From Bugula neritina (lineage: Eukaryota; Bryozoa; Gymnolaemata; Cheilostomatida; Bugulidae), in contig OZ037767.1 of assembly GCA_964035545.1 (NCBI GenBank), positions 16,729,581 to 16,793,580 on the forward strand: DNA of 64,000 nt, in the 5' to 3' direction. This document shows positions 1 through 64,000 of the stretch, piece by piece. The position numbers and the translations under genes are program-made. How positions within the stretch are numbered: position 1 is the stretch's first letter; the number at the start of each line of letters is the position of its first letter. The notes beneath the pieces are model-generated. The model had not been told where the DNA came from, made no database searches, and worked only from the letters and a program-made list of their open reading frames with translations.

Positions 1-619
1 TACAGCTATGCACAAATAGTATAACGCTGGAGCTAGTACAAATTGCATGTTTGTTTGTTTGTTTGTTTTTATTTTGTCGCAGTCGGGGAAAAAATTAATT
101 GAGAAAAAATAAACAAAATGAGAGGGCCTATGGCGCAATAGCACTGTAGCTAGTCGAGGCACCAAAGGTACAGAAGCTTTTAAAAGACTGTGAATATAAA
201 GGGGTTGGAGATAAGTAATCACACTGTCATGCGTTGGGCTATCAATATTACAAATATGTTTGTTTTTCAAGACAAATTGATTTCCAATTCTTCCAAATAT
301 ACACAACTGAAAAATGATTTCCACACCCCACAGGTACTAATTAGATGGATGGTCAATTATAACTAAAAGTACCACCTGAGAAATATTGTGTTTAATTTCA
401 TATTTTTGTGAACATAACAAAACTGAGTGCCAAATCAGAAGTTTATTTAATACTGAATAGTATTTAGTTTAGAGTAAAGAATAGATGAACAGTGGGATAA
501 TAATTAATGAAAAGTAAAAGAAATAGTAATTAATATAATACACATAGTTCAGTTATACGGAGTATTCATTAATACTGTGAGATTAATAGCACCAGGTTCA
601 TTGGAACATGTAGATACAC
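1..619. other. AT-rich 3' flank of the casein kinase gene
   Basis: I see no coding exon here. A short TTTG repeat lies near 50-68. TTTATT at about 441-446 reads AATAAA on the minus strand, a plausible polyadenylation signal for the casein kinase gene whose stop codon is at 620. Confidence 0.5.
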
Positions 620-3600
620 TCAGGTAGAAGGCTGGTCGGGGGTGGAAGGTAGGGTACTCAGTCTATCACTACTGGCTGTTCCATCGAGGAGTGTAGTTGA
701 CGGGGCGATGACATGCTGACTATTTCCGTCAGCTCCAGGTGAGGCACCCTGCAGAGGGACTGAAGATGAGTGGAACACAAGTATATATGAAAGAAGTAGA
801 ATGTTAATATAACAGTACTACACCAACAAGGTAGCTTATGTATTGCCTATAGCACTTGTTTATAATACTTTTACCCAACAGAGTTCAAGACTTTACTGCA
901 TCAAGTACCCAACAACACGCATCATCATAATTATCAGCAAAACCGATGAATTGCAAAAACCACCAGCAATGAGTGTAACAGCACGCTGGTTCTGATAAGA
1001 CTTTGGTCCCTAAGTGCACAGCACATGTGACATAGATACAACACACTAGAACCTGAGCTAACATACTTACAGATTTGATCAGCTTCCAGTCAAACACAGA
1101 GTCATACGTATAACCTAGTCTGTGAGATAATTTGCGAAACAGCTGACGAAGATGGGTGTAGTTGGGCTTGTCAGCGAACTTCAACGATCGACAAGAGGTT
1201 AGACAAGTTGCGAACTCGGCTACAGATTTAAAAGCAATATACGCATCCATTTGAACAAAACACAAAAATCATGAATATTCTGAAGTATAAGAGAATTATT
1301 AAGTGATTGGAAAGAATAAAAGAAAATTTAGCTAAAAATTTTTACTTACAAGGGAAACCTTTACATAACTCCTCTAATGGAGTGGATATTTTCTTGTCGA
1401 AAATATGTCTTTTAGCTGCTGCTTTGAGTCCCTGCCACGGTAAACGTCCTCTCAGAAAGTATATCAACATGTAGCCTAAGGACTCCATATCGTCTCTACG
1501 ACTTTGCTCTGTAAGGGAATAACTCACTATACGACAGGTGGTGTCACTATGTGACAGGTGGTGTCACTATATGACAGGTGGTGTCACTATATGACAGGTG
1601 GTGTCACTATATAACAGGTGATATCACTATATGACACATGGTGTCACTATATGCCAGGTGATGTCACTATATAACAAGCAGTGTCACTATATGACAAGTA
1701 GTGTCACTATATGACAGGTGGTGTCACTATATGACAACTTGTGTCACTACATAACAGGTACGTGTCACTATATAATGCTTATATCAATATATTACAAGAA
1801 AATGGTGTCCTCAACGCAAAAAAGTTAGAATAAAAAGTACTGTTATGATGGTATTCTGGAACTATACATACCGATACCAAGATGTGTGTTTAGACTGACA
1901 TATCTGGGTGTTCCAGCAAGGTTCTTGTTCTCTCTATAAGCAATATGCTCACGTGTCTTACTATCTCTATACTTCTTAGCTAAACCAAAGTCAATAACAT
2001 GTACTAGATTGTCTCTCTCTCCAAGTCCCATCAGGAAGTTGTCTGGCTTGACATCTCTGTGTAGGAAGTTTCTTGAGTGAATATATTCCACTCTGCTTAT
2101 CTACAATATATATAATTACTTATCTATAATATAATATATAGTTATTAATATATAATTATATAATATACAGTTACTAATATATAATTATATAATATACAGT
2201 TACTAGTATATAATATACAGTTACTAGTACATAATATACAGTTACTAGTATATAATATACAGCTACTAGTATATGATATACAGCTACTAGTATATAATAT
2301 ACAGTTACTAGGATATAATATACAGCTACTAGTATATAATTACATAATATACAGTTACTAGTATATAATATACAGTTACTAGTATATAATATACAGTTAC
2401 TAATATATAATATACAGTTACTAATATATAATATACAGTTACTAATATATAATATACAGTTACTAATATATAATATACAGTTACTAATATATAATATACA
2501 GTTACTAGTATATAATATACAGTTACTAGTATATAATATACAGTTACTAGTATATAATATACAGTTACTAATATATAATATACAGTTACTAATATATAAT
2601 ATACAGTTACTAATTTATAATATACAGTTATTACTCTATGGTATACAGTTATTAATATATAATATACAGTTACTAGTATATAATATACAATCACAAATAT
2701 ACATTACACAGTTACCAACCCTAGAATATATTATGCGAATACCAACTTTACTGAGTAGGTATATGCAGTAACAGCTAGTGCCTAATGCATGGCTATAAGT
2801 ATTATATATAAACTACTCAACTCAATGCTATAGTACCACATTGTTGAAGCATTCAACACCACTTGGTAAGTAACTAATAATCTCTTGCCTTATTACCCTA
2901 TGCAGTTTGAAATAACTGGAGACTAGACACAACACACAACTATTATACTATTTATTCACAGAACATCAGCATGGCATTACCATAACAGCTACCATATTCA
3001 TAAGCTCATTCCACTACCACCTCAACATGCCTAGAGAATGAGATAGTCATGTGACTTCTACATGATTAGTCATGTGACTTCTATATGACGAGATAGTCAT
3101 GTGACTAACCAGCTGATCAGCCAACAGTAAAACTGTCTTCAAAGAGAACTTCCTGTCGCAGTAGTTAAATAAATCTTCCAGACTCGGTCCGAGAAGCTCC
3201 ATCACCATTACTCTGTAATCACCCTCTATACCACACCATCTGATGGCCGGTATTCCCACTGTAACATACAAAAGTAGTATTTGGAGTTGTGTTAGCTTAT
3301 AATGCGTGTAGACTTGTTGCTTTGGGTTAGAGAAAATATCTACTAGTTTTTTGGTACACATAATCATTTTGAATTAACTTCCATTGTACTTACCACCCCC
3401 TCGCAGTATTTTATATATTTTACTTTCAATATGGAGTTGGGGGTGCTTCGATTTAACACATTCTAATTTCACACCAACCTCTTCCCCTGTTGAAACATCA
3501 GTGCCTATAAATTAGGAATAAAAAACTGTTGAATGAAGAACAAAAAGGTTATGTAACAAATTTTAACTTCTTACAGGGTGTTACAGTTGAGCAATCTGAC

Positions 3601-4038
3601 CTTATGTCTATCATAAAACATGTGTTAGGATAGTATTGGCTAGAATAATGGCAATGATACATATTCGTGATTAGTTATAGCCAGCTTAGAAATATAATAC
3701 ATGTTTGTGCGTAGAAAAAAATGTATTAAGACCAAGATTAAAACACACTGTTGATAGCTACACCTTGCCATACTAACTTGCAATCTTACTCCAAGAAACC
3801 GTAAATTGTGAAGGTTGCAAAATAAAGTTAAATTGCGTGTGATGGCAATGATGATAAATTATTTGAGTATAATGACAGGTGCAGTAATGGTTTGTGGTTT
3901 CTAATATCTCCATTACTGCACCTACCTCTAAAAAGACAGATTGTAGAAGTGTACAAACCAACCGAGGTAGATGTCTCCAAAAGATCCACTGCCAATTTTT
4001 TTGCCTAATCTGTATTTACTACCTACCCGTAGTTCCAT
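620..4038 (-). CDS. CSNK1D/E: casein kinase 1, delta/epsilon type
   Basis: Ser/Thr kinase of the CK1 family, acting in the cytoplasm, nucleus and centrosome in clock, Wnt and division pathways (family knowledge). Seven coding exons join in frame: 4038-3963, 3504-3394, 3258-3110, 2100-1872, 1508-1350, 1219-1071 and 748-620, giving about 333 residues. The glycine loop is GSGSFG, the lysine is K38 in VGVKLE, HRD gives D128 and DFG starts at D149, the same numbering as vertebrate delta/epsilon. LGPSLEDLF and [13 protein letters not shown] are CK1 signatures, and the segment after the kinase core (SEFATCL...FDWKLIK) is delta/epsilon-like, not alpha or gamma. The C-terminal tail is only about 45 residues, against roughly 120 in vertebrate delta. 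The start ATG is the usual MELRVG position. Minisatellites fill introns at 1526-1760 and 2105-2700. Confidence 0.93.
1526..1765. repeat. 20-bp minisatellite in CK1 intron
   Basis: About 12 tandem copies of a 20-bp unit (consensus TATATGACAGGTGGTGTCAC) occupy the intron next to the acceptor of exon 1350-1508. Copies differ by a few substitutions. Confidence 0.9.
2105..2700. repeat. 21-bp minisatellite in CK1 intron
   Basis: About 28 copies of a 21-bp AT-rich unit built on ATATACAGTTACTAGTATAT. The array starts within a few bases of the acceptor of exon 1872-2100 and runs through much of the 1-kb intron. Its open reading frames are repeat artefacts. Confidence 0.92.
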
Positions 4039-4789
4039 GCCAGGAACTTAATGGGGTAGGATGGCTCACGCTTTTAGGAATGAAGAGACTGAAAGTATAT
4101 TATTTATTATTATATTATACTATTTATTTTTCTCATTTGCTCAAATCTGCTTAAGTTGTTAAGAGACTTAATTTGACTTCAATTTTTCTGTAAATGTAGC
4201 CTAAGCCTGAACTATGAATCATGAAATTTGAGTAGGTTAAACTTAATGTTATCCAATAAACTGACAAAGTTGATTTGCCCAAGAACCAGATTGAACAGTC
4301 ACTTAGCACTCATAAGTCATAGTCATACTGATACTAAACAAAATTAAAATGACAATCATAATCATATTGATAATCAATTTAATTTTTATCAAAACCAGTA
4401 ACACAATTACATTAATTATACAGATAATAATCATAATTATATTATTGTTATTAATATCTATATTAATATTATTGTAATGTCAATGAATATGATAATTCAT
4501 AAATTGATTAAATGATAATTGCTAATAGTAATACTAATAGCAATTGCAATTAATATTATATAACACATAAAATTTTAAAATTAAATTCAACAATTATCAA
4601 GTATTATTTTATTTATTAGCTGCAATAAAAATTATTATCAACTGGAATTTATAAAATTGGATGAAATGGCAATACTAGGATTAAGTGTGATAGTAACTAT
4701 AGATACCTGATCATTTTGTAAGACGTTAGAAAAAGCTCAGAGTATGGAGTGACTGACAGCAAGGTTTGCGAAAATATTACGTAGCCTAG
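4039..4789. other. intergenic, upstream of CK1
   Basis: AT-rich with degenerate simple sequence (ATAATCAT/ATTATTAAT runs at 4320-4620). I see no exon or element. It holds the CK1 promoter by position only. Confidence 0.4.
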
Positions 4790-4797
4790 GCCTATAG

Positions 4798-5959
4798 CAG
4801 GGTTGGGGTCAATTACATGTAAATGTAATTAATTACAATTACAATTACATGAAGATTTGTCAATTACAATTATAATTACAGTTAAAAATAAATGTAATTA
4901 ATTACAATTACAATTACATGGCAATGTAATTAATTACAATTACAATTACTTTTGTTCTCACAAGGAATAAATAGAAGTCACTTCTCGGGTCCAACTACCA
5001 GAGGCAATGTTGACAGTGGTGAACCTCTTTTGTTTTCTACAGGGATACTATTATGTCATTCCATACCAAATCAACCAACTTTCAAGGGGTCCCAAGTCTT
5101 TGTGTCTCAGATTTTGCTCATATTTACACTAAATGGACCTACACATGTTCAGATTACCATTCGTGAATATTTCTGGCCTGACACAAAAAAATTTTGAGAA
5201 ATTACTACTTTGGTGAACAAAGGTTGGAAAATATTTTGAGGAAAATTTGTGATTTATACTTTTAGACCAATTTATAAGTAATTTAAAATTTGATTAGGCG
5301 AGTATTTGAAATTTTTCAAAATTTACAAAGATTTGTTCATATTCAATGACTTTGCATATATGCACACAAAGTATTCTGTAGTATGTGTTGCTACTAGTGC
5401 AAATTGATAGGTATTATCAAATCACACAGCAAATTTTAAGGCTAAGTCTAGAAAATTGATTGAGATATAGACGTTTATAGATTAGTCTAAAAGTAGAAAT
5501 CACAAATTTTTCTCAAAATCTTTCTCAACCTTTGTCCACAAAAGTAGTCAGTTCTCAAAAAAAATTTGTGTCAGGTCAGAAATACTGAAGAAGAGTACAT
5601 GAGGCACAGGTAGGTCTGTTTGGTGTAAACATGAACAAAATCTGAGACGCAAATAGACGCGGGCAATTCGGTGAGCTGGCATGGAATGACCCTACTATAT
5701 TGACCTAACTATCTGAACTTGTTATTTAACAGTAGGCATTGTAGAAAAAGAAGGAGTTTTTTAAGATTTAAAAGTTTGAAGTAATTGACATGTAATTATA
5801 AAGTAATTGCAAAAATCAATTACATTAGATATGTAATTAATTACAATTACAATTACAATTACATTTTTAAACCTCAATTACAAATTACACTCAATTACTT
5901 GAAAAAATGTAATTAATTACAGCCAATTAAAATTACAAATTACAATTACCCCAACCCTG
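4798..5959. mobile_element. non-autonomous hAT-like element (copy 1)
   Basis: The element starts CAGGGTTGGGGTCAATTAC and ends GTAATTACCCCAACCCTG-like, so the terminal inverted repeats share CAGGGTTGGGGT. It is flanked by a perfect 8-bp target duplication GCCTATAG (4790-4797 and 5960-5967), the duplication length of hAT transposons. Subterminal regions are packed with TAATTACAATTAC motifs in both orientations. There is no transposase frame, so it is a MITE or deletion derivative. A separate foldback element is inserted at 5052-5692. A related 474-bp copy lies at 43892-44365. Confidence 0.9.
5052..5692. mobile_element. foldback element nested in the hAT-like element
   Basis: The two ends are long imperfect inverted repeats of about 220 bp: the left end begins TATGTCATTCCATACC and the right end finishes GGCATGGAATGACCC. 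Inner parts match as well (ACAAAGGTTG..., TGTGATTTATACTTTTAGAC against its complement). TACTAT at 5046-5051 and 5693-5698 may be the target duplication. The corresponding segment is missing from the second hAT-like copy, which supports a later insertion. No coding capacity. Confidence 0.8.
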
Positions 5960-5967
5960 GCCTATAG

Positions 5968-7155
5968 TACTTCAATAAATCATTGCACTTCAAGTGACCA
6001 CGAACTCGGTGCTGCTTCAAGCAGTTTTTTTATCTCTATTGCGCGCGTCGCTGCTGAGTAATGACTAATGAGTATTGCAATACTGTTACTTCATTTTAGT
6101 TTAATTTTTTAATGAAAGTGTTGCCTATGTAAATTTGTTCTTTATTTTACAAAAAATCCATCTAAAGATTAAATAACAAAAAAATTGAATATAATTATCA
6201 AAATCGAACCAATTATTGCGGCACATTGTAGAGTTATCTTTTCTTCCCAAAATCTCCTATATGCTTTAGACTTTAGAGTATAGTAGCAGTAATAACAATG
6301 ATTTTCAAATTAGTGAATTTCATGAATATTTAATACAATATTTTGATGAATCAATGTATCTATAGAGCAATGATTCTCACAAGGAAGCCATAGCTGCCAA
6401 ATGTGAAGTAGAGGACAGTATCTATTAAATATAAAAAGCCTAGGCAGAGTGTCACTTGACAGTTTCATTTATTTTTATATACGCTTAGAAAAATATATAC
6501 CTATACGGGCTATATACAAAATATGCTCAACTATAATATATAGTATATGGCTGATTTATTAAACTGCATGTATCAGAATAACTGTTTTTATTTGTAATAT
6601 GGTAAGTAATCAGTATTCACCATCACATTAATGTTGGCATAGCCTAGTATATGAAATGACCATATTTTATGCAACGAGCAAAAAGTAAATGGCAAGTTTG
6701 TGAAAAAAGTTTTGTCTTAAATGTGACTGCTGCATTATTTAATAATAGGCTGTCTAGTGGGCTGTTTGTGTTAATGAAGATGCAATTTCTTCAGGGGAGA
6801 CTACACACTCTCTAGCTAGTGCTTTTTCACCAACATCAAAATAGTTAATCATGATTATTCATTTTGAATATTACATTATATACATACACACACATAGATG
6901 TTTTTTATATTATTCTAACTTGACTGCGAATCTAAAATTGTTTAATAAATATATTGTAAATTCACCAATTAAAAACAGCTTAGTAGTATGTTTTAAGAAA
7001 TATCAAATGATATTAAAGTATATACAGGTATACAGTATACAGGTATACAGTGCACAAGTATAACAAGTATAACACACAAGTATTATTTGTTAAAGTGATG
7101 TTAGATGTTACATGAATATTATGACTAATAGCTGACCATCTCTACACTAAAATCC
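5968..7155. other. intergenic between hAT-like element and FBXO28
   Basis: AT-rich. I found no exon; the open frame near 6851-7063 has no recognisable protein character. A short GTATACAG repeat lies at 7020-7060. It contains the FBXO28 3' UTR. Confidence 0.4.
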
Positions 7156-10100
7156 TTATCCAGTAGTAACCAACTGACTGGGAGAATCTCCAGAACTTGT
7201 AGCCTTGGTTCTCCTATCAATTACAGAAGTGTATGTAGTTTGTAGTCTGAGATCAGAACCTAACTGTTCATTAACATTACGGGACGGTGTGCTTGCCCCT
7301 CTCACTGGCTGAATTAAAGCTGACACTTTTTCATGAAGAATACTAGACTCGCCAGTTTTAAGAACTTCAGCTAAATCATAGAATCGGTGGTTATATTCCG
7401 TGAGTTTCCTTTTCAGATCTTCAAGACTACGTGACTGTTCTTCGATAAGATCTCCCTGAGCAAGAAATTGAGGAGACAACTTTGAGCAGGCAAGATAACT
7501 CCAAAAAGAAAGAATGAATTTTAAAAAAATGCAGCAGAGGAAAAGTTTGTGGCAATAGGATGGAAACGAATATTTCAGAATATTTAGAGGTTAGAGAAAA
7601 CTGAATTGAAAATTAGAATCTCACCTGTTTAGTTATGATACGTTCACACTCAGTTACTCTGTCACTCAGAGCATCAGTATGACTGTCAGTACGACTGCGA
7701 GAGTGACTGTCAGTTACAGAGTTACTAGTAGAAGGTGTAGAATGGTCAAATAAAACAAACTTTCTTCTGGAACATTCCACTGCGGGAGACGTTTTCCTTC
7801 TCTTCAGAGCAGATCCAAAGAGTGGAGACATGCTTATTCTTTTTCTAGCTAAAAGGAGTGTATACAGAGGGGTAATTTAGCTAGCTGAAAGGAGTGTATA
7901 CAGAGGGGTAATTATCTAGCTGACATGGAACAAAGGAGTGTATACAGTGAGTGGGACAATTTATCCCTAACTCAGTTTAATATCCATAGCAACAGAGAGA
8001 ACACTGCAGTGGAGTGCAGCAGTAAATTGACAAGTTCTATTGATCAGATATAAGCTCAATGTATTGTCCAGCTCATGATTTCCAGAATTATCTGCTTGTG
8101 TAAGGTTCAAACCTTTATATGTAATACTCACAGAGTCCTGCTTTTAAATAAGAGCGGACACAGTCACATAACCAACAGTCACACACAATGTACAGTACCT
8201 CCACACATAGACTACACACAATGTACAGTACCTCCACACATAGACTACACACAATGTACAGTAGTTACCTCCACACATAGACTACACACAATGTACAGTA
8301 CCTCCACACATAGACTACACACAATGTACAGTAGATACCTCCACACATAGACTACACACAATGTACAGTACCTCCACACATAGACTACACACAAGGTACA
8401 GTAGTTACCTCCACACATAGACTACACACAAGGTACAGTAGTTACCTCCACACATAGACTACACACAAGGTACAGTAGTTACCTCCACACATAGACTACA
8501 CACAAGGTACAGTAGTTACCTCCACACATAGACTACACACAATGTACAGTAGTTACCTCCACACATAGACTACACACAATGTACAGTACCTCCACACATA
8601 GACTACACACAATGTACAGTAGTTACCTCCACACATAGACTACACACAATGTACAGTAGATACCTCCACACATAGACTACACACAATGTACAGTACCTCC
8701 ACACATAGACTACACACAATGTACAGTACCTCCACACATAGACTACACACAATGTACAGTACCTCCACACATAGACTACACACAATGTACAGTACCTCCA
8801 CACATAGACTACACACAATGTACAGTACCTCCACACATAGACTACACACAATGTACAGTAGTTACCTCCACATATAGACTACACACAATGTACAGTAGAT
8901 ACCTACACACATAGACTACACACAATGTACAGTACCTCCACACATAGACTACACACAATGTACAGTAGTTACCTCCACACATAGACTACACACAATGTAC
9001 AGTACCTCCACACATAGACTACACACAATGTACAGTAGTTACCTCCACACATAGACTACACACAATGTACAGTACCTCCACACATAGACTACACACAATG
9101 TACAGTAGATACCTCCACACAGACTACACACAATGTACAGTAGTTACCTCCACACATAGACTACACACAATGTACAGTAGTTACCTCCACACATAGACTG
9201 AGAGCTTAGTTCAGGTTCGGGAATGTCTACAGTCACTCCACCTGGTAGTACAGCCACCCGGTCTTTCAGCAGCTCCTGGTTAGACACGTATTACTATATT
9301 ACTACTATATTATATTATTATGATACTAAAAAAATATATTATACTGTTATATTATATTATGCTATATTGTTGTATTACACTATATTACACTATACTACAC
9401 TATACTATTATATTATATTAATATATTGTTGTATAATACTATATTACTATAGTATTATAATATATTGCCACGTCATTGTGCAATATTAATATATTAATGC
9501 CATATTATTATATTGCTATATAATGAGACAATTTAATATATAATAAAAAACAAATATTATAACATTCAATTCAATCTCACCAGTTTAAGTGTTGGCAATA
9601 TTTTCTCTTCAAAGTGCTCCATAGCCATTGAAGAAATGTCCCTCAGTTCCATGAGCACCTCGTGAGAGCGGGGTGGCTCTTTTATAGTCCGTACCATCCT
9701 CAATACTCTCATTAGTTCATCTAGAACCTGTAAACATACACAATAGGCATAGAGTTTATTATAAAATATACAGACACGCCATGTACTATCTCATTATATT
9801 ATTATTACACTAAAACGCACATTCTGTTGATTAGACATACCAAAACACATATTCTGTTGAATAGACACACCAAAACACATGTGCTGTTGAATAGACGCAC
9901 CAAAACACATGTGCTGTTGAATAGACGCACCAAAACACATGTGCTGTTGAATAGACGCACCAAAACACATGTGCTGTTGAATAGACGCACCAAAACACAT
10001 ATTATGTTGAATAGACACACCAAAACACATATTATGTTGAATAGATACACCAAAACACATATTATGTTGAATAGACACACCAAAACACGTATTCTGACTT

Positions 10101-10549
10101 ACTTTGCCAGGTATGAAGCAGCAGTAGCCAGTCTCGATGTACTTGGCGTACGTAATCTGCAGAAGTGACATCCGGGTTTCTATGGCCGACAGGATGTCCG
10201 CGTGTCTGCAGTACGCATGATCCCGTCTCTCCGACTCGCGACGGGGCAACTTCTTCTTAATCTCTCTCTGAACAACCGTGTAAAAGTTCTCGGCTTGAGT
10301 GAAACCATAGTTTAAGGAAGCCATGCTTAGCTCATTCAACGATTTGGAAACCTGGAAAAAGTTGATAAGAATTCTGTAGAGCTGTAAAAAGCAACTTTGA
10401 CTACTACAGAAAATAGTTCAACTGTTGGCATTTCAATTACTCACCCTTCTCAGTGCGGATACTTCCTCAAAGGACAAGAAAGAGATAACCTTTAGTTTGA
10501 GTTCTTGAGGCAAGTCTAAAAAGCTGAAGGTCGTCTGCTGCTCGCCCAT
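7156..10549 (-). CDS. FBXO28: F-box only protein 28
   Basis: Substrate receptor of an SCF (SKP1-CUL1-F-box) ubiquitin ligase, nuclear in vertebrates (family knowledge). Six exons join in frame: 10549-10445, 10351-10103, 9727-9581, 9275-9185, 7848-7625 and 7455-7156, about 371 residues against 368 in human. An F-box covers residues 9-50 (LDLPQELKLKVISFLSF). The diagnostic block follows: LPRRESERRDHA, CRHADILSAIETRMSLL, CCFIPGK and SHEVLMELRDISSMAMEHF. The last exon contains the predicted coiled coil (EEQSRSLEDLKRKL). The middle is Ser-rich with a basic KRRK motif. The gene is divergent from WDR26, 1.5 kb away. The donor after 9185 has been tandemly amplified (8186-9184). The exon 4 to exon 5 junction uses the acceptor at 7849 to keep frame. 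Confidence 0.92.
8186..9184. repeat. 33/37-bp minisatellite carrying an exon end and its donor
   Basis: About 28 units of two lengths, 33 bp and 37 bp, differing by insertion of GTTA or GATA next to the donor. Read on the minus strand each unit contains AGTCTATGTGTGGAG followed by GTAACT or GTACTG. This is the last 15 bases of FBXO28 exon 4 plus its donor. The array starts directly at the exon boundary (9184/9185). Confidence 0.95.
9290..9545. repeat. AT-rich low-complexity intron
   Basis: TATTACTATAT-type degenerate simple sequence in the FBXO28 intron between 9276 and 9580. No other content seen. Confidence 0.6.
9805..10085. repeat. 30-bp minisatellite in FBXO28 intron
   Basis: About nine copies of a 30-bp unit (ACACCAAAACACATGTGCTG plus TTGAATAGAC) ending about 20 bp from the donor of FBXO28 exon 2 (10103). 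The unit does not clearly contain the donor. Confidence 0.92.
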
Positions 10550-12022
10550 TTTTATTACCAAAATCTACAAAACAACACTACTGTAATAGGCTGCCAAAAT
10601 CATGAAATACAACTGTCAAATCTCATTTCTTGTTTATAAAACAAAAAATAAATCTGTAATTTTTTTCTTTTATCATTATGGTGATAGGGTAACACTAAGT
10701 GTGGCAACTTTTCTGTTGTCAATTCAATCCTAAGGCTAATCACTTAATAAATGACAGACATACATTTATAAAGTTTTCATTTTAAGCTGTCGTCTGAGCT
10801 AGTATCAGTACCAGTATGAATATAATTATAAACTTGAAGTGTATCAATATGAATATGAATATGAATATCATTATCAACACATATCAATTATCATAACTCA
10901 CAAGTTTAAGAGTATCCGCAGGACTAAGAGTAAAAGTAAGCCATATTGAAAGAAATATTGATATGAATATCATTATGATTATTCACTTCAAGAGCAATTT
11001 GAAGTTTTATTAAGATTACTACTAACAGTAACAGTAACACTATCAGTATCAGTATTACTATTACTATAGAGTATAGTAATTTACTAACTCTAAGTTAAAG
11101 TAATCAGTAATGGCTAAGAGTAACTCTAATGAGTAATGACTAATCCCAATGTCTAAAATGTCTAAGACGGATTGATAAGCATAATGTTAATATTACTATG
11201 TTATTTTCATTTTGGAATATCCCAATTTACTTGGAATTTTTGAGTAAATTTATACAATGATAGAATTGTGATATTATGAAGGACGTCAGTGCATAACGCT
11301 CTGCAAGGAATACACGACAGTATTTCTATGAATATTGAGATTAGAGGTTCGGGTTTCGTTATAGAAACTAGATTGCAAGTGGACCATGATATTTCCCAAA
11401 AGTACTCGCGCTACAGCATGTTGCGTAATAATAACTCTCGAAGAACTCTATGCATTTCGATGCAAATTTCATGACAAAGATAATTCCGAAGTGACTTTGC
11501 ATAATGGTGAGCAGTGCTATTTTGTATAGATGGGGCATCATATTTTTATTATATTACAGTTATGTTTATTATGTAGTTTCAAAATTGCCATCAAGCTGAA
11601 AATAATAATGTGTAGCTTTGTCAAACAGCTGATTAGTACTATATAGGTCAAGTCTGTGACGTCACGCATCATAATAAAGACAGCTGCATTAATACTTTAA
11701 TATAATCTACTGACTAGCACTAAATCTCTAACTAAACAGTAACTTTTCAGTAATTTCTAGATTGTAATTCAGCATTTAAACCTGTTTATATAAACTAACA
11801 TAACCGAAATTAGGCTATAAAACTCTAGTTAGCAACTAACCGTAAATTGGCGAAGTCAAACTCAAATGGTTCGCATTGTGATTGTCACTGTCGCTGTGAT
11901 TGCCACTTTGAGTTTGTGATTGTCATTGTGAGTGTGACTATTTTTACTTCTGTTCATCACTAATAAAACTATAATTTATGGTTTGTTTTCTGACTCAGAG
12001 CAAACCATAATTTTCTCCTAAG
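10550..12022. other. divergent intergenic region FBXO28 / WDR26
   Basis: Contains the 5' ends of two divergent genes. Degenerate simple sequence (AGTATCAGTA, ATATGAATATC) fills 10780-11130. A perfect CRE palindrome lies at 11657-11664. The first WDR26 exon with its ATG should lie here, but I could not identify it with confidence. Confidence 0.5.
11657..11664. promoter_or_regulatory. CRE palindrome TGACGTCA
   Basis: Exact full-length CREB/ATF site in the divergent FBXO28/WDR26 intergenic region, within GTGACGTCACGC. Position suggests a promoter element; function is inferred. Confidence 0.45.
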
Positions 12023-15000
12023 CAAGTCTGGCATCCAGTTCAGAGTCTGAACGTGGAGGTAATTCTCCTCCACCCTGTAAGAGAAGGAGATTTTTTGGTA
12101 GCACTAGCAGTACTGGTTCTAGTTTGACAACACTGACTAGTCCTCCTGGCGCAGCTGCTACTTGTTCAAAACATATAAAAGAAATGCACGAGGGAAATCC
12201 AAATGGGTCAAGTTCAAGCTGTGAAAATCAAAATGGAGACTCAGAAAATGAAATTTCTTCCAAAGGAGACTCTAGCTTAGTAAGGTCAAAATGTGTAAAG
12301 ATGGGTGCCTTTCCTCTGACACACAAAGACAAGGACATAATAAGACTGATTGGACAGTATTTAAAAAACACTGGCTTTGAGTAAGTTTGAAAAATATTAT
12401 GCCTTTTGCCTATGTCTTGCACAATAATAGTAAAATGATTTCAGCTGTGTTTTTATAGAATTTAGAGTTTTCTTCAGGCTTATGTGCTCACAATTTTTTT
12501 AATAGTCGAGTTTTTGGTTGATTTCTATTTATTAATTATTGATGAAATATTCTTCTTATCAGTTATTAATATATGTGTAAGTATAACTCAACTAATGACT
12601 TCATTTGTGAGAGTTACTACTTTGCCTAGTTTAAAGTTGTTGATGAAGTAGGACACTGCAGTTACTGATGTTTAATTGCAGGCAAACAGCGGATAAGCTG
12701 GTGGATGAATCTGGTTTGTATCTCGAGCACCCAGTAGCAACTCAACTCAGATCTCATATTTTGGCTGGCAACTGGACCAAGGTAGTTTTACTTATATAAA
12801 CAACATTAACTGCTCTTACCCTTTAAAGTCTATTACTTACTGATGTAAACTTACATATTCTTTGGTGTTTAGGCTGAGGCTAGTTTGGCAGAACTACACA
12901 AACTCCTTTCATCTGATGAGTCAATGATGAAGGTACGTGTTGGTACTATGATTTGTTACTAAATCGCTGAGTGTTTCTGACACTTACGTTGAAGTGAGAC
13001 TCACACTGATATTTTGGGCTGAGAAACTCTTTGCACTCATGTCAAGTGAGAAGTCATTTACGCAGGTAGAACTCACAGTGATACTGAGTGATAAGGTAGC
13101 AACTCATAGTGATACTGAGTGATAAGGTAGCAACTCATAGTGATACTGAGTGATAAGTTAGCAACTCATAGTGATACTGAGTGATAAGTTAGCAACTCAT
13201 AGTGGTACTGAGTGGTGATCTTGAATTAAAAGTGATGCTGATATTTTAAAGTTCTTACTTTTGATTGGAAATTATTTAACTTTTTGTAGGAGATGAAATT
13301 TAGTGTACTAAAACAGAAGTATTTAGAGATGGTAGAAGACGGTAGATTAATAGAGGCGATACATTGTCTCAGATATGAACTGACCCCTCTCAAGTTCAAC
13401 ACCGGCCAAGTACACAAACTCAGCACGTGAGTATTTATATTCATTGCATACTCGTTATTGCAAGACTCGGCTAGTTTTAAATTATTATTGTGTTCCTTAT
13501 GTAATTTATTAAACCATATTGAAAAGCATTACTCTTCTAAGTTTTCTCAGCTTGAGATTTAGTCATAGTACTGAGTCAGTTTTCTTTGTTAGATACGTAA
13601 TGTATGACAGCTTAGATGAGTTGAAAGAGATGGCAAACTGGGCTGGCAAAGGCTATGCATCACGGCAGAGTTTAATGGAGCATTTACAGAGTAAGTCTTT
13701 TCTACCAACTCATTCACTCTGCTAACTCATTCACTCTACTAACTCATTCACTATACTAACTCATTTACTCTACTAACTCATTCACTCTACTCACTCATTC
13801 ACTCTACTAACTCATTCACTCTTCTAACTTATTCACTCTACTAACTCATTCACTCTACTAACTCATTCACTCTACCAACTCATTCACTCTACTCACTCAT
13901 TTACTCTACTAACTTATTCACTCTACTAATTCATTTACTCTACTAACTCATTCACTCTACTAACTCATTCACTCTCTCATTCATTCACTCTACTAACTCA
14001 TTCACTCTACTCACTCATTCACTCTACTCACTCATTCACTCTACTAACTCATTCACTCTACTAACTCATTCACTCTACTCACTCATTCACTCTACTAACT
14101 CATTCACTCTACCAACTCATTCACCCTACTAACCAATTCACTTTACTAACTCATTCATTCTACTAACTCTTTCACTTTAATAACTATCTAATACTCACTT
14201 ATTATCTTTTGTAGCGTTTTTGCCGATTCACATTGTGTTGCCCCCAAAGCGTCTGGACAAGTTGCTAGACCAAGCTGTGAGTCATCAGATCCACCAATGT
14301 AAATACCACAACAGATCTCTCTCTCCTCATTTATACGATGACTTTTCTCTCCTCACTGATCACATCTGTGCTAAGTAAGTAGTCTATGTGCTAAGTAAGT
14401 AGAGTCCTTGTTAAGTAAGTAACACCTGCAATATACTTACTTGTATTAACTTGTGTGATGTAAATCCATAGTGAAGTCGTGCACGCGAGTATTTTCTTTA
14501 AAGACTGATTAACTCTGTCTAAACAGCAGATGAATAGCAGATGAACTGATCAACAAATTATGTAGTAATACAGCAAACTGACCTAACTGACAAGTTTAGT
14601 ATTTTAACCATTAGACAGTTACTTGTTATGAACAGTGCTATGAATTCTTTGAGGTGACTGTATACTGTACAATGTTATAATGACACGTGACTTCTGCCTT
14701 TAGAGACAGCTTCCCTTCCCGCTGCACACATATATTAACTCAACATGGCGACCAGGTCTGGTTCTGCAGATTCTCTCCAGACGGGTCTCTCCTAGCAACA
14801 GGTAAACAAGTTTCACTTCTATCTTAGCAACAGGTAAACAAGTTTCACTTCTATCTTAGCAACAGGTAAACAAGTTTCGCTGCATCCTCACAGTCTCCTA
14901 GCAATATGTAAACAAGTTTAGCAAACAAAGGATTTGAATGTTTGCTATATGATGATTTTTAGTTACATAGGAGAGGAAAAACAACTCCTAAAACAAAGAA

Positions 15001-17965
15001 ATGGATTTGCTCATGTGTGATGTAACTATTTCATTAATTTTTGCTATTATCACTGATATGTTGTTATATTATGATTATTATACGTAAAGTTGTTGGCCCT
15101 CTAAGACATGACAGTATTACACTGTTTGTCCGACAGGTTCTAAGGACGGGATGATATACGTCTGGTCTATAGATCAGCACACCTATGAGTTCAGTATAAA
15201 GTACAGTCTAGAGGGACACACGTACGGCGTGGCCCACCTAGCCTGGTCTCCTGACAGCAAGCACATCGTAGCCTGTGGTCCAGACGAGTGTGGGGATGTC
15301 TGGATATGGGACATAGAGGTGTGGGCTCCTCAAAACTATCTTCCCATGTTTTAAAGATCTTGTTAGCTAGGGTGTTAGCCGAGTGCTGTTACAAACTACT
15401 TACCCTGATTGCACGTTACATGTTACTCGCCTTCACTGTAAGTACAATTGTACTTACACCGATTGTAAGTCACATACTGTACGTCTGTTTAATAATCTAG
15501 ACGGGAGAATTGAAGGTCCGAATGAGTCATTCAACAGACGACAGTCTGACTAGCGTTTCCTTCCACAAAGATGCACGGAGATTTGTTACGGGAGGAACTA
15601 GAGGTCAATTTTATCACTGTGTAAGTATCGGTGTAGAATGTGTAAGTATAGACATACAGCGTGTAAGTATAGACATACAGTGTGTAAGTATAGACATACA
15701 CTGTGTAAGTATAGACATACACTGTGTAAGTATAGACATACACTGTGTAAATATAGACATGCAGTGTGTAAGTATAGACATACACTGTGTAAATATAGAC
15801 ATACAGTGTGTAAGTATAGACATACACTGTGTAAGTATCGGTGTAGAATGTGTAAGTATAGACATACAGCGTGTAAGTATAGACATACAGTGTGTAAGTA
15901 TAGACATACACTGTGTAAGTATAGACATACACTGTGTAAGTATAGACATACACTGTGTAAATATAGACATGCAGTGTGTAAGTATAGACATACACTGTGT
16001 AAGTATAGACATACACTGTGTAAATATAGACATGCAGTGTGTAAGTATAGACATACACTGTGTAAGTATGCTGTCTCCTACTGCATAATTTTGATGAAAA
16101 TGGGGGTTTCACTTCATTTACTCTCTCATGTACAACCATAACGAAAGTGGACAACTCCTAAATCATTTCATATTCGGTTTTATTTGAAATTTCTAAAAAC
16201 TTTTGCTGCGTTTATGATTGATTTCCTTTTTGTGTTATTAGTATATATTAAATATTTATTATCTTATTGAGTTATTTTAGAACAGTTTTGAGGATGTAAT
16301 AATGAGAAATTATCTGCTCATGCCCATGTTGACAGGATCTGGAAGGTAACGTGTTGGACTCATGGGAAGGGATCAGAGTTCACTGCGTCGGCTGCCTCAA
16401 TGATAACAAAACAGTCCTGGCTGCTGACTCTCACTTTAGACTTCGTTCTTACAACTTTGAGGATCTGAGTGACCAGCACTTGTGAGTACTACTCGGTACA
16501 GTCACTAGTACTACTCAGTACTGTCACTAGTACTACTCGGTACTGTCACTAGTGCTACTCAGTACTGTCACTAGTGCTACTCGGTACTGTCACTAGTGCT
16601 ACTCGGTACTGTCACTAGTACTACTCAGTACTGTCACTAGTACTACTCGGTACTGTCACTAGTGCTACTCAGTACTGTCACTAGTACTACTCAGTACTGT
16701 CACTAGTGCTACTCAGTGCTATCACTAGTACTACTACTACTACTAGTACTACTACTACTATTACTACTGCTACTACTACTGCTACTACTACTAATACTAC
16801 TACTACTACTACTAATACTACTACTACTATTACTACTGCTACTACTACTACTAATACTACTACTACTAGTAATACTACTAGTACGACTATTACTAATGAT
16901 CCTGACTATACTAATAAATATGTTGAGTACAACCTCTACTACGTAGTATTAATTATTATATCATATTCTGCCAGCACTCTTATCTCGACTGTGCTATTGT
17001 AGATTACAGGAAAGTCACTCTATTGTCTCGTTTACCATCAGTGAAGATGGCCGGCTGGTGTTACTCAACATTGACTCAGAGGTTGGTCTATGTTTCTGTA
17101 TTACGTAATTTCTAGCATGACCTAGCAGAATGTTCTCGTGAGATAACTCTGAAATTACACTAATCGTTTCATGATTCTTCAGTATTTATTGTTGAATCGT
17201 CTAAAGATGATGAGATGAAGTTTATATGATCTGTGCAGGCATATCATTTCAACAAATATTTTACTATTAAATTTCAGACTATCTTTTTGCCTAAACTATA
17301 AAAAGATGAAATTTTTCGATATTATATTTAATACATAATCTAATAATATAGCATGAATAACTTGATTTCCAGGGACATTTAGGAAAGAATGCATAAACAA
17401 TTTCAGTCATCACTTGTCATGTGTATGTATCATAGTTCAAGACACACGTTCTAATTATAGCACATTACATAAGATAGCGCTGTCTCTTTCAAGGGTATCC
17501 ACATCTGGGATCTGGAGAACAACTGCATGGTACGAAAGCTGCACGGCCTGAAGCAAGGATACTATGCAATACACTCTAGTTTTGGAGGTGTGAATCAGGA
17601 CTTTGTAGCTAGCGGCAGCGAAGGTCAGTTAAAATTCACTTATTAAGTTGTTATCAGCAACAGTTTATAGAGTCGCTCTTGATAATATTGTTTCAACTGT
17701 ACACTGTGTAATATACTGTGTAGCATATTGTGTTACAGATAACAAGGTGTACATATGGCACATTGAGAAAGAGAGCCCCATTTGTGCTCTGGAAGGACAC
17801 ACTCAGACAGTCAATTGTGTTCACTGGAACCCGGCTAATCCGTCAATGATAGCTAGTGTTTCCGACGACTCTACAATCAGAATATGGGGGCCTGCCATGC
17901 CCGCCACCGATAGTCCATCTACCAGTCGGTCACCGTATACCTCAAGATTACCACAAGGTAGATAG
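12023..17965 (+). CDS. WDR26: WD repeat protein 26 (first exon unresolved)
   Basis: LisH-CTLH-WD40 subunit of the GID/CTLH ubiquitin ligase (family knowledge). Exons joining in frame: about 12023-12380, 12682-12781, 12873-12932, 13290-13426, 13593-13690, 14215-14374, 14704-14801, 15137-15318, 15501-15620, 16336-16481, 17003-17081, 17494-17623 and 17739-17965. LisH ([12 protein letters not shown]), CTLH ([29 protein letters not shown]) and WD repeats ([45 protein letters not shown]) appear in the WDR26 order. [18 protein letters not shown] and CFGG-like [16 protein letters not shown] match closely. The first exon shown has no upstream in-frame ATG after a stop at 12019, so an acceptor near 12022 and an upstream first exon are expected. 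AATAAA lies at 18347. Several introns carry minisatellites seeded at donors. Confidence 0.92.
13083..13215. repeat. 31-bp minisatellite in WDR26 intron
   Basis: About four copies of a 31-bp unit (GCAACTCATAGTGATACTGA plus GTGATAAGTTA) in the intron before exon 13290-13426. Confidence 0.85.
13707..14190. repeat. 17-bp minisatellite in WDR26 intron
   Basis: About 27 copies of ACTCATTCACTCTACTA, starting some 15 bp after the donor at 13691 and ending shortly before the acceptor at 14214. The array is nearly the whole intron. Confidence 0.95.
14793..14920. repeat. 32-bp repeat copying the exon end and donor (3-4 copies)
   Basis: The exon ends CTAGCAACAG at 14801, followed by GTAAACAAGTTTCACTTC. 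The 32-bp segment TAGCAACAG + GTAAACAAG... is repeated with near identity at about 14825 and 14857, and in a decayed form (TAGCAATATGTAAACAAG) at about 14899. The exon end and donor are part of the unit. Confidence 0.93.
15621..16062. repeat. 21-bp minisatellite of donor-like units in WDR26 intron
   Basis: About 21 copies of a 21-bp unit, GTGTAAGTATAGACATACAC plus T. The exon ends CACTGT followed by GTAAGTAT, and the same ACTGTGTAAGTAT junction recurs in every unit. A variant CGGTGTAGAAT marks the start of two roughly 215-bp higher-order blocks (15617-15832 and 15833-16050). Confidence 0.95.
16486..16720. repeat. 22-bp minisatellite in WDR26 intron
   Basis: About 11 copies of GTACTACTCGGTACTGTCAC plus TA, beginning four bases inside the intron, with the donor sequence GTGAGTACTACTC as its first copy. 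It grades into an ACT triplet run at 16721-16890. Confidence 0.92.
16721..16890. repeat. (ACT)n trinucleotide run
   Basis: Imperfect ACT/ATT triplets following the 22-bp minisatellite. Predicted poly-Thr or poly-Leu frames are artefacts. Confidence 0.9.
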
Positions 17966-19033
17966 ATTGTGTTTGAGGATTTAATATCCAGTACTTATGT
18001 TAGTTACTATTCGTCTAGTTCATGTCGCATGTGTTCACAGGTGGTGACTCATTTGCCAACCTCTCAGGGAGATGTACGCCAGTTTGAGTCGGTCTACAGG
18101 TCGAGACGTCTTCTGGAGTCATGTGATCTCCCCGTTTTCTTTGTACCTCAGTCTTAGTGGATCTGACCAATAGGCTGTCAGCTTGCCGGAGTTTTCGTGA
18201 CTCGCTTCTTGGACCTCTTTTATGCTGAGCCAATCACATATGGCAAATTATTCAGCTGAAATTTTGTAGGCAAAACCAATAGGCAGTTTATGATTTTTGC
18301 TAATGACCTTGCGGGTCTGGCTACGAAGCATAGGGCGTATAAAATTAATAAATTTATGCAATTTCTTACTTGAAAAATATTTCTTACTTTAAAAAAATCA
18401 TTATTTCTATTTTTGTGCTAATCAAATTCATACGACTTATTATGTTCATGCAATGACAAGTTAGTCATGTTGAAATTAGTTTTGTAGGTTACGGACGTTC
18501 TGCCTTCTATGTTAATTCAGTCGCTTAATTTAAATAAATTTTCAATGAAAATATCACAATGTTATAATTATGTTGCATTCGTAGTATTTCATGGGGAATT
18601 AAATGCTTTTTCGTCATCAAACTATGTTTATTAAAAATATTTAGGGAAAAATATAACTATAAATGTGTCATTTGATTCAATGTGTACAAGAAATTGTGCA
18701 TATAAATATAATATAATGAAGTGCACATGAACCAAAAACATGAGTGTCTGAGGAATAATATGAAGGTTACTAAGAGCAGGAGAGGTACACATGGATTGCA
18801 ATACGACAAGTGAAGGTATGTTTTTAAGACAGATCTGTTTTTGAGTGTTCTTTAATACCTACAAGACGGAGAGAGATATATTACTAGCAGCAAGGGCTGA
18901 ATACAACAACCTGCATAGACTGACTTCACGCCTCAAGTATGAGAGAAATCACAGGAAATGGTGACAGTCTACCCTGTAGACTCACTTAGCCTCTGGCCCT
19001 GGGGAGCTGCGTGTTGATGAAGGGGTGTAAAGT
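17966..19033. other. 3' UTRs of WDR26 and KIF23 (convergent)
   Basis: The region between two tail-to-tail genes. AATAAA at 18347-18352 suits WDR26. TTTATT at 18627-18632, read on the minus strand, suits KIF23. No further exon is evident. Confidence 0.5.
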
Positions 19034-22000
19034 CTACTGCCCCGCATTCTGATCGAAGTGGCGGATGCGTCTATATATGCCATGTCCTTCAACTGCGACA
19101 TTGCACCTCTCCTCTGTATCTGTCCATTCTCCCTCGTAGTCCTCCCTGCCTTCTGCCACGTATTGTCTCCTCCTGCAACAGAGAACATTACAGCACGACG
19201 TGGAGACAACTGACATGTAGAGAACAGCTTCATGAAGAGAGAGAGCACAATAGTCTGACCGAATAACTCAGAATATGAAATAAAATCCTAACAAATTCAA
19301 AAACTAAATGAAAATAAGATGAATGAAACAGAAAAACATGTATAGGGAGAGTGAAAAGCCAAGTACATACTTCTTGAGTGTAAGGTTGGCGAGAGAAAAG
19401 CCCTGAGTAAAAATACACACAGAGAACTGAGTCTAAGACCTGGTAACATGTTTCTAGTTGTTTACATGTAACAGCAGTGAGTGCCAGTCAGTGAGTGTAA
19501 CGGCAGCAGATAGGTGAGCCGCTGACGGCTACTTACCTGTCACCAGGTGACGTCTGCTTTAGAGTCTCCACACCTGTGAATACGACAGCCGATCCTCCGG
19601 TGGCCGTGGGCTTAACATCTCCCTACAGAGTAGAGTATACAGAGTAGAGTACACAGAGTATACAGAGTAGAGTATGCAGAGTAGAGTATACAGAGTAGAG
19701 TAGAGTATACAGAGTAGAGTATACAGAGTAGAGTATACAGAGTAGAGTATACAGAGTAGAGTATACAGAGTAGAGTATACAGAGTAGAGTATACATAGTA
19801 GAGTATACAGAGTAGAGTATACAGTGTAGAGTATACAGAGTAGAGTATACAGAGTAGAGTATACATAGTAGAGTATACATAGTAGAGTATACAGAGTAGA
19901 GTATACAGAGTATACAGTGTAGAGTATACAGAGTAGAGTATACAGAGTAGAGTATACAGAGTAGAGTACACAGAGTATACAGAGTAGAGTACAGAGTATC
20001 CAGGTAAAGTACCTTGACTAATTTAGTCTGCAGGTTGCCCTGTGCGTCAGAGTCCTGCGTAGTCAGTATGTAACGACTAGCTTTGTTTGTGTCCTTCACC
20101 TCCAACTTGCCCACTGACTTCTTGTGTTTCATCTTTGGCTGCAGGACTGTTTCCAGAGGAGCTATAGCCTCAGGCCTGTGGTCTAACCACTTCTCTCCTA
20201 CAGACTTGGATCTCCGGTGATTACGGATGGGTGTCTACACACAGCAATCTTCAGGTTACACATGCTAAGTACAAGGACGTTTACTCACACTAGTCACATG
20301 ACACTAGTCACATGACACCAGTCACATGACATCTCACTAGTCACATGACATCTCACTAGTCACATAACATCTCACTAGTCACATGACATCTCACTAGTCA
20401 CATGACACTAGTCACATGACATCTCACTAGTCACATGACATCTCACTAGTCACATGACATCTCACTAGTCACATGACATCTACTCACAGGACGATGACCT
20501 CCAGCTGAGGGAGACGAAGCTCGCTGTCTCTGAGGCAGCATATTCTTCACTGTAGACCTGGTAGTTGGTCTGCTCGCCCTCTCTGGAGCCCCCTTGGACC
20601 GGCTGGAGGCGGTGGGGGTGGCGTAGCTGGGGGTGGCAGTGGTAGACCTGGCACCTCCTCGCTGAAAGTCAAACGCAGCAAGTCATGGTAATATGTATGT
20701 AGAGAGTGGATATAGCAATATACCCGGGGGGAGGGAAGGAGTGGATATAGGTACATACCAGGGAGAGGGAAGGAGTGGATATAGGTACATACCGGGGGAA
20801 GAGAAGGGGTGGAGCGAGCCAGTTCTCCCGACAGTGACTCGATGTCGCTCTGGTTCACAATGTTCTTGAGGAGGCGGAGTTTCCTGTCCTTGACGGTGAG
20901 GTTTTCCTGAGCTTCCTGTTGGATCCGCTGCTTTTCCTGCTCCAGTTGATGTTCATACTCCACCTCTGCCTGCTCCACCTGCACCACAACAACACAGTGC
21001 ATAGCGGTGACATCATATCATATAATAATGACAAAACCTGAACAGGAGAAAGCGGGGATAGGTGAGAATATAATAAGGACACAACGCAGACCTGCTTCTC
21101 ATACTGAGCACGTAGTTTTTCTCTCTCGTAGTCCGTCTTGTGCAGCGCCATGTTCTTGTTGTGCAGTTTGTCGCCGAGATGGCGGTTGTCTTGCTCCAAG
21201 TGAGACAGTTTCTGTCTGAGTGTCCTCAGCTCCTTCTTCAGCTTGTCAGACTCCCTCTCTCTCTCGGCTATCACCGTGTCTCTGTCGGCTATCACAGTGT
21301 CTCTCTCCGACACGGCGCCACACAGCCTCGTGTTCTCCTCACGCAACGTCTGCAGCTCTTCTTCAACATTCACCAGCAGCTCCCGGAATGACGCCTCTGT
21401 TGGTAATATATTATACTCTGATATAATATACTATAATATACTGTAATATGATGTACTGTAATATAATATATTGTAATATAATACACTGTAATATAATACA
21501 CTGTAATATAATATACCGTAATATAATATACTATAATATAATTTACTGTGATATAATATTAATACTTATAGATATTAGACTATGTACTGTAAAAAGCAGA
21601 TTAATGGATATTAGATTATATAGACATTAGAATATACAGACATTAGGATAAATAGACATTAGATTATATAGACATTAGAATATATAGACATTAGATTATA
21701 TAGACATTAGGATATATAGACATTTGAATATATAGACATTAGATCATATAGATGCTAGACATATAGATGCTAGACTTATAGATGTTAGATTGAAAGGTGA
21801 CATACGCTTTCTCTGAACCACCTCCAGCTCCTTGCGTTTCATTTCATGGATATTGTCTAAATAGTTGGAAAGGGCCACCAGATCAGCATCTGATTCGTCC
21901 ATTGGGTCCATCTGTGAGGGTATATCACAGTGTATTACTACGCAGTGTATTATTACGCAGTGTATTACTATGCAGTGTATCACTACGCAGTGTATCACTA

Positions 22001-25000
22001 CGCAGTGTATTACTACGCAGTGTATCACTACGCAGTGCATCACTACGCAGTGTATCACTATACAGTGTATTACTACGCAGTGTATTACTACGCAGTGTAT
22101 CACTACACAGCGTATCACTACACAGCGTATCACTACGCAGTGTATTAGTACACAGTGTATCACTATACAGTGTATTATTACGCAGTGTATTATTACGCAG
22201 TGTATTACTATGCAGTGTAATACTATGCAGTGTATCACTACGCAGTGTATTACTACGCAGTGTATTACTACGCAGTGTATCACTACGCAGTGTATCATTA
22301 CGCAGTGTATCACTACACATGAATACAATAGTACACCACATAACAGACACAGTCATATTAAGGTTCACATACCGGGAGCTCAGGAAAAGGAGGTAGACTG
22401 TAAATCTCGGAAAGAGGGACGGGGGCGGGCGGCATACGCCCCAAACTGTTCATCTTCTTAGACGGAGGTTGAGACTCGTGGGCGGACACGGCAGCTGGAC
22501 GTCTGCGACTCCTGTGAGTCAGCTGCTGCTCGGCAAACTTTGGTTTATCTTGAGCTCGGTGAACCTGCACTTCCTGTGCGGCCTCGGAGAACCGCATGAC
22601 GTGCTGCAGCAGACGTACAGACAGACGTACAGCTGTGTTGTATCATATAGATATGTTAAACATGAATAAACGAGAAACATGTCCTTTATTTACCTCTTTG
22701 TTTATCCGTAATACTGATTTACTTTGATAAAGTAGTAAACAAAAAAATGTTTCTCGTTTATTTTTTAATTACACGATAAGGATATATTCAATAGATGCAT
22801 TATATTATATTTAGTAATATATCCGTTACATTATATTATATAGATAGTAATATGCATGTTATATTATATTAGATGGAGGTAGTAATATATCCTATTATAT
22901 TATATGAATATGAATACACTCACCACTGTCTCGTCATACTCGGCTGCCTTAGGATTGACACACACAATCATCCTTACTTTCCCTTCTCCATCAAAGTAGT
23001 TCTTGAACAGATGAGTGATCTTCGAGTCTCTGTACGGCACCATCTAAATCACATGACATACCGAGGTGTAAACTACATCACATGACACACCGAGGTGTAA
23101 CTACATCACGTGACCCCTGACCTTGTTATTGGAGCTCTTCTGGTTCTCTCTGAGAATGTCTATGCACTGTCTCAGCACCATGAGACTCTGGTTAATCTGT
23201 CCCGCCTCCTTCAGCCTCTCTCCGGAGCTCTTGGTGCGGTTAGTCCTCTCACTTCCTGCCAGATCGACCAATGAGAGCTGGCTGACAACTACCTTGCTTT
23301 TGTCCTACAGTATGCAGTATACAGTACGTGTAACTTACAGTATACAGTACAGTGTACAGTATACAGTACGTATAACTTACAGTATAAAGTACGTGTAACT
23401 TACAGTATAAAGTACGTGTAACTTACAGTATACAGTACGTGTAACTTACAGTATACAATACGTGTAACTTACAGTATACAGTACGTGTAACTTACAGTAT
23501 ACAGTGCGTGTAACTTACAGTATACAGTATGCAGTACGTGTAACTTACAGTATACAGTACGTGTAACTTACAGTATACAGTACGTGTAACTTACAGTATA
23601 CTCCACTACTTAGAGTAGAGCTGATAGACCGCCATGCAAGACTTACCATCATCAGGTTGTTACCAGACGGATCTAAAGGGGCCTGTACCAGTCTAATGTT
23701 GAACACACTGTGACTCCGACTAGACTCTGCGTTCAGCACTGTGTGGGCTACTTTCCTTCTCTTCTGACCTAGACACAGAGTTACTCTAGCTAGTATGACT
23801 GACAGTAGCAGTTACTCTAGTTAGTATGACTGACAGTAGCAGTTACTCTAGTTAGTATGACTGGCAGTAGCAGTTACTCTAGTTAGTATGACTGGCAGTA
23901 GCAGTTATTCTAGCTAGTATGACTGACAGTAGCAGTTACTCTAGTTAGTATGACTGACAGTAGCAGTTACTCTAGTTAGTATGACTGGCAGTAGCAGTTA
24001 CTCTAGTTAGTATGACTGGCAGTAGCAGTTATTCTAGCTAGTATGACTGACACAAATCGTAACTGTTAGCGCTAAACAACAAACTAATACCACTAGTCAC
24101 TATAATGATAAGTACACAAAGCAGTGAAATCTGTTGGTATTTGAAATGAGCTACTAGAGTTACAATAATGCATTTCATTCTATTATTTTATAATAAATAA
24201 TTCCTACCTTAGGTTATGTTGTTACATTACATCATCTTGTAACATAATGTAATATTATGTTAGGTAACTTTTATCCTATTATATAATATATCATTATATT
24301 ATATTATAATATATTGTTACTATACTATATGTATGCTAGTTTAAGTCACTGTACTGTATTATATTATATTATATTACAACATGTATCAGATCATATTATA
24401 CTACTTGATATTTTAACTATTTTAACTATATTACCTTACACTATATTATATTACAATATATAATATTATATCACATGTAGTACACTAACCTCTCACGAGA
24501 ATATCAAAGGCCTCTTCAGTAGATTTCACTTCCACCTCCGAGACGTTATGTACAAACATCACCCTCGACAAGTCCTCTCTGTATAACGTAGCGGAATATG
24601 TTACATGAGCAGCCGATAGGATGCTACCTTAGTATTATACAGCCAATAGGAAACTACCTTAGTATAGTATAGCCAATAGGAAGCTACCTTAGTATTTTAC
24701 AGCCAATAGGATGCTACCTTAGTATAGTACAGCCAATAAGATGCTACCTTAGTATAGTACAGCCAATAGGAAACTACCTTAGTACTGTACAGCCAATAGG
24801 ATGCTACCTTAGTATAGTACAGCCAATAGGAAACTACCTTAGTATTATACAGCCAATAGGAAACTACCTTAGTATAGTACAGCCAATAGGAAACTACCTT
24901 AGTGTAGTACAGCCAATAGGAAACTACCTTAGTATTTTGCTCTGTGGAGGTTTACTGCCAGTTATGGGGTCGTAGGGTAGCTCCTCTAGCAGGTCGTAGA

Positions 25001-27841
25001 TGTAGTTGTTGTAGATCTCAATGAACGAGACGAACACCGCGTACTGCCCGTCCTTATCAATGTCAAGGACAATGGAGGGGTCTCTTTGTCTATCCGCGTA
25101 GTCCGCTAGTTGTCTGTCCCTGTAACACGGTGAGAGTACAAACAGCAGAGTAAATAGGGGAGTCGTAGACAGTCTAAGTGCCTTCTACAACTATACTACA
25201 CGCTGACTGACCTGAGCTTGCCTTTGCCAGGTAACACTTCCTGTTGCTGCCGCCACAACATGGCGTCCGCTTCCGACTGAATGTTGAACCCGTTCTGCTT
25301 GTCGGGCATAAATACCTGCAATACACACAGTATACTATATACAGTATACTATATACAGTATATAGTATACTGTATATAGTATACTGTATATAGTATACTG
25401 TATACAGTATACTATATACAGTATACTATATACAGTATATAGTATACTGTATATAGTATACTGTATACAGTATACTATATACAGTATACTATATACAGTA
25501 TATAGTATACTGTATATAGTATACTGTATACAGTATACTATATACAGTATACTGTATATAGTATACTGTATACTATATACTGTATACAGTATACTATATA
25601 CAGTATATAGTATACTGTATATAGTATACGGTATATGCTATGTACAGTACATATACTATCACACAGTAGATATACCATCACACAGTGTATAATGCAGAGA
25701 AACTCACGTATTTCATAGCCTGAACTCCTTTGATGCTGTTGAAGACCATATCGAGACAGCGGGGGAGTATCCCCTGATCTTCACCTGAGCCGGCCATTGT
25801 GAATGTCTTACCTGATGAGGTTATTCCATACGTGAAGAGGAGGCCTGAGCAATACAAACACTATACTGTAGTAATACAAACACTATACTACAGTAATGCA
25901 AACACTATACTATAGTAATACAAACACTATACTATAGTAATACAAACACTATACTGTAGTAATACAAACACTATACTGTAGTAATACAAACACTATACTA
26001 TAGTAATACAAACACTATACTGTAGTAATACAAACACTATACTAGAGTAATACCAACACTATACTAGAGTAATACAAACACTATACTGTAGTAATACAAA
26101 CACTACACTATAGTAATACAAACACTATACTAGAGTAATACAAACACTATACTGTAGTAATACAAACACTATACTAGAGTAATACAAACACTATACTATA
26201 GTAATACAAACACTATACTAGAGTAATACAAACACTATACTATAGTAATACAAACACTATACTAGAGTAATACAAACACTATACTGTAGTAATACAAACA
26301 CTATACTGTAGTAATACAAACACTATACTATAGTAATACAAACACTATACTAGAGTAATACAAACACTATACTATAGTAATACAAACACTATACTGTAAT
26401 AATACAAACACTATACTGTAGTAATACCATTTTTCCCTCTCACGAGGTCGTCTATAAGAGGAGCTCCGACGCAGTCAAACAAATGTTTCTGTGAAGTTGT
26501 CTCCCCAAACACTCTGGTAAACTTGTAGTGCATCTGAAACCCAGTAATTATATAGAAAGAGTGGCGGAAACATTCGGCTGAGTGAAGAAATATATTTATA
26601 ACTTCAATAAGTGATTTTGTAAAAGATGATTAAAATAGCTCATTGCGTGATTTCTTTTATAACACAGAAGTGAGTAGGAGTGGTATTGTTAGTGCACACC
26701 ATGTGCGAAGCTGGAAATATTTGAGCGAAACACAAACTAGATAGAACAAGCCAGTCCACACTTACTAGGAGAGAGGGCAACTTCACACTTACTAGGAGAG
26801 AGGACAACTTGTTAGTGCACACCATGTGCGAAGCTGGAAATATTTGAGCGAAACACAAACTAGATAGAACAAGCCAGTCCACACTTACTAGGAGAGAGGG
26901 CAACTTCACACTTACTAGGAGAGAGGACAACTTCACACTCACTAGGAGAGAGGACAACTTCACACTCACTAGGAGAGAGGACAACTTCACACTCACTAGG
27001 AGAGAGGGCAACTTCACACTTACTAGGAGAGAGGACAACTCAACAAAACTATATTATCACAACTAATAGATTGCATTATTAGATAGATTTGCGTGGAAGC
27101 TGAAATTTGTGTGAATCGTGAAAGTCTAGCTTGAGAGAAATAAGAGATAGAAAAGAGAAACATAATATATGACATGTTATATATATTATGTTTGTATTGT
27201 AACACAATATATATAACATAATAAATATATAATATGTGCTATATCGCGAGATTACCAGGGGTGGTGGGTTACTTGGGTTCCAGTATCTCTTCAATGAAGA
27301 ATACAATTAGATGTTATAAAACAGTTACACAGGATATTGTGTGGTACATGTAAGAGTACTAAGTAAGAGTGAGTAGATGGAGTAATGAGCTACATCAACA
27401 GTTGAGTAGAGGGAGTTATATCAACAGTTGAATAGAGAGTATATCAACAGTTGAATAGAGAGTATATCAACAGTTGAGTAGAGAGTATATCAACAGTTGA
27501 ATAGAGAGTATATCAACAGTTGAATAGAGAGTATATCAACAGTTGAGTAGAGAGTATATCAACAGTTGAGTAGAGAGTATATCAACAGTTGAGTAGAGGG
27601 AGTTATATCAACAGTTGAGTAGAGGGAGTTATATCAACAGTTGAACAGAGAGTATATCAACAGTTGAATACAGGGGAAAATACATGAGTTAGACAATTAT
27701 AATATACAATTAAATTGAACAGAAGAGAGGGTTGCACTCAGTTTGCTTACCTCTACTTGAGTCTTTGTCTATAAAACCAAGAAGGAAACATACACTGTAC
27801 ACTGTATGTTGTTTGTGTGTGCGCGTAAGTCATACAGACAC

Positions 27842-27874
<33 letters not shown>

Positions 27875-28907
27875 GAGAGTACTTACATCACAGGGGGAGA
27901 CCTGCACCGTCTGGTCATCCAACATTTTCACACATTTCTCTGCTACATCCAGGGGCCTGATTCTGCAGTAGACCTGCAAGGGGCAGGAGACAATTGACTC
28001 GTTAACTATTATAACTCACTCACTACTATTACTCACTCTACTACTATGACTCACTCTACTACTATGACTCACTCTACTGCTATGACTCACTCTACTACTA
28101 TTACTCACTCTACTACTATGACTCACTCTACTACTATGACTCACTCTACTGCTATGACTCACTCTACTACTATGACTCACTCTACTACTATGTCTCACTC
28201 TACTACTATGACTCACTCACCTCAACAGGGTCAAGGTCAGTGCTGCCGGAGTCAGAATTGTCACTCTTCGGAGCGTGTCTGGAGGGAGTTCTTCCGGGAG
28301 TCTGAGCCTTCCGGGCATTTCCTCTTCTGAAACACACATATGTGGTATACTTAGGTGGTGATATACTTAGCTTATACTTAGCTGGTGATATACTTAGCTG
28401 GTGGTATACTTAGCTGGTAGTATACTTAGGTGGTGGTATACTTAGCTGGTAGTATACTTAGCTGATGGTATACTTAGCTGGTAGTATACTTAGGTGGTGG
28501 TATACTTAGCTTATACTTAAGTGGTGATATACTTAGCTGATGGTATACTTAGGTGGTGGTATACTTAGCTGGTGGTATACTTAGGTGGTGATATACTTAG
28601 CTGGTGGTATACTTACTTGTTAGGTGGTGGTATACTTAGCTGGTGGTATACTTAGCTGGTGATATACTTAGCTGGTGGTATACTTAGCTGGTAGTATACT
28701 TAGCTGGTGGTATACTTAGCTGGTAGTATACTTAGCTGATGGTATACTTAGCTGGTAGTATACTTAGGTGGTGGTATACTTAGCTTATACTTAAGTGGTG
28801 ATATACTTAGCTGATGGTATACTTAGGTGGTGGTATACTTAGCTGGTGGTATACTTAGGTGGTGGTATACTTAGCTGGTAGTATACTTACTTGTTAGGTG
28901 GTTTCAT
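19034..28907 (-). CDS. KIF23: kinesin-6 motor KIF23 / MKLP1
   Basis: Plus-end kinesin of centralspindlin, partner of RACGAP1, needed for midzone assembly and cytokinesis (family knowledge). Twenty coding exons join in frame: 28907-28891, 28326-28221, 27973-27887, 27768-27751, 26533-26428, 25844-25708, 25315-25212, 25119-24928, 24578-24490, 23768-23647, 23304-23122, 23043-22924, 22603-22373, 21911-21806, 21396-21092, 20978-20793, 20661-20488, 20234-20013, 19622-19537 and 19172-19034; about 909 residues. Motor motifs: P-loop GITSSGKT (118-125), NAESSRSHS (298-306) and LVDLAGSER (338-346). A coiled coil follows at about 540-700, then a Ser/Pro-rich part. The C-terminus carries [14 protein letters not shown] and [15 protein letters not shown], hallmarks of MKLP1, not MKLP2. 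The first coding exon is only 17 nt. Most introns contain minisatellites. Confidence 0.95.
19625..20010. repeat. 14-bp minisatellite filling a KIF23 intron
   Basis: About 27 copies of AGAGTAGAGTATAC, spanning almost the whole intron between exons 20013-20234 and 19537-19622. Confidence 0.95.
20286..20487. repeat. 19-bp minisatellite abutting a KIF23 donor
   Basis: About 11 copies of TCACATGACATCTCACTAG. On the minus strand the intron opens GTGAGTAGATGTCATGTGAC and the array continues TAGTGAGATGTCATGTGAC, so the first unit includes the donor. Confidence 0.93.
20696..20815. repeat. about 32-bp repeat duplicating a KIF23 exon end and donor
   Basis: The exon ends (minus strand) TCCACCCCTTCTCTTCCCCCG followed by GTATGTACC at 20793. 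Two more copies follow in the intron, TCCACTCCTTCCCTCTCCCTG + GTATGTACC and a more diverged third copy. This is an early stage of a junction-derived array. Confidence 0.9.
21420..21790. repeat. AT-rich repeats in KIF23 intron
   Basis: About nine copies of a 15-bp TAATATAATATACTG unit (21420-21560), then a 15-bp ATATAGACATTAGAT unit (21600-21790). Confidence 0.85.
21920..22318. repeat. 15-bp minisatellite in KIF23 intron
   Basis: About 26 copies of TATCACTACGCAGTG and variants, next to the acceptor of exon 21806-21911. Confidence 0.95.
23305..23605. repeat. 23-bp minisatellite in KIF23 intron
   Basis: About 12 copies of a 23-bp unit, CGTGTAACTTACAGTATACA plus GTA. On the minus strand each copy has a GTAAGTTACAC donor-like core. 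Confidence 0.93.
23785..24052. repeat. 31-bp minisatellite in KIF23 intron
   Basis: About nine copies of a 31-bp unit (GTTACTCTAGTTAGTATGAC plus TGACAGTAGCA) near the acceptor of exon 23647-23768, with a two-block higher-order pattern. Confidence 0.92.
24606..24940. repeat. 30-bp minisatellite copying a KIF23 donor
   Basis: About 11 copies of a 30-bp unit. On the minus strand the exon ends ACTAAG followed by GTAGTTTCC, and every unit repeats CTAAGGTAG(T/C)TTCCTATTGGC, so each carries a copy of the exon-intron junction. Confidence 0.94.
25322..25645. repeat. self-complementary TATACTGTATATAG array
   Basis: An array of ACTATATACAGTAT and its complement ATACTGTATATAGT, so the sequence is nearly its own reverse complement and could form hairpins or cruciforms. 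Lies in the KIF23 intron before exon 25212-25315. Confidence 0.92.
25848..26427. repeat. 22-bp minisatellite forming an entire KIF23 intron
   Basis: About 26 copies of AATACAAACACTATACTGTA plus GT. On the minus strand the unit is GTATTACTACAGTATAGTGT plus TT, and the intron begins with exactly this GT. The array runs from the donor at 26427 almost to the acceptor at 25845. Confidence 0.96.
26688..27040. repeat. 123-bp tandem duplication plus 24-bp repeat
   Basis: A 123-bp segment starting GTTAGTGCACACCATGTGCG at 26688 is repeated from 26811. Both copies contain and are followed by a shorter unit, CACTTACTAGGAGAGAGGAC plus AACTT, in the first large KIF23 motor-region intron. Confidence 0.92.
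27385..27670. repeat. 23-bp minisatellite in KIF23 intron
   Basis: About 12 copies of TATATCAACAGTTGAGTAGA plus GAG in the intron between exons 27751-27768 and 26428-26533. Confidence 0.92.
28017..28220. repeat. 18-bp minisatellite abutting the KIF23 exon 2 donor
   Basis: About 11 copies of ACTACTATGACTCACTCT. On the minus strand the intron opens GTGAGTGAGTCATAGTAG, and each unit repeats GTGAGTCATAGTAGTAGA. Confidence 0.95.
28335..28890. repeat. 16-bp minisatellite forming KIF23 intron 1
   Basis: About 34 copies of GGTGGTATACTTAGCT. On the minus strand the intron opens GTAAGTATACTACCAGC and the array repeats CTAAGTATAC. A block of about 180 bp (near 28390-28570) recurs at about 28680-28860. 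Confidence 0.95.
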
Positions 28908-31900
28908 GGTTACTTGTGGAGCCAAAAGTACTTTTACTTTGATGAGGTCACATTCAGCAACTGTTCAAAGATTAAAATATTTTATATTCAAGGAATAAAA
29001 CTCAAATTTTTACCATGTTAGTTTCAGTCTTACAGTAACTCTACTTGGATAAGTAAACTTATATGTTGTTTCTTATAATGATGGTGACTACCAGTAACTC
29101 TAAATCATGTAGTAAATGCAATGTTGTAATAGTAGCTGTAATAGTAATACCAACAATGCTACAGTTATCAACTTGGACTATATATTTATTTTTAATTTGA
29201 ACAGTTAAATGTATAAATTATAGTCTTTATTAAATGGTAATATTAATATTTACGATCGTCATGATCATTACATTAAGTATTTATATTTACTATTATTACC
29301 TACAAGTAAAGTGCTAGTATATAGTTATTCTATATAAGTATAGCTTAATGTAAAACTTCAACAATAACCAATAGTTGTAGCATTAGTAATACTATAGTCT
29401 ATAATTGTACTTATAGTAAATGCAATACAATAAGACTAAGTTCTCAGATGAAGTTCAATATAAATAAATGTGAGCATATGACAATTCAACGCTCCACTGT
29501 AAATCCTCTAGTGTCTCAATACAGCATGAATAATGACCCCTTACAATGTGTTGACAAAGTATTATACCTTGGTGTCACGATTGATAATAAACTGTCATTC
29601 GATCAACATATAATAAACATTTGCTCAAAAGCTAATAAATTATTACACATGCTGATGCGCTGTCTAAAAAAGGCTAAAAGTAAAACCAGAGCCATAGCTT
29701 ATAAAACAGTCTGTCGCCCTATACTAGAATTTGCGACCCACACCTGGTCTCCATTTAAATTGAAAAACATCAACATCATAGAAGGTATAAATAGAAAAGC
29801 CTTCAGGTGGACATTCTGTAAGAGAAAACGAGATCATATAACTGAGCTCATGACAAATTCTAATTGGGATAGCCTTGCACAAAGACGTGACAATGCAGAC
29901 CAAAAAATGTACTTTCGTATGCTTTCTGGTAGTGCCGCTATAGACCAAGACCGGTTCTCCCTTCATTTTGCAGAGTCTCACAATACCAGACATGGTGCTA
30001 TTAAGGGCAATATCAATACCAAAACTGCCAAACATTCATATAAACATCGCATCCATAAACTTTTCTAATGATTCTAGCTGCTTTGCCTAACTGATTATAA
30101 GCACTTAACACCGATTCTGCTTTATATCATCTGAAGCTGTGCGGTGCATATTTATTTATTTATTTACTTTTTTTTTCTTTTTCTTTTTTTTTCTTCTGGC
30201 AGTAGCTAGCTATTGAGCTTTGAATCAAAGCATAATTAACTATATTTTTATCTCGTAGACAAAATGGTTTTCTTCCTTACTACTGATAATCTAAACAATT
30301 GTTCATACACCACTGCATCTCGATAAAGGAGCCAAAGCGCTCCGAGTGAGATTAATTAGATGAGATGAGATGAATAAGTCATAGTCAGTAATGATTATTA
30401 AATTTAACAACTAAGATCATAATGATAATATTGTTGATTTTTTTAAGTAAGTAATAATTATACGTATAGTTAAGAGTATAACTATTAGTATATAAGTTAG
30501 TTTTATTCATACTGAAACTCATAGTTATACTCATGTTAATACTGACAGTAATACCAAGAGTCAGACTAAGATTAAGAATGAGTCTAATACTTATAATAAT
30601 AATTATATAGTTATACTTATAGCTTATACTTATAGGCTCATACTTATAGGTATAGTAAATGTAGTGCTTATAGTTAAAGATTTATACTGATACTTATAGT
30701 AATGGTTATACTGAGAGTGATACTCACACTCAGTCATAGTGATACACTTATATTTACAGTATGACTATGAGTATCAGTATGATTATCATCAATGTCATAC
30801 TGATAGTCAAACTCAATGTCATACTCATAGTAATACTAATAGACAATAGTAATAGTAAATTACTAAAAGTGATACTGATAGCATTGCCATTAGTAATAGT
30901 GATACTCTCACTTTGACTTTTAGTTTCAGTTAAACTTAATCATAATGTCATACTTATACAGTTACTGTTAGTTAAACTTAATGTTATACTGATACTAATA
31001 GTAATAATAAATCACTAAAAGTAAAACTTAATGTAATACTTATTTTTTATTAATATTACCCTAAGTTATTTCTTACAGTTATAGTTTTAGTAATAGTTAA
31101 TAACTATAACTATAAGTTATAGTTACACTTAATCTTATACTTATAGTTATTCTTCATTTTATAAGTATAATAATCACTTTATACTTTAACTTATACTGTT
31201 ATAGTTATAAGTAATATTAATTATTACCATTAAATAAATCATTAAATTTAATATTATATTAATATTTATAATTATTATAAATTAAAATAATTATTAATTC
31301 ATTTATTAATAATTCAAATTGAATAACTTATTCAGTTAATGTTATACTTATTGAGTTAAACTTAAAGTTAATCATAATGTTTAAGGTATACAATAAAGAT
31401 AAACTTAAGCTGTAAAGAAACAAACAACTTGTAACCTATAAATGATTATATTATCGATACATTATTTGATAAAAAAAGTTAACAATTGCAGATAGTACTA
31501 GAAATAATGCTATTGATAGCAGTGATATTTGTAGTTGTCGGTTTTTGGGCATGGCGCTCATTTAGCAATAAACCAATCACAGTCAAGTATGCGAAATTCA
31601 TTTCATTTCGAATAATAGATGTAAACATTTGCGCCGTCAGTTTATTGTATTTTTAAAATTTTAAATAAAATACATATTTTTTTATCAAATTTTAATTTAT
31701 TAAGTATGCGCAAACACTATAAACTTTTGTTGAAAATGGTTTTGTTACCGTTTTGCGGGTAAAAGCCTTTCAGTTTCCAAACATGGCGTCTTATAGTAAA
31801 CACAAAAGGTAAAAATTATGCTTTCTAAAATATATAGTGCTGAAGGCAATTATCTTGATCCCCGTGACTAATACGTTCATTAATTTTCAAGACTTTAAGT

Positions 31901-32273
31901 AACTAAAAAATAAACTTATAGCACTATCATGCTTCCACACAACTTCAATTCAGTTTCAACTTTTCAGCTTTGTGGCAGTTTCTAATTTCTAAAAGTAAAT
32001 ATAATTCTATGTCTGTGGCATATCTAATTTTATATTGTTACTCATTATTATTAAAAAGATTTATTGTAAGGTAGATAATGTCTAATATGAAAGTTAGGCT
32101 ACTTTACAGACCTTTGAGTTTTACTTACACTCTGTAAGTTTTTTTTTAAACTAAGGCTCTACAAATGGTTTCTTTTAGAACTTGCCTATTAGATTATACT
32201 TTTGCAGCACAGATAACTAGCTCAAAATGCTAGAAGACATTTCTATTCGTTAAAACAGACAGCTACGGTCACA
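28908..32273. other. intergenic desert between KIF23 and vasohibin
   Basis: Divergent intergenic region holding the non-LTR remnant (29440-30373) and degenerate simple sequence (TACTTATAGTTATACT-like, 30400-31400). ATGGCGTCTTATAG at 31783 followed by a GT donor at 31809 could be an upstream vasohibin exon, but splicing it to the acceptor near 32252 hits a stop, so at most it is a 5' UTR exon with a short upstream frame. Confidence 0.45.
29440..30373 (+). mobile_element. 5'-truncated non-LTR retrotransposon (reverse transcriptase C-terminus)
   Basis: An uninterrupted frame of 206 residues (29448-30068) matches the end of Jockey/CR1-like reverse transcriptases: KFNINKCEHM, then VLYLGVTIDNKLSFDQHI, KANKLLHMLMR, YKTVCRPILEFATHTWSPF and INRKAFRW. 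The polymerase core and endonuclease are missing, as in typical 5' truncation. About 300 bp of 3' UTR end in an AGATGAGATGAGATG short repeat instead of poly-A. The intact frame suggests recent insertion. I could not define a target duplication. Confidence 0.88.
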
Positions 32274-34957
32274 ATGAAGAAGGTCAAGATAGTGAGCAAG
32301 CAATCACCAACAGAGAGTGATACGAATGACGATACAGGAACTGATGGTGTTTTATTTTGGATAAATAAGTCTGGTTTCCCTATTAGTGATCATGTTTGGG
32401 AGCGAATGTTTTCGCATGCATCAAAGCTTCATCCTGGTGGTGAATCAGTTATTAACAATATAAAGAACTGTCAGAATACTACTCCGGTGAGTGAACAACA
32501 GAGAACTCAAATGCACTTTACTCTCATCTTCATGACTATTTCAATGTTATCCAGTTTATAAATTCACTACATGGGAATACTGAATTATTATGCAAAACTT
32601 ATTAATCACTTATTTTTTCACATTTCACAGCATTTGTTGGTTAATTATCTAGTTTTTACAGAGGTGTAAATATACACCATATCTCTTTATTGTTGTTTAA
32701 TAATTCATATTTACTTACGATATACTATGCAAAACTTATTTGCCTACTGCCATTTATTAAAACATGCTGTTCAGCTATTAGATTTTTCATATAAATATTA
32801 TGTATTTTTGCAATAACTACTATGAATGAAGTTTAGAGTTTGATAGAATTTTCTCTCAAATAGAACCACTGCATTTTCAAGCTCAATAGCAATGCATTGT
32901 GTATGTTGTAAGGTTAATATTCCAAAGCCTCCTTCTACTAACGTTTCCATGGTGACAGCTGATCGTAGAGTAGCGCAAGTCCAGCAGTACATGTGTGAGT
33001 TACAGTACAACCACACTGGAACTCAGTTCTTTGATATCAAGAAGTATCGCTCTATGACCAGGTAACTGTGAGTGTATAGTTATTACTCTATGACTAAGTA
33101 ACTGTGAGTTAGTAGTTGATATTACTGAGTAGAAGTTACTAAAAGAACTTACTCATAGCATTGTGTAAACTTAACGGAGTTGGAGGAGCAGAACTGAGGC
33201 TATACTTCTGCAACATCTGACTCACCAGGTGTGATACGCTGTTAGTAGTAATACATGACTAAGTATCCTTTGAGCTACTAGTAATATGATTATTCTACAG
33301 CCAATCAGAAACAGCTAGAGAGATGATAAAAGAGTCTCTTCCAATCAAATGCCTGGAGGCTGTAATACTGGGCATATATTTGACCAATGGAGTGGCCGGG
33401 TTGGAGAGGTACCCTCTGGGGTTCAGGTCGGTGTTCGGCAGCAATGTACACAGACACGTGGTGCTGGTGGTCAGCTGGAACGGCTTGTTCGGAGCTCTGG
33501 GTATGAGTCGTAGAGCTGACCTCATGTACAAGCCTATGCAGTTTTCTGTGAGTCATCAGATATATATGCCTCTCTATCAGTTGTATGTTTGCTTTCTTAC
33601 TTTGACTTCTCTATAAAGTATAAAGTTGTAGTCCTAGTCCATAATTATATCATAGACATCAGTCATGGCTACATATCAATCTGTTATAAACTCTCATAGC
33701 CTCTCGCCATATTAAACTGTGTGACGTGTGCAGGGGTCAAGGTCACTGTTGTAGAGTTTGTCAGATCTAGTCATAGACTTCATAGAGTCATACAACCAGT
33801 ACAGACACAAAGTGAACAAGGTGAAGATAGGTTTCCCCGTGTCACATGACCCGCATGGTCACGAGGCTATACAATGGAAAGGTGAGGGCAGCAGCGTACT
33901 CGTCTCGTATTTTATGTCTGTGTAGTTTAGGATTCTAGGCTATAGTTGGTGGTAATATGATGCATAGTATTGGTTTAATTTAGTTCTCTCATAGTAAATA
34001 GTACAGTGTTGAGTACTTTTGTTAGAGTTGTCTTTGCTTGAGCTGAACTTTTCTATCTATAATGGTATCGATAATAATTATATATTTGTTATTATATACA
34101 AAATTTATGCTAACAATGTACTATAAATAAAATGTTTATTTTTGTGCCACTGCTGAATCTGTCATCATCATACATTTTGTTGTGCTCTGAATCTTCTGCT
34201 TGTTATTGCATGGTTTAGGGTGTGTGGTTAACCCATGTAAAATATCTAAAACTGAGCTGAAACAAGCCGTGGAAAAGCACAGCAAAGATATTAGGGCGTG
34301 GGTTAGACAAGCCCCGTTTGGTTCTACATATGCACCGAGACCACAGGCTAACAGCTACCCTGCCCCTACGCTGTCACATACGTCCCCTACTAAACACAAG
34401 TCTACAAATGATGCTCCTTTAAGGTAAAATCGATGCATATCATAGAATGAGTCATGTCTTCATGTGATGAGTCATGACTTCATGTGATGAGTCGTGTCTT
34501 CATGTGATTAGCCATGACTTCATGTGATTAGTCATGTCTTCATGTAATGAGTCATGTCTTCATGTGATGAGTCATGTCTTCATGTGATGAGTCATGACTT
34601 CATGTGATTAGTCATGTCTTCATAGAATGAGCCTATAACAGTAATAGCTTAGTAGAAACAACAAACCTGCATTGTTGGCTCTTTTCTAATTTCTTATCAT
34701 TTTGCCTGTTTGTCTACTTCCTGTCTACTCAACTTCCTGTTTGTCTACTTCCTGTCTACTCAACTTCCTGTCTACTCTACTTCCTTTTTACTCTACTTCA
34801 TGTTTACTCTATTTCCTGTTTAACCAACAGAGACTCGGCAGTGCACATAGTGGTGGATGAGACCTCCTCACTCAATGCGTCTCAAGACCCGGTCAGCAAG
34901 AGCGCAGCCGGAGGTCACGCTGCTGGCAGCAAACCTAACTTTGAGATGAGAATCTAG
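32274..34957 (+). CDS. VASH: vasohibin, tubulin tyrosine carboxypeptidase
   Basis: Removes the C-terminal Tyr of alpha-tubulin together with SVBP (family knowledge). Six exons join in frame: 32274-32486, 32913-33061, 33301-33547, 33755-33881, 34219-34423 and 34831-34957, about 355 residues, the length of human VASH2. The transglutaminase-like triad is present with the same spacing as VASH1: Cys138 in LPIKCLEAVILGIYLTN, His173 in VHRHVVL and Ser190 in LGMSRRADLMYKP. ELQYNHTGTQFFDIKK and VSHDPHGHEAIQWK are also diagnostic. The basic, Ser/Pro-rich C-terminal tail diverges. There is a single gene here, before the VASH1/VASH2 split. AATAAA lies at 35155. Intron 5 has a 20-bp minisatellite (34435-34625). 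Confidence 0.95.
34435..34625. repeat. 20-bp minisatellite in vasohibin intron 5
   Basis: About nine copies of CATGTGATGAGTCATGTCTT starting about 15 bp after the donor at 34424. A weaker CTACTTCCTGT repeat lies at 34720-34820 before the acceptor. Confidence 0.92.
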
Positions 34958-35755
34958 TTACCTTCTGATAAAGGAAGATAACTCTTAATAGCAACTCTTT
35001 GCATGATGTATATTATTTTATAGAGTCAGTTATGTAGCAGGGATACTTTCTATATTTTTTATTCTAGATTATTCCTAGACGATTAAAAATTTGTCCAAAA
35101 AATTGTAATATAGAAATCAAGCATGCAGTGCAGTATAAACTTTTCTATGCACTTAATAAAAGACAAAGAAAGTTCTTTTATTTTAATAAGCATACGATTT
35201 TACATTCTGTACTTGACACTGCATTAATACATTTTGCTAAAATATTCCAACAATTATAAAATAAATTTAAGCAATTTATCACATAATGTCATTAACATGC
35301 AAACTATTATAAAAATGTTGGTAATTTAATAATTCTCAGCGAATATTGACTAGATCTGCTAAATCAGCACACACAAAGTAAGCCATTTTAATAGCTCATA
35401 ATATGTTTTAGTTTATTTGTATTTTTGTTTATTGTGCAATACTGCAAGTTGTCTAATTTTGTTGCTTTATGAAGTAACAAGAGTTATCTTCCCTTCTTGT
35501 GGCATAATATTCTAGAATGTGTCTCTGAAATACCTCACATTGTCTTGCTTTTCACCACTTTATGTTATTTTAGAGTTCTTTTAATATTTTTATACTGAAT
35601 AAAGTTTTCTGGATTATTAAGTAAATAATTATTATTAAGCTATATAGTAAGATTTCTTCAGCAATGTAGTTGTGTTTTATCTACTCTCTTAGTGAAATAT
35701 ATAAATACAACAAATGTACTGATAGATATAGTGTACTGGTTCCTCTACACCAGCC
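34958..35755. other. vasohibin 3' UTR and short intergenic region
   Basis: AT-rich. AATAAA at 35155-35160 and AATAAA-like sites near 35598. No exon recognised before the ATG at 35756. Confidence 0.45.
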
Positions 35756-38700
35756 ATGGAGATGTTTGTTACTAGAGACGTAGTGCCCACAATTAATGTT
35801 GACAAGTCCAACCCAACTGTGTCCAATGTGTCTACAGGTGCTGGGACACCAGGTATACAAGTATAATGTTTATTATATGGTTATGTTTAAATATGCGCAT
35901 GTGAATTTTACCTGCAATCTGCTTTTTGAACCAGGAAATCTATTCCACTAGCAGTAATTCTTGAAATGCCTTTGCCACCAGGGGGCAGTTGTCCTTTCGT
36001 GTTGCAGTAACTATGGCTTATATAGTGATCTACAGTATATCACATGTCAATAGTCAATAGTGTACTATGATGTTTGTATAGTGAGAAGGTGCACAAGTGA
36101 ATAGTATTAGCAAGTACACTTTAAGTTTTACTCTTTGAGGATTGTTAAAATTACGTTAACCAAAGCAGCTCAAAGACTAGTTCATACAGTCATATATAGA
36201 GTATCGTTAGAAGTGCTAAAGCAGCGTCATAATAAAACTTTGTGGATCTGAGTTGTATATAAAGAATTGAGAATTTTATTCAGCATGTAGGTTGTAGAAT
36301 TATCCCCCTTGTCACTATTAACCATAACAACTTTTTGTTACTGTAGAAAACCCTGGGGAGTATTAGCAATTTGAAATAAGTCACCTAATATGTTATATGT
36401 GTATTTCACAGCCACAGGTAAAGTATTTTCATATTCACATATGTATTTCACTGCAGGTATATTTCGTGGATATTACAGGTATATTTTCCAAGAGCAGCGT
36501 GTACTACCCATTCATTATTGGCCTGCTCATTATAATAGCCATCAACATCGCCGTCGCTATAGTCATCCTATCCATGTATATCATAAACCTAATGAGAAAG
36601 AAGAAACAGTCAAAGCCCGTCAGTCTAACTTCCCCCAAGATGCTCAGCAACATCCGGGCTACATTTGGAACCATGCCAAGTACTGCTGGACACACAGTGG
36701 GTGGCCCAGTTTCCTTATTATCCAAACGTAAGGCACTTCGCTGTTATTACATAATCTATGTTTCCATCATTCGGGTTGGACTTTTCATTGGTTTCTGAAA
36801 ACAGTTTCATCAATGAGACAACAAGTTAATACAAACCACAACTACAAATATTAATGTTATATGAGCATCCATTCCCATAACCATGGTAACGCAGTGAATC
36901 ACTCTATATTCTATAGTTCGTGTATATAGTATATAATATGTAAAAACCTGAATCTCCACCTTGCCATGTAAATAAGCAGATAATACAGTAATATGATATA
37001 GTAGGATGCGCAAGTTGCTCAAGAAGTTGTGTTCTCCATATGTGTGTAGAAATAGAAAAGTTCTATCGTAGACCAGTTGAAGTAAGTTTGATAGTTTTAT
37101 ATGAGAATCAAATTAGACTATATAAATTTTAAGCTGTAAGATCTTGCTCTATCACAAGTAATGTCTACCAGACATACAAGTAATGTTTACAGGTAAGTTT
37201 TTACAGGTAGTTGTTTACAGGTGGTTGTTAATATACATGAGGCATATCAGCAGTATAATCTTGAGAAATGCTATTAAATAGTCATATGATCTGTTACAGT
37301 GGATGACAAAACTGGAGAGAAGAAAAGCAGAGAGGGCAGAGCACGTAAACATTCTGTCAAAAATGACGGGAAGAAGTCGAAGAGAAGAGTTTCAATGGAG
37401 CATCATCCAATTGAAGAGCAAGGTTTGTGGTATTGTATCTTGTACACAACTACGGCTATAGCTTAGTGGTATACGAGAATATAATACAATATATAATAAT
37501 AGTAAAGGACAATTCAATGCAAAAATACAATATGATAATATAACAATCAAATAAAGTTATAACGTGATGTTAAAGTAGAATATCATGGAATGCCATAGCG
37601 CAGTATAAAGCAACTAACAGTGTTTTATCATTTGCTTTGTAAAATACTATATATTATTATTTATTTTCTTATGCTGCTTTTAACATTCTAATCATATATT
37701 ATAATTTTTGCATGCAAGAAGTAAGCACATTATTGACGTTAACTGTAAGTATAAGTTGTGTCTTTCGTCTGCACAGGCAAAAGTATGAGTTTAGTCAAAA
37801 GTTTCGAGATTGAAGCCAAAAGAAGTCAAAGGACATTTGACAGGCCAGCTGTGTGTACCCCAGTCATCATTAAATCAGATGAAAATAGTAAGCTTTTCCC
37901 CTTCTTCCTCCCTTCTATCCACCCCTAGTGAGGGGTATACAGCACAAACATGTGTCTGAAATTTGTAAAATAGTTGTTTATATAATGCTTATATTGAACT
38001 GATTATATATTTATTACATACAGCAAATTTTCACTGCATTTTTATTCACTACCATAAATTCTTGTTAGATTTTCATTGAGAGTTTTTCTCTGAAAAATTA
38101 TGTTAAGTTTATACGTTGGCAGCTGCTAAACACTGCATATACACCTAATGCAAGTTCACTCAGCAGTGAGGAGATTGATGGTACAGTTGGTAAAATATGA
38201 CAACGTTGAGAACCAGCTGCAAGGCATGCCGTGGATTGTCTAATTTATATATAGTTGAAAACACTGTAGAATATTTAGCCTTCCAAACTGTCATTTATGT
38301 TTTAGACGCATCGCAGGTTGACCTTGAGGAGGTGAAGAACCACATGCGGAAGACGCATCGACCCAGTATTAACGACAGCTCCCCCATGTCTGGGAGGAGG
38401 TTCTCGTTTAAGGAGAAGGTCCATAGAAGCATTGAGATAATGGACAAACTGGACAGACGAATGAGTTTGATATCAGGTGGGGCATCAGTCACATGATAGT
38501 GTTGTCACATGATAGTGTTGTCACATGACAGTATAGTCACATGACAGTGTAGTCACATATGACAGTGTAGTCACATGACAGTGTAGTCACATGATAGTGT
38601 TGTCACATGACAGTGTAGTCACATGACAGTGTAGTCACATGACAGTGTAGTCACATGATAAGGTTGTCACATGATAGTGTTGTCACATGACAGTGTAGTC

Positions 38701-38855
38701 ACATGACAATGTAGTCACATGACAGTGTAGTCACATGACACTTTAGTTACATGACATAATATGCATTATTGTTTTGTTTATTTGTTTGTATTTCAGGTTC
38801 ATCAGAGAAAGTCAGCAGTATCATATTTAGTAGAAAGTACTCAGTTCTCTCATAA
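35756..38855 (+). CDS. unrecognised single-pass membrane protein, paralogue A
   Basis: I do not recognise this family. Six exons join in frame: 35756-35852, 36479-36727, 37300-37422, 37777-37887, 38306-38476 and 38797-38855, about 269 residues; every intron is in phase 1. A short Thr/Ser-rich N-terminus (with an NVS glycosylation sequon, no signal peptide) precedes one membrane segment (about residues 42-67, YYPFIIGLLIIIAINIAVA...), then MRKKK, which predicts a cytosolic C-terminus. The tail is basic and Ser-rich and ends with a block shared with paralogue B: RPSI..., SGRRFSFKEKV, MDKLDRRMSLISGS and [15 protein letters not shown] and similar motifs look like basophilic kinase sites (inference). 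AATAAA at 39077. It is followed directly by paralogue B. Confidence 0.8.
38478..38760. repeat. 16-bp minisatellite abutting a donor in paralogue A
   Basis: About 17 copies of AGTCACATGACAGTGT beginning about ten bases after the donor at 38477 and filling most of the last intron. Confidence 0.94.
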
Positions 38856-39502
38856 CTTCCTCAGTTCATTCAGGCTATTAGCAGTACCCCCCCCGCTACA
38901 TGAAGAGGTGCGCACATACTGAGGCTATATACAAGAAACTGTATCGCGAAATTAAATATCCCCTTAGGAAAACAGATTCTCTGTTTCTTCTTATGTTGAG
39001 AAAATAACTCTTCCACGATTTCATACAGGTTTATAATTTATATTCTCGACTGTCAACATAGGAAAACACAATATACAATAAAATTCATATGTATTTATAA
39101 ATATAAACAACAATTGTCATATCATACTTTTTTTCAACAATATGCTTATCATAATTATCATAAAAAAGTCGCAATTATTTTTAACAATGCATTTTGTATT
39201 GAGACAGCATTGTTGGTTACAAAGAAACATGGTGTGCAGTAAATGGTGATGAACCACTCATGTGAGTAAAGATTATTATGTAATGATATTATATTATTCC
39301 TAACCATAACTAAGATATGTATGTATATATGTAATAAATAGTATATCATAATAGATTATCACGCTGAAAGGTTTTATATTTTTGATAAAGTTTCACATAT
39401 GCATAGCATTGTGTTATAGTACGTATAATATATATTGTATTGTGATATTATAACATGTTTTCGTATGCATGTACATTGCAGATTCAACATTACCATTGCA
39501 GT
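38856..39502. other. intergenic between the membrane-protein paralogues
   Basis: 3' UTR of paralogue A with AATAAA at 39077-39082, then AT-rich sequence up to the ATG of paralogue B. No other feature seen. Confidence 0.45.
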
Positions 39503-39774
39503 ATGTCCAAAATAGAAAACACTACAACATTTACCACACTTCCTGTCTCTAATAACACAGGGGAAACAAGTATGTGATTATAACATATTCTATACAATTA
39601 AATAAAGTTAGCGAGGCTTTGTTCAACATTTTCAATTTCTCTCGTAGGTCTCTACTCTGTCGGTTTTTGTATCAAACTCAAAGTGAAACATACAACATTA
39701 AAGTATTACTCATTCAGTTGTATTTTATTGTACAACTGCTTTGAAAGCACCGTGTGCTCTACGTATTGTGCTAT

Positions 39775-39866
<92 letters not shown>

Positions 39867-39907
39867 CACATATATATATATACACATATATATATATATA
39901 CACATAT

Positions 39908-39970
<63 letters not shown>

Positions 39971-39993
39971 CACATATATATATATATACACAT

Positions 39994-40048
<55 letters not shown>

Positions 40049-42352
40049 TATATATGTATATGTATATGGATTTCAAAGGTACAGAGACGGTCAAAAAGAG
40101 CTACTACCCATTCATCATCGGAGGACTGGTTATAATGTCCCTGAATGTAACCATTGCATTCATCTCTCTTGTTCTCTGCAACCTAAGTAAAAGAATTAAA
40201 AATATAAAGTATTCAAAAGACGGTGCTATAATACCAGATGTCAACATGGAAACTATGGACACAAGAAATTACATAACAATTGGCCCAATCTCCACGTTGA
40301 CAGTCAAAAGTAAGTCTATCCTAAAAGGTCACTTATAGTAGCTGGATACGAAGATTCAATGCTTGTCAAGAAAGCTTTCAGCTATATGAACTTATATAAA
40401 GTATATTTCTGTTTCACCTCCACCATTATTAATTCTCACCACTCCCAAACTAAGGTGTCAAAACTACTCAGTCATGCGTGTTGCAGAGCTAGCTTAGTTT
40501 AGTCTAATATCATCCGGCAACTATAAGCTTTGCATTCAGCATCAGTTTACTGTTTTTCAGGAAAAATCTATAGCAAAAACAATTTAATTAGAAATTAAAC
40601 TGCAAAAAAGATTGATTTTTGATTTTAATGGAAAACCAGCAAATTACTTAGAAATTACTAGTGGTGGGTGCGTTAATATACAAGTATATATGTCTAATAC
40701 CTACCATATCTGTTTTACTCAGCTTATGGCAATCACCCTTGATAGCTATCAAAATACAAACTCACATGGAACTAGTGCTTTCATCATGTCTCACTAAGCT
40801 GCGGGTCCCAAGACCTTAGTTTGTGGCATAGTAGAATACCAGAGTTATGTCAAAGATTTATGTTAGATTTAGTCATTTTCTCTCTATACACACATACATG
40901 TAAGACGTTCATAAGAATTATGAGAGAAATGAACTCGTGAGATTTGGAGGGAGCACTATGTAGTTAATATAAACATCTCACAGTGCATCATATTAGCAAT
41001 TTGAAAGTTCGCTTTTGGAGTTATAATATAGCGTGTGCTTCTTGTGTAGATGAAAAAATAGGTGAACGAAATAGGAGGTATTCAACGAGGAGCTCTAAAA
41101 TAAAGAAGAGACGACTCCTTTCTTTAGATGAATCCATTTTAGACAATTTTGAACCTCTTATGGCAGAAGAAACTAGTAAGCAAAACGGTATAACAGTAAG
41201 CAGTATGTAAGCAGTATGTAAGCAGTATGTAAGCAGTATGTAAGCAGTACGTAGAGCAGTACGTAGAGCAGTACGTAGAGCAGTATGTAAGCAGTATGTA
41301 AGCAGTGTGTAAGCAGTACGTAAGCAGTACGTAAGCAGTACGTAAGCATTACGTAAGCATTACGTAAGCGGTACGTAAGCGGTACGTAAGCAGTACGTAA
41401 GCAATATGTAGAACATGTGCCAGCAACAACTTCATATTTGAGATCGTAGGTTGCAGCTAATGCATTCTAAACAGTTTTACAGTGCTAAAGTCATTTAGTA
41501 GCAAAACCCATGCATTATTTACTTTTTTCATTTCAGCAAAAAATTTGAAAAATACAAAAAGTGACAAAGTTTGTGAAAAAACTGTCGAAAGTAAACTTAT
41601 GCGATACACACCAACAGAAAACTCAGAAAATGGTAAGACTATATGCAACTATAATAACATAAGCTATTCTACATTACTATGCCATACACGACAAAATACA
41701 TGTGAGCTCTAGTGCCATAGCAGTCTATAGGCTAGCTGGAATAATCAATTGTCATCAAAATCTTTTCATCAAATAAACCCAGTAGCAATAGAGGCCTTTC
41801 TCTTGGCAGCGTAATTATTGCTCCTGATTTGTGGAATTCTTCTACAGGGTATTATTGTTTAAACCTGACTCACTATTATTATTATTGTAAAGAGCTACAG
41901 GCTATTGATTCAGAACTAATGCTAAGGTCTGGGTTTGCGTAGATTTGTTGCCAACTGAAATAGAAGAAGCTATGAACTATGCACTAAAAAGTAACAGGCC
42001 TAGTATTGCTGCTAGTTCTGGAAGGAGGATCTCGTGGAAGGAGAAAGTCCAGCTGAGTATGGAACTAATGGATAAATTAGACCAACGGATGAGCACAATA
42101 TCAGGTATACGAAGAGGCTATAACCCCCTAGCTGCTACCCCATAACTCCTTAGCTGCTATTTTATAACCCCTTAGTGCTATCCCATAACTGCTACCCCTT
42201 TATTCCTAAGCTGTTATTCTATTTAACTCTCTGTAATTAAAACTGGCTAGCATTTGAATTCAACTTCTAACAAGTAACATGTTGGTTTTGTAGGCTCTCC
42301 AAAGAAGGTCAGCAGCATAATATTTAGCAAAAAGTTCTCTGCTATATCATAG
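39503..42352 (+). CDS. unrecognised single-pass membrane protein, paralogue B
   Basis: Tandem paralogue of the preceding gene; function unknown. Six exons join in frame: 39503-39569, 40079-40309, 41050-41175, 41537-41632, 41943-42104 and 42294-42352, about 246 residues, all introns phase 1 as in paralogue A. The N-terminus has NTT and NNT sequons; one membrane segment (about residues 32-54) starts with the shared [13 protein letters not shown] and is followed by basic residues. The cytosolic tail is Lys/Ser-rich, and the C-terminal block matches [36 protein letters not shown] and [16 protein letters not shown]. The middle exons are hardly alignable, so only the membrane segment and C-terminal block are under visible constraint. 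The exon 2 acceptor lies right after a 300-bp TA microsatellite. Confidence 0.8.
39775..40070. repeat. (TA)n microsatellite with CACATATA variants
   Basis: About 300 bp of TA dinucleotides with recurring TACACA and TGTATATG interruptions, ending nine bases before the exon at 40079. All open frames across it are artefacts. Confidence 0.97.
41186..41410. repeat. 11-bp minisatellite of donor sequences in paralogue B
   Basis: About 20 copies of AGTATGTAAGC / AGTACGTAAGC. The intron starts ACTA|GTAAGCAAAACGG and the array repeats GTAAGCAGTAT, so the donor hexamer recurs every 11 bp. Confidence 0.95.
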
Positions 42353-42615
42353 ATTTTCAGAATTAACCCTGAGTGGCTCTGTGATTTGGAGATTGATGGC
42401 ACTCCATCATGAAATGTACTTTAGAGCATTTCCAGTAACAAAGCTCCAGCGCTGATTTGTCAGTTCAGAACTGTGTATTATATGACATTAATTCAAGTCT
42501 TTATATATGGTGCTTGTTGCTAATAAAGAGTAATATTGTTATTCATATTTGTATTGAATAAAACTTTTTGTTATAAAGATTAAAATTCTGTACAAAGAAC
42601 ATTTAAATATAGGAA

Positions 42616-42963
42616 TCAGTCATCAGTATCCATTCGCTCCGGTGGTGGTCCGCAAGGTTGTATCATACGTTCCAGAAAGTTGAACTTAATTCTTGCTCTA
42701 CTCTCATTTTCTGAGAGAGCAAAGTAGCTGAGCATATCATGCTGTGCCTACAAATACAGCAACCTTTATAGAGGATTGGTTGGGCACTTAACAACAGTTA
42801 CTATTTCTCTAGTGTACTGTGAGTTGCTTACGATGAATAAAGAGTGACTATCTCTATGCTGATTGGTCACCCACTCCCACTTGGTAGTGTCGGAATGGCC
42901 AGTACCAATGTACTTGGACTGCAGATGCTCCAACTGACTGTGGATGTTGTATCTGTCATTCAT
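42616..42963 (-). CDS. SF3B5: splicing factor 3B subunit 5 (SF3b10)
   Basis: Small core subunit of the U2 snRNP SF3b complex (family knowledge). Two exons, 42963-42832 and 42747-42616, give 87 residues against 86 in human. MNDRYNIHSQLEHLQSKYIG, DTTKWEWVTNQHRDS, then after the intron LSYFALSENESRARIKFNF and QPCGPPPER are almost identical to the family. The 84-bp phase 0 intron has GT-AG ends. The gene is convergent with membrane-protein paralogue B (263 bp between stop codons). Confidence 0.96.
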
Positions 42964-45900
42964 TTTGCTAAACAATGAGAGAGTAAATTCAATAACATAA
43001 TATTTGGAATTTTGGATGTTACTTGGCCTGTTATGAATAGGGAGTGTATAAAAGCACACATTTCAGGCAGCTATATATGCATTATGCTCGATATTTTACA
43101 TGGCTATATGCAACACACAACAATACATTCACAACTCGGCAAAATTTGAGGGTTTCAAAAAGAGACTAAATCTTTTGTAGGCACTTAGCATATACTTATA
43201 TATGCAACTATATACTTGGCAAGAGGCATAAGGTATTTTACAGTGGACATCATGTCAGTTTAACTTAACTATCTAATATCTGAACTCGCCACACAACCAA
43301 ACACACAAATATAAAATATATTAAATAGATTAGCACCAGAAACTGAAGAAGACCATGTGACATGTGTTGGGCTCTGCATCAAAGTTAACAAAACATCACA
43401 TATAAAAGGTTGGTTTATTCTGTGATATCTGTTTCGCTATTTAGAAACATGTCACATTTACTTTTAACATTTGCAAGTTCGACTGAAGCTTGATTTGATA
43501 CATAAAAACTATTCCTAATTACTCAATAGATTTGCCTATAAATCATACTGAATCATATTGATATGCAAATTTACATTAATATTTACATTTACTCCATGAT
43601 TCATATTAATCTGGGCTGAAATTGTTCAGTCATAGTGGTGATAATCATAATGGCAATCTCAGAGATATTGACTCTGATACTCAGTCAGTCTTTCTAATAA
43701 TGATAGTGATACTATTATACTATTATACTATTACTGAATGCTAGGGTTCAATTATATAGATATAGTGATTGTGGCTGCAGAATAATCCTAATAGTCATCT
43801 TCATATTGATACTTAAACTAATACTTATAATTCATAACGGCAAAGTGGCGATCACAATAAGTGAATGACTTACATTTACACTAACTTACAGCAAGGTTGG
43901 GGTCAATTACATATGAATGAAACTAGTTACAATTACATGAGAATTTGTCAATTACAATTACAGTTGATATAAATGTATTACAACTACAATTACTTTTGTT
44001 GTCACAGGAGACAAATGAAAGTTATATAATCTCACTTCTGGGGTCCAACTACCCCAGCAATTTTGACAACGGAAAACCATCCTTGTTCTCAACAGTAACA
44101 AATAGGGTGATAAATATGACATAAACTAATCTGGACTTTTTATTAAACAGTAGACAAGGCAGGAAAAATATGAATTTTATAAGATTTAAAAATTTGAAGT
44201 AACTGTTATGTAATTATAAAGTAATTGTAAAATTCAATTACATTAACAATGTAATTAATTACAATTACATTTTTATACATCAATTGCAAATTACATTCAA
44301 TTACTTGAAAAAATGTAATTAATTACAACCAATTATAATTACAAATTACAATTACCCCAACCCTGACTTACAGTCATACTCATTGTCAAAGTGAATCCCA
44401 TTCACTGACACTAAACTGTGACTGGGTCACAGTTTGAGTGTCGCATTCACTGTGGTCAAACACTAAAGCATTCAAAATTAAAATAACTATAAGTATAACA
44501 CTTACATCAAGTTTAATTATAAGTCAAGCTCAAGGTGATTAGTTTAAGTTTAACTCAGTCTTGGTCTTTCATTTACTTTTAGTTTAGTTTTACAAGTCAC
44601 AAACTGGTTATTGTTAAACAACTTGTATTACAATAAAACTCGAAGTTAGTGACAGTGTTATGCTTATACTTACAATATACTTATAGTCTTATACTACAGT
44701 TTATGTTAGAATAATTGTTATAGTTATACCCTTAGTGCTTACAGTTAGTGTTACACCTACAGTATAACTTAATATTATACTTATAAGTTATAAGTTAAAG
44801 TTATATATAATATTTATAGACTGTGAGTATGTGTATGTGACTATCACTATGTCTATAGTTTAAGTTAAACTTGATGTTGTACTAACGCAACACAGCAAGT
44901 GCAACACTTCAAGTCTAACATTAACAGTTGAGTAACTCTAATTCTAAGCGTAAGAGTAAGACTAAGACTTATGCCTATAGACTATCACTATCACGATGCC
45001 TATCACTATGAGTATCAATATGACTATGAGTGTGAATGTCAGTATGAGACTGAGACTCAGTCTGAGACTGAGTATCAGTATCAGTATGAGTATGAGTATC
45101 ACTATCAGTATCAGTATGGGTATGGTAAAACTAAAAAACTAATACTAATATTAATAGTAATAGTTCATTTTAAAATTATTTCTATTTTAGAATAAATTGA
45201 ATTCACATATGTAACAGTAAAGAAACTAATTTGTTAGCCAATACTATCAGAGCAACATAACTTTTTTAGAAGGTATTCTCTCTAAAGTCGAATACTGATT
45301 TGAAACGAATTTTAATTCAATTTCAATGATGTTCGCTTTGTCACGCCGTATTGGTATGATAGTTTTATTATTGTCTATATCCGAACTATTTAAGGTTGAG
45401 GATTGAAGTTATCTTTAGGTGCCACTACAAAAGTGTCCACGCACAGAGATTCCATTATTTTGTGGAAGGCTTTCTCGAATTTTCTTCCGGATATTACATC
45501 TTTGCGTCCAATGAGTAAAATTCATGTGTTGCTGTTGGTGAATTAAATAACTTTGACTACTACACTTTCACTTACACTGTTATATTATAGTTTTTAGTAT
45601 TACTGTAGATTCATGTACATGGATGGCGTTGCATTGATGCTTATAACTCACCAATAAAGTAAAAGTTAATGCTTGTACTTGGTCTTGGTGTTCATGTTGA
45701 TGTTCTGATGATGTTGTAATCCAAATTGAAATTCCATTTCATTATCATTATGATTATTTCATAATCATAATCGTAATGATAATGTCAATGATAATGATAA
45801 TCATATTGTCAATGATTATGATAATCCTAATAATAATAATAGCAATTGTACTATTAATATAACTATAAGTATTGCTAATTTACTAATAGTAATACTAATA

Positions 45901-46358
45901 GTAATACTAATAGTAATAGTAATAGTAATACTAATAGTAAATCAAAATGTAATACTTATACTAATTCAAATTGTATTTGTAATACTAATAGTAATACTAA
46001 TGGTATTACTATTAGTATTACTAGTACTAGTAGTAGTACTAGTAGTAGTAATACTAATACTAATAGTAATACTCTAATAGTAATAGTAATACTTATAGTT
46101 ATACTATTAGACATTAGTATTATTTATTATCACCATGCCCCATGGCCATTGGAATTACTCTACTTACAGGCCTAGTGATACTAATAGTAGGGAACTAGTT
46201 CTGCATAGTTTAAAGGTAAAGTCAAAGGGTGAGGCACTGATACTCAGAACTAACCAGCCGGTTTTGGTACAACTAGAAGTAGGATCAGTGGTTATAATTG
46301 CTTTAGTTATTTCCTATTATTTAGTTTTGCTGTAGAGATTCAATCACAGCTAAGTCTG
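42964..46358. other. intergenic between SF3B5 and AHSA1
   Basis: Contains the second hAT-like copy (43892-44365) and long degenerate simple sequence: AGTATCAGTATGAG-type at 44970-45130, and AATAGTAATACTAATAG at 45830-46110. The frame at 46135-46335 shows no protein character that I recognise. Confidence 0.5.
43892..44365. mobile_element. non-autonomous hAT-like element (copy 2)
   Basis: 474 bp, starting CAAGGTTGGGGTCAATTAC and ending ATTACCCCAACCCTG, flanked by a perfect 8-bp duplication ACTTACAG (43884-43891 and 44366-44373). The internal sequence matches copy 1 (GGTCCAACTACC..., AAACAGTAGAC..., AAGATTTAAAAATTTGAAGTAA) but lacks the nested foldback element. Same family as 4798-5959. Confidence 0.9.
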
Positions 46359-47858
46359 ATGGCAAAGTGGGGAGAAGGAGATCCTAGGTGGATTGTAGAA
46401 GAGCGTGCAGATACAAAAAATGTGAACAATTGGCACTGGTAAGGCTCTCAGCTCAAACCTGTAAACCAAGATGAAGCTAAAGTAAATTTATACTTTTACT
46501 GATCTAATGTAGTAAAATCATTTGAGTAAATTGAAAGAGGAATCCTAAATGCTTGGAAAATATATTTGAAGATATGCAACTATAGTAAAGCGAGAAATAT
46601 CCAGATTATTTGACTTTGACACCAAAATTGTAGTGGCGTATGTAAGTTTTGTTTACCTTTCAGTGACAAACACTGATTTCGTATTTAGTCTGATTGCAAG
46701 ACTAGTATTAGATATGGGCTGAATGTTGGTATTTCCTATATTGTTTAGGACTGAGAAAAATGCTAACAACTGGTCTAAGGATAAACTCAAGTCACTACTA
46801 ACAGGTTTAAAAATAGACGGAGCAGCTGGAGTAGTAGAACTGAAAGACTTCATTTCTATCAATGGAGAAGCTTCAGCCAGTAACAGGAAAGGAAAACTCA
46901 TCTTCTTCTATGAATGGGAATTAAAAATCAATTGGACAGGTGAGATAAACTTTAAAATTGATTATTTGAGTTGTTAACCGTTTTTATCAGAAGCATATTG
47001 CCAGATTGTCTTCATACTAGATATAAAAGACTTTCTAACAGTATTGTGCAAGTAACTCCAATAATCTTTATTTGAATCCTACCCTTGTTACCAAGTATGT
47101 TGCAGTCAGGATGCTGGGTGTATGCTTTATGCGCAATATTTGTAGTATGCATATGGTATAGTGTAGTGTGGTATAGTAGATGTATATTATAGTATGGTAG
47201 ATGTATAGTATAGTATGGTAGATGTATAGTATAGTATAGTAGATGTATAGTATAGTATGGTAGATGTATAGTATGGTAGATGTATAGTATAGTATAGTAG
47301 ATGTATAGTATAGTATGGTAGATGTATAGTATGCATATGGTAGGCGTATAGTATAGTATGGTAGATGTATAGTATAGTATGGTAGATGTATAGTATAGTA
47401 TGGTAGATGTATAGTATAGTATGGTAGATGTATAGTATAGTATGGTAGATGTATAGTATGGTAGATGTATAGTATAGTATAGTAGATGTATAGTATAGTA
47501 TGGTAGATGTATAGTATAGTATGGTAGATGTATAATATAGTATGGTAGATGTATAGTATAGTGTGGTAGATGTATAGTATAGTATGGTAGATGTATAGTA
47601 TAGTATGGTAGATGTATAGTATAGTATGATAGATGTATAGTATAGTATGGTAGATGTATAGTATAGTATGGTAGATGTATAGTATAGTATGGTAGATGTA
47701 TAGCAGACATGTTTGTTTATAGGAAGAGTAAATACAGAAGACATGGAGGAGGTTTCTGGGACTATAGAAATACCAAATCTTAGTGAGGAGCAAGATATAT
47801 GTGATATAGAGGTAGACCACTACTAGTACTATTACTAGTCCTACCACTACTACTACTG

Positions 47859-47905
<47 letters not shown>

Positions 47906-50322
47906 GCTACTACTACTACTACTACTACTACTACTGGTGCTACTACTGCTACTGCTATTACTGCTGCTGCTGCTGCTGCTACTACTGCTGCTGCTACTAC
48001 TGCTGCTGCTACTACTGCTACTACTGCTAGTACTGCTACTACTGCTAGTACTGCTACTACTGCTAGTACTACTACTACTGCTAGTACTACTACTGCTACT
48101 ACTGCTACTGCTACTACTACTGCTAGTACTACTACTACTACTAGTACTACTGCTGTATACTCTTTTATAAATACCTACTGCTTTTGTTAGGTGATGGTGA
48201 CAGTGAAAGATAAAACGTCAGGTGCAGACGCAATAAAAGAGATGATACGTGTGAAGGGGGCAGAGATCATTCGAGAGAGACTAGCAAACTACATAGACAC
48301 TCTAAAGATTGGTAAGTTTTTCTGTACTTTTTTACTACTCACTGCATGTATTACTACTCACTGTATGTATTACTACTCACTATACGTATTACTACTCACT
48401 GTACGTATTACTACTCACTGTACGTATTACTACTCACTGTATGTATTACTACTCACTGTACGTATTACTACTCACTGCGCGTATTACTACTCACTGTATG
48501 TATTACTACTCACTGTACGTATTACTACTCACTGTACGTATTACTACTCACTGTACGTATTACTACTCTAGTCTATAGATATATTTCACTTCTGCAGAGT
48601 TTAGTCAAGGAATGATTCTTCCCACCACCAAAGGTCAAACTCCACCTACCAAGCCGACGTCGGCATCAGCCAACCTTGCCAATGAGTTCAAACAAACCAG
48701 CATCAGCAGCAACAGCAGCAGTGCCCCGGCATCAAAACCGGTTAAAATAGAAACTAAGAAAATCAGTCTGAAGGAAGAGTTTATGTGCAGCAAAGAGGAG
48801 CTGTACAGAGCCTTGACCGAACAGAACGTAAGCTTCTCCACGATTCCGTCTATTCACTCAATTCTAAAATAGATAGGTGAAATTATTTCTCAGTTCTTTC
48901 TCTCTTGAGTTTACCCGGAGCTGGAACTCTGTGTTGTAGATGGTGCAGGCATTCACCAGGTCAGTGGCGAACCCATTTGAAGTGGAAGTTGGCGGCAAGT
49001 TTGTGTTATTCAATGGAATGATATCTGGCGAGTTCCAACAGTTGGTGAGTGACTTGTACCTACACAGTAATACTCTTACTACTGACTAGTACACAGTACT
49101 ACTCTTACTACTGACTAGTACACAGTACTACTCTTACTACTGACTAGTACACAGTACTACTCTTACTACTGACTAGTACACAGTACTACTCTTACTACTG
49201 ACTAGTATACAGTACTACTCTTACTACTGACTAGTACACAGTACTACTCTTACTACTGACTAGTACACAGTACTACTCTTACTACTGACTAGTACACAGT
49301 ACTACTCTTACTACTGACTAGTACACAGTACTACTCTTACTACTGACTAGTACACAGTACTACTCTTACTACTGACTAGTACACAGTACTACTCTTACTA
49401 CTAACTAGTACACAATACCACTCTTACTACTGACTAGTACACAGTACTACTCTTACTACTAACTAGTACACAATACTACTCTTACTACTGACTAGTACAC
49501 AGTACTACTCTTACTACTAACTAGTACACAGTACTACTCTTACTACTGACTAGTACACAGTACTACTCTTACTACTGACTAGTACACAGTACTACTCTTA
49601 CTACTGACTAGTACACAGTACTACTCTTACTACTAACTAGTACACAATACCACTCTTACTACTGACTAGTACACAGTACTACTCTTACTACTAACTAGTA
49701 CACAATACTACTCTTACTACTAACTAGTACACAGTACTATTCTTACTACTGACTAGTATACAGTACTACTCTTACTACTGACTAGTACACAGTACTACTC
49801 TTACTACTGACTAGTATACAATACTACTCTTACTACTAACTAGTACACAATACTACTCTTACTACTAACTAGTACACAATACTACTCTTACTACTGACTA
49901 GTATACAGTAATACTCTTACTACTAACTAGTATACAGTAATACTCTTACTACTAACTAGTATACAGTACTACTCTTACTACTAACTAGTACACAGTACTA
50001 CTCTTACTACTGACTAGTACACAGTACTACTCTTACTACTGACTACTACAGCTATTCCTGTAAGTCTTATGTTAATGAACTGATTGCTATTTCACAGGCA
50101 CCTCACGACACTCTAGTTCAAAGGTGGCGCATGAAACATTGGCCTGAAGGTCATTTCTCGATCGTCACCATAAAGTTAAGCCAATCATCAAACTGCACAA
50201 CTCTCTCTCTGTCTCAGACCGGAGTGCCATCGGCCGAGGCTGACAGGACGAAGGAGGGCTGGAAGAACTACTACTGGAATAGCATTAGACAAACATTCGG
50301 ATACGCTGTCAATATATTCTAG
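46359..50322 (+). CDS. AHSA1: activator of HSP90 ATPase homolog 1
   Basis: Co-chaperone that stimulates HSP90 ATPase in the cytosol (family knowledge). Seven exons join in frame: 46359-46438, 46749-46939, 47723-47811, 48191-48311, 48598-48827, 48940-49044 and 50098-50322, about 346 residues against 338 in human. The N-terminal domain begins MAKWGEGDPRWIVEERAD with the conserved NVNNWHW motif, then NRKGKLIFFYEWELKINWTG, VEIPNLS-like TIEIPNLSEE and FSQGMILPTT. A Ser/Lys-rich linker follows. The C-terminal START-like domain has KEELYRALTEQ, MVQAFTRSV, GGKFVLFNGMISGEF, HWPEGHFSIVTI and ends QTFGYAVNIF. AATAAA at 50707. Four of its introns contain long simple arrays. Confidence 0.96.
47160..47702. 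repeat. 21-bp minisatellite in AHSA1 intron 2
   Basis: About 25 copies of AGTATAGTATGGTAGATGTA plus T, with a few 11-bp and longer variants, ending about 20 bp from the acceptor at 47722. Confidence 0.95.
47822..48160. repeat. (ACT)n/(GCT)n trinucleotide run in AHSA1 intron 3
   Basis: ACT, GCT and AGT triplets for about 340 bp, nearly the whole intron. It starts ten bases after the donor (GTAGACCACTACTAG), itself ACT-rich. Confidence 0.95.
48335..48575. repeat. 19-bp minisatellite in AHSA1 intron 4
   Basis: About 12 copies of GTATTACTACTCACTGTAC, between the donor at 48312 and the acceptor at 48597. Confidence 0.94.
49056..50048. repeat. 29-bp minisatellite filling AHSA1 intron 6
   Basis: About 34 copies of a 29-bp unit (TAGTACACAGTACTACTCTT plus ACTACTGAC), the longest array in the window. 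Variants (GTATAC for GTACAC, CAATAC for CAGTAC, AACTAG for GACTAG) recur in blocks, which indicates higher-order expansion. Confidence 0.97.
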
Positions 50323-50765
50323 CTACTCCATTACTCTGATTTTAGGAAATGTTTGCTACACTCTATGTACAGGGGGTATACTATACACGGTGTATACTCT
50401 ACATAATCTATACTCTACAGTCTACTCTGTATTTTGATATGTTCATATGCCTTGTCAACATAAGTGCATGTGTTATCGATAGTGTATAATATGTCATATG
50501 TTTCGTCTCATTGTCATTTGGTCTTTTACAAATTTATTAACAAGAGATAATCTAAACAGGAGTGATTTCATGTTAAGTTCACAATAACTGAATTATTGTT
50601 CTCTCATTACTATAAGTAGTATTAAGGCGTTTCACTTTGCAGTTCTCTCTCTCTTCCTGGTAAACTGTATCTATACGTATTCCTTAGAACTTTATCAAAT
50701 ATCATTAATAAATTTGAACATCACAGCAATTAGTCCTGTTATTGTAAGTTATTAAAGGGTAAAGG
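50323..50765. other. convergent 3' UTRs of AHSA1 and the iRhom gene
   Basis: No exon. TTTATT at 50533-50538 serves the minus strand. The AHSA1 signal AATAAA is at 50707-50712, so the two transcripts probably overlap. Confidence 0.5.
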
Positions 50766-53700
50766 TCATGGGAAGTCAACTTCGCAGGCGTATGGTATGA
50801 ATGTGAGACAGTTGAAGTAGCGAATGCTGCCAGTAATGCTGGGTTGAGTGACGTAGAACAGGTAGGTTAGTATGGAGGTGAACACAATGAGACTGATGCC
50901 ACTCGCTACTCGTAGTGCTATCATGCATACTCTGTGTCGCTGAGTAAACGGGATATACGGCATCAGCAGCACAGAGCAGGGCACTCCAAATAGAGCCCCG
51001 GCCATGTTGGTAAACTGATTCACCTACAAGTAAGATAACCATCTGTAATGATGCAAAAATTATAGGCTTTTTTGTAAATTTTAGCAACTTTTAAAATATG
51101 TTTCTAGTGAACTATTTCATAAATTTGAAATTTCTGACCACTTTTTCTACCGCTAAGAATATAAAGACGGATGGGTGCATAGAGAAACAAGTCATATGAA
51201 ATTTGTGCACAGCTCATGTCATTTTGTCGGGTCTTGGTGTAGGCACATGCTGTGTGAAAGTATTACAACCTATCTTACATTAGAAGTATTTATCACCCAG
51301 AAGCAGGGCTTTCCTAGTAGCCGTACGACTACACATGTCTACCAATATTATTCTTATTTAAATCAATTGTATAAAATTGATTGAACAAAAATTAATAATC
51401 TGTCACTAAAATTTAAGCAAGGAAATAATTTGTTTTCATAATTTTGCAATAAAGCGTTCAGGATTTAATTTCTATTTATAAAAAAAATATTTGTGCAACT
51501 CGCACAGATTAATGCTGGATCACTAAGAAAAGCCAACAGTAAGTCGATTTCAAAGTCTAAATAAGACTGAATCAATTTATTTGCATGTGTTCATCGCATG
51601 GTGCTGCAATGGTTGACATTTACATGTTCCACTATGAGCATAGGCATACCTAACCTCTGTTTTCATACAATATAGCAGCACACAGGCTGTTTTCATATAC
51701 TATACAATTAATTGATTATAGCCCAGTACTACTCACCCCAGGTAGTAGTCCCAGTCCTAGAATAATTGTGTAAAGTAGAACCACTCTGGCTACAGCCTTC
51801 AACTTGTTCTCTACTAAAGGCCATGACTGTAATAGCTCAATGGTGTGTATAGATATTAGACCTGATATCGCTCCTCCTGAACCTAAGTTCGGTATGTAGG
51901 GTATGATCACCGACCCCAACAGCAATCCACCAGTACCACACAACTAAAACAGACACCACCGCACTATACTGTGTTAGCTAAATATAATAGATATAGGTCT
52001 CTGGTATTTCAACCTAGGATTTTACAGCTATGTGCATACTGTTAAATATGTTGTGATTGGGTAATAACCAAAGAAAGGACAGCTGGGCACATAAGTTATG
52101 TTTTCTACCTAAAGTCGTATTGGTGACATTGAACTACACTGATACTGCAGCAACTAGTTTCTTCGTTGCCCATAGCAACATACCCTAGGAGCCACTGCGT
52201 GTAGACTGTAGAAGAACATTATCATCATAGCAAATATGACAAGTTTAGATGCATTATTTATTCTCAGGAATATTACCAACACTATAGGAAGATACACATC
52301 TACTTTGAAGTTGTCTGCATTCTAAACCTTCAAGTAGTGGAATTGGCCCTTTTACACAGATGCATTTTTATATCTCTAAAATCTAAGTGCCGTAAAACTT
52401 ATGTTAGCTAGTGAACAGTGAACTAACTGATGGTGCATTGTGGTATAGACAGTAACTTACGAAATACATGGCAGCCATTTTGAGCCAGCCAGCAACCTTT
52501 TCTATCTTAATGCCAATATAGCACTGCAGTATGGCAAACAGCACCATGTGTATTATACCTTCGTGGTATATCAGAGATAGAGGAATTCTCCAGAACTGGG
52601 AACCTGATTTCTCTTCCTCCTGTTGAGAAATATTTATTTTACTCACCAGTTAAATTCAAAACAAGCTTATCTTCAGAGTTTTCATATAATTTTACAAACT
52701 GGAGATTTTAAAACATTCTTCAATTAAGTAGGGTTTTGCTGACCTCAAGCTCAGCCAATTTAATGGATGAACAGAAATATTATACAGCCATACCTAAACA
52801 ACACTATCTTCAGTTATGAAACAATGCCCAGTAAATTTGGTAATACTGGTGCTATTCTCAGGAATGTTCAGCAAGTCAATACTTGACTTGTATTGCCTTT
52901 CCACACGCTAGTTACCTATCTAGGGAACAGCCGTGGTCTAGAGGTTAGAGCATTGGTTTAGTAAACACAAAGTCATGGGTTCCAACCCGACAAAAGGCCA
53001 TTGGTGATGTTAGGAAGAGCATCCAGTCATAATTGCTCTTGTGTCACATATGAATAAGTCCTTAGCCTGATTTAAAAAAACCATTTCCATCAAGGTTTCT
53101 CACAGGGATAGTGACTATAAACTTGTGTGAATTTTTAATTACAAGCACATTTAGCAGTTACACTAGTTACCACGTAGATATGAATCCAGACAGGGCAAAC
53201 TCCCTCCGACAAGCGAGACTCACCGAGTGCACTCCGCCGTCGTCCTGAGGGCTGCAGATGTCATGGCCGCACCTTGCCTGACTGCAATGCTCGAGACCGG
53301 AGATGTGCCAGGTACCGCCCAGTATTACACAGTGCTTGTGACTCACCAAGATACACTGCCCTCTCCCTCCGAGACAGCAGGGCTTGAAGTCATGTCTTAC
53401 GTACACCTGTTAGCAGTACAAACAATTAACTCCTTTATGGTAGAGAGTGAGTGTGGAGCATATGCAAGTCTTTGACAGTTAACATGTAGTGACAAGTGTA
53501 ATAGCATTCTAATATTTAAAATATGAAGAAACATACAAAAGCAGCTTTTTATGGAAAAAAATTCAAATGAATTCTTTAATTGTAACCATAGAGCTTGTAG
53601 CAACTGAAGTATTTTATTAGTAGAAAGATCTGTCACGTTGATGTGAAAGAACTTGCTCATTTAGAGCACAACTCCAAATCTAATAGGAGTGTCGGCTAAT

Positions 53701-56700
53701 TCATGTTTACAATAATCTTTCACATTAAAATCAAATCAGATGGACTAACCCCAGTGCTTTTCGTTCTTTTACTGCACGTCACATTCTTCCACTGAATTTC
53801 TCTGACTTCAAACAGGTTTTGGATTTCTTCACATTCTTGTTGAGTTGTGGTCCCTTGAACACAGGGTTTAGAAGTGAGACAACTCTTAATAATAAGCTAA
53901 CCATATGGATTAGCTGTACTATATTTTAAACACTTTTACAATTTTCTGTTTATAGCAAAATACTATAAAGTTACAAAATACTATAAAGGACCTTTGCCAA
54001 GAGAATAAGTTATAAAAAATATTCACTTTATCAATTATCACGTAATCAAGCGTCCTAAAATTGTTTAAAAAACGTATCCATGAAGTTAAATCAAGCAAAG
54101 AACTTTCACTCCAACTTTCAGCGTTATGAAATCATGTGACTGACTATGAAATCACGTGACTGATTTTTTAGTCATGTGACTGACCTGCGCCTCTTCCGGT
54201 AGCCTCACAGCAGCCCAACTCTGATTCTTTTGCACTATACAGTGCATCTCTGTAAAGGAACATGCAGAGAGTTTGTGTTAAGTATATAAAACATAATAGT
54301 AGGTAATCATATATGTATATTTGCTATATACTACATCTGTTTGAGGCACCTCCCAATAAACCGAGACATGCAACATAAGAAAATGTAAGGAAACATTCTA
54401 ATAAGATGAGAATACAGTATCATGACATGTACCTTAGTAGGAAATGTTTGTCATTTCTCAAACAAGGAGCGTATAAAGCACCCCCTTTGACTAGTTTCTC
54501 CCGCGAAGGCCCCGCCCACATGTTGGGTGGTACGAAGTGCTCTATTGTTCTCACTCCACTCCAAGTTACAATCTCCTCTGAATCAGAAGAAAACAAACTC
54601 AAAACGTACAACACTGACATTGCTACTGGGGCTCAACACGAGACCTCTGGCTTGCAAGCAGGTGTGTTAACCATTACACCACAGGGACTACTGAGTAAAG
54701 TCAACACTAAGCTACAGTATACCACACCACAGAGGATATAAACTAAGCTTGTAGACTAATCTCTGACTCACCTACTAGCAGTCTCTCTGACGCGAGTCGG
54801 GGAGGGACAACTCCAGATGAAGCGCAGAGCATAGCGATGGCTATAGCCTGTATAACTGTGATGGTGTGAATAAACCACGGGGTGTACACAGGTAGGGCCT
54901 CCAACTTCTGTCTTATATCAGCTCGGCTAAATCCTTTCTGTAGAATCTTTGGTCCTGAAAAATACGTACCACATTGTAAATCCTGAATGGCTTGTGTACA
55001 TACTGACAATTAGCCCTGTCCACCTACACACAGTGGTCAGGGTGGAGGGTCACAAGGATACGAACTTTCCTCATTCAATTACATCTCCTTGTGCATATTC
55101 CTTGTACTTACTATTTTTACATACTTTATATACAGAATCTATGTACAAGTTTACTTCATATACTTACTCTATGTACTTACTTCATGTACTTACTTCGTGT
55201 ACTTACTTCATGTACTTACTCTATGTACTTACTTTATGTACTTATTTCATGTACTTACTCTATGTACTTACTCTATGTACTTACTTTATGTACTTATTTC
55301 ATATACTTACTTCATGTACTTACTCTATGTACTTACTTCATGTACTTAATTCGTATACTTACTTCATGTACTTACTCCATGTACTTACTTCGTATACTTA
55401 CTTCATGTACTTACTCCATGTACTTACTTCATGTACTTACTTTACTCACCTGTATATACAGCATCAGTGAGATAATCTTTTATTCTCTGAAATCTTTCGT
55501 GTAGAGACTTCTTTGGCTCATACTGAGAGGAATAATATTCTAAAAGATAGCCTTAGTTTTAGTAATAGCTTTGGAGCCGCCAGACTATATAAATTATTAG
55601 TTATTAGAGTCCTATCTTATGCACCAAGGCTACCAAAAAATTATCTACATAAAAATATTTCATTGCAGATTGTACATTCAAAATACAAGTAAATTGAAGG
55701 TGCAGTGCAAATTTGGAAAAGCCTGTAATTTTTATGAAAAACACTACAAAAGAAGTTATAGTCTCGTGAAATTTTTCAATTTGAGCTTTAAACCAAAATT
55801 TATGAAGACAATTAAAAGCTTGGGCCATTGAAATTTTTCTTTTAACGTACCCCAGTGGTACTTTGCTAAAACAGTTTTTTCTATACAAGACGAATTCACT
55901 TGTACAGATAAAAAGCTGTGAATAATCAGACATGACATCTACAGACAGGAAATGACACCTTTTGCCTTATACAGCGCGTCATCAATACGGTCCCTCTTCT
56001 CTATCAGCCTCTGTCTGAGTAGAGAGATCTGAGGCTCTATTTCCTCTTTCTCTAGTCTATCCAACTGCCTCTTGTTAGATAGGTACAGCTGGTAGGCCTC
56101 CTTCCCGTACACAAAGTCACTCGGGTTGACAGTTTTAGGGAGTTTCACAGTCGGCAGGTAGAAGCTGGCATCTTGTCTACAAATAGAGAAAGGCTTGTGT
56201 ACGCTGAATTTTAAAAAATAGTTTTAGGAAAACATGTAAGCAGCTGAATAACAATAAGTAGGACTTCTAACTACAAAATCAACATTTAAGAAAACCTCAA
56301 TCAACATGGCGACACATTTCTATCAAGGCTATGAAATATTCTCAGGCAAATATATTACAATATATAAGTTTAGTTAACTATATTAAGTAACAACTTAATA
56401 TATAGAAACACAGATCGTCTTAATGTTCCAGTATCCTATCAGTAGAAGTTCTTGTGGTAATTGAGATAAAATAATGAAAATTTTACCCGATTTGCAAAAC
56501 TAAGAGGCAAAGTTTCACTTTCACCACTATACTTATATACTGAGCATATCTACTAATGGTTAAAACCTTTAGATACAAAACAAGGTGCTATATAATATAA
56601 CCTTAGATAATAGCATATATCCACTGCTACACTCTACCACATATATAATAGTTAGTACAACTTACCCTGTGTGGTGCTCATCTGTCTGCTTAGAACTTTT

Positions 56701-59420
56701 CTCTATATTCTCAGCTGATATACAAATACAAAGAATTTGATTACCACATAAACATATTATTATAGTATTAGTATTAGCAGATCTGGTTTGCTTTAGTGAA
56801 AGTGAATTAAAAGACTTCAGACAAGTTTTTACAAGCTTTTTGCCCTTTGAATCACAGCATATGCTATTATACGATACAGCTTTTCAATATGGCATCACAA
56901 TGTAGCATCATATCTACACAGAATCTGCAGTATGATACTATAGCTATATTATTATACTGTCTCTAAGAACTCTGCGTATTGATATAAAAACTTAAACTAC
57001 ATCTTATACTAAATATAATGTATTCCCTGTACTTACACACATAACATTCTACACAACGCACTACACAATGTACTACACAACGCACTACACAATGTACTAC
57101 ACAACGCACTACACAATGTACTACACAATGTACTACACAACGCACTACACAATGTACTACACAACGTACTACACAACATACTCCCATACACTGGTTCCGA
57201 ATACACAGGATTCTGCTGCCCTCTGCTCTGCACATTCAATTTAGCCTCTTCTTCAAAATTCAGCAGACGTGTGGCGGCCCCTCGCACATCCTTGACCTGC
57301 TTCCTCTGCAGCACTTTCTCTGTAACCAACTCCTTCGCATCCCATTTCTCTGCATCTGAATTCATCTGAAAGAAATTTCTATCAACTTTTGGAACTACTT
57401 TACAGATTAGCAGCTTTATTCAGTTTTAAAACATACAGCTTGAGGGAGAATATGGGCAAGAGGGAAAGTTGATTGCTCTAAGGTACACTAAATACTATAC
57501 AGTGTCTGTAGAGTATGCATGTGGACAGCACATTTAAAATAGACAAAACTTATTAATAGCTAAAATAAAATTTTTATATCTTCTTTCAAACATTATGATC
57601 ACTCTTAACGTGAAACTGTTGCAAAAAGAATAAATTTATGGCAGTAGTCACGATAACTGAACAATTTCTGGATAATTAATTTACTACACAGCAGCAGAAA
57701 GTCAGCAAATCTAACTGTATAATAAATATACTGGATTAAATCCAAATACATGCATGTCGGAGTTCTTAATCAGCTATATATTATTACATTATATTATATA
57801 TTACACTATTATATTATATTTTACTATATTATATATCATTATAATTATTATAATATATTTTATTATAATATGTCATATTTTATTATATCATATTATATAA
57901 TATCATATTATATTATATTATATTAATTAACTCAGCCTGAGGGTTAAGCTGACACAAACACTGCTCACCTGAGGGTCAGATCTGGAACTCTTAGCCGGTT
58001 TCCTGGAGCTGGTGGCAGCGGCGTTTGACATGTCGGTGAAAGTGATGTGTTCGTCATCTTTCTCCAGGAAGGGCGTGGCTAGAGTGAAGTAGAACAGATC
58101 GTCATCATGGTCAGAGTTGTCTTCTTCCTTCAGAAACATCTCCCTCCAAGTATTAGTACAATAGTATATCGCCATTGCATGCGCGAGAGTAGTATATATG
58201 GTATAGCAAGAGCTGTATACTGTATCATACTCTAGTACACTATAATATTATGTGCTATAGCATACCCTAGTATGGTATAATTATATATGCTATAGCATAT
58301 AAGAGTATACTATAATAGTATGTGCTATAGCATATAAGAGTATACTATAATAGTGTACGCTATAGCTTATTCTAGTATACTATTATAATACATGCTATAG
58401 CATATCCCGGTATACTGTAATAGTATACTTACTCTACATCACTGTGTAGACTGAGGAACTTACTCTACATCACTGTGTAGACTGAGATACTCTACATCAC
58501 TGTGTAGACTGAGTACTTACTCTACATCACTGTGTAGACTGAGGTACTTACTCTACATCACTGTGTAGACTGAGATCATCCACCGCACTATTCTTTCTAC
58601 CAAACAACTTCCTGTTGCTCCTCATTGCCTGCAGTCTGTTGGATGAGGTGACATTTGACCTTGACATTCTCGGCGAGGTCGACAAAGCCAGCGCCTGTAA
58701 CTGCACCAACGTAAATACTATACAGTTACACTCTACTGAGTTATACTATACAGTTATACTTTTGACTATATACAGTGATACTATTCACTATAATATACAG
58801 TTGTACTATTGACTATATACAGTGATACTATTCACTATAATATACAGTTACACTATTGACTATATACAGTTGTACTATAGTCTACCGGTTTTGAAACTCC
58901 TTGCAAATCCTTTTCAGTTAATCTTCTTGCTGCTTCGGACAGCTCATTGTATAAAAGGGAAGGCTCCTGTATAGAATATAAAGTAGCAGTAATAATATCT
59001 ACAACAGTGTACGATACTATATTATGTTGTATATTACTTCAATGACTGTAACTAATATTGTATTATATATACGCATAGTTGATATATTATACTGCATTGC
59101 GAGAATATCACATCACGGTGTATTCATCAGGTAAACTAAGAGGGTGGAGGTGGGTTTAACAAACCTTCAGTTAAACAATCGTCGTGAAATTTTCTAAAAA
59201 TAATTCAAAACTTACCAAAAATGAAACAAAAAACTGAAACTCAAATCATAAATTTACCAACCGTTGATCTTCTGTAATAAAATATCAATGTTCTCATGAA
59301 ACAGTGTAAAGGTTTTAAGTATAATTATAATAAAGACAACTATGTAGAAATCTTGTATAGAATATATATAAATTCAGTTTACCTGGTTCTTTTGTGTTTA
59401 GACTTGGGCGAGGAAGACAT
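50766..59420 (-). CDS. RHBDF: iRhom, inactive rhomboid protein
   Basis: Catalytically dead rhomboid of the ER/Golgi; iRhoms escort ADAM17 and control EGF-family signalling (family knowledge). Exons in frame: 59420-59383, (59271-59262 tentative), 58966-58886, 58700-58552, 58143-57969, 57365-57182, 56714-56666, 56176-55959, 55539-55450, 54954-54772, 54249-54185, 53884-53750, 53406-53224, 52619-52461, 51943-51737 and 51023-50766; about 727 residues. A cytosolic N-terminus (about 350 residues) precedes the first membrane helix (WFIHTITVIQAIAIAM). The Cys-rich iRhom homology domain has KPCCLGGRGQC and LEHCSQARCGHDIC. The rhomboid core follows with FWRIPLSLIYHEG, VAGWLKMAAMYF and LLQSWPLVE. Where proteases have GxSG this has GSGG, and the catalytic His is Asn (TNMAGALFG). 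The first two exons are the weakest part. Confidence 0.88.
52926..53110 (+). mobile_element. tRNA-derived SINE-like element in iRhom intron
   Basis: Starts with a tRNA-like head: A box TGGTCTAGAGGTTAGAGC and B box GGGTTCCAACCC spaced as in tRNA genes, then a non-tRNA body (GATGTTAGGAAGAGCATCC...). No clear cloverleaf with a mature acceptor end, so a SINE is more likely than a functional tRNA. The 3' limit is approximate. Confidence 0.6.
54625..54692 (-). mobile_element. tRNA-like sequence, probable SINE head
   Basis: On the minus strand it reads TCCCTGTGGTGTAATGGTTA, then an anticodon-arm-like CTGCTTGCAAGCCAG and a T-arm-like segment. The A box is good and the B box poor. It may extend into flanking sequence down to about 54480. 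A decayed tRNA-derived SINE is likelier than a working tRNA gene. Confidence 0.45.
55165..55449. repeat. 13-bp minisatellite abutting an iRhom donor
   Basis: About 21 copies of TGTACTTACTTCA. On the minus strand the intron starts GTGAGTAAAGTAAGTACATG and the array repeats GTAAGTACATGAA, a strong donor-like core every 13 bp. Confidence 0.94.
57038..57181. repeat. 12-bp minisatellite abutting an iRhom donor
   Basis: About 12 copies of TACTACACAATG / CACTACACAACG. On the minus strand the intron starts at GTATGTTGTGTAGTACGTTG, so the array begins with the donor itself. Confidence 0.94.
57770..57930. repeat. AT-rich low-complexity sequence
   Basis: TATTATATTATAT simple sequence in an iRhom intron, ending about 40 bp from the donor of exon 57969-58143. 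Confidence 0.8.
58190..58425. repeat. about 60-bp AT-rich repeat in iRhom intron
   Basis: About four diverged copies built around GTGCTATAGCATA and AGTATACTATAATA, upstream of the exon at 57969-58143. Confidence 0.75.
58430..58580. repeat. 31-bp repeat copying an iRhom exon end and donor
   Basis: On the minus strand the exon ends CTCAGTCTACACAGTGATGTAGA, in two parts CTCAGTCTACACAG and TGATGTAGA, followed by GTAAGTACC. The same junction recurs four more times with small changes (GTAAGTACTCAG, a shortened copy, GTAAGTTCC). Each copy keeps coding-like exon sequence plus a strong donor. Confidence 0.95.
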
Positions 59421-60133
59421 GTTGAAATGTAGTGCAACTTCACACAAGTTTCATATTAAATATCCAAAACTATTTATCCCAAGCGCTACACACATCTGCT
59501 GTACTGAACAGATGGACTTCTTCCCCTTATAGCTGCCACAAGACTGTACATACTGTACAAGTTACTGTCACAGCGTACTGGCGTTACGTAATACTCCATG
59601 AGTTTTGCATTGTCTATTAAATTCTACAACTATGTTTGTCCTCAGCATATCTATTTCAAAGTATTGAGATTCAAAACTATATTTACACGAACATCACTGG
59701 CAAAAATCACTGATATAAAAAACCCGCTAATAATAAAAAGTTCTTAAAATACTTTATCTGATAACAGACACATAATATTTCAACAGACACATTAGATGCA
59801 ATGCAGCTCTAATGTACAATATACACGATACTATACAATATACATCAATCATGATAGTACTGTGCATTATACATACCTCATGTATAACCATTAGACTAAC
59901 TAACTACACTAACCAGATGGTGCAGATTAAACACCAGAATGTCTGTCTAGGAGTCACTAAACTCCTCTGAGACCTCTACACAGCCTCTTTCTACTACTCA
60001 AGATGAGTTTCACATTAACGAATGAGTGGATTAAATTAGCTATAGAATAGGCACTGTATGTACACTATATAACATTAGCTAGCAGTTGGTAAGTCATTGT
60101 GTATGTCTGTAAATAACTACACGTATCTAAATG
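59421..60133. other. intergenic between iRhom and GATB
   Basis: Holds the iRhom 5' flank and the GATB 3' UTR. AT-rich; no exon, repeat array or element recognised. Confidence 0.4.
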
Positions 60134-60487
60134 TTACATCATAGAATCCAGGTAGCTCTGTAGACCTCGAATTGCGTCACTCGGCTCAATTCTATTACAG
60201 GACAGAGTCATCACGGCATTCAGTAGCAGAGAAAACGATTTTTTATCTCTTTTCTTGCAACATTTCTTAAAGGCCTACAAAATTTGAAAGAATTATTGTG
60301 CATTGTGTTACCACAATTACTAATGCTGGTATTACCACTACTACTACCACTACTACTGATACTAATACTACTACTACCACTACCACTACCACTAATACCA
60401 CCATTACCACTACCACTATTACTACCACTACCACTACTACCACTACTACTACTATTACCACTACTACCACTACTACCACTACCACTA

Positions 60488-60547
<60 letters not shown>

Positions 60548-63500
60548 ATACTACTACTACTATTACTACTAATACTACTAGCACTACCACTACTACTAAC
60601 ATACCTTTGAATTATTTTGACACGCCAACTGACAAATATCCCGGATTGATTCCTCGTCTGTTATTTTGTTAAACTGACCAGAAGAGAGGGCGGAGGAGAT
60701 GGAAAACTCGCTGTCTTCTACACGCTGCCTGAGCACCTGACAGAGAGACCAATCAGTTGAATACACAGAGTATTTCAACAGACAACTAACTGTTCTATAT
60801 TTGTACTGCTACTGTGACTGGTAAAGATCTTATTCTGTGAGTGACAGTGTATAACTAATACTGAGAGTGACAGTGTATACCTAATACTAAGAGTAACAGT
60901 ATATAACTAATACTGAGAGTGACAGTAATTTAACTAATACTGAGAGTGACTAGTGATGACTAATTAAACTCACCGCTCTGCTAGACAGAAGAGTTATCTG
61001 CCCACTAAACACAGCAGACCAAAGTTCAACCAAGTCTTTCACCAACACCTTCCTATAAGTAAAACAGTCTATATAAATTCCCGATGTGGTAAAGGACAAG
61101 AGATTAGACTCTGTCTGTCATAGATAAGCAACACATTGTACTACATCTCACTTGAGCTAGCTGTGAAAACGCTTAGTCTAAGTTCTTAGGCTACGAGATG
61201 ACACTATTACTACAGAAATCAGATAGCATATCATTGATATCTAGAGTTGCTAAAAATTTTAGCGCCCTACGTATGTGTACTGAACCAGAGTAGAGGTCAA
61301 ACTAATAAAGAAAACATCATCCTGTGAGGCGTGTAAGAGATGACAACTTCTATTATGCAACAGAAGTTTGGACATACTCTAGTTCAGTACACTGCAGTGA
61401 CACTGCAGTGTACTGTATTGACATAATATTATATTATATAACATAATATATCATAATCATAAAACACAATTCACTAAACACACCTTAGCAAGTCCTCCTC
61501 AGTGATCTTCAAATCCCCTGCCAGTTTCAACACATTATCATAGAGGAAGTCGTACATAGACTTGCTCACTGTCTCCGGTTCTAAGGAGCTGAGGCTTAAC
61601 ATCTCCATCAGTATGCAGTGTAGACCGAGCTCCTAACAGTATGATAATATATAAATTCATAGATACAATATAGATAATATATATATATATTTAGATACAG
61701 TAAGATAATAATTATATAGGTACAACAAGATAATATATAGACACAATAAAATAATATATAGATATAAGGAAGTGTAATACTAACCATGAGTATCCCAACA
61801 TGCTCAGCTGAGAGACCATATCCCAGAAGTCTCTGCACTGTGAGTGGGCGGAGCTCAGGAAGCTGAGCCCTAATCTCTTCAATACTCAACGTGTGGGGGC
61901 TAGTGGAACGCCCCTCCTCAAGGACTATAGGAGGGAGATTTGGCTCAGCCATGAATCTGTAGTCCTGTAGTCTCTCCTTATCCCTCATGGGCACAGTACA
62001 CCTGGTGGGATAGCAAGCAGTACTGAATACACGCCTAGTTTGTCAAGTCAATAATGTGTGTAATTGGTTTTCAACTGCTTTTATTCCAAATGCTTCATAT
62101 TAAAAAATAATATTGTAATAACATTCATTTTGAATTAAAATCTTTATTCAATACATTTCAAATAAAAAAGGTGGCTACTAAATAAATTTTTATTTATTTA
62201 TTAATTAAATGATTTTATTACACAAAGCATTAATGTGAATTATAAATTCATATAGAAAAGACAACTCTTAGAGTAACAATTATTTAAAGGAATGAATAAT
62301 CAACAGCCACTAGTGACAGCTACTAGTGACAGCTAGGAGTGACAGCTAGGAGTGACAGCTATAAGGGACAGCTATAAGTGACAGCTATAAGTGACAGCTA
62401 TACGTGACAGCTATGAGTGACAGCTATGAGTGACAGCTAGGAGTGACAGCCAGGAGTGACAGCTAGGAGTGACAGCTATAAGTGACAGCTATAAGTGACA
62501 GCTACTAGTGACAGCTATGAGTGACAGCTAGGAGTGACAGCTAGGAGTGAGAGTACCTGTTTGTGGTGTCAAAGGACATGGTCTCATTCTCTACTTTCCC
62601 TCCGCTTACAACTAAATTCTTCTGTCTCTCCACCTCATAATCTACAGTACACAAAGTCTATACAACACAATGTCAACTCTTACAGAATTTACTGTTTGTT
62701 TGGACTTGGAAAACAGAAAGTGAGACAACTCCAAGATAGAGAATTGTTTCATATATTATACATATGCGCATTGTACAGATGTTGTGAGGGTAGACAACTT
62801 CAAAATAAAATTGATGACAACAAACCTATTGCCTGCTGCACTGCCTTTAAGCTGTTGAGATTCTTCACCTCAGTTCTCACTCCGTACGGTTCTCCTGGTA
62901 CGTGTACCGATACATTGGCATCCACTCTTAAAGCCCCCTCTACACAATATTAACAGGCTACAGCGTGTAACTTATGGGTACACTGTCTATGTTATATAAC
63001 ATAGTGAGACATGGAACTAGAAAACCGAGCATTGAAGCTGCCCAGCAGCGAATAATCTAATTGATATCTATGGGTGTGCGTGCCTAGCTTACAGGCTCTA
63101 GCTTCATCATCTCAACAATCCAGTAAGAAGAGGCCAAATTCAACTTTATAGTATCTGCACTTTTAAATTAATTATTGTCTAATTCTAAACTGATAGAAAA
63201 ATAAACATTTGATTGAAAGTGCCATTGAATAAATTACCATGTGGAACTGGCTATTCTGTGTAATTACATTACGATGTGCTATGCTACGGCTAGGCAGCTA
63301 AAAAGTCTTTTTGACAACAATAAAACAGCAAAAAAGGAGAATAGGGTAGAGTGGAAGTGCAGGTAGAAATGAGGGTAGAAGTAGTGGTAAAGGAGATAAT
63401 GAAGGTGAGGTAGAAAGAAGAGATGGAAGTGGGGGTATAAGTAGATGTAGAAGTAGAAGGAGAGAATAGAAGGAGGGGTGATACTCACGCTCCATCTTCC

Positions 63501-63611
63501 CAGTGCAAGTATTGACGAGCCGAAGCATCTGCTGCACCTCCCTGACGAAAGCTGCAGCTTGTTCTCCGTTAGTAAAGTCAGGTTTGGTTACTATCTCCAT
63601 GAGTCCTATAC
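60134..63611 (-). CDS. GATB: mitochondrial glutamyl-tRNA(Gln) amidotransferase subunit B, 3' part
   Basis: GatB of the mitochondrial GatCAB amidotransferase, which converts Glu-tRNA(Gln) to Gln-tRNA(Gln). Eight exons join in frame: 63611-63489, 62939-62826, 62641-62557, 62001-61785, 61632-61484, 61052-60974, 60736-60605 and 60274-60134. Diagnostic segments are [64 protein letters not shown] and [10 protein letters not shown], followed by the helical GatB/YqeY C-terminal domain. The N-terminal half, including the mitochondrial targeting signal, lies beyond the window's right edge; the first exon here starts in phase 1 at 63611. It runs in the same direction as iRhom. Confidence 0.94.
60300..60602. 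repeat. (ACT/ACC)n triplet run in GATB intron
   Basis: About 300 bp of ACT, ACC and ATT triplets, ending at the donor of exon 60605-60736 (minus strand GTATGTTAGTAGTAGTGG). Confidence 0.95.
60838..60960. repeat. 26-bp minisatellite in GATB intron
   Basis: About five copies of TAATACTGAGAGTGACAGTG plus TATAAC, near the donor of exon 60974-61052. Confidence 0.88.
62310..62556. repeat. 13-bp minisatellite abutting a GATB donor
   Basis: About 18 copies of GTGACAGCTATGA and close variants. The array ends at the donor of exon 62557-62641 (minus strand GTACTCTCACTCCTAGCTGTC). Confidence 0.94.
63340..63480. repeat. purine-rich low-complexity tract
   Basis: GGTAGAAGTGGAAGT-type purine tract directly before the donor of exon 63489-63611. 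On the minus strand it becomes a long pyrimidine tract. Confidence 0.7.
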
Positions 63612-63651
63612 CTAGACAAACAGACATGTTAAGCATTACACATCGCAGGTA

Positions 63652-64000
63652 ATGCATCTCACTCACTCACTCACTAACTTACTCACTCACTCGCTCGCTC
63701 ACTCACTCACTCACTCACTCACTCACTCACTCACTCACTCACTCACTATCTCGCTCACTCACTCACTCACTAACTTACTCACTCACTCGCTCGCTCACTC
63801 ACTCACTCACTCACTCACTCACTCACTCACTCACTCACTCACTATCTCACTCCCTCACTCACTTACTCACTCCCTCACTCACTCACTCGCTCACTCGCTC
63901 ACTCGCTCACTCGCTCACTCGCTCACCCACTCACTCACTCACTCGCTCACTCATTTACTCACTCACTCACTCACTCACTCACTCACTCACTCACTCACTC
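63652..64000. repeat. (ACTC)n tetranucleotide microsatellite
   Basis: About 350 bp of ACTC repeats with GCTC, ATCT and ACTT variants, continuing past the window edge, in the GATB intron upstream of exon 63489-63611. Confidence 0.97.

What the first reader, a model, noticed from the sequence alone, without database searches (positions are those of the whole stretch)
1..64000. Intronic minisatellites are repeatedly seeded at 5' splice sites
Across seven genes, most long introns are dominated by minisatellites of 11-37 bp, and many begin exactly at, or contain, the donor. At least five units include exon sequence plus GT (WDR26 14801, KIF23 20793 and 24928, iRhom 58552, FBXO28 9185). Others begin with the donor hexamer (WDR26 15621, KIF23 26427, 28220 and 28890, paralogue B 41176, iRhom 57181 and 55449). 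Units differ completely between introns, so this is not one spreading satellite but a recurrent local process that copies donor junctions. I know of no named system like this. It could be a route for intron lengthening, or for making new introns, in this lineage.
Basis: partly seen in the sequence, partly recalled or inferred. Interest (0 to 1): 0.9.

Follow-up and report, generated by a model that had tools for sequence, protein, structure and literature searches.

The report
Tandem repeats copying splice donor junctions
In a sea-mat-like animal, short repeats fill many introns and sometimes copy the exon edge together with its splice donor many times over, but in the sample studied this was hardly ever seen at the other end of the intron; a similar oddity was reported before in amphioxus.

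Summary
The arrays are real. The genome is a bryozoan's, probably Bugula neritina (inferred). Without any repeat finder, 6 of 91 homology-supported introns hold a copy of their preceding exon tail plus GT (0.05 expected); none holds AG plus the following exon head. Donor junctions really are copied, and acceptor junctions hardly ever.

Seeding at donors is less clear. In these introns the nearest array edge lies within 60 bp of the donor in 31 and of the acceptor in 31; arrays run into the exon at 8 donors and 0 acceptors, against 14.7 expected at each. Within 10 bp, supported window arrays show a donor excess (16 of 32, 6.4 expected) and outside ones none (4 of 19, 4.2 expected). Arrays filling at most half an intron keep a donor excess (4 of 19, 0.7 expected).

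Best reading: repeats grow through compact introns up to the splice signals; spill-over at donors is tolerated, at acceptors purged. Mild donor preference stays possible. Precedent: amphioxus 'mirages'. New: donor-only bias, a first frequency, a shared unit grammar.

The parts
8181..9199 (-). FBXO28 intron array, 37-bp unit x 29; runs 15 bp into the exon at donor 9185|9184
   Evidence: junction weakly supported by homology
14786..14878 (+). WDR26 intron array, 32-bp unit x 2.9; holds 16 bp of exon (..GCAACAG) plus GTAAAC at donor 14801
   Evidence: junction LLATG|SKDG matches WDR26 in PDB
15615..16069 (+). WDR26 intron array, 21-bp unit x 21.7; donor 15620 (TGT|GTAAGT) inside the first unit; open in the exon's frame for 465 bp
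   Evidence: junction QFYHC|DLEG matches PDB WDR26; the gene finder had misplaced this donor
20704..20813 (-). KIF23 intron array, 34-bp unit x 3.2; runs 21 bp into the exon at donor 20793
   Evidence: junction within 2 residues of Watersipora KIF23
20287..20492 (-). KIF23 intron array; runs 5 bp into the exon at donor 20488
24610..24935 (-). KIF23 intron array, 30-bp unit x 10.9; runs 8 bp into the exon at donor 24928 (ACTAAG|GTAG)
25851..26427 (-). KIF23 intron that is nearly all array (22-bp unit x 26.2): starts at donor 26428|26427 and stops 6 bp before acceptor 25844
23044..23114 (-). KIF23 78-bp intron, 29-bp unit x 2.5, reaching the acceptor (gaps 7 and 0)
28005..28218 (-). KIF23 intron array, 18-bp unit x 11.9, 2 bp inside donor 28221 (GAG|GTGAGT)
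28342..28902 (-). KIF23 first-intron array, 16-bp unit x 34.8, at donor 28891 (MKPPN..AA|GTAAGT); exon tail recurs 12/12 in the intron
   Evidence: start codon and exon read by eye
58426..58575 (-). iRhom-like intron array, 31-bp unit x 5; runs 24 bp into the exon at donor 58552
   Evidence: finder model only, weak iRhom1 hit
57049..57182 (-). iRhom-like intron array, 12-bp unit x 11.2, at donor 57182 (1 bp of exon)
   Evidence: finder model only
55103..55444 (-). iRhom-like intron array, 13/26-bp unit, 5 bp inside donor 55450
   Evidence: finder model only
41196..41403 (+). 'Paralogue B' intron array, 11-bp unit (GTAAGCAGTAC) x 18.6; starts 20 bp inside donor 41175
   Evidence: gene identity not established
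13701..14185 (+). WDR26 intron array, 17-bp unit x 28.6; starts 10 bp inside the donor, ends 29 bp before the acceptor; units carry CTAAC, branch-point-like (recalled motif, not tested)

Best explanation
These are intronic minisatellites in a bryozoan genome whose growth favours one kind of sequence (rich in TAC, ACT, GTA and AGT words, poor in AA and TT). They arise and expand throughout compact introns until little is left but the splice signals (shown: many array introns collapse to lengths below any array-free intron of the sample). When an early tandem duplication happens to include the exon tail and the donor, the array carries many donors, often as good as the first. I infer that this is tolerated because splicing keeps using the exon-proximal donor, and because using a later copy mostly meets an in-frame stop, so that mistakes are destroyed. 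The same event at an acceptor puts an earlier AG in front of the true one, shifts the splice and is removed by selection. Donor-only copying is then mainly a filter on a general process, perhaps with a mild donor preference on top. Shown: arrays, donor-only crossing, crowding at both intron ends, stops, grammar. Inferred: which donor is used, and the selection.
For: Homology-supported introns (91, 48 with arrays): nearest array edge within 60 bp inside donor 31, acceptor 31; crossing 3-40 bp into exon donor 8, acceptor 0; expected at the inside rate 14.7 each (P for 0 = 4e-7). Finder introns (344): crossing donor 11 (two of them copies of one duplicated stretch), acceptor 0. Exon tail plus GT copied in 6 of 91 (0.05 expected), AG plus exon head in 0 of 91. 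Collapsed to one unit per array, 19 of 48 array introns are shorter than the shortest of 43 array-free introns, 88 bp. In-frame stop 1-39 bases into the intron in 9 of 11 donor-copying cases. Later donor copies often score as well as the first in the crossing arrays. Grammar: AA and TT about a third of other intron DNA, TACT/CTAC/ACTA/GTAT 4-5 times enriched; AA+TT falls with copy number, Spearman -0.35. Amphioxus mirages are reported not to disturb splicing.
Against: More array starts within 10 bp of donors than random placement gives: finder introns 22 of 54 (6.7 expected) in the window and 8 of 38 (3.2) in 240 kb; supported window introns 16 of 32 (6.4; 10.1 or 13.8 with 6/30 or 6/50 bp protected, p 0.0001 and 0.06). 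Arrays filling at most half of the intron, which cannot lie there by filling alone: finder 6 of 28 and 5 of 33 (0.7 each; acceptors 3 and 1), supported 4 of 19 (0.7, p 0.003; acceptors 2, p 0.15). Finder introns have more edges within 60 bp of donors than acceptors (38 to 30). One finder intron holds a copy of AG plus exon head (C1 53195-53659), and one supported intron a copy of its exon head without AG (L035). Amphioxus has acceptor-side mirages. WDR26 15620 and KIF23 20793 stay open for 465 and 243 bases. No RNA data. Textbook competition between equal donors often favours the intron-proximal one (recalled), opposite to what is needed.
Confidence: 0.55

Rival explanations
1. One reading: something about donors (U1-bound or transcribed DNA, R-loops, breaks) seeds tandem duplication there, so donor junctions are copied by a targeted process.
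For: Excess of starts within 10 bp of donors among finder introns (22 of 54, 6.7 expected; 8 of 38, 3.2 expected) and for arrays that fill at most half of a supported intron (4 of 19, 0.7 expected); start density 9-19 per kb at -2..10 against 0.8 per kb deeper in window introns.
Against: No excess in supported introns outside the window (4 of 19, 4.2 expected). Array edges crowd the acceptor side equally within 60 bp (31 and 31). Donor crossing is below, not above, the neighbouring intron rate.
Confidence: 0.22
2. Some of these introns were born as arrays: tandem duplication of an AG|GT stretch in an exon made donor and acceptor at once, and the intron is the array.
For: Introns that are nearly nothing but array: KIF23 26428-25844 (gaps 0 and 6), KIF23 23122-23043 (7 and 0), ZSWIM8 in the C2 block (L013-L022 joined), 86423-86017 (-11 and 0), L036:2476-3402 (0 and 16). 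Such intron gain is documented elsewhere (PMC3443670, passages; PMC3087553, passages).
Against: AG plus exon head is copied in 0 of 91 supported introns, so exon-derived arrays reaching the acceptor were not seen. Intron positions among nine kinesin paralogues are too scattered to date them (array-rich 1 of 18 shared, array-free 2 of 25; four of the nine models had in-frame stops); the shared array-rich case (L027 with L034) is an old position holding an array.
Confidence: 0.12
3. Artefact: gene-finder bias, repeat-finder edges or GT-rich composition make arrays look anchored at donors, or the assembly is wrong.
For: Arrays are rich in GT and AG words; the finder misplaced at least one donor (WDR26 15603 for 15620) and joined neighbouring genes. 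Assembly error was not tested.
Against: Protein homology places most of the junctions used; the test without a repeat finder agrees; sense against antisense 49 to 1, although the four outside donor-near supported arrays gave 18 to 4.
Confidence: 0.05
4. Tandem donors are kept because they help: spare U1 sites strengthen exon definition or guard against mutation of the first donor.
For: Later copies keep donor scores equal to or above the first one in several crossing arrays (for example ZSWIM8 first 8.3 bits, copies 12.5).
Against: Equal scores are expected from array homogenisation alone; most donor-near arrays hold no copy within 1 bit of the real donor.
Confidence: 0.06

Closest known systems
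'Mirages' of amphioxus (Adh3, globins BflGb6 and BflGb9, troponin C, PGBD5)
   Same: Minisatellite-like tandem copies of an intron-exon boundary, units of 10-160 bp, copies carrying splice signals, several unrelated genes, an intron-gain model proposed (PMC3087553, abstract and passages; PMC3902484, one passage).
   Different: Amphioxus shows copies at both 5' and 3' boundaries; here arrays cross donors only, 0 acceptors in 91 supported or 344 finder introns. Here an estimate of frequency (6 of 91 introns), introns filled almost end to end, a shared unit grammar, and another phylum. RNA and length polymorphism, reported in amphioxus, were not tested here.
Intron gain by tandem genomic duplication of AGGT-bearing exon stretches
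   Same: Tandem copies of exon sequence with AG|GT beside an intron (PMC3443670, passages).
   Different: No new intron shown here; the acceptor side with its exon head is not copied (0 of 91).
Internal tandem repeats at exon-intron boundaries of human segmental-duplication genes
   Same: Units averaging 30 bp, some at exon-intron boundaries (PMC2812944, passages).
   Different: The human cases change transcripts and can form novel introns; here the predicted proteins align across the crossed junctions with at most a few residues of difference.
Ordinary intronic minisatellites
   Same: Local units, array growth, homogenised copies.
   Different: Usually GC-rich and mostly outside splice junctions (recalled); here TAC/AGT-rich, filling whole introns and overlapping donors.

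Membership tests
Amphioxus 'mirage' type of boundary repeat | Tandem unit spans an exon-intron boundary | tested here: met
   8 of 91 homology-supported donors crossed by 3-40 bp; exon tail plus GT copied in 6 of 91
Amphioxus 'mirage' type of boundary repeat | Unit length 10-160 bp, copies carry AG/GT splice signals | tested here: met
   Units of the eight crossing arrays 21-71 bp; donor scores of copies
Amphioxus 'mirage' type of boundary repeat | Both 5' and 3' boundaries affected | tested here: not met
   0 acceptor crossings in 91 and in 344 introns; one unverified finder case, L033:5523, would have counted on both sides and was dropped
Amphioxus 'mirage' type of boundary repeat | mRNA is spliced normally despite the copies | not testable with these tools
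   No RNA; protein alignments continue across the junctions
Amphioxus 'mirage' type of boundary repeat | Length instability between haplotypes or cells | not testable with these tools
   One assembly only
Intron gain by tandem genomic duplication | Intron absent at this position in relatives | tested here: inconclusive
   Kinesin paralogues share too few positions; no bryozoan relative genome was available
Intron gain by tandem genomic duplication | Duplicated exon sequence at both ends of the intron | tested here: not met
   Exon tails are copied (6 of 91) but AG plus exon head in 0 of 91 supported introns; 1 of 344 finder introns
One dispersed satellite | The same unit in many introns | tested here: not met
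   83 of 125 arrays share no 16-mer with another; one 27-base unit searched genome-wide, exact matches only, was found only at its own place

The most novel reading that the evidence does not exclude
In this lineage a donor-linked duplication process, coupled to transcription or U1 binding, seeds minisatellites at 5' splice sites across the genome, lengthens introns and now and then makes new ones, so that a sizeable share of the genome's introns has passed through a tandem-donor stage.
Probability: 0.16. Interest if true: 0.85.

Novelty: new variant of a known kind. Interest (0 to 1): 0.55.

Why it matters
If about one intron in fifteen in an animal carries tandem copies of its own donor (6 of 91; 4 of these 6 lie in the array-rich window, and the blindly chosen kinesin introns gave 1 of 37, so the genome-wide figure may be lower), the genome is a natural experiment on how the spliceosome picks one donor among near-identical ones a few tens of bases apart, and on why acceptors are not multiplied in the same way. 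It turns a curiosity known from a handful of amphioxus genes into something that can be counted, and gives a concrete prediction: acceptor copies should survive only when the unit is long enough to carry its own branch point. The shared grammar of the units also points to an unexplained sequence preference in minisatellite growth.

Tried and rejected
First gene finder over-predicted tiny exons; penalties were changed. The iRhom protein search returned nothing at its threshold. Hairpin potential of units as cause of growth: no excess over dinucleotide-shuffled units (125 arrays, mean z -0.13, p 0.7). Intron age from kinesin paralogues: uninformative. A genome-wide count of paired AGGTAAGT against a control word of equal dinucleotides was planned but did not complete. 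One spreading satellite: rejected. Assembly error: not tested.

Sampling limits. The supported set was picked by eye from printed alignments. ZSWIM8 was checked because the finder had shown crossed donors there, so the outside set is not fully blind; the kinesin loci were chosen by kinesin exons only and gave 1 crossed donor in 37 introns. Dropped rows: L030 (bad model, no arrays), most introns of L032 and some of L027, L029, L031, L033, L034 and L035 (weak models), and L033:5523 (unverified; it would have counted as one donor and one acceptor crossing). In the window, KIF23 introns 27887-27288, 27256-26533 and those after 20013, and introns of FBXO28, WDR26, CK1, AHA1 and GatB without a clear alignment, were left out; iRhom and the 'paralogues' were left out wholly. 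One typed acceptor (28324) was off by a base and was flagged by the script. Finder and supported sets overlap. The two C1 crossings (23898, 44179) are copies of one duplicated stretch.


Full report
What the genome is. The window lies in an animal genome of 215.8 Mb in 295 contigs. Its FBXO28 and KIF23 are closest to those of the bryozoan Watersipora subatra among the hits listed (48% over 94% of the query; 67% over 95%). Bugula neritina has a 216.00-Mb assembly (PMC11480708, abstract), so the species is probably that one; this is an inference. Named genes confirmed: FBXO28, WDR26, KIF23, a casein kinase I (delta-like), AHA1 and GatB. An inactive rhomboid is weakly supported.

Checking the observation. 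Tandem Repeats Finder lists 116 rows; tandem repeats cover 24.9% of the window against 2.7-5.9% of three other stretches totalling 240 kb. So the window is unusually rich. For 91 introns I used protein alignments, judged by eye, to support the junctions: 45 in the window and 46 outside (37 in kinesin loci chosen only for having kinesin exons, 9 in ZSWIM8, which was chosen after the finder had shown crossed donors there).

Is it more than chance? A test that needs no repeat finder asks whether the last 12 bases of an exon recur in the next intron: 6 of 91 supported introns against 0.10 expected; the mirror test at acceptors gives 1 of 91. Asking for the exon tail followed by GT gives the same 6 introns (0.05 expected), for AG followed by the exon head 0. 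Among 344 gene-finder introns the tail test gives 12 (0.60 expected) and the head test 1 (0.50 expected); with GT or AG they give 9 (0.15 expected) and 1 (0.05 expected). Within 30 donor-near arrays strong donor-like sites are 49 sense to 1 antisense, though only 6 arrays hold two or more and the best score per array does not differ by strand (19 to 11, p 0.2); 43 arrays far from donors give 8 to 5, and other intron DNA of the window 39 to 37. Copying of donor junctions is therefore real and directional, and concentrated in a minority of arrays.

Is it seeding at donors? Here the evidence is mixed. Among finder introns of the window 22 of 54 arrays start within 10 bp of a donor or cross it (6.7 expected under random placement), against 7 at acceptors (6.8 expected); in the other 240 kb 8 of 38 (3.2 expected) against 2. 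In the supported introns the window again shows 16 of 32 (6.4 expected; 10.1 if 6 and 30 bp at the intron ends are protected; 13.8 with 6 and 50 bp, p 0.06), but the outside set shows 4 of 19 against 4.2. Arrays that fill at most half of the intron are the sharper test, since filling cannot bring them to the donor: finder 6 of 28 and 5 of 33 (0.7 expected each; acceptors 3 and 1), supported 4 of 19 (0.7 expected, p 0.003) against 2 at acceptors (p 0.15). Counting the nearest array edge on each side in the supported introns, 31 have it within 60 bp of the donor and 31 within 60 bp of the acceptor; within 10 bp inside it is 12 and 8; in the finder set 38 and 30, and 19 and 9. Arrays crowd both ends of introns, with a modest lead of the donor end. 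The clear difference lies at the border itself: 8 arrays run 3-40 bp into the exon at donors, 0 at acceptors, where 14.7 would be expected on each side at the rate seen just inside the intron (acceptor P = 4e-7; donor P = 0.04 for being that low). The finder set gives 11 against 0; two of the 11 are copies of one duplicated stretch.

How the introns fill. Collapsing each array to one unit leaves 19 of 48 array introns shorter than 88 bp, the shortest of the 43 array-free introns. So arrays have not just been added to a normal intron; they stand in for most of it. Some introns are nearly pure array: KIF23 26428-25844 (22-bp unit, 26 copies, gaps 0 and 6), L036:2476-3402 (21-bp unit, 43 copies, gaps 0 and 16), and the ZSWIM8 intron at C2 block 86423-86017 (gaps -11 and 0).

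What a wrong choice of donor would do. In 9 of 11 donor-copying cases examined the exon's frame meets a stop 1-39 bases into the intron, so use of a later donor gives a premature stop. The exceptions are WDR26 15620 (open for 465 bases with a 21-bp unit) and KIF23 20793 (243 bases). In several crossing arrays later copies score as well as the first donor or better, so sequence strength does not tell the spliceosome which copy to use. That exon definition favours the exon-proximal copy is my inference. That acceptor choice runs from the branch point to the next AG is established knowledge (recalled), and it would make short acceptor copies harmful. Amphioxus boundary repeats are reported not to disturb splicing (PMC3087553, passages).

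Shared grammar. In the arrays of the supported introns, with nearly equal base composition, AA and TT are a third of their level in other intron DNA; TACT, CTAC, ACTA and GTAT are four to five times enriched, while AAAA, TTTT and TTGA are depleted 17- to 57-fold. Over all 125 arrays the bias grows with copy number: AA+TT 0.158 at 2.5-4 copies, 0.074 at 16 or more. Units still differ: 83 of 125 arrays share no 16-mer with another.

What is known. The nearest named thing is the amphioxus 'mirage': tandem duplication of intron-exon boundaries in Adh3, globins, troponin C and PGBD5 (PMC3087553, abstract and passages; PMC3902484, one passage). The first report (Adh, 2002) I know only by recall and through those citations; a look-up by a recalled identifier failed. 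The idea that such repeats make introns is stated there, and tandem duplication as a route to introns is reviewed in PMC3443670 (passages). Human repeats with units averaging 30 bp occur at exon-intron boundaries too (PMC2812944, passages). Searches of the open-licence library for bryozoan introns with tandem repeats or minisatellites listed no paper on this (listings only). Crossing of donors only distinguishes this case from amphioxus, where both boundaries are copied.

Verdict. Real, more than chance as donor-junction copying, only partly supported as donor seeding, with a named precedent. It is a new variant of a known kind: in another phylum, donor-only in this sample, frequent enough to count, with a testable rule for acceptors. 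The genome-wide count that would have helped to settle the seeding question did not complete (one search was the last try).

Noticed in passing
125 arrays in the window, C1/C2/C4 blocks (L003-L026) and L027-L036: Minisatellite units of unrelated introns share a grammar: AA/TT a third of normal and TACT/ACTA/GTAT words 4-5 times enriched in supported introns, stronger in high-copy arrays; no extra hairpin potential.
   Followed up: partly
G000 small contigs such as C213, C189, C210, C52, C281, C292: Kinesin genes there are open only if several TAA and TAG codons are read through, with no TGA in these six: these contigs look like a ciliate living with the animal, not the animal itself (inference).
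   Followed up: no
window 15615-16069: The WDR26 array has a 21-bp unit whose consensus holds GTAAGT and stays open in the exon's frame for 465 bases: distal donors would add 7-residue repeats instead of a stop.
   Followed up: partly
L003-L012 (C1:4000001-4100000): Stretch rich in long retroelement-like reading frames, next to a duplicated receptor-phosphatase-like gene (both by eye); two of the donor-crossing arrays (23898, 44179) are copies of one duplicated stretch.
   Followed up: no
window 29349-30065 (+) and C1 block 96078-96121: A non-LTR-retroelement-like frame fragment (by eye; no Pfam hit); the same 22-bp tandem word (CATTCGATC..) occurs inside it at 29596-29639 and in the C1 block.
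   Followed up: no
window 37175-37229: A short array TGTTTACAGGTA(A)GT holds both an acceptor-like TTTACAG and a donor-like GTAAGT, inside a finder intron.
   Followed up: no
acceptors with an array within 20 bp (16 of 91 supported introns): In 9 of the 16 the nearest upstream AG is only 13-19 bases before the true acceptor, against a median of 31 elsewhere.
   Followed up: no
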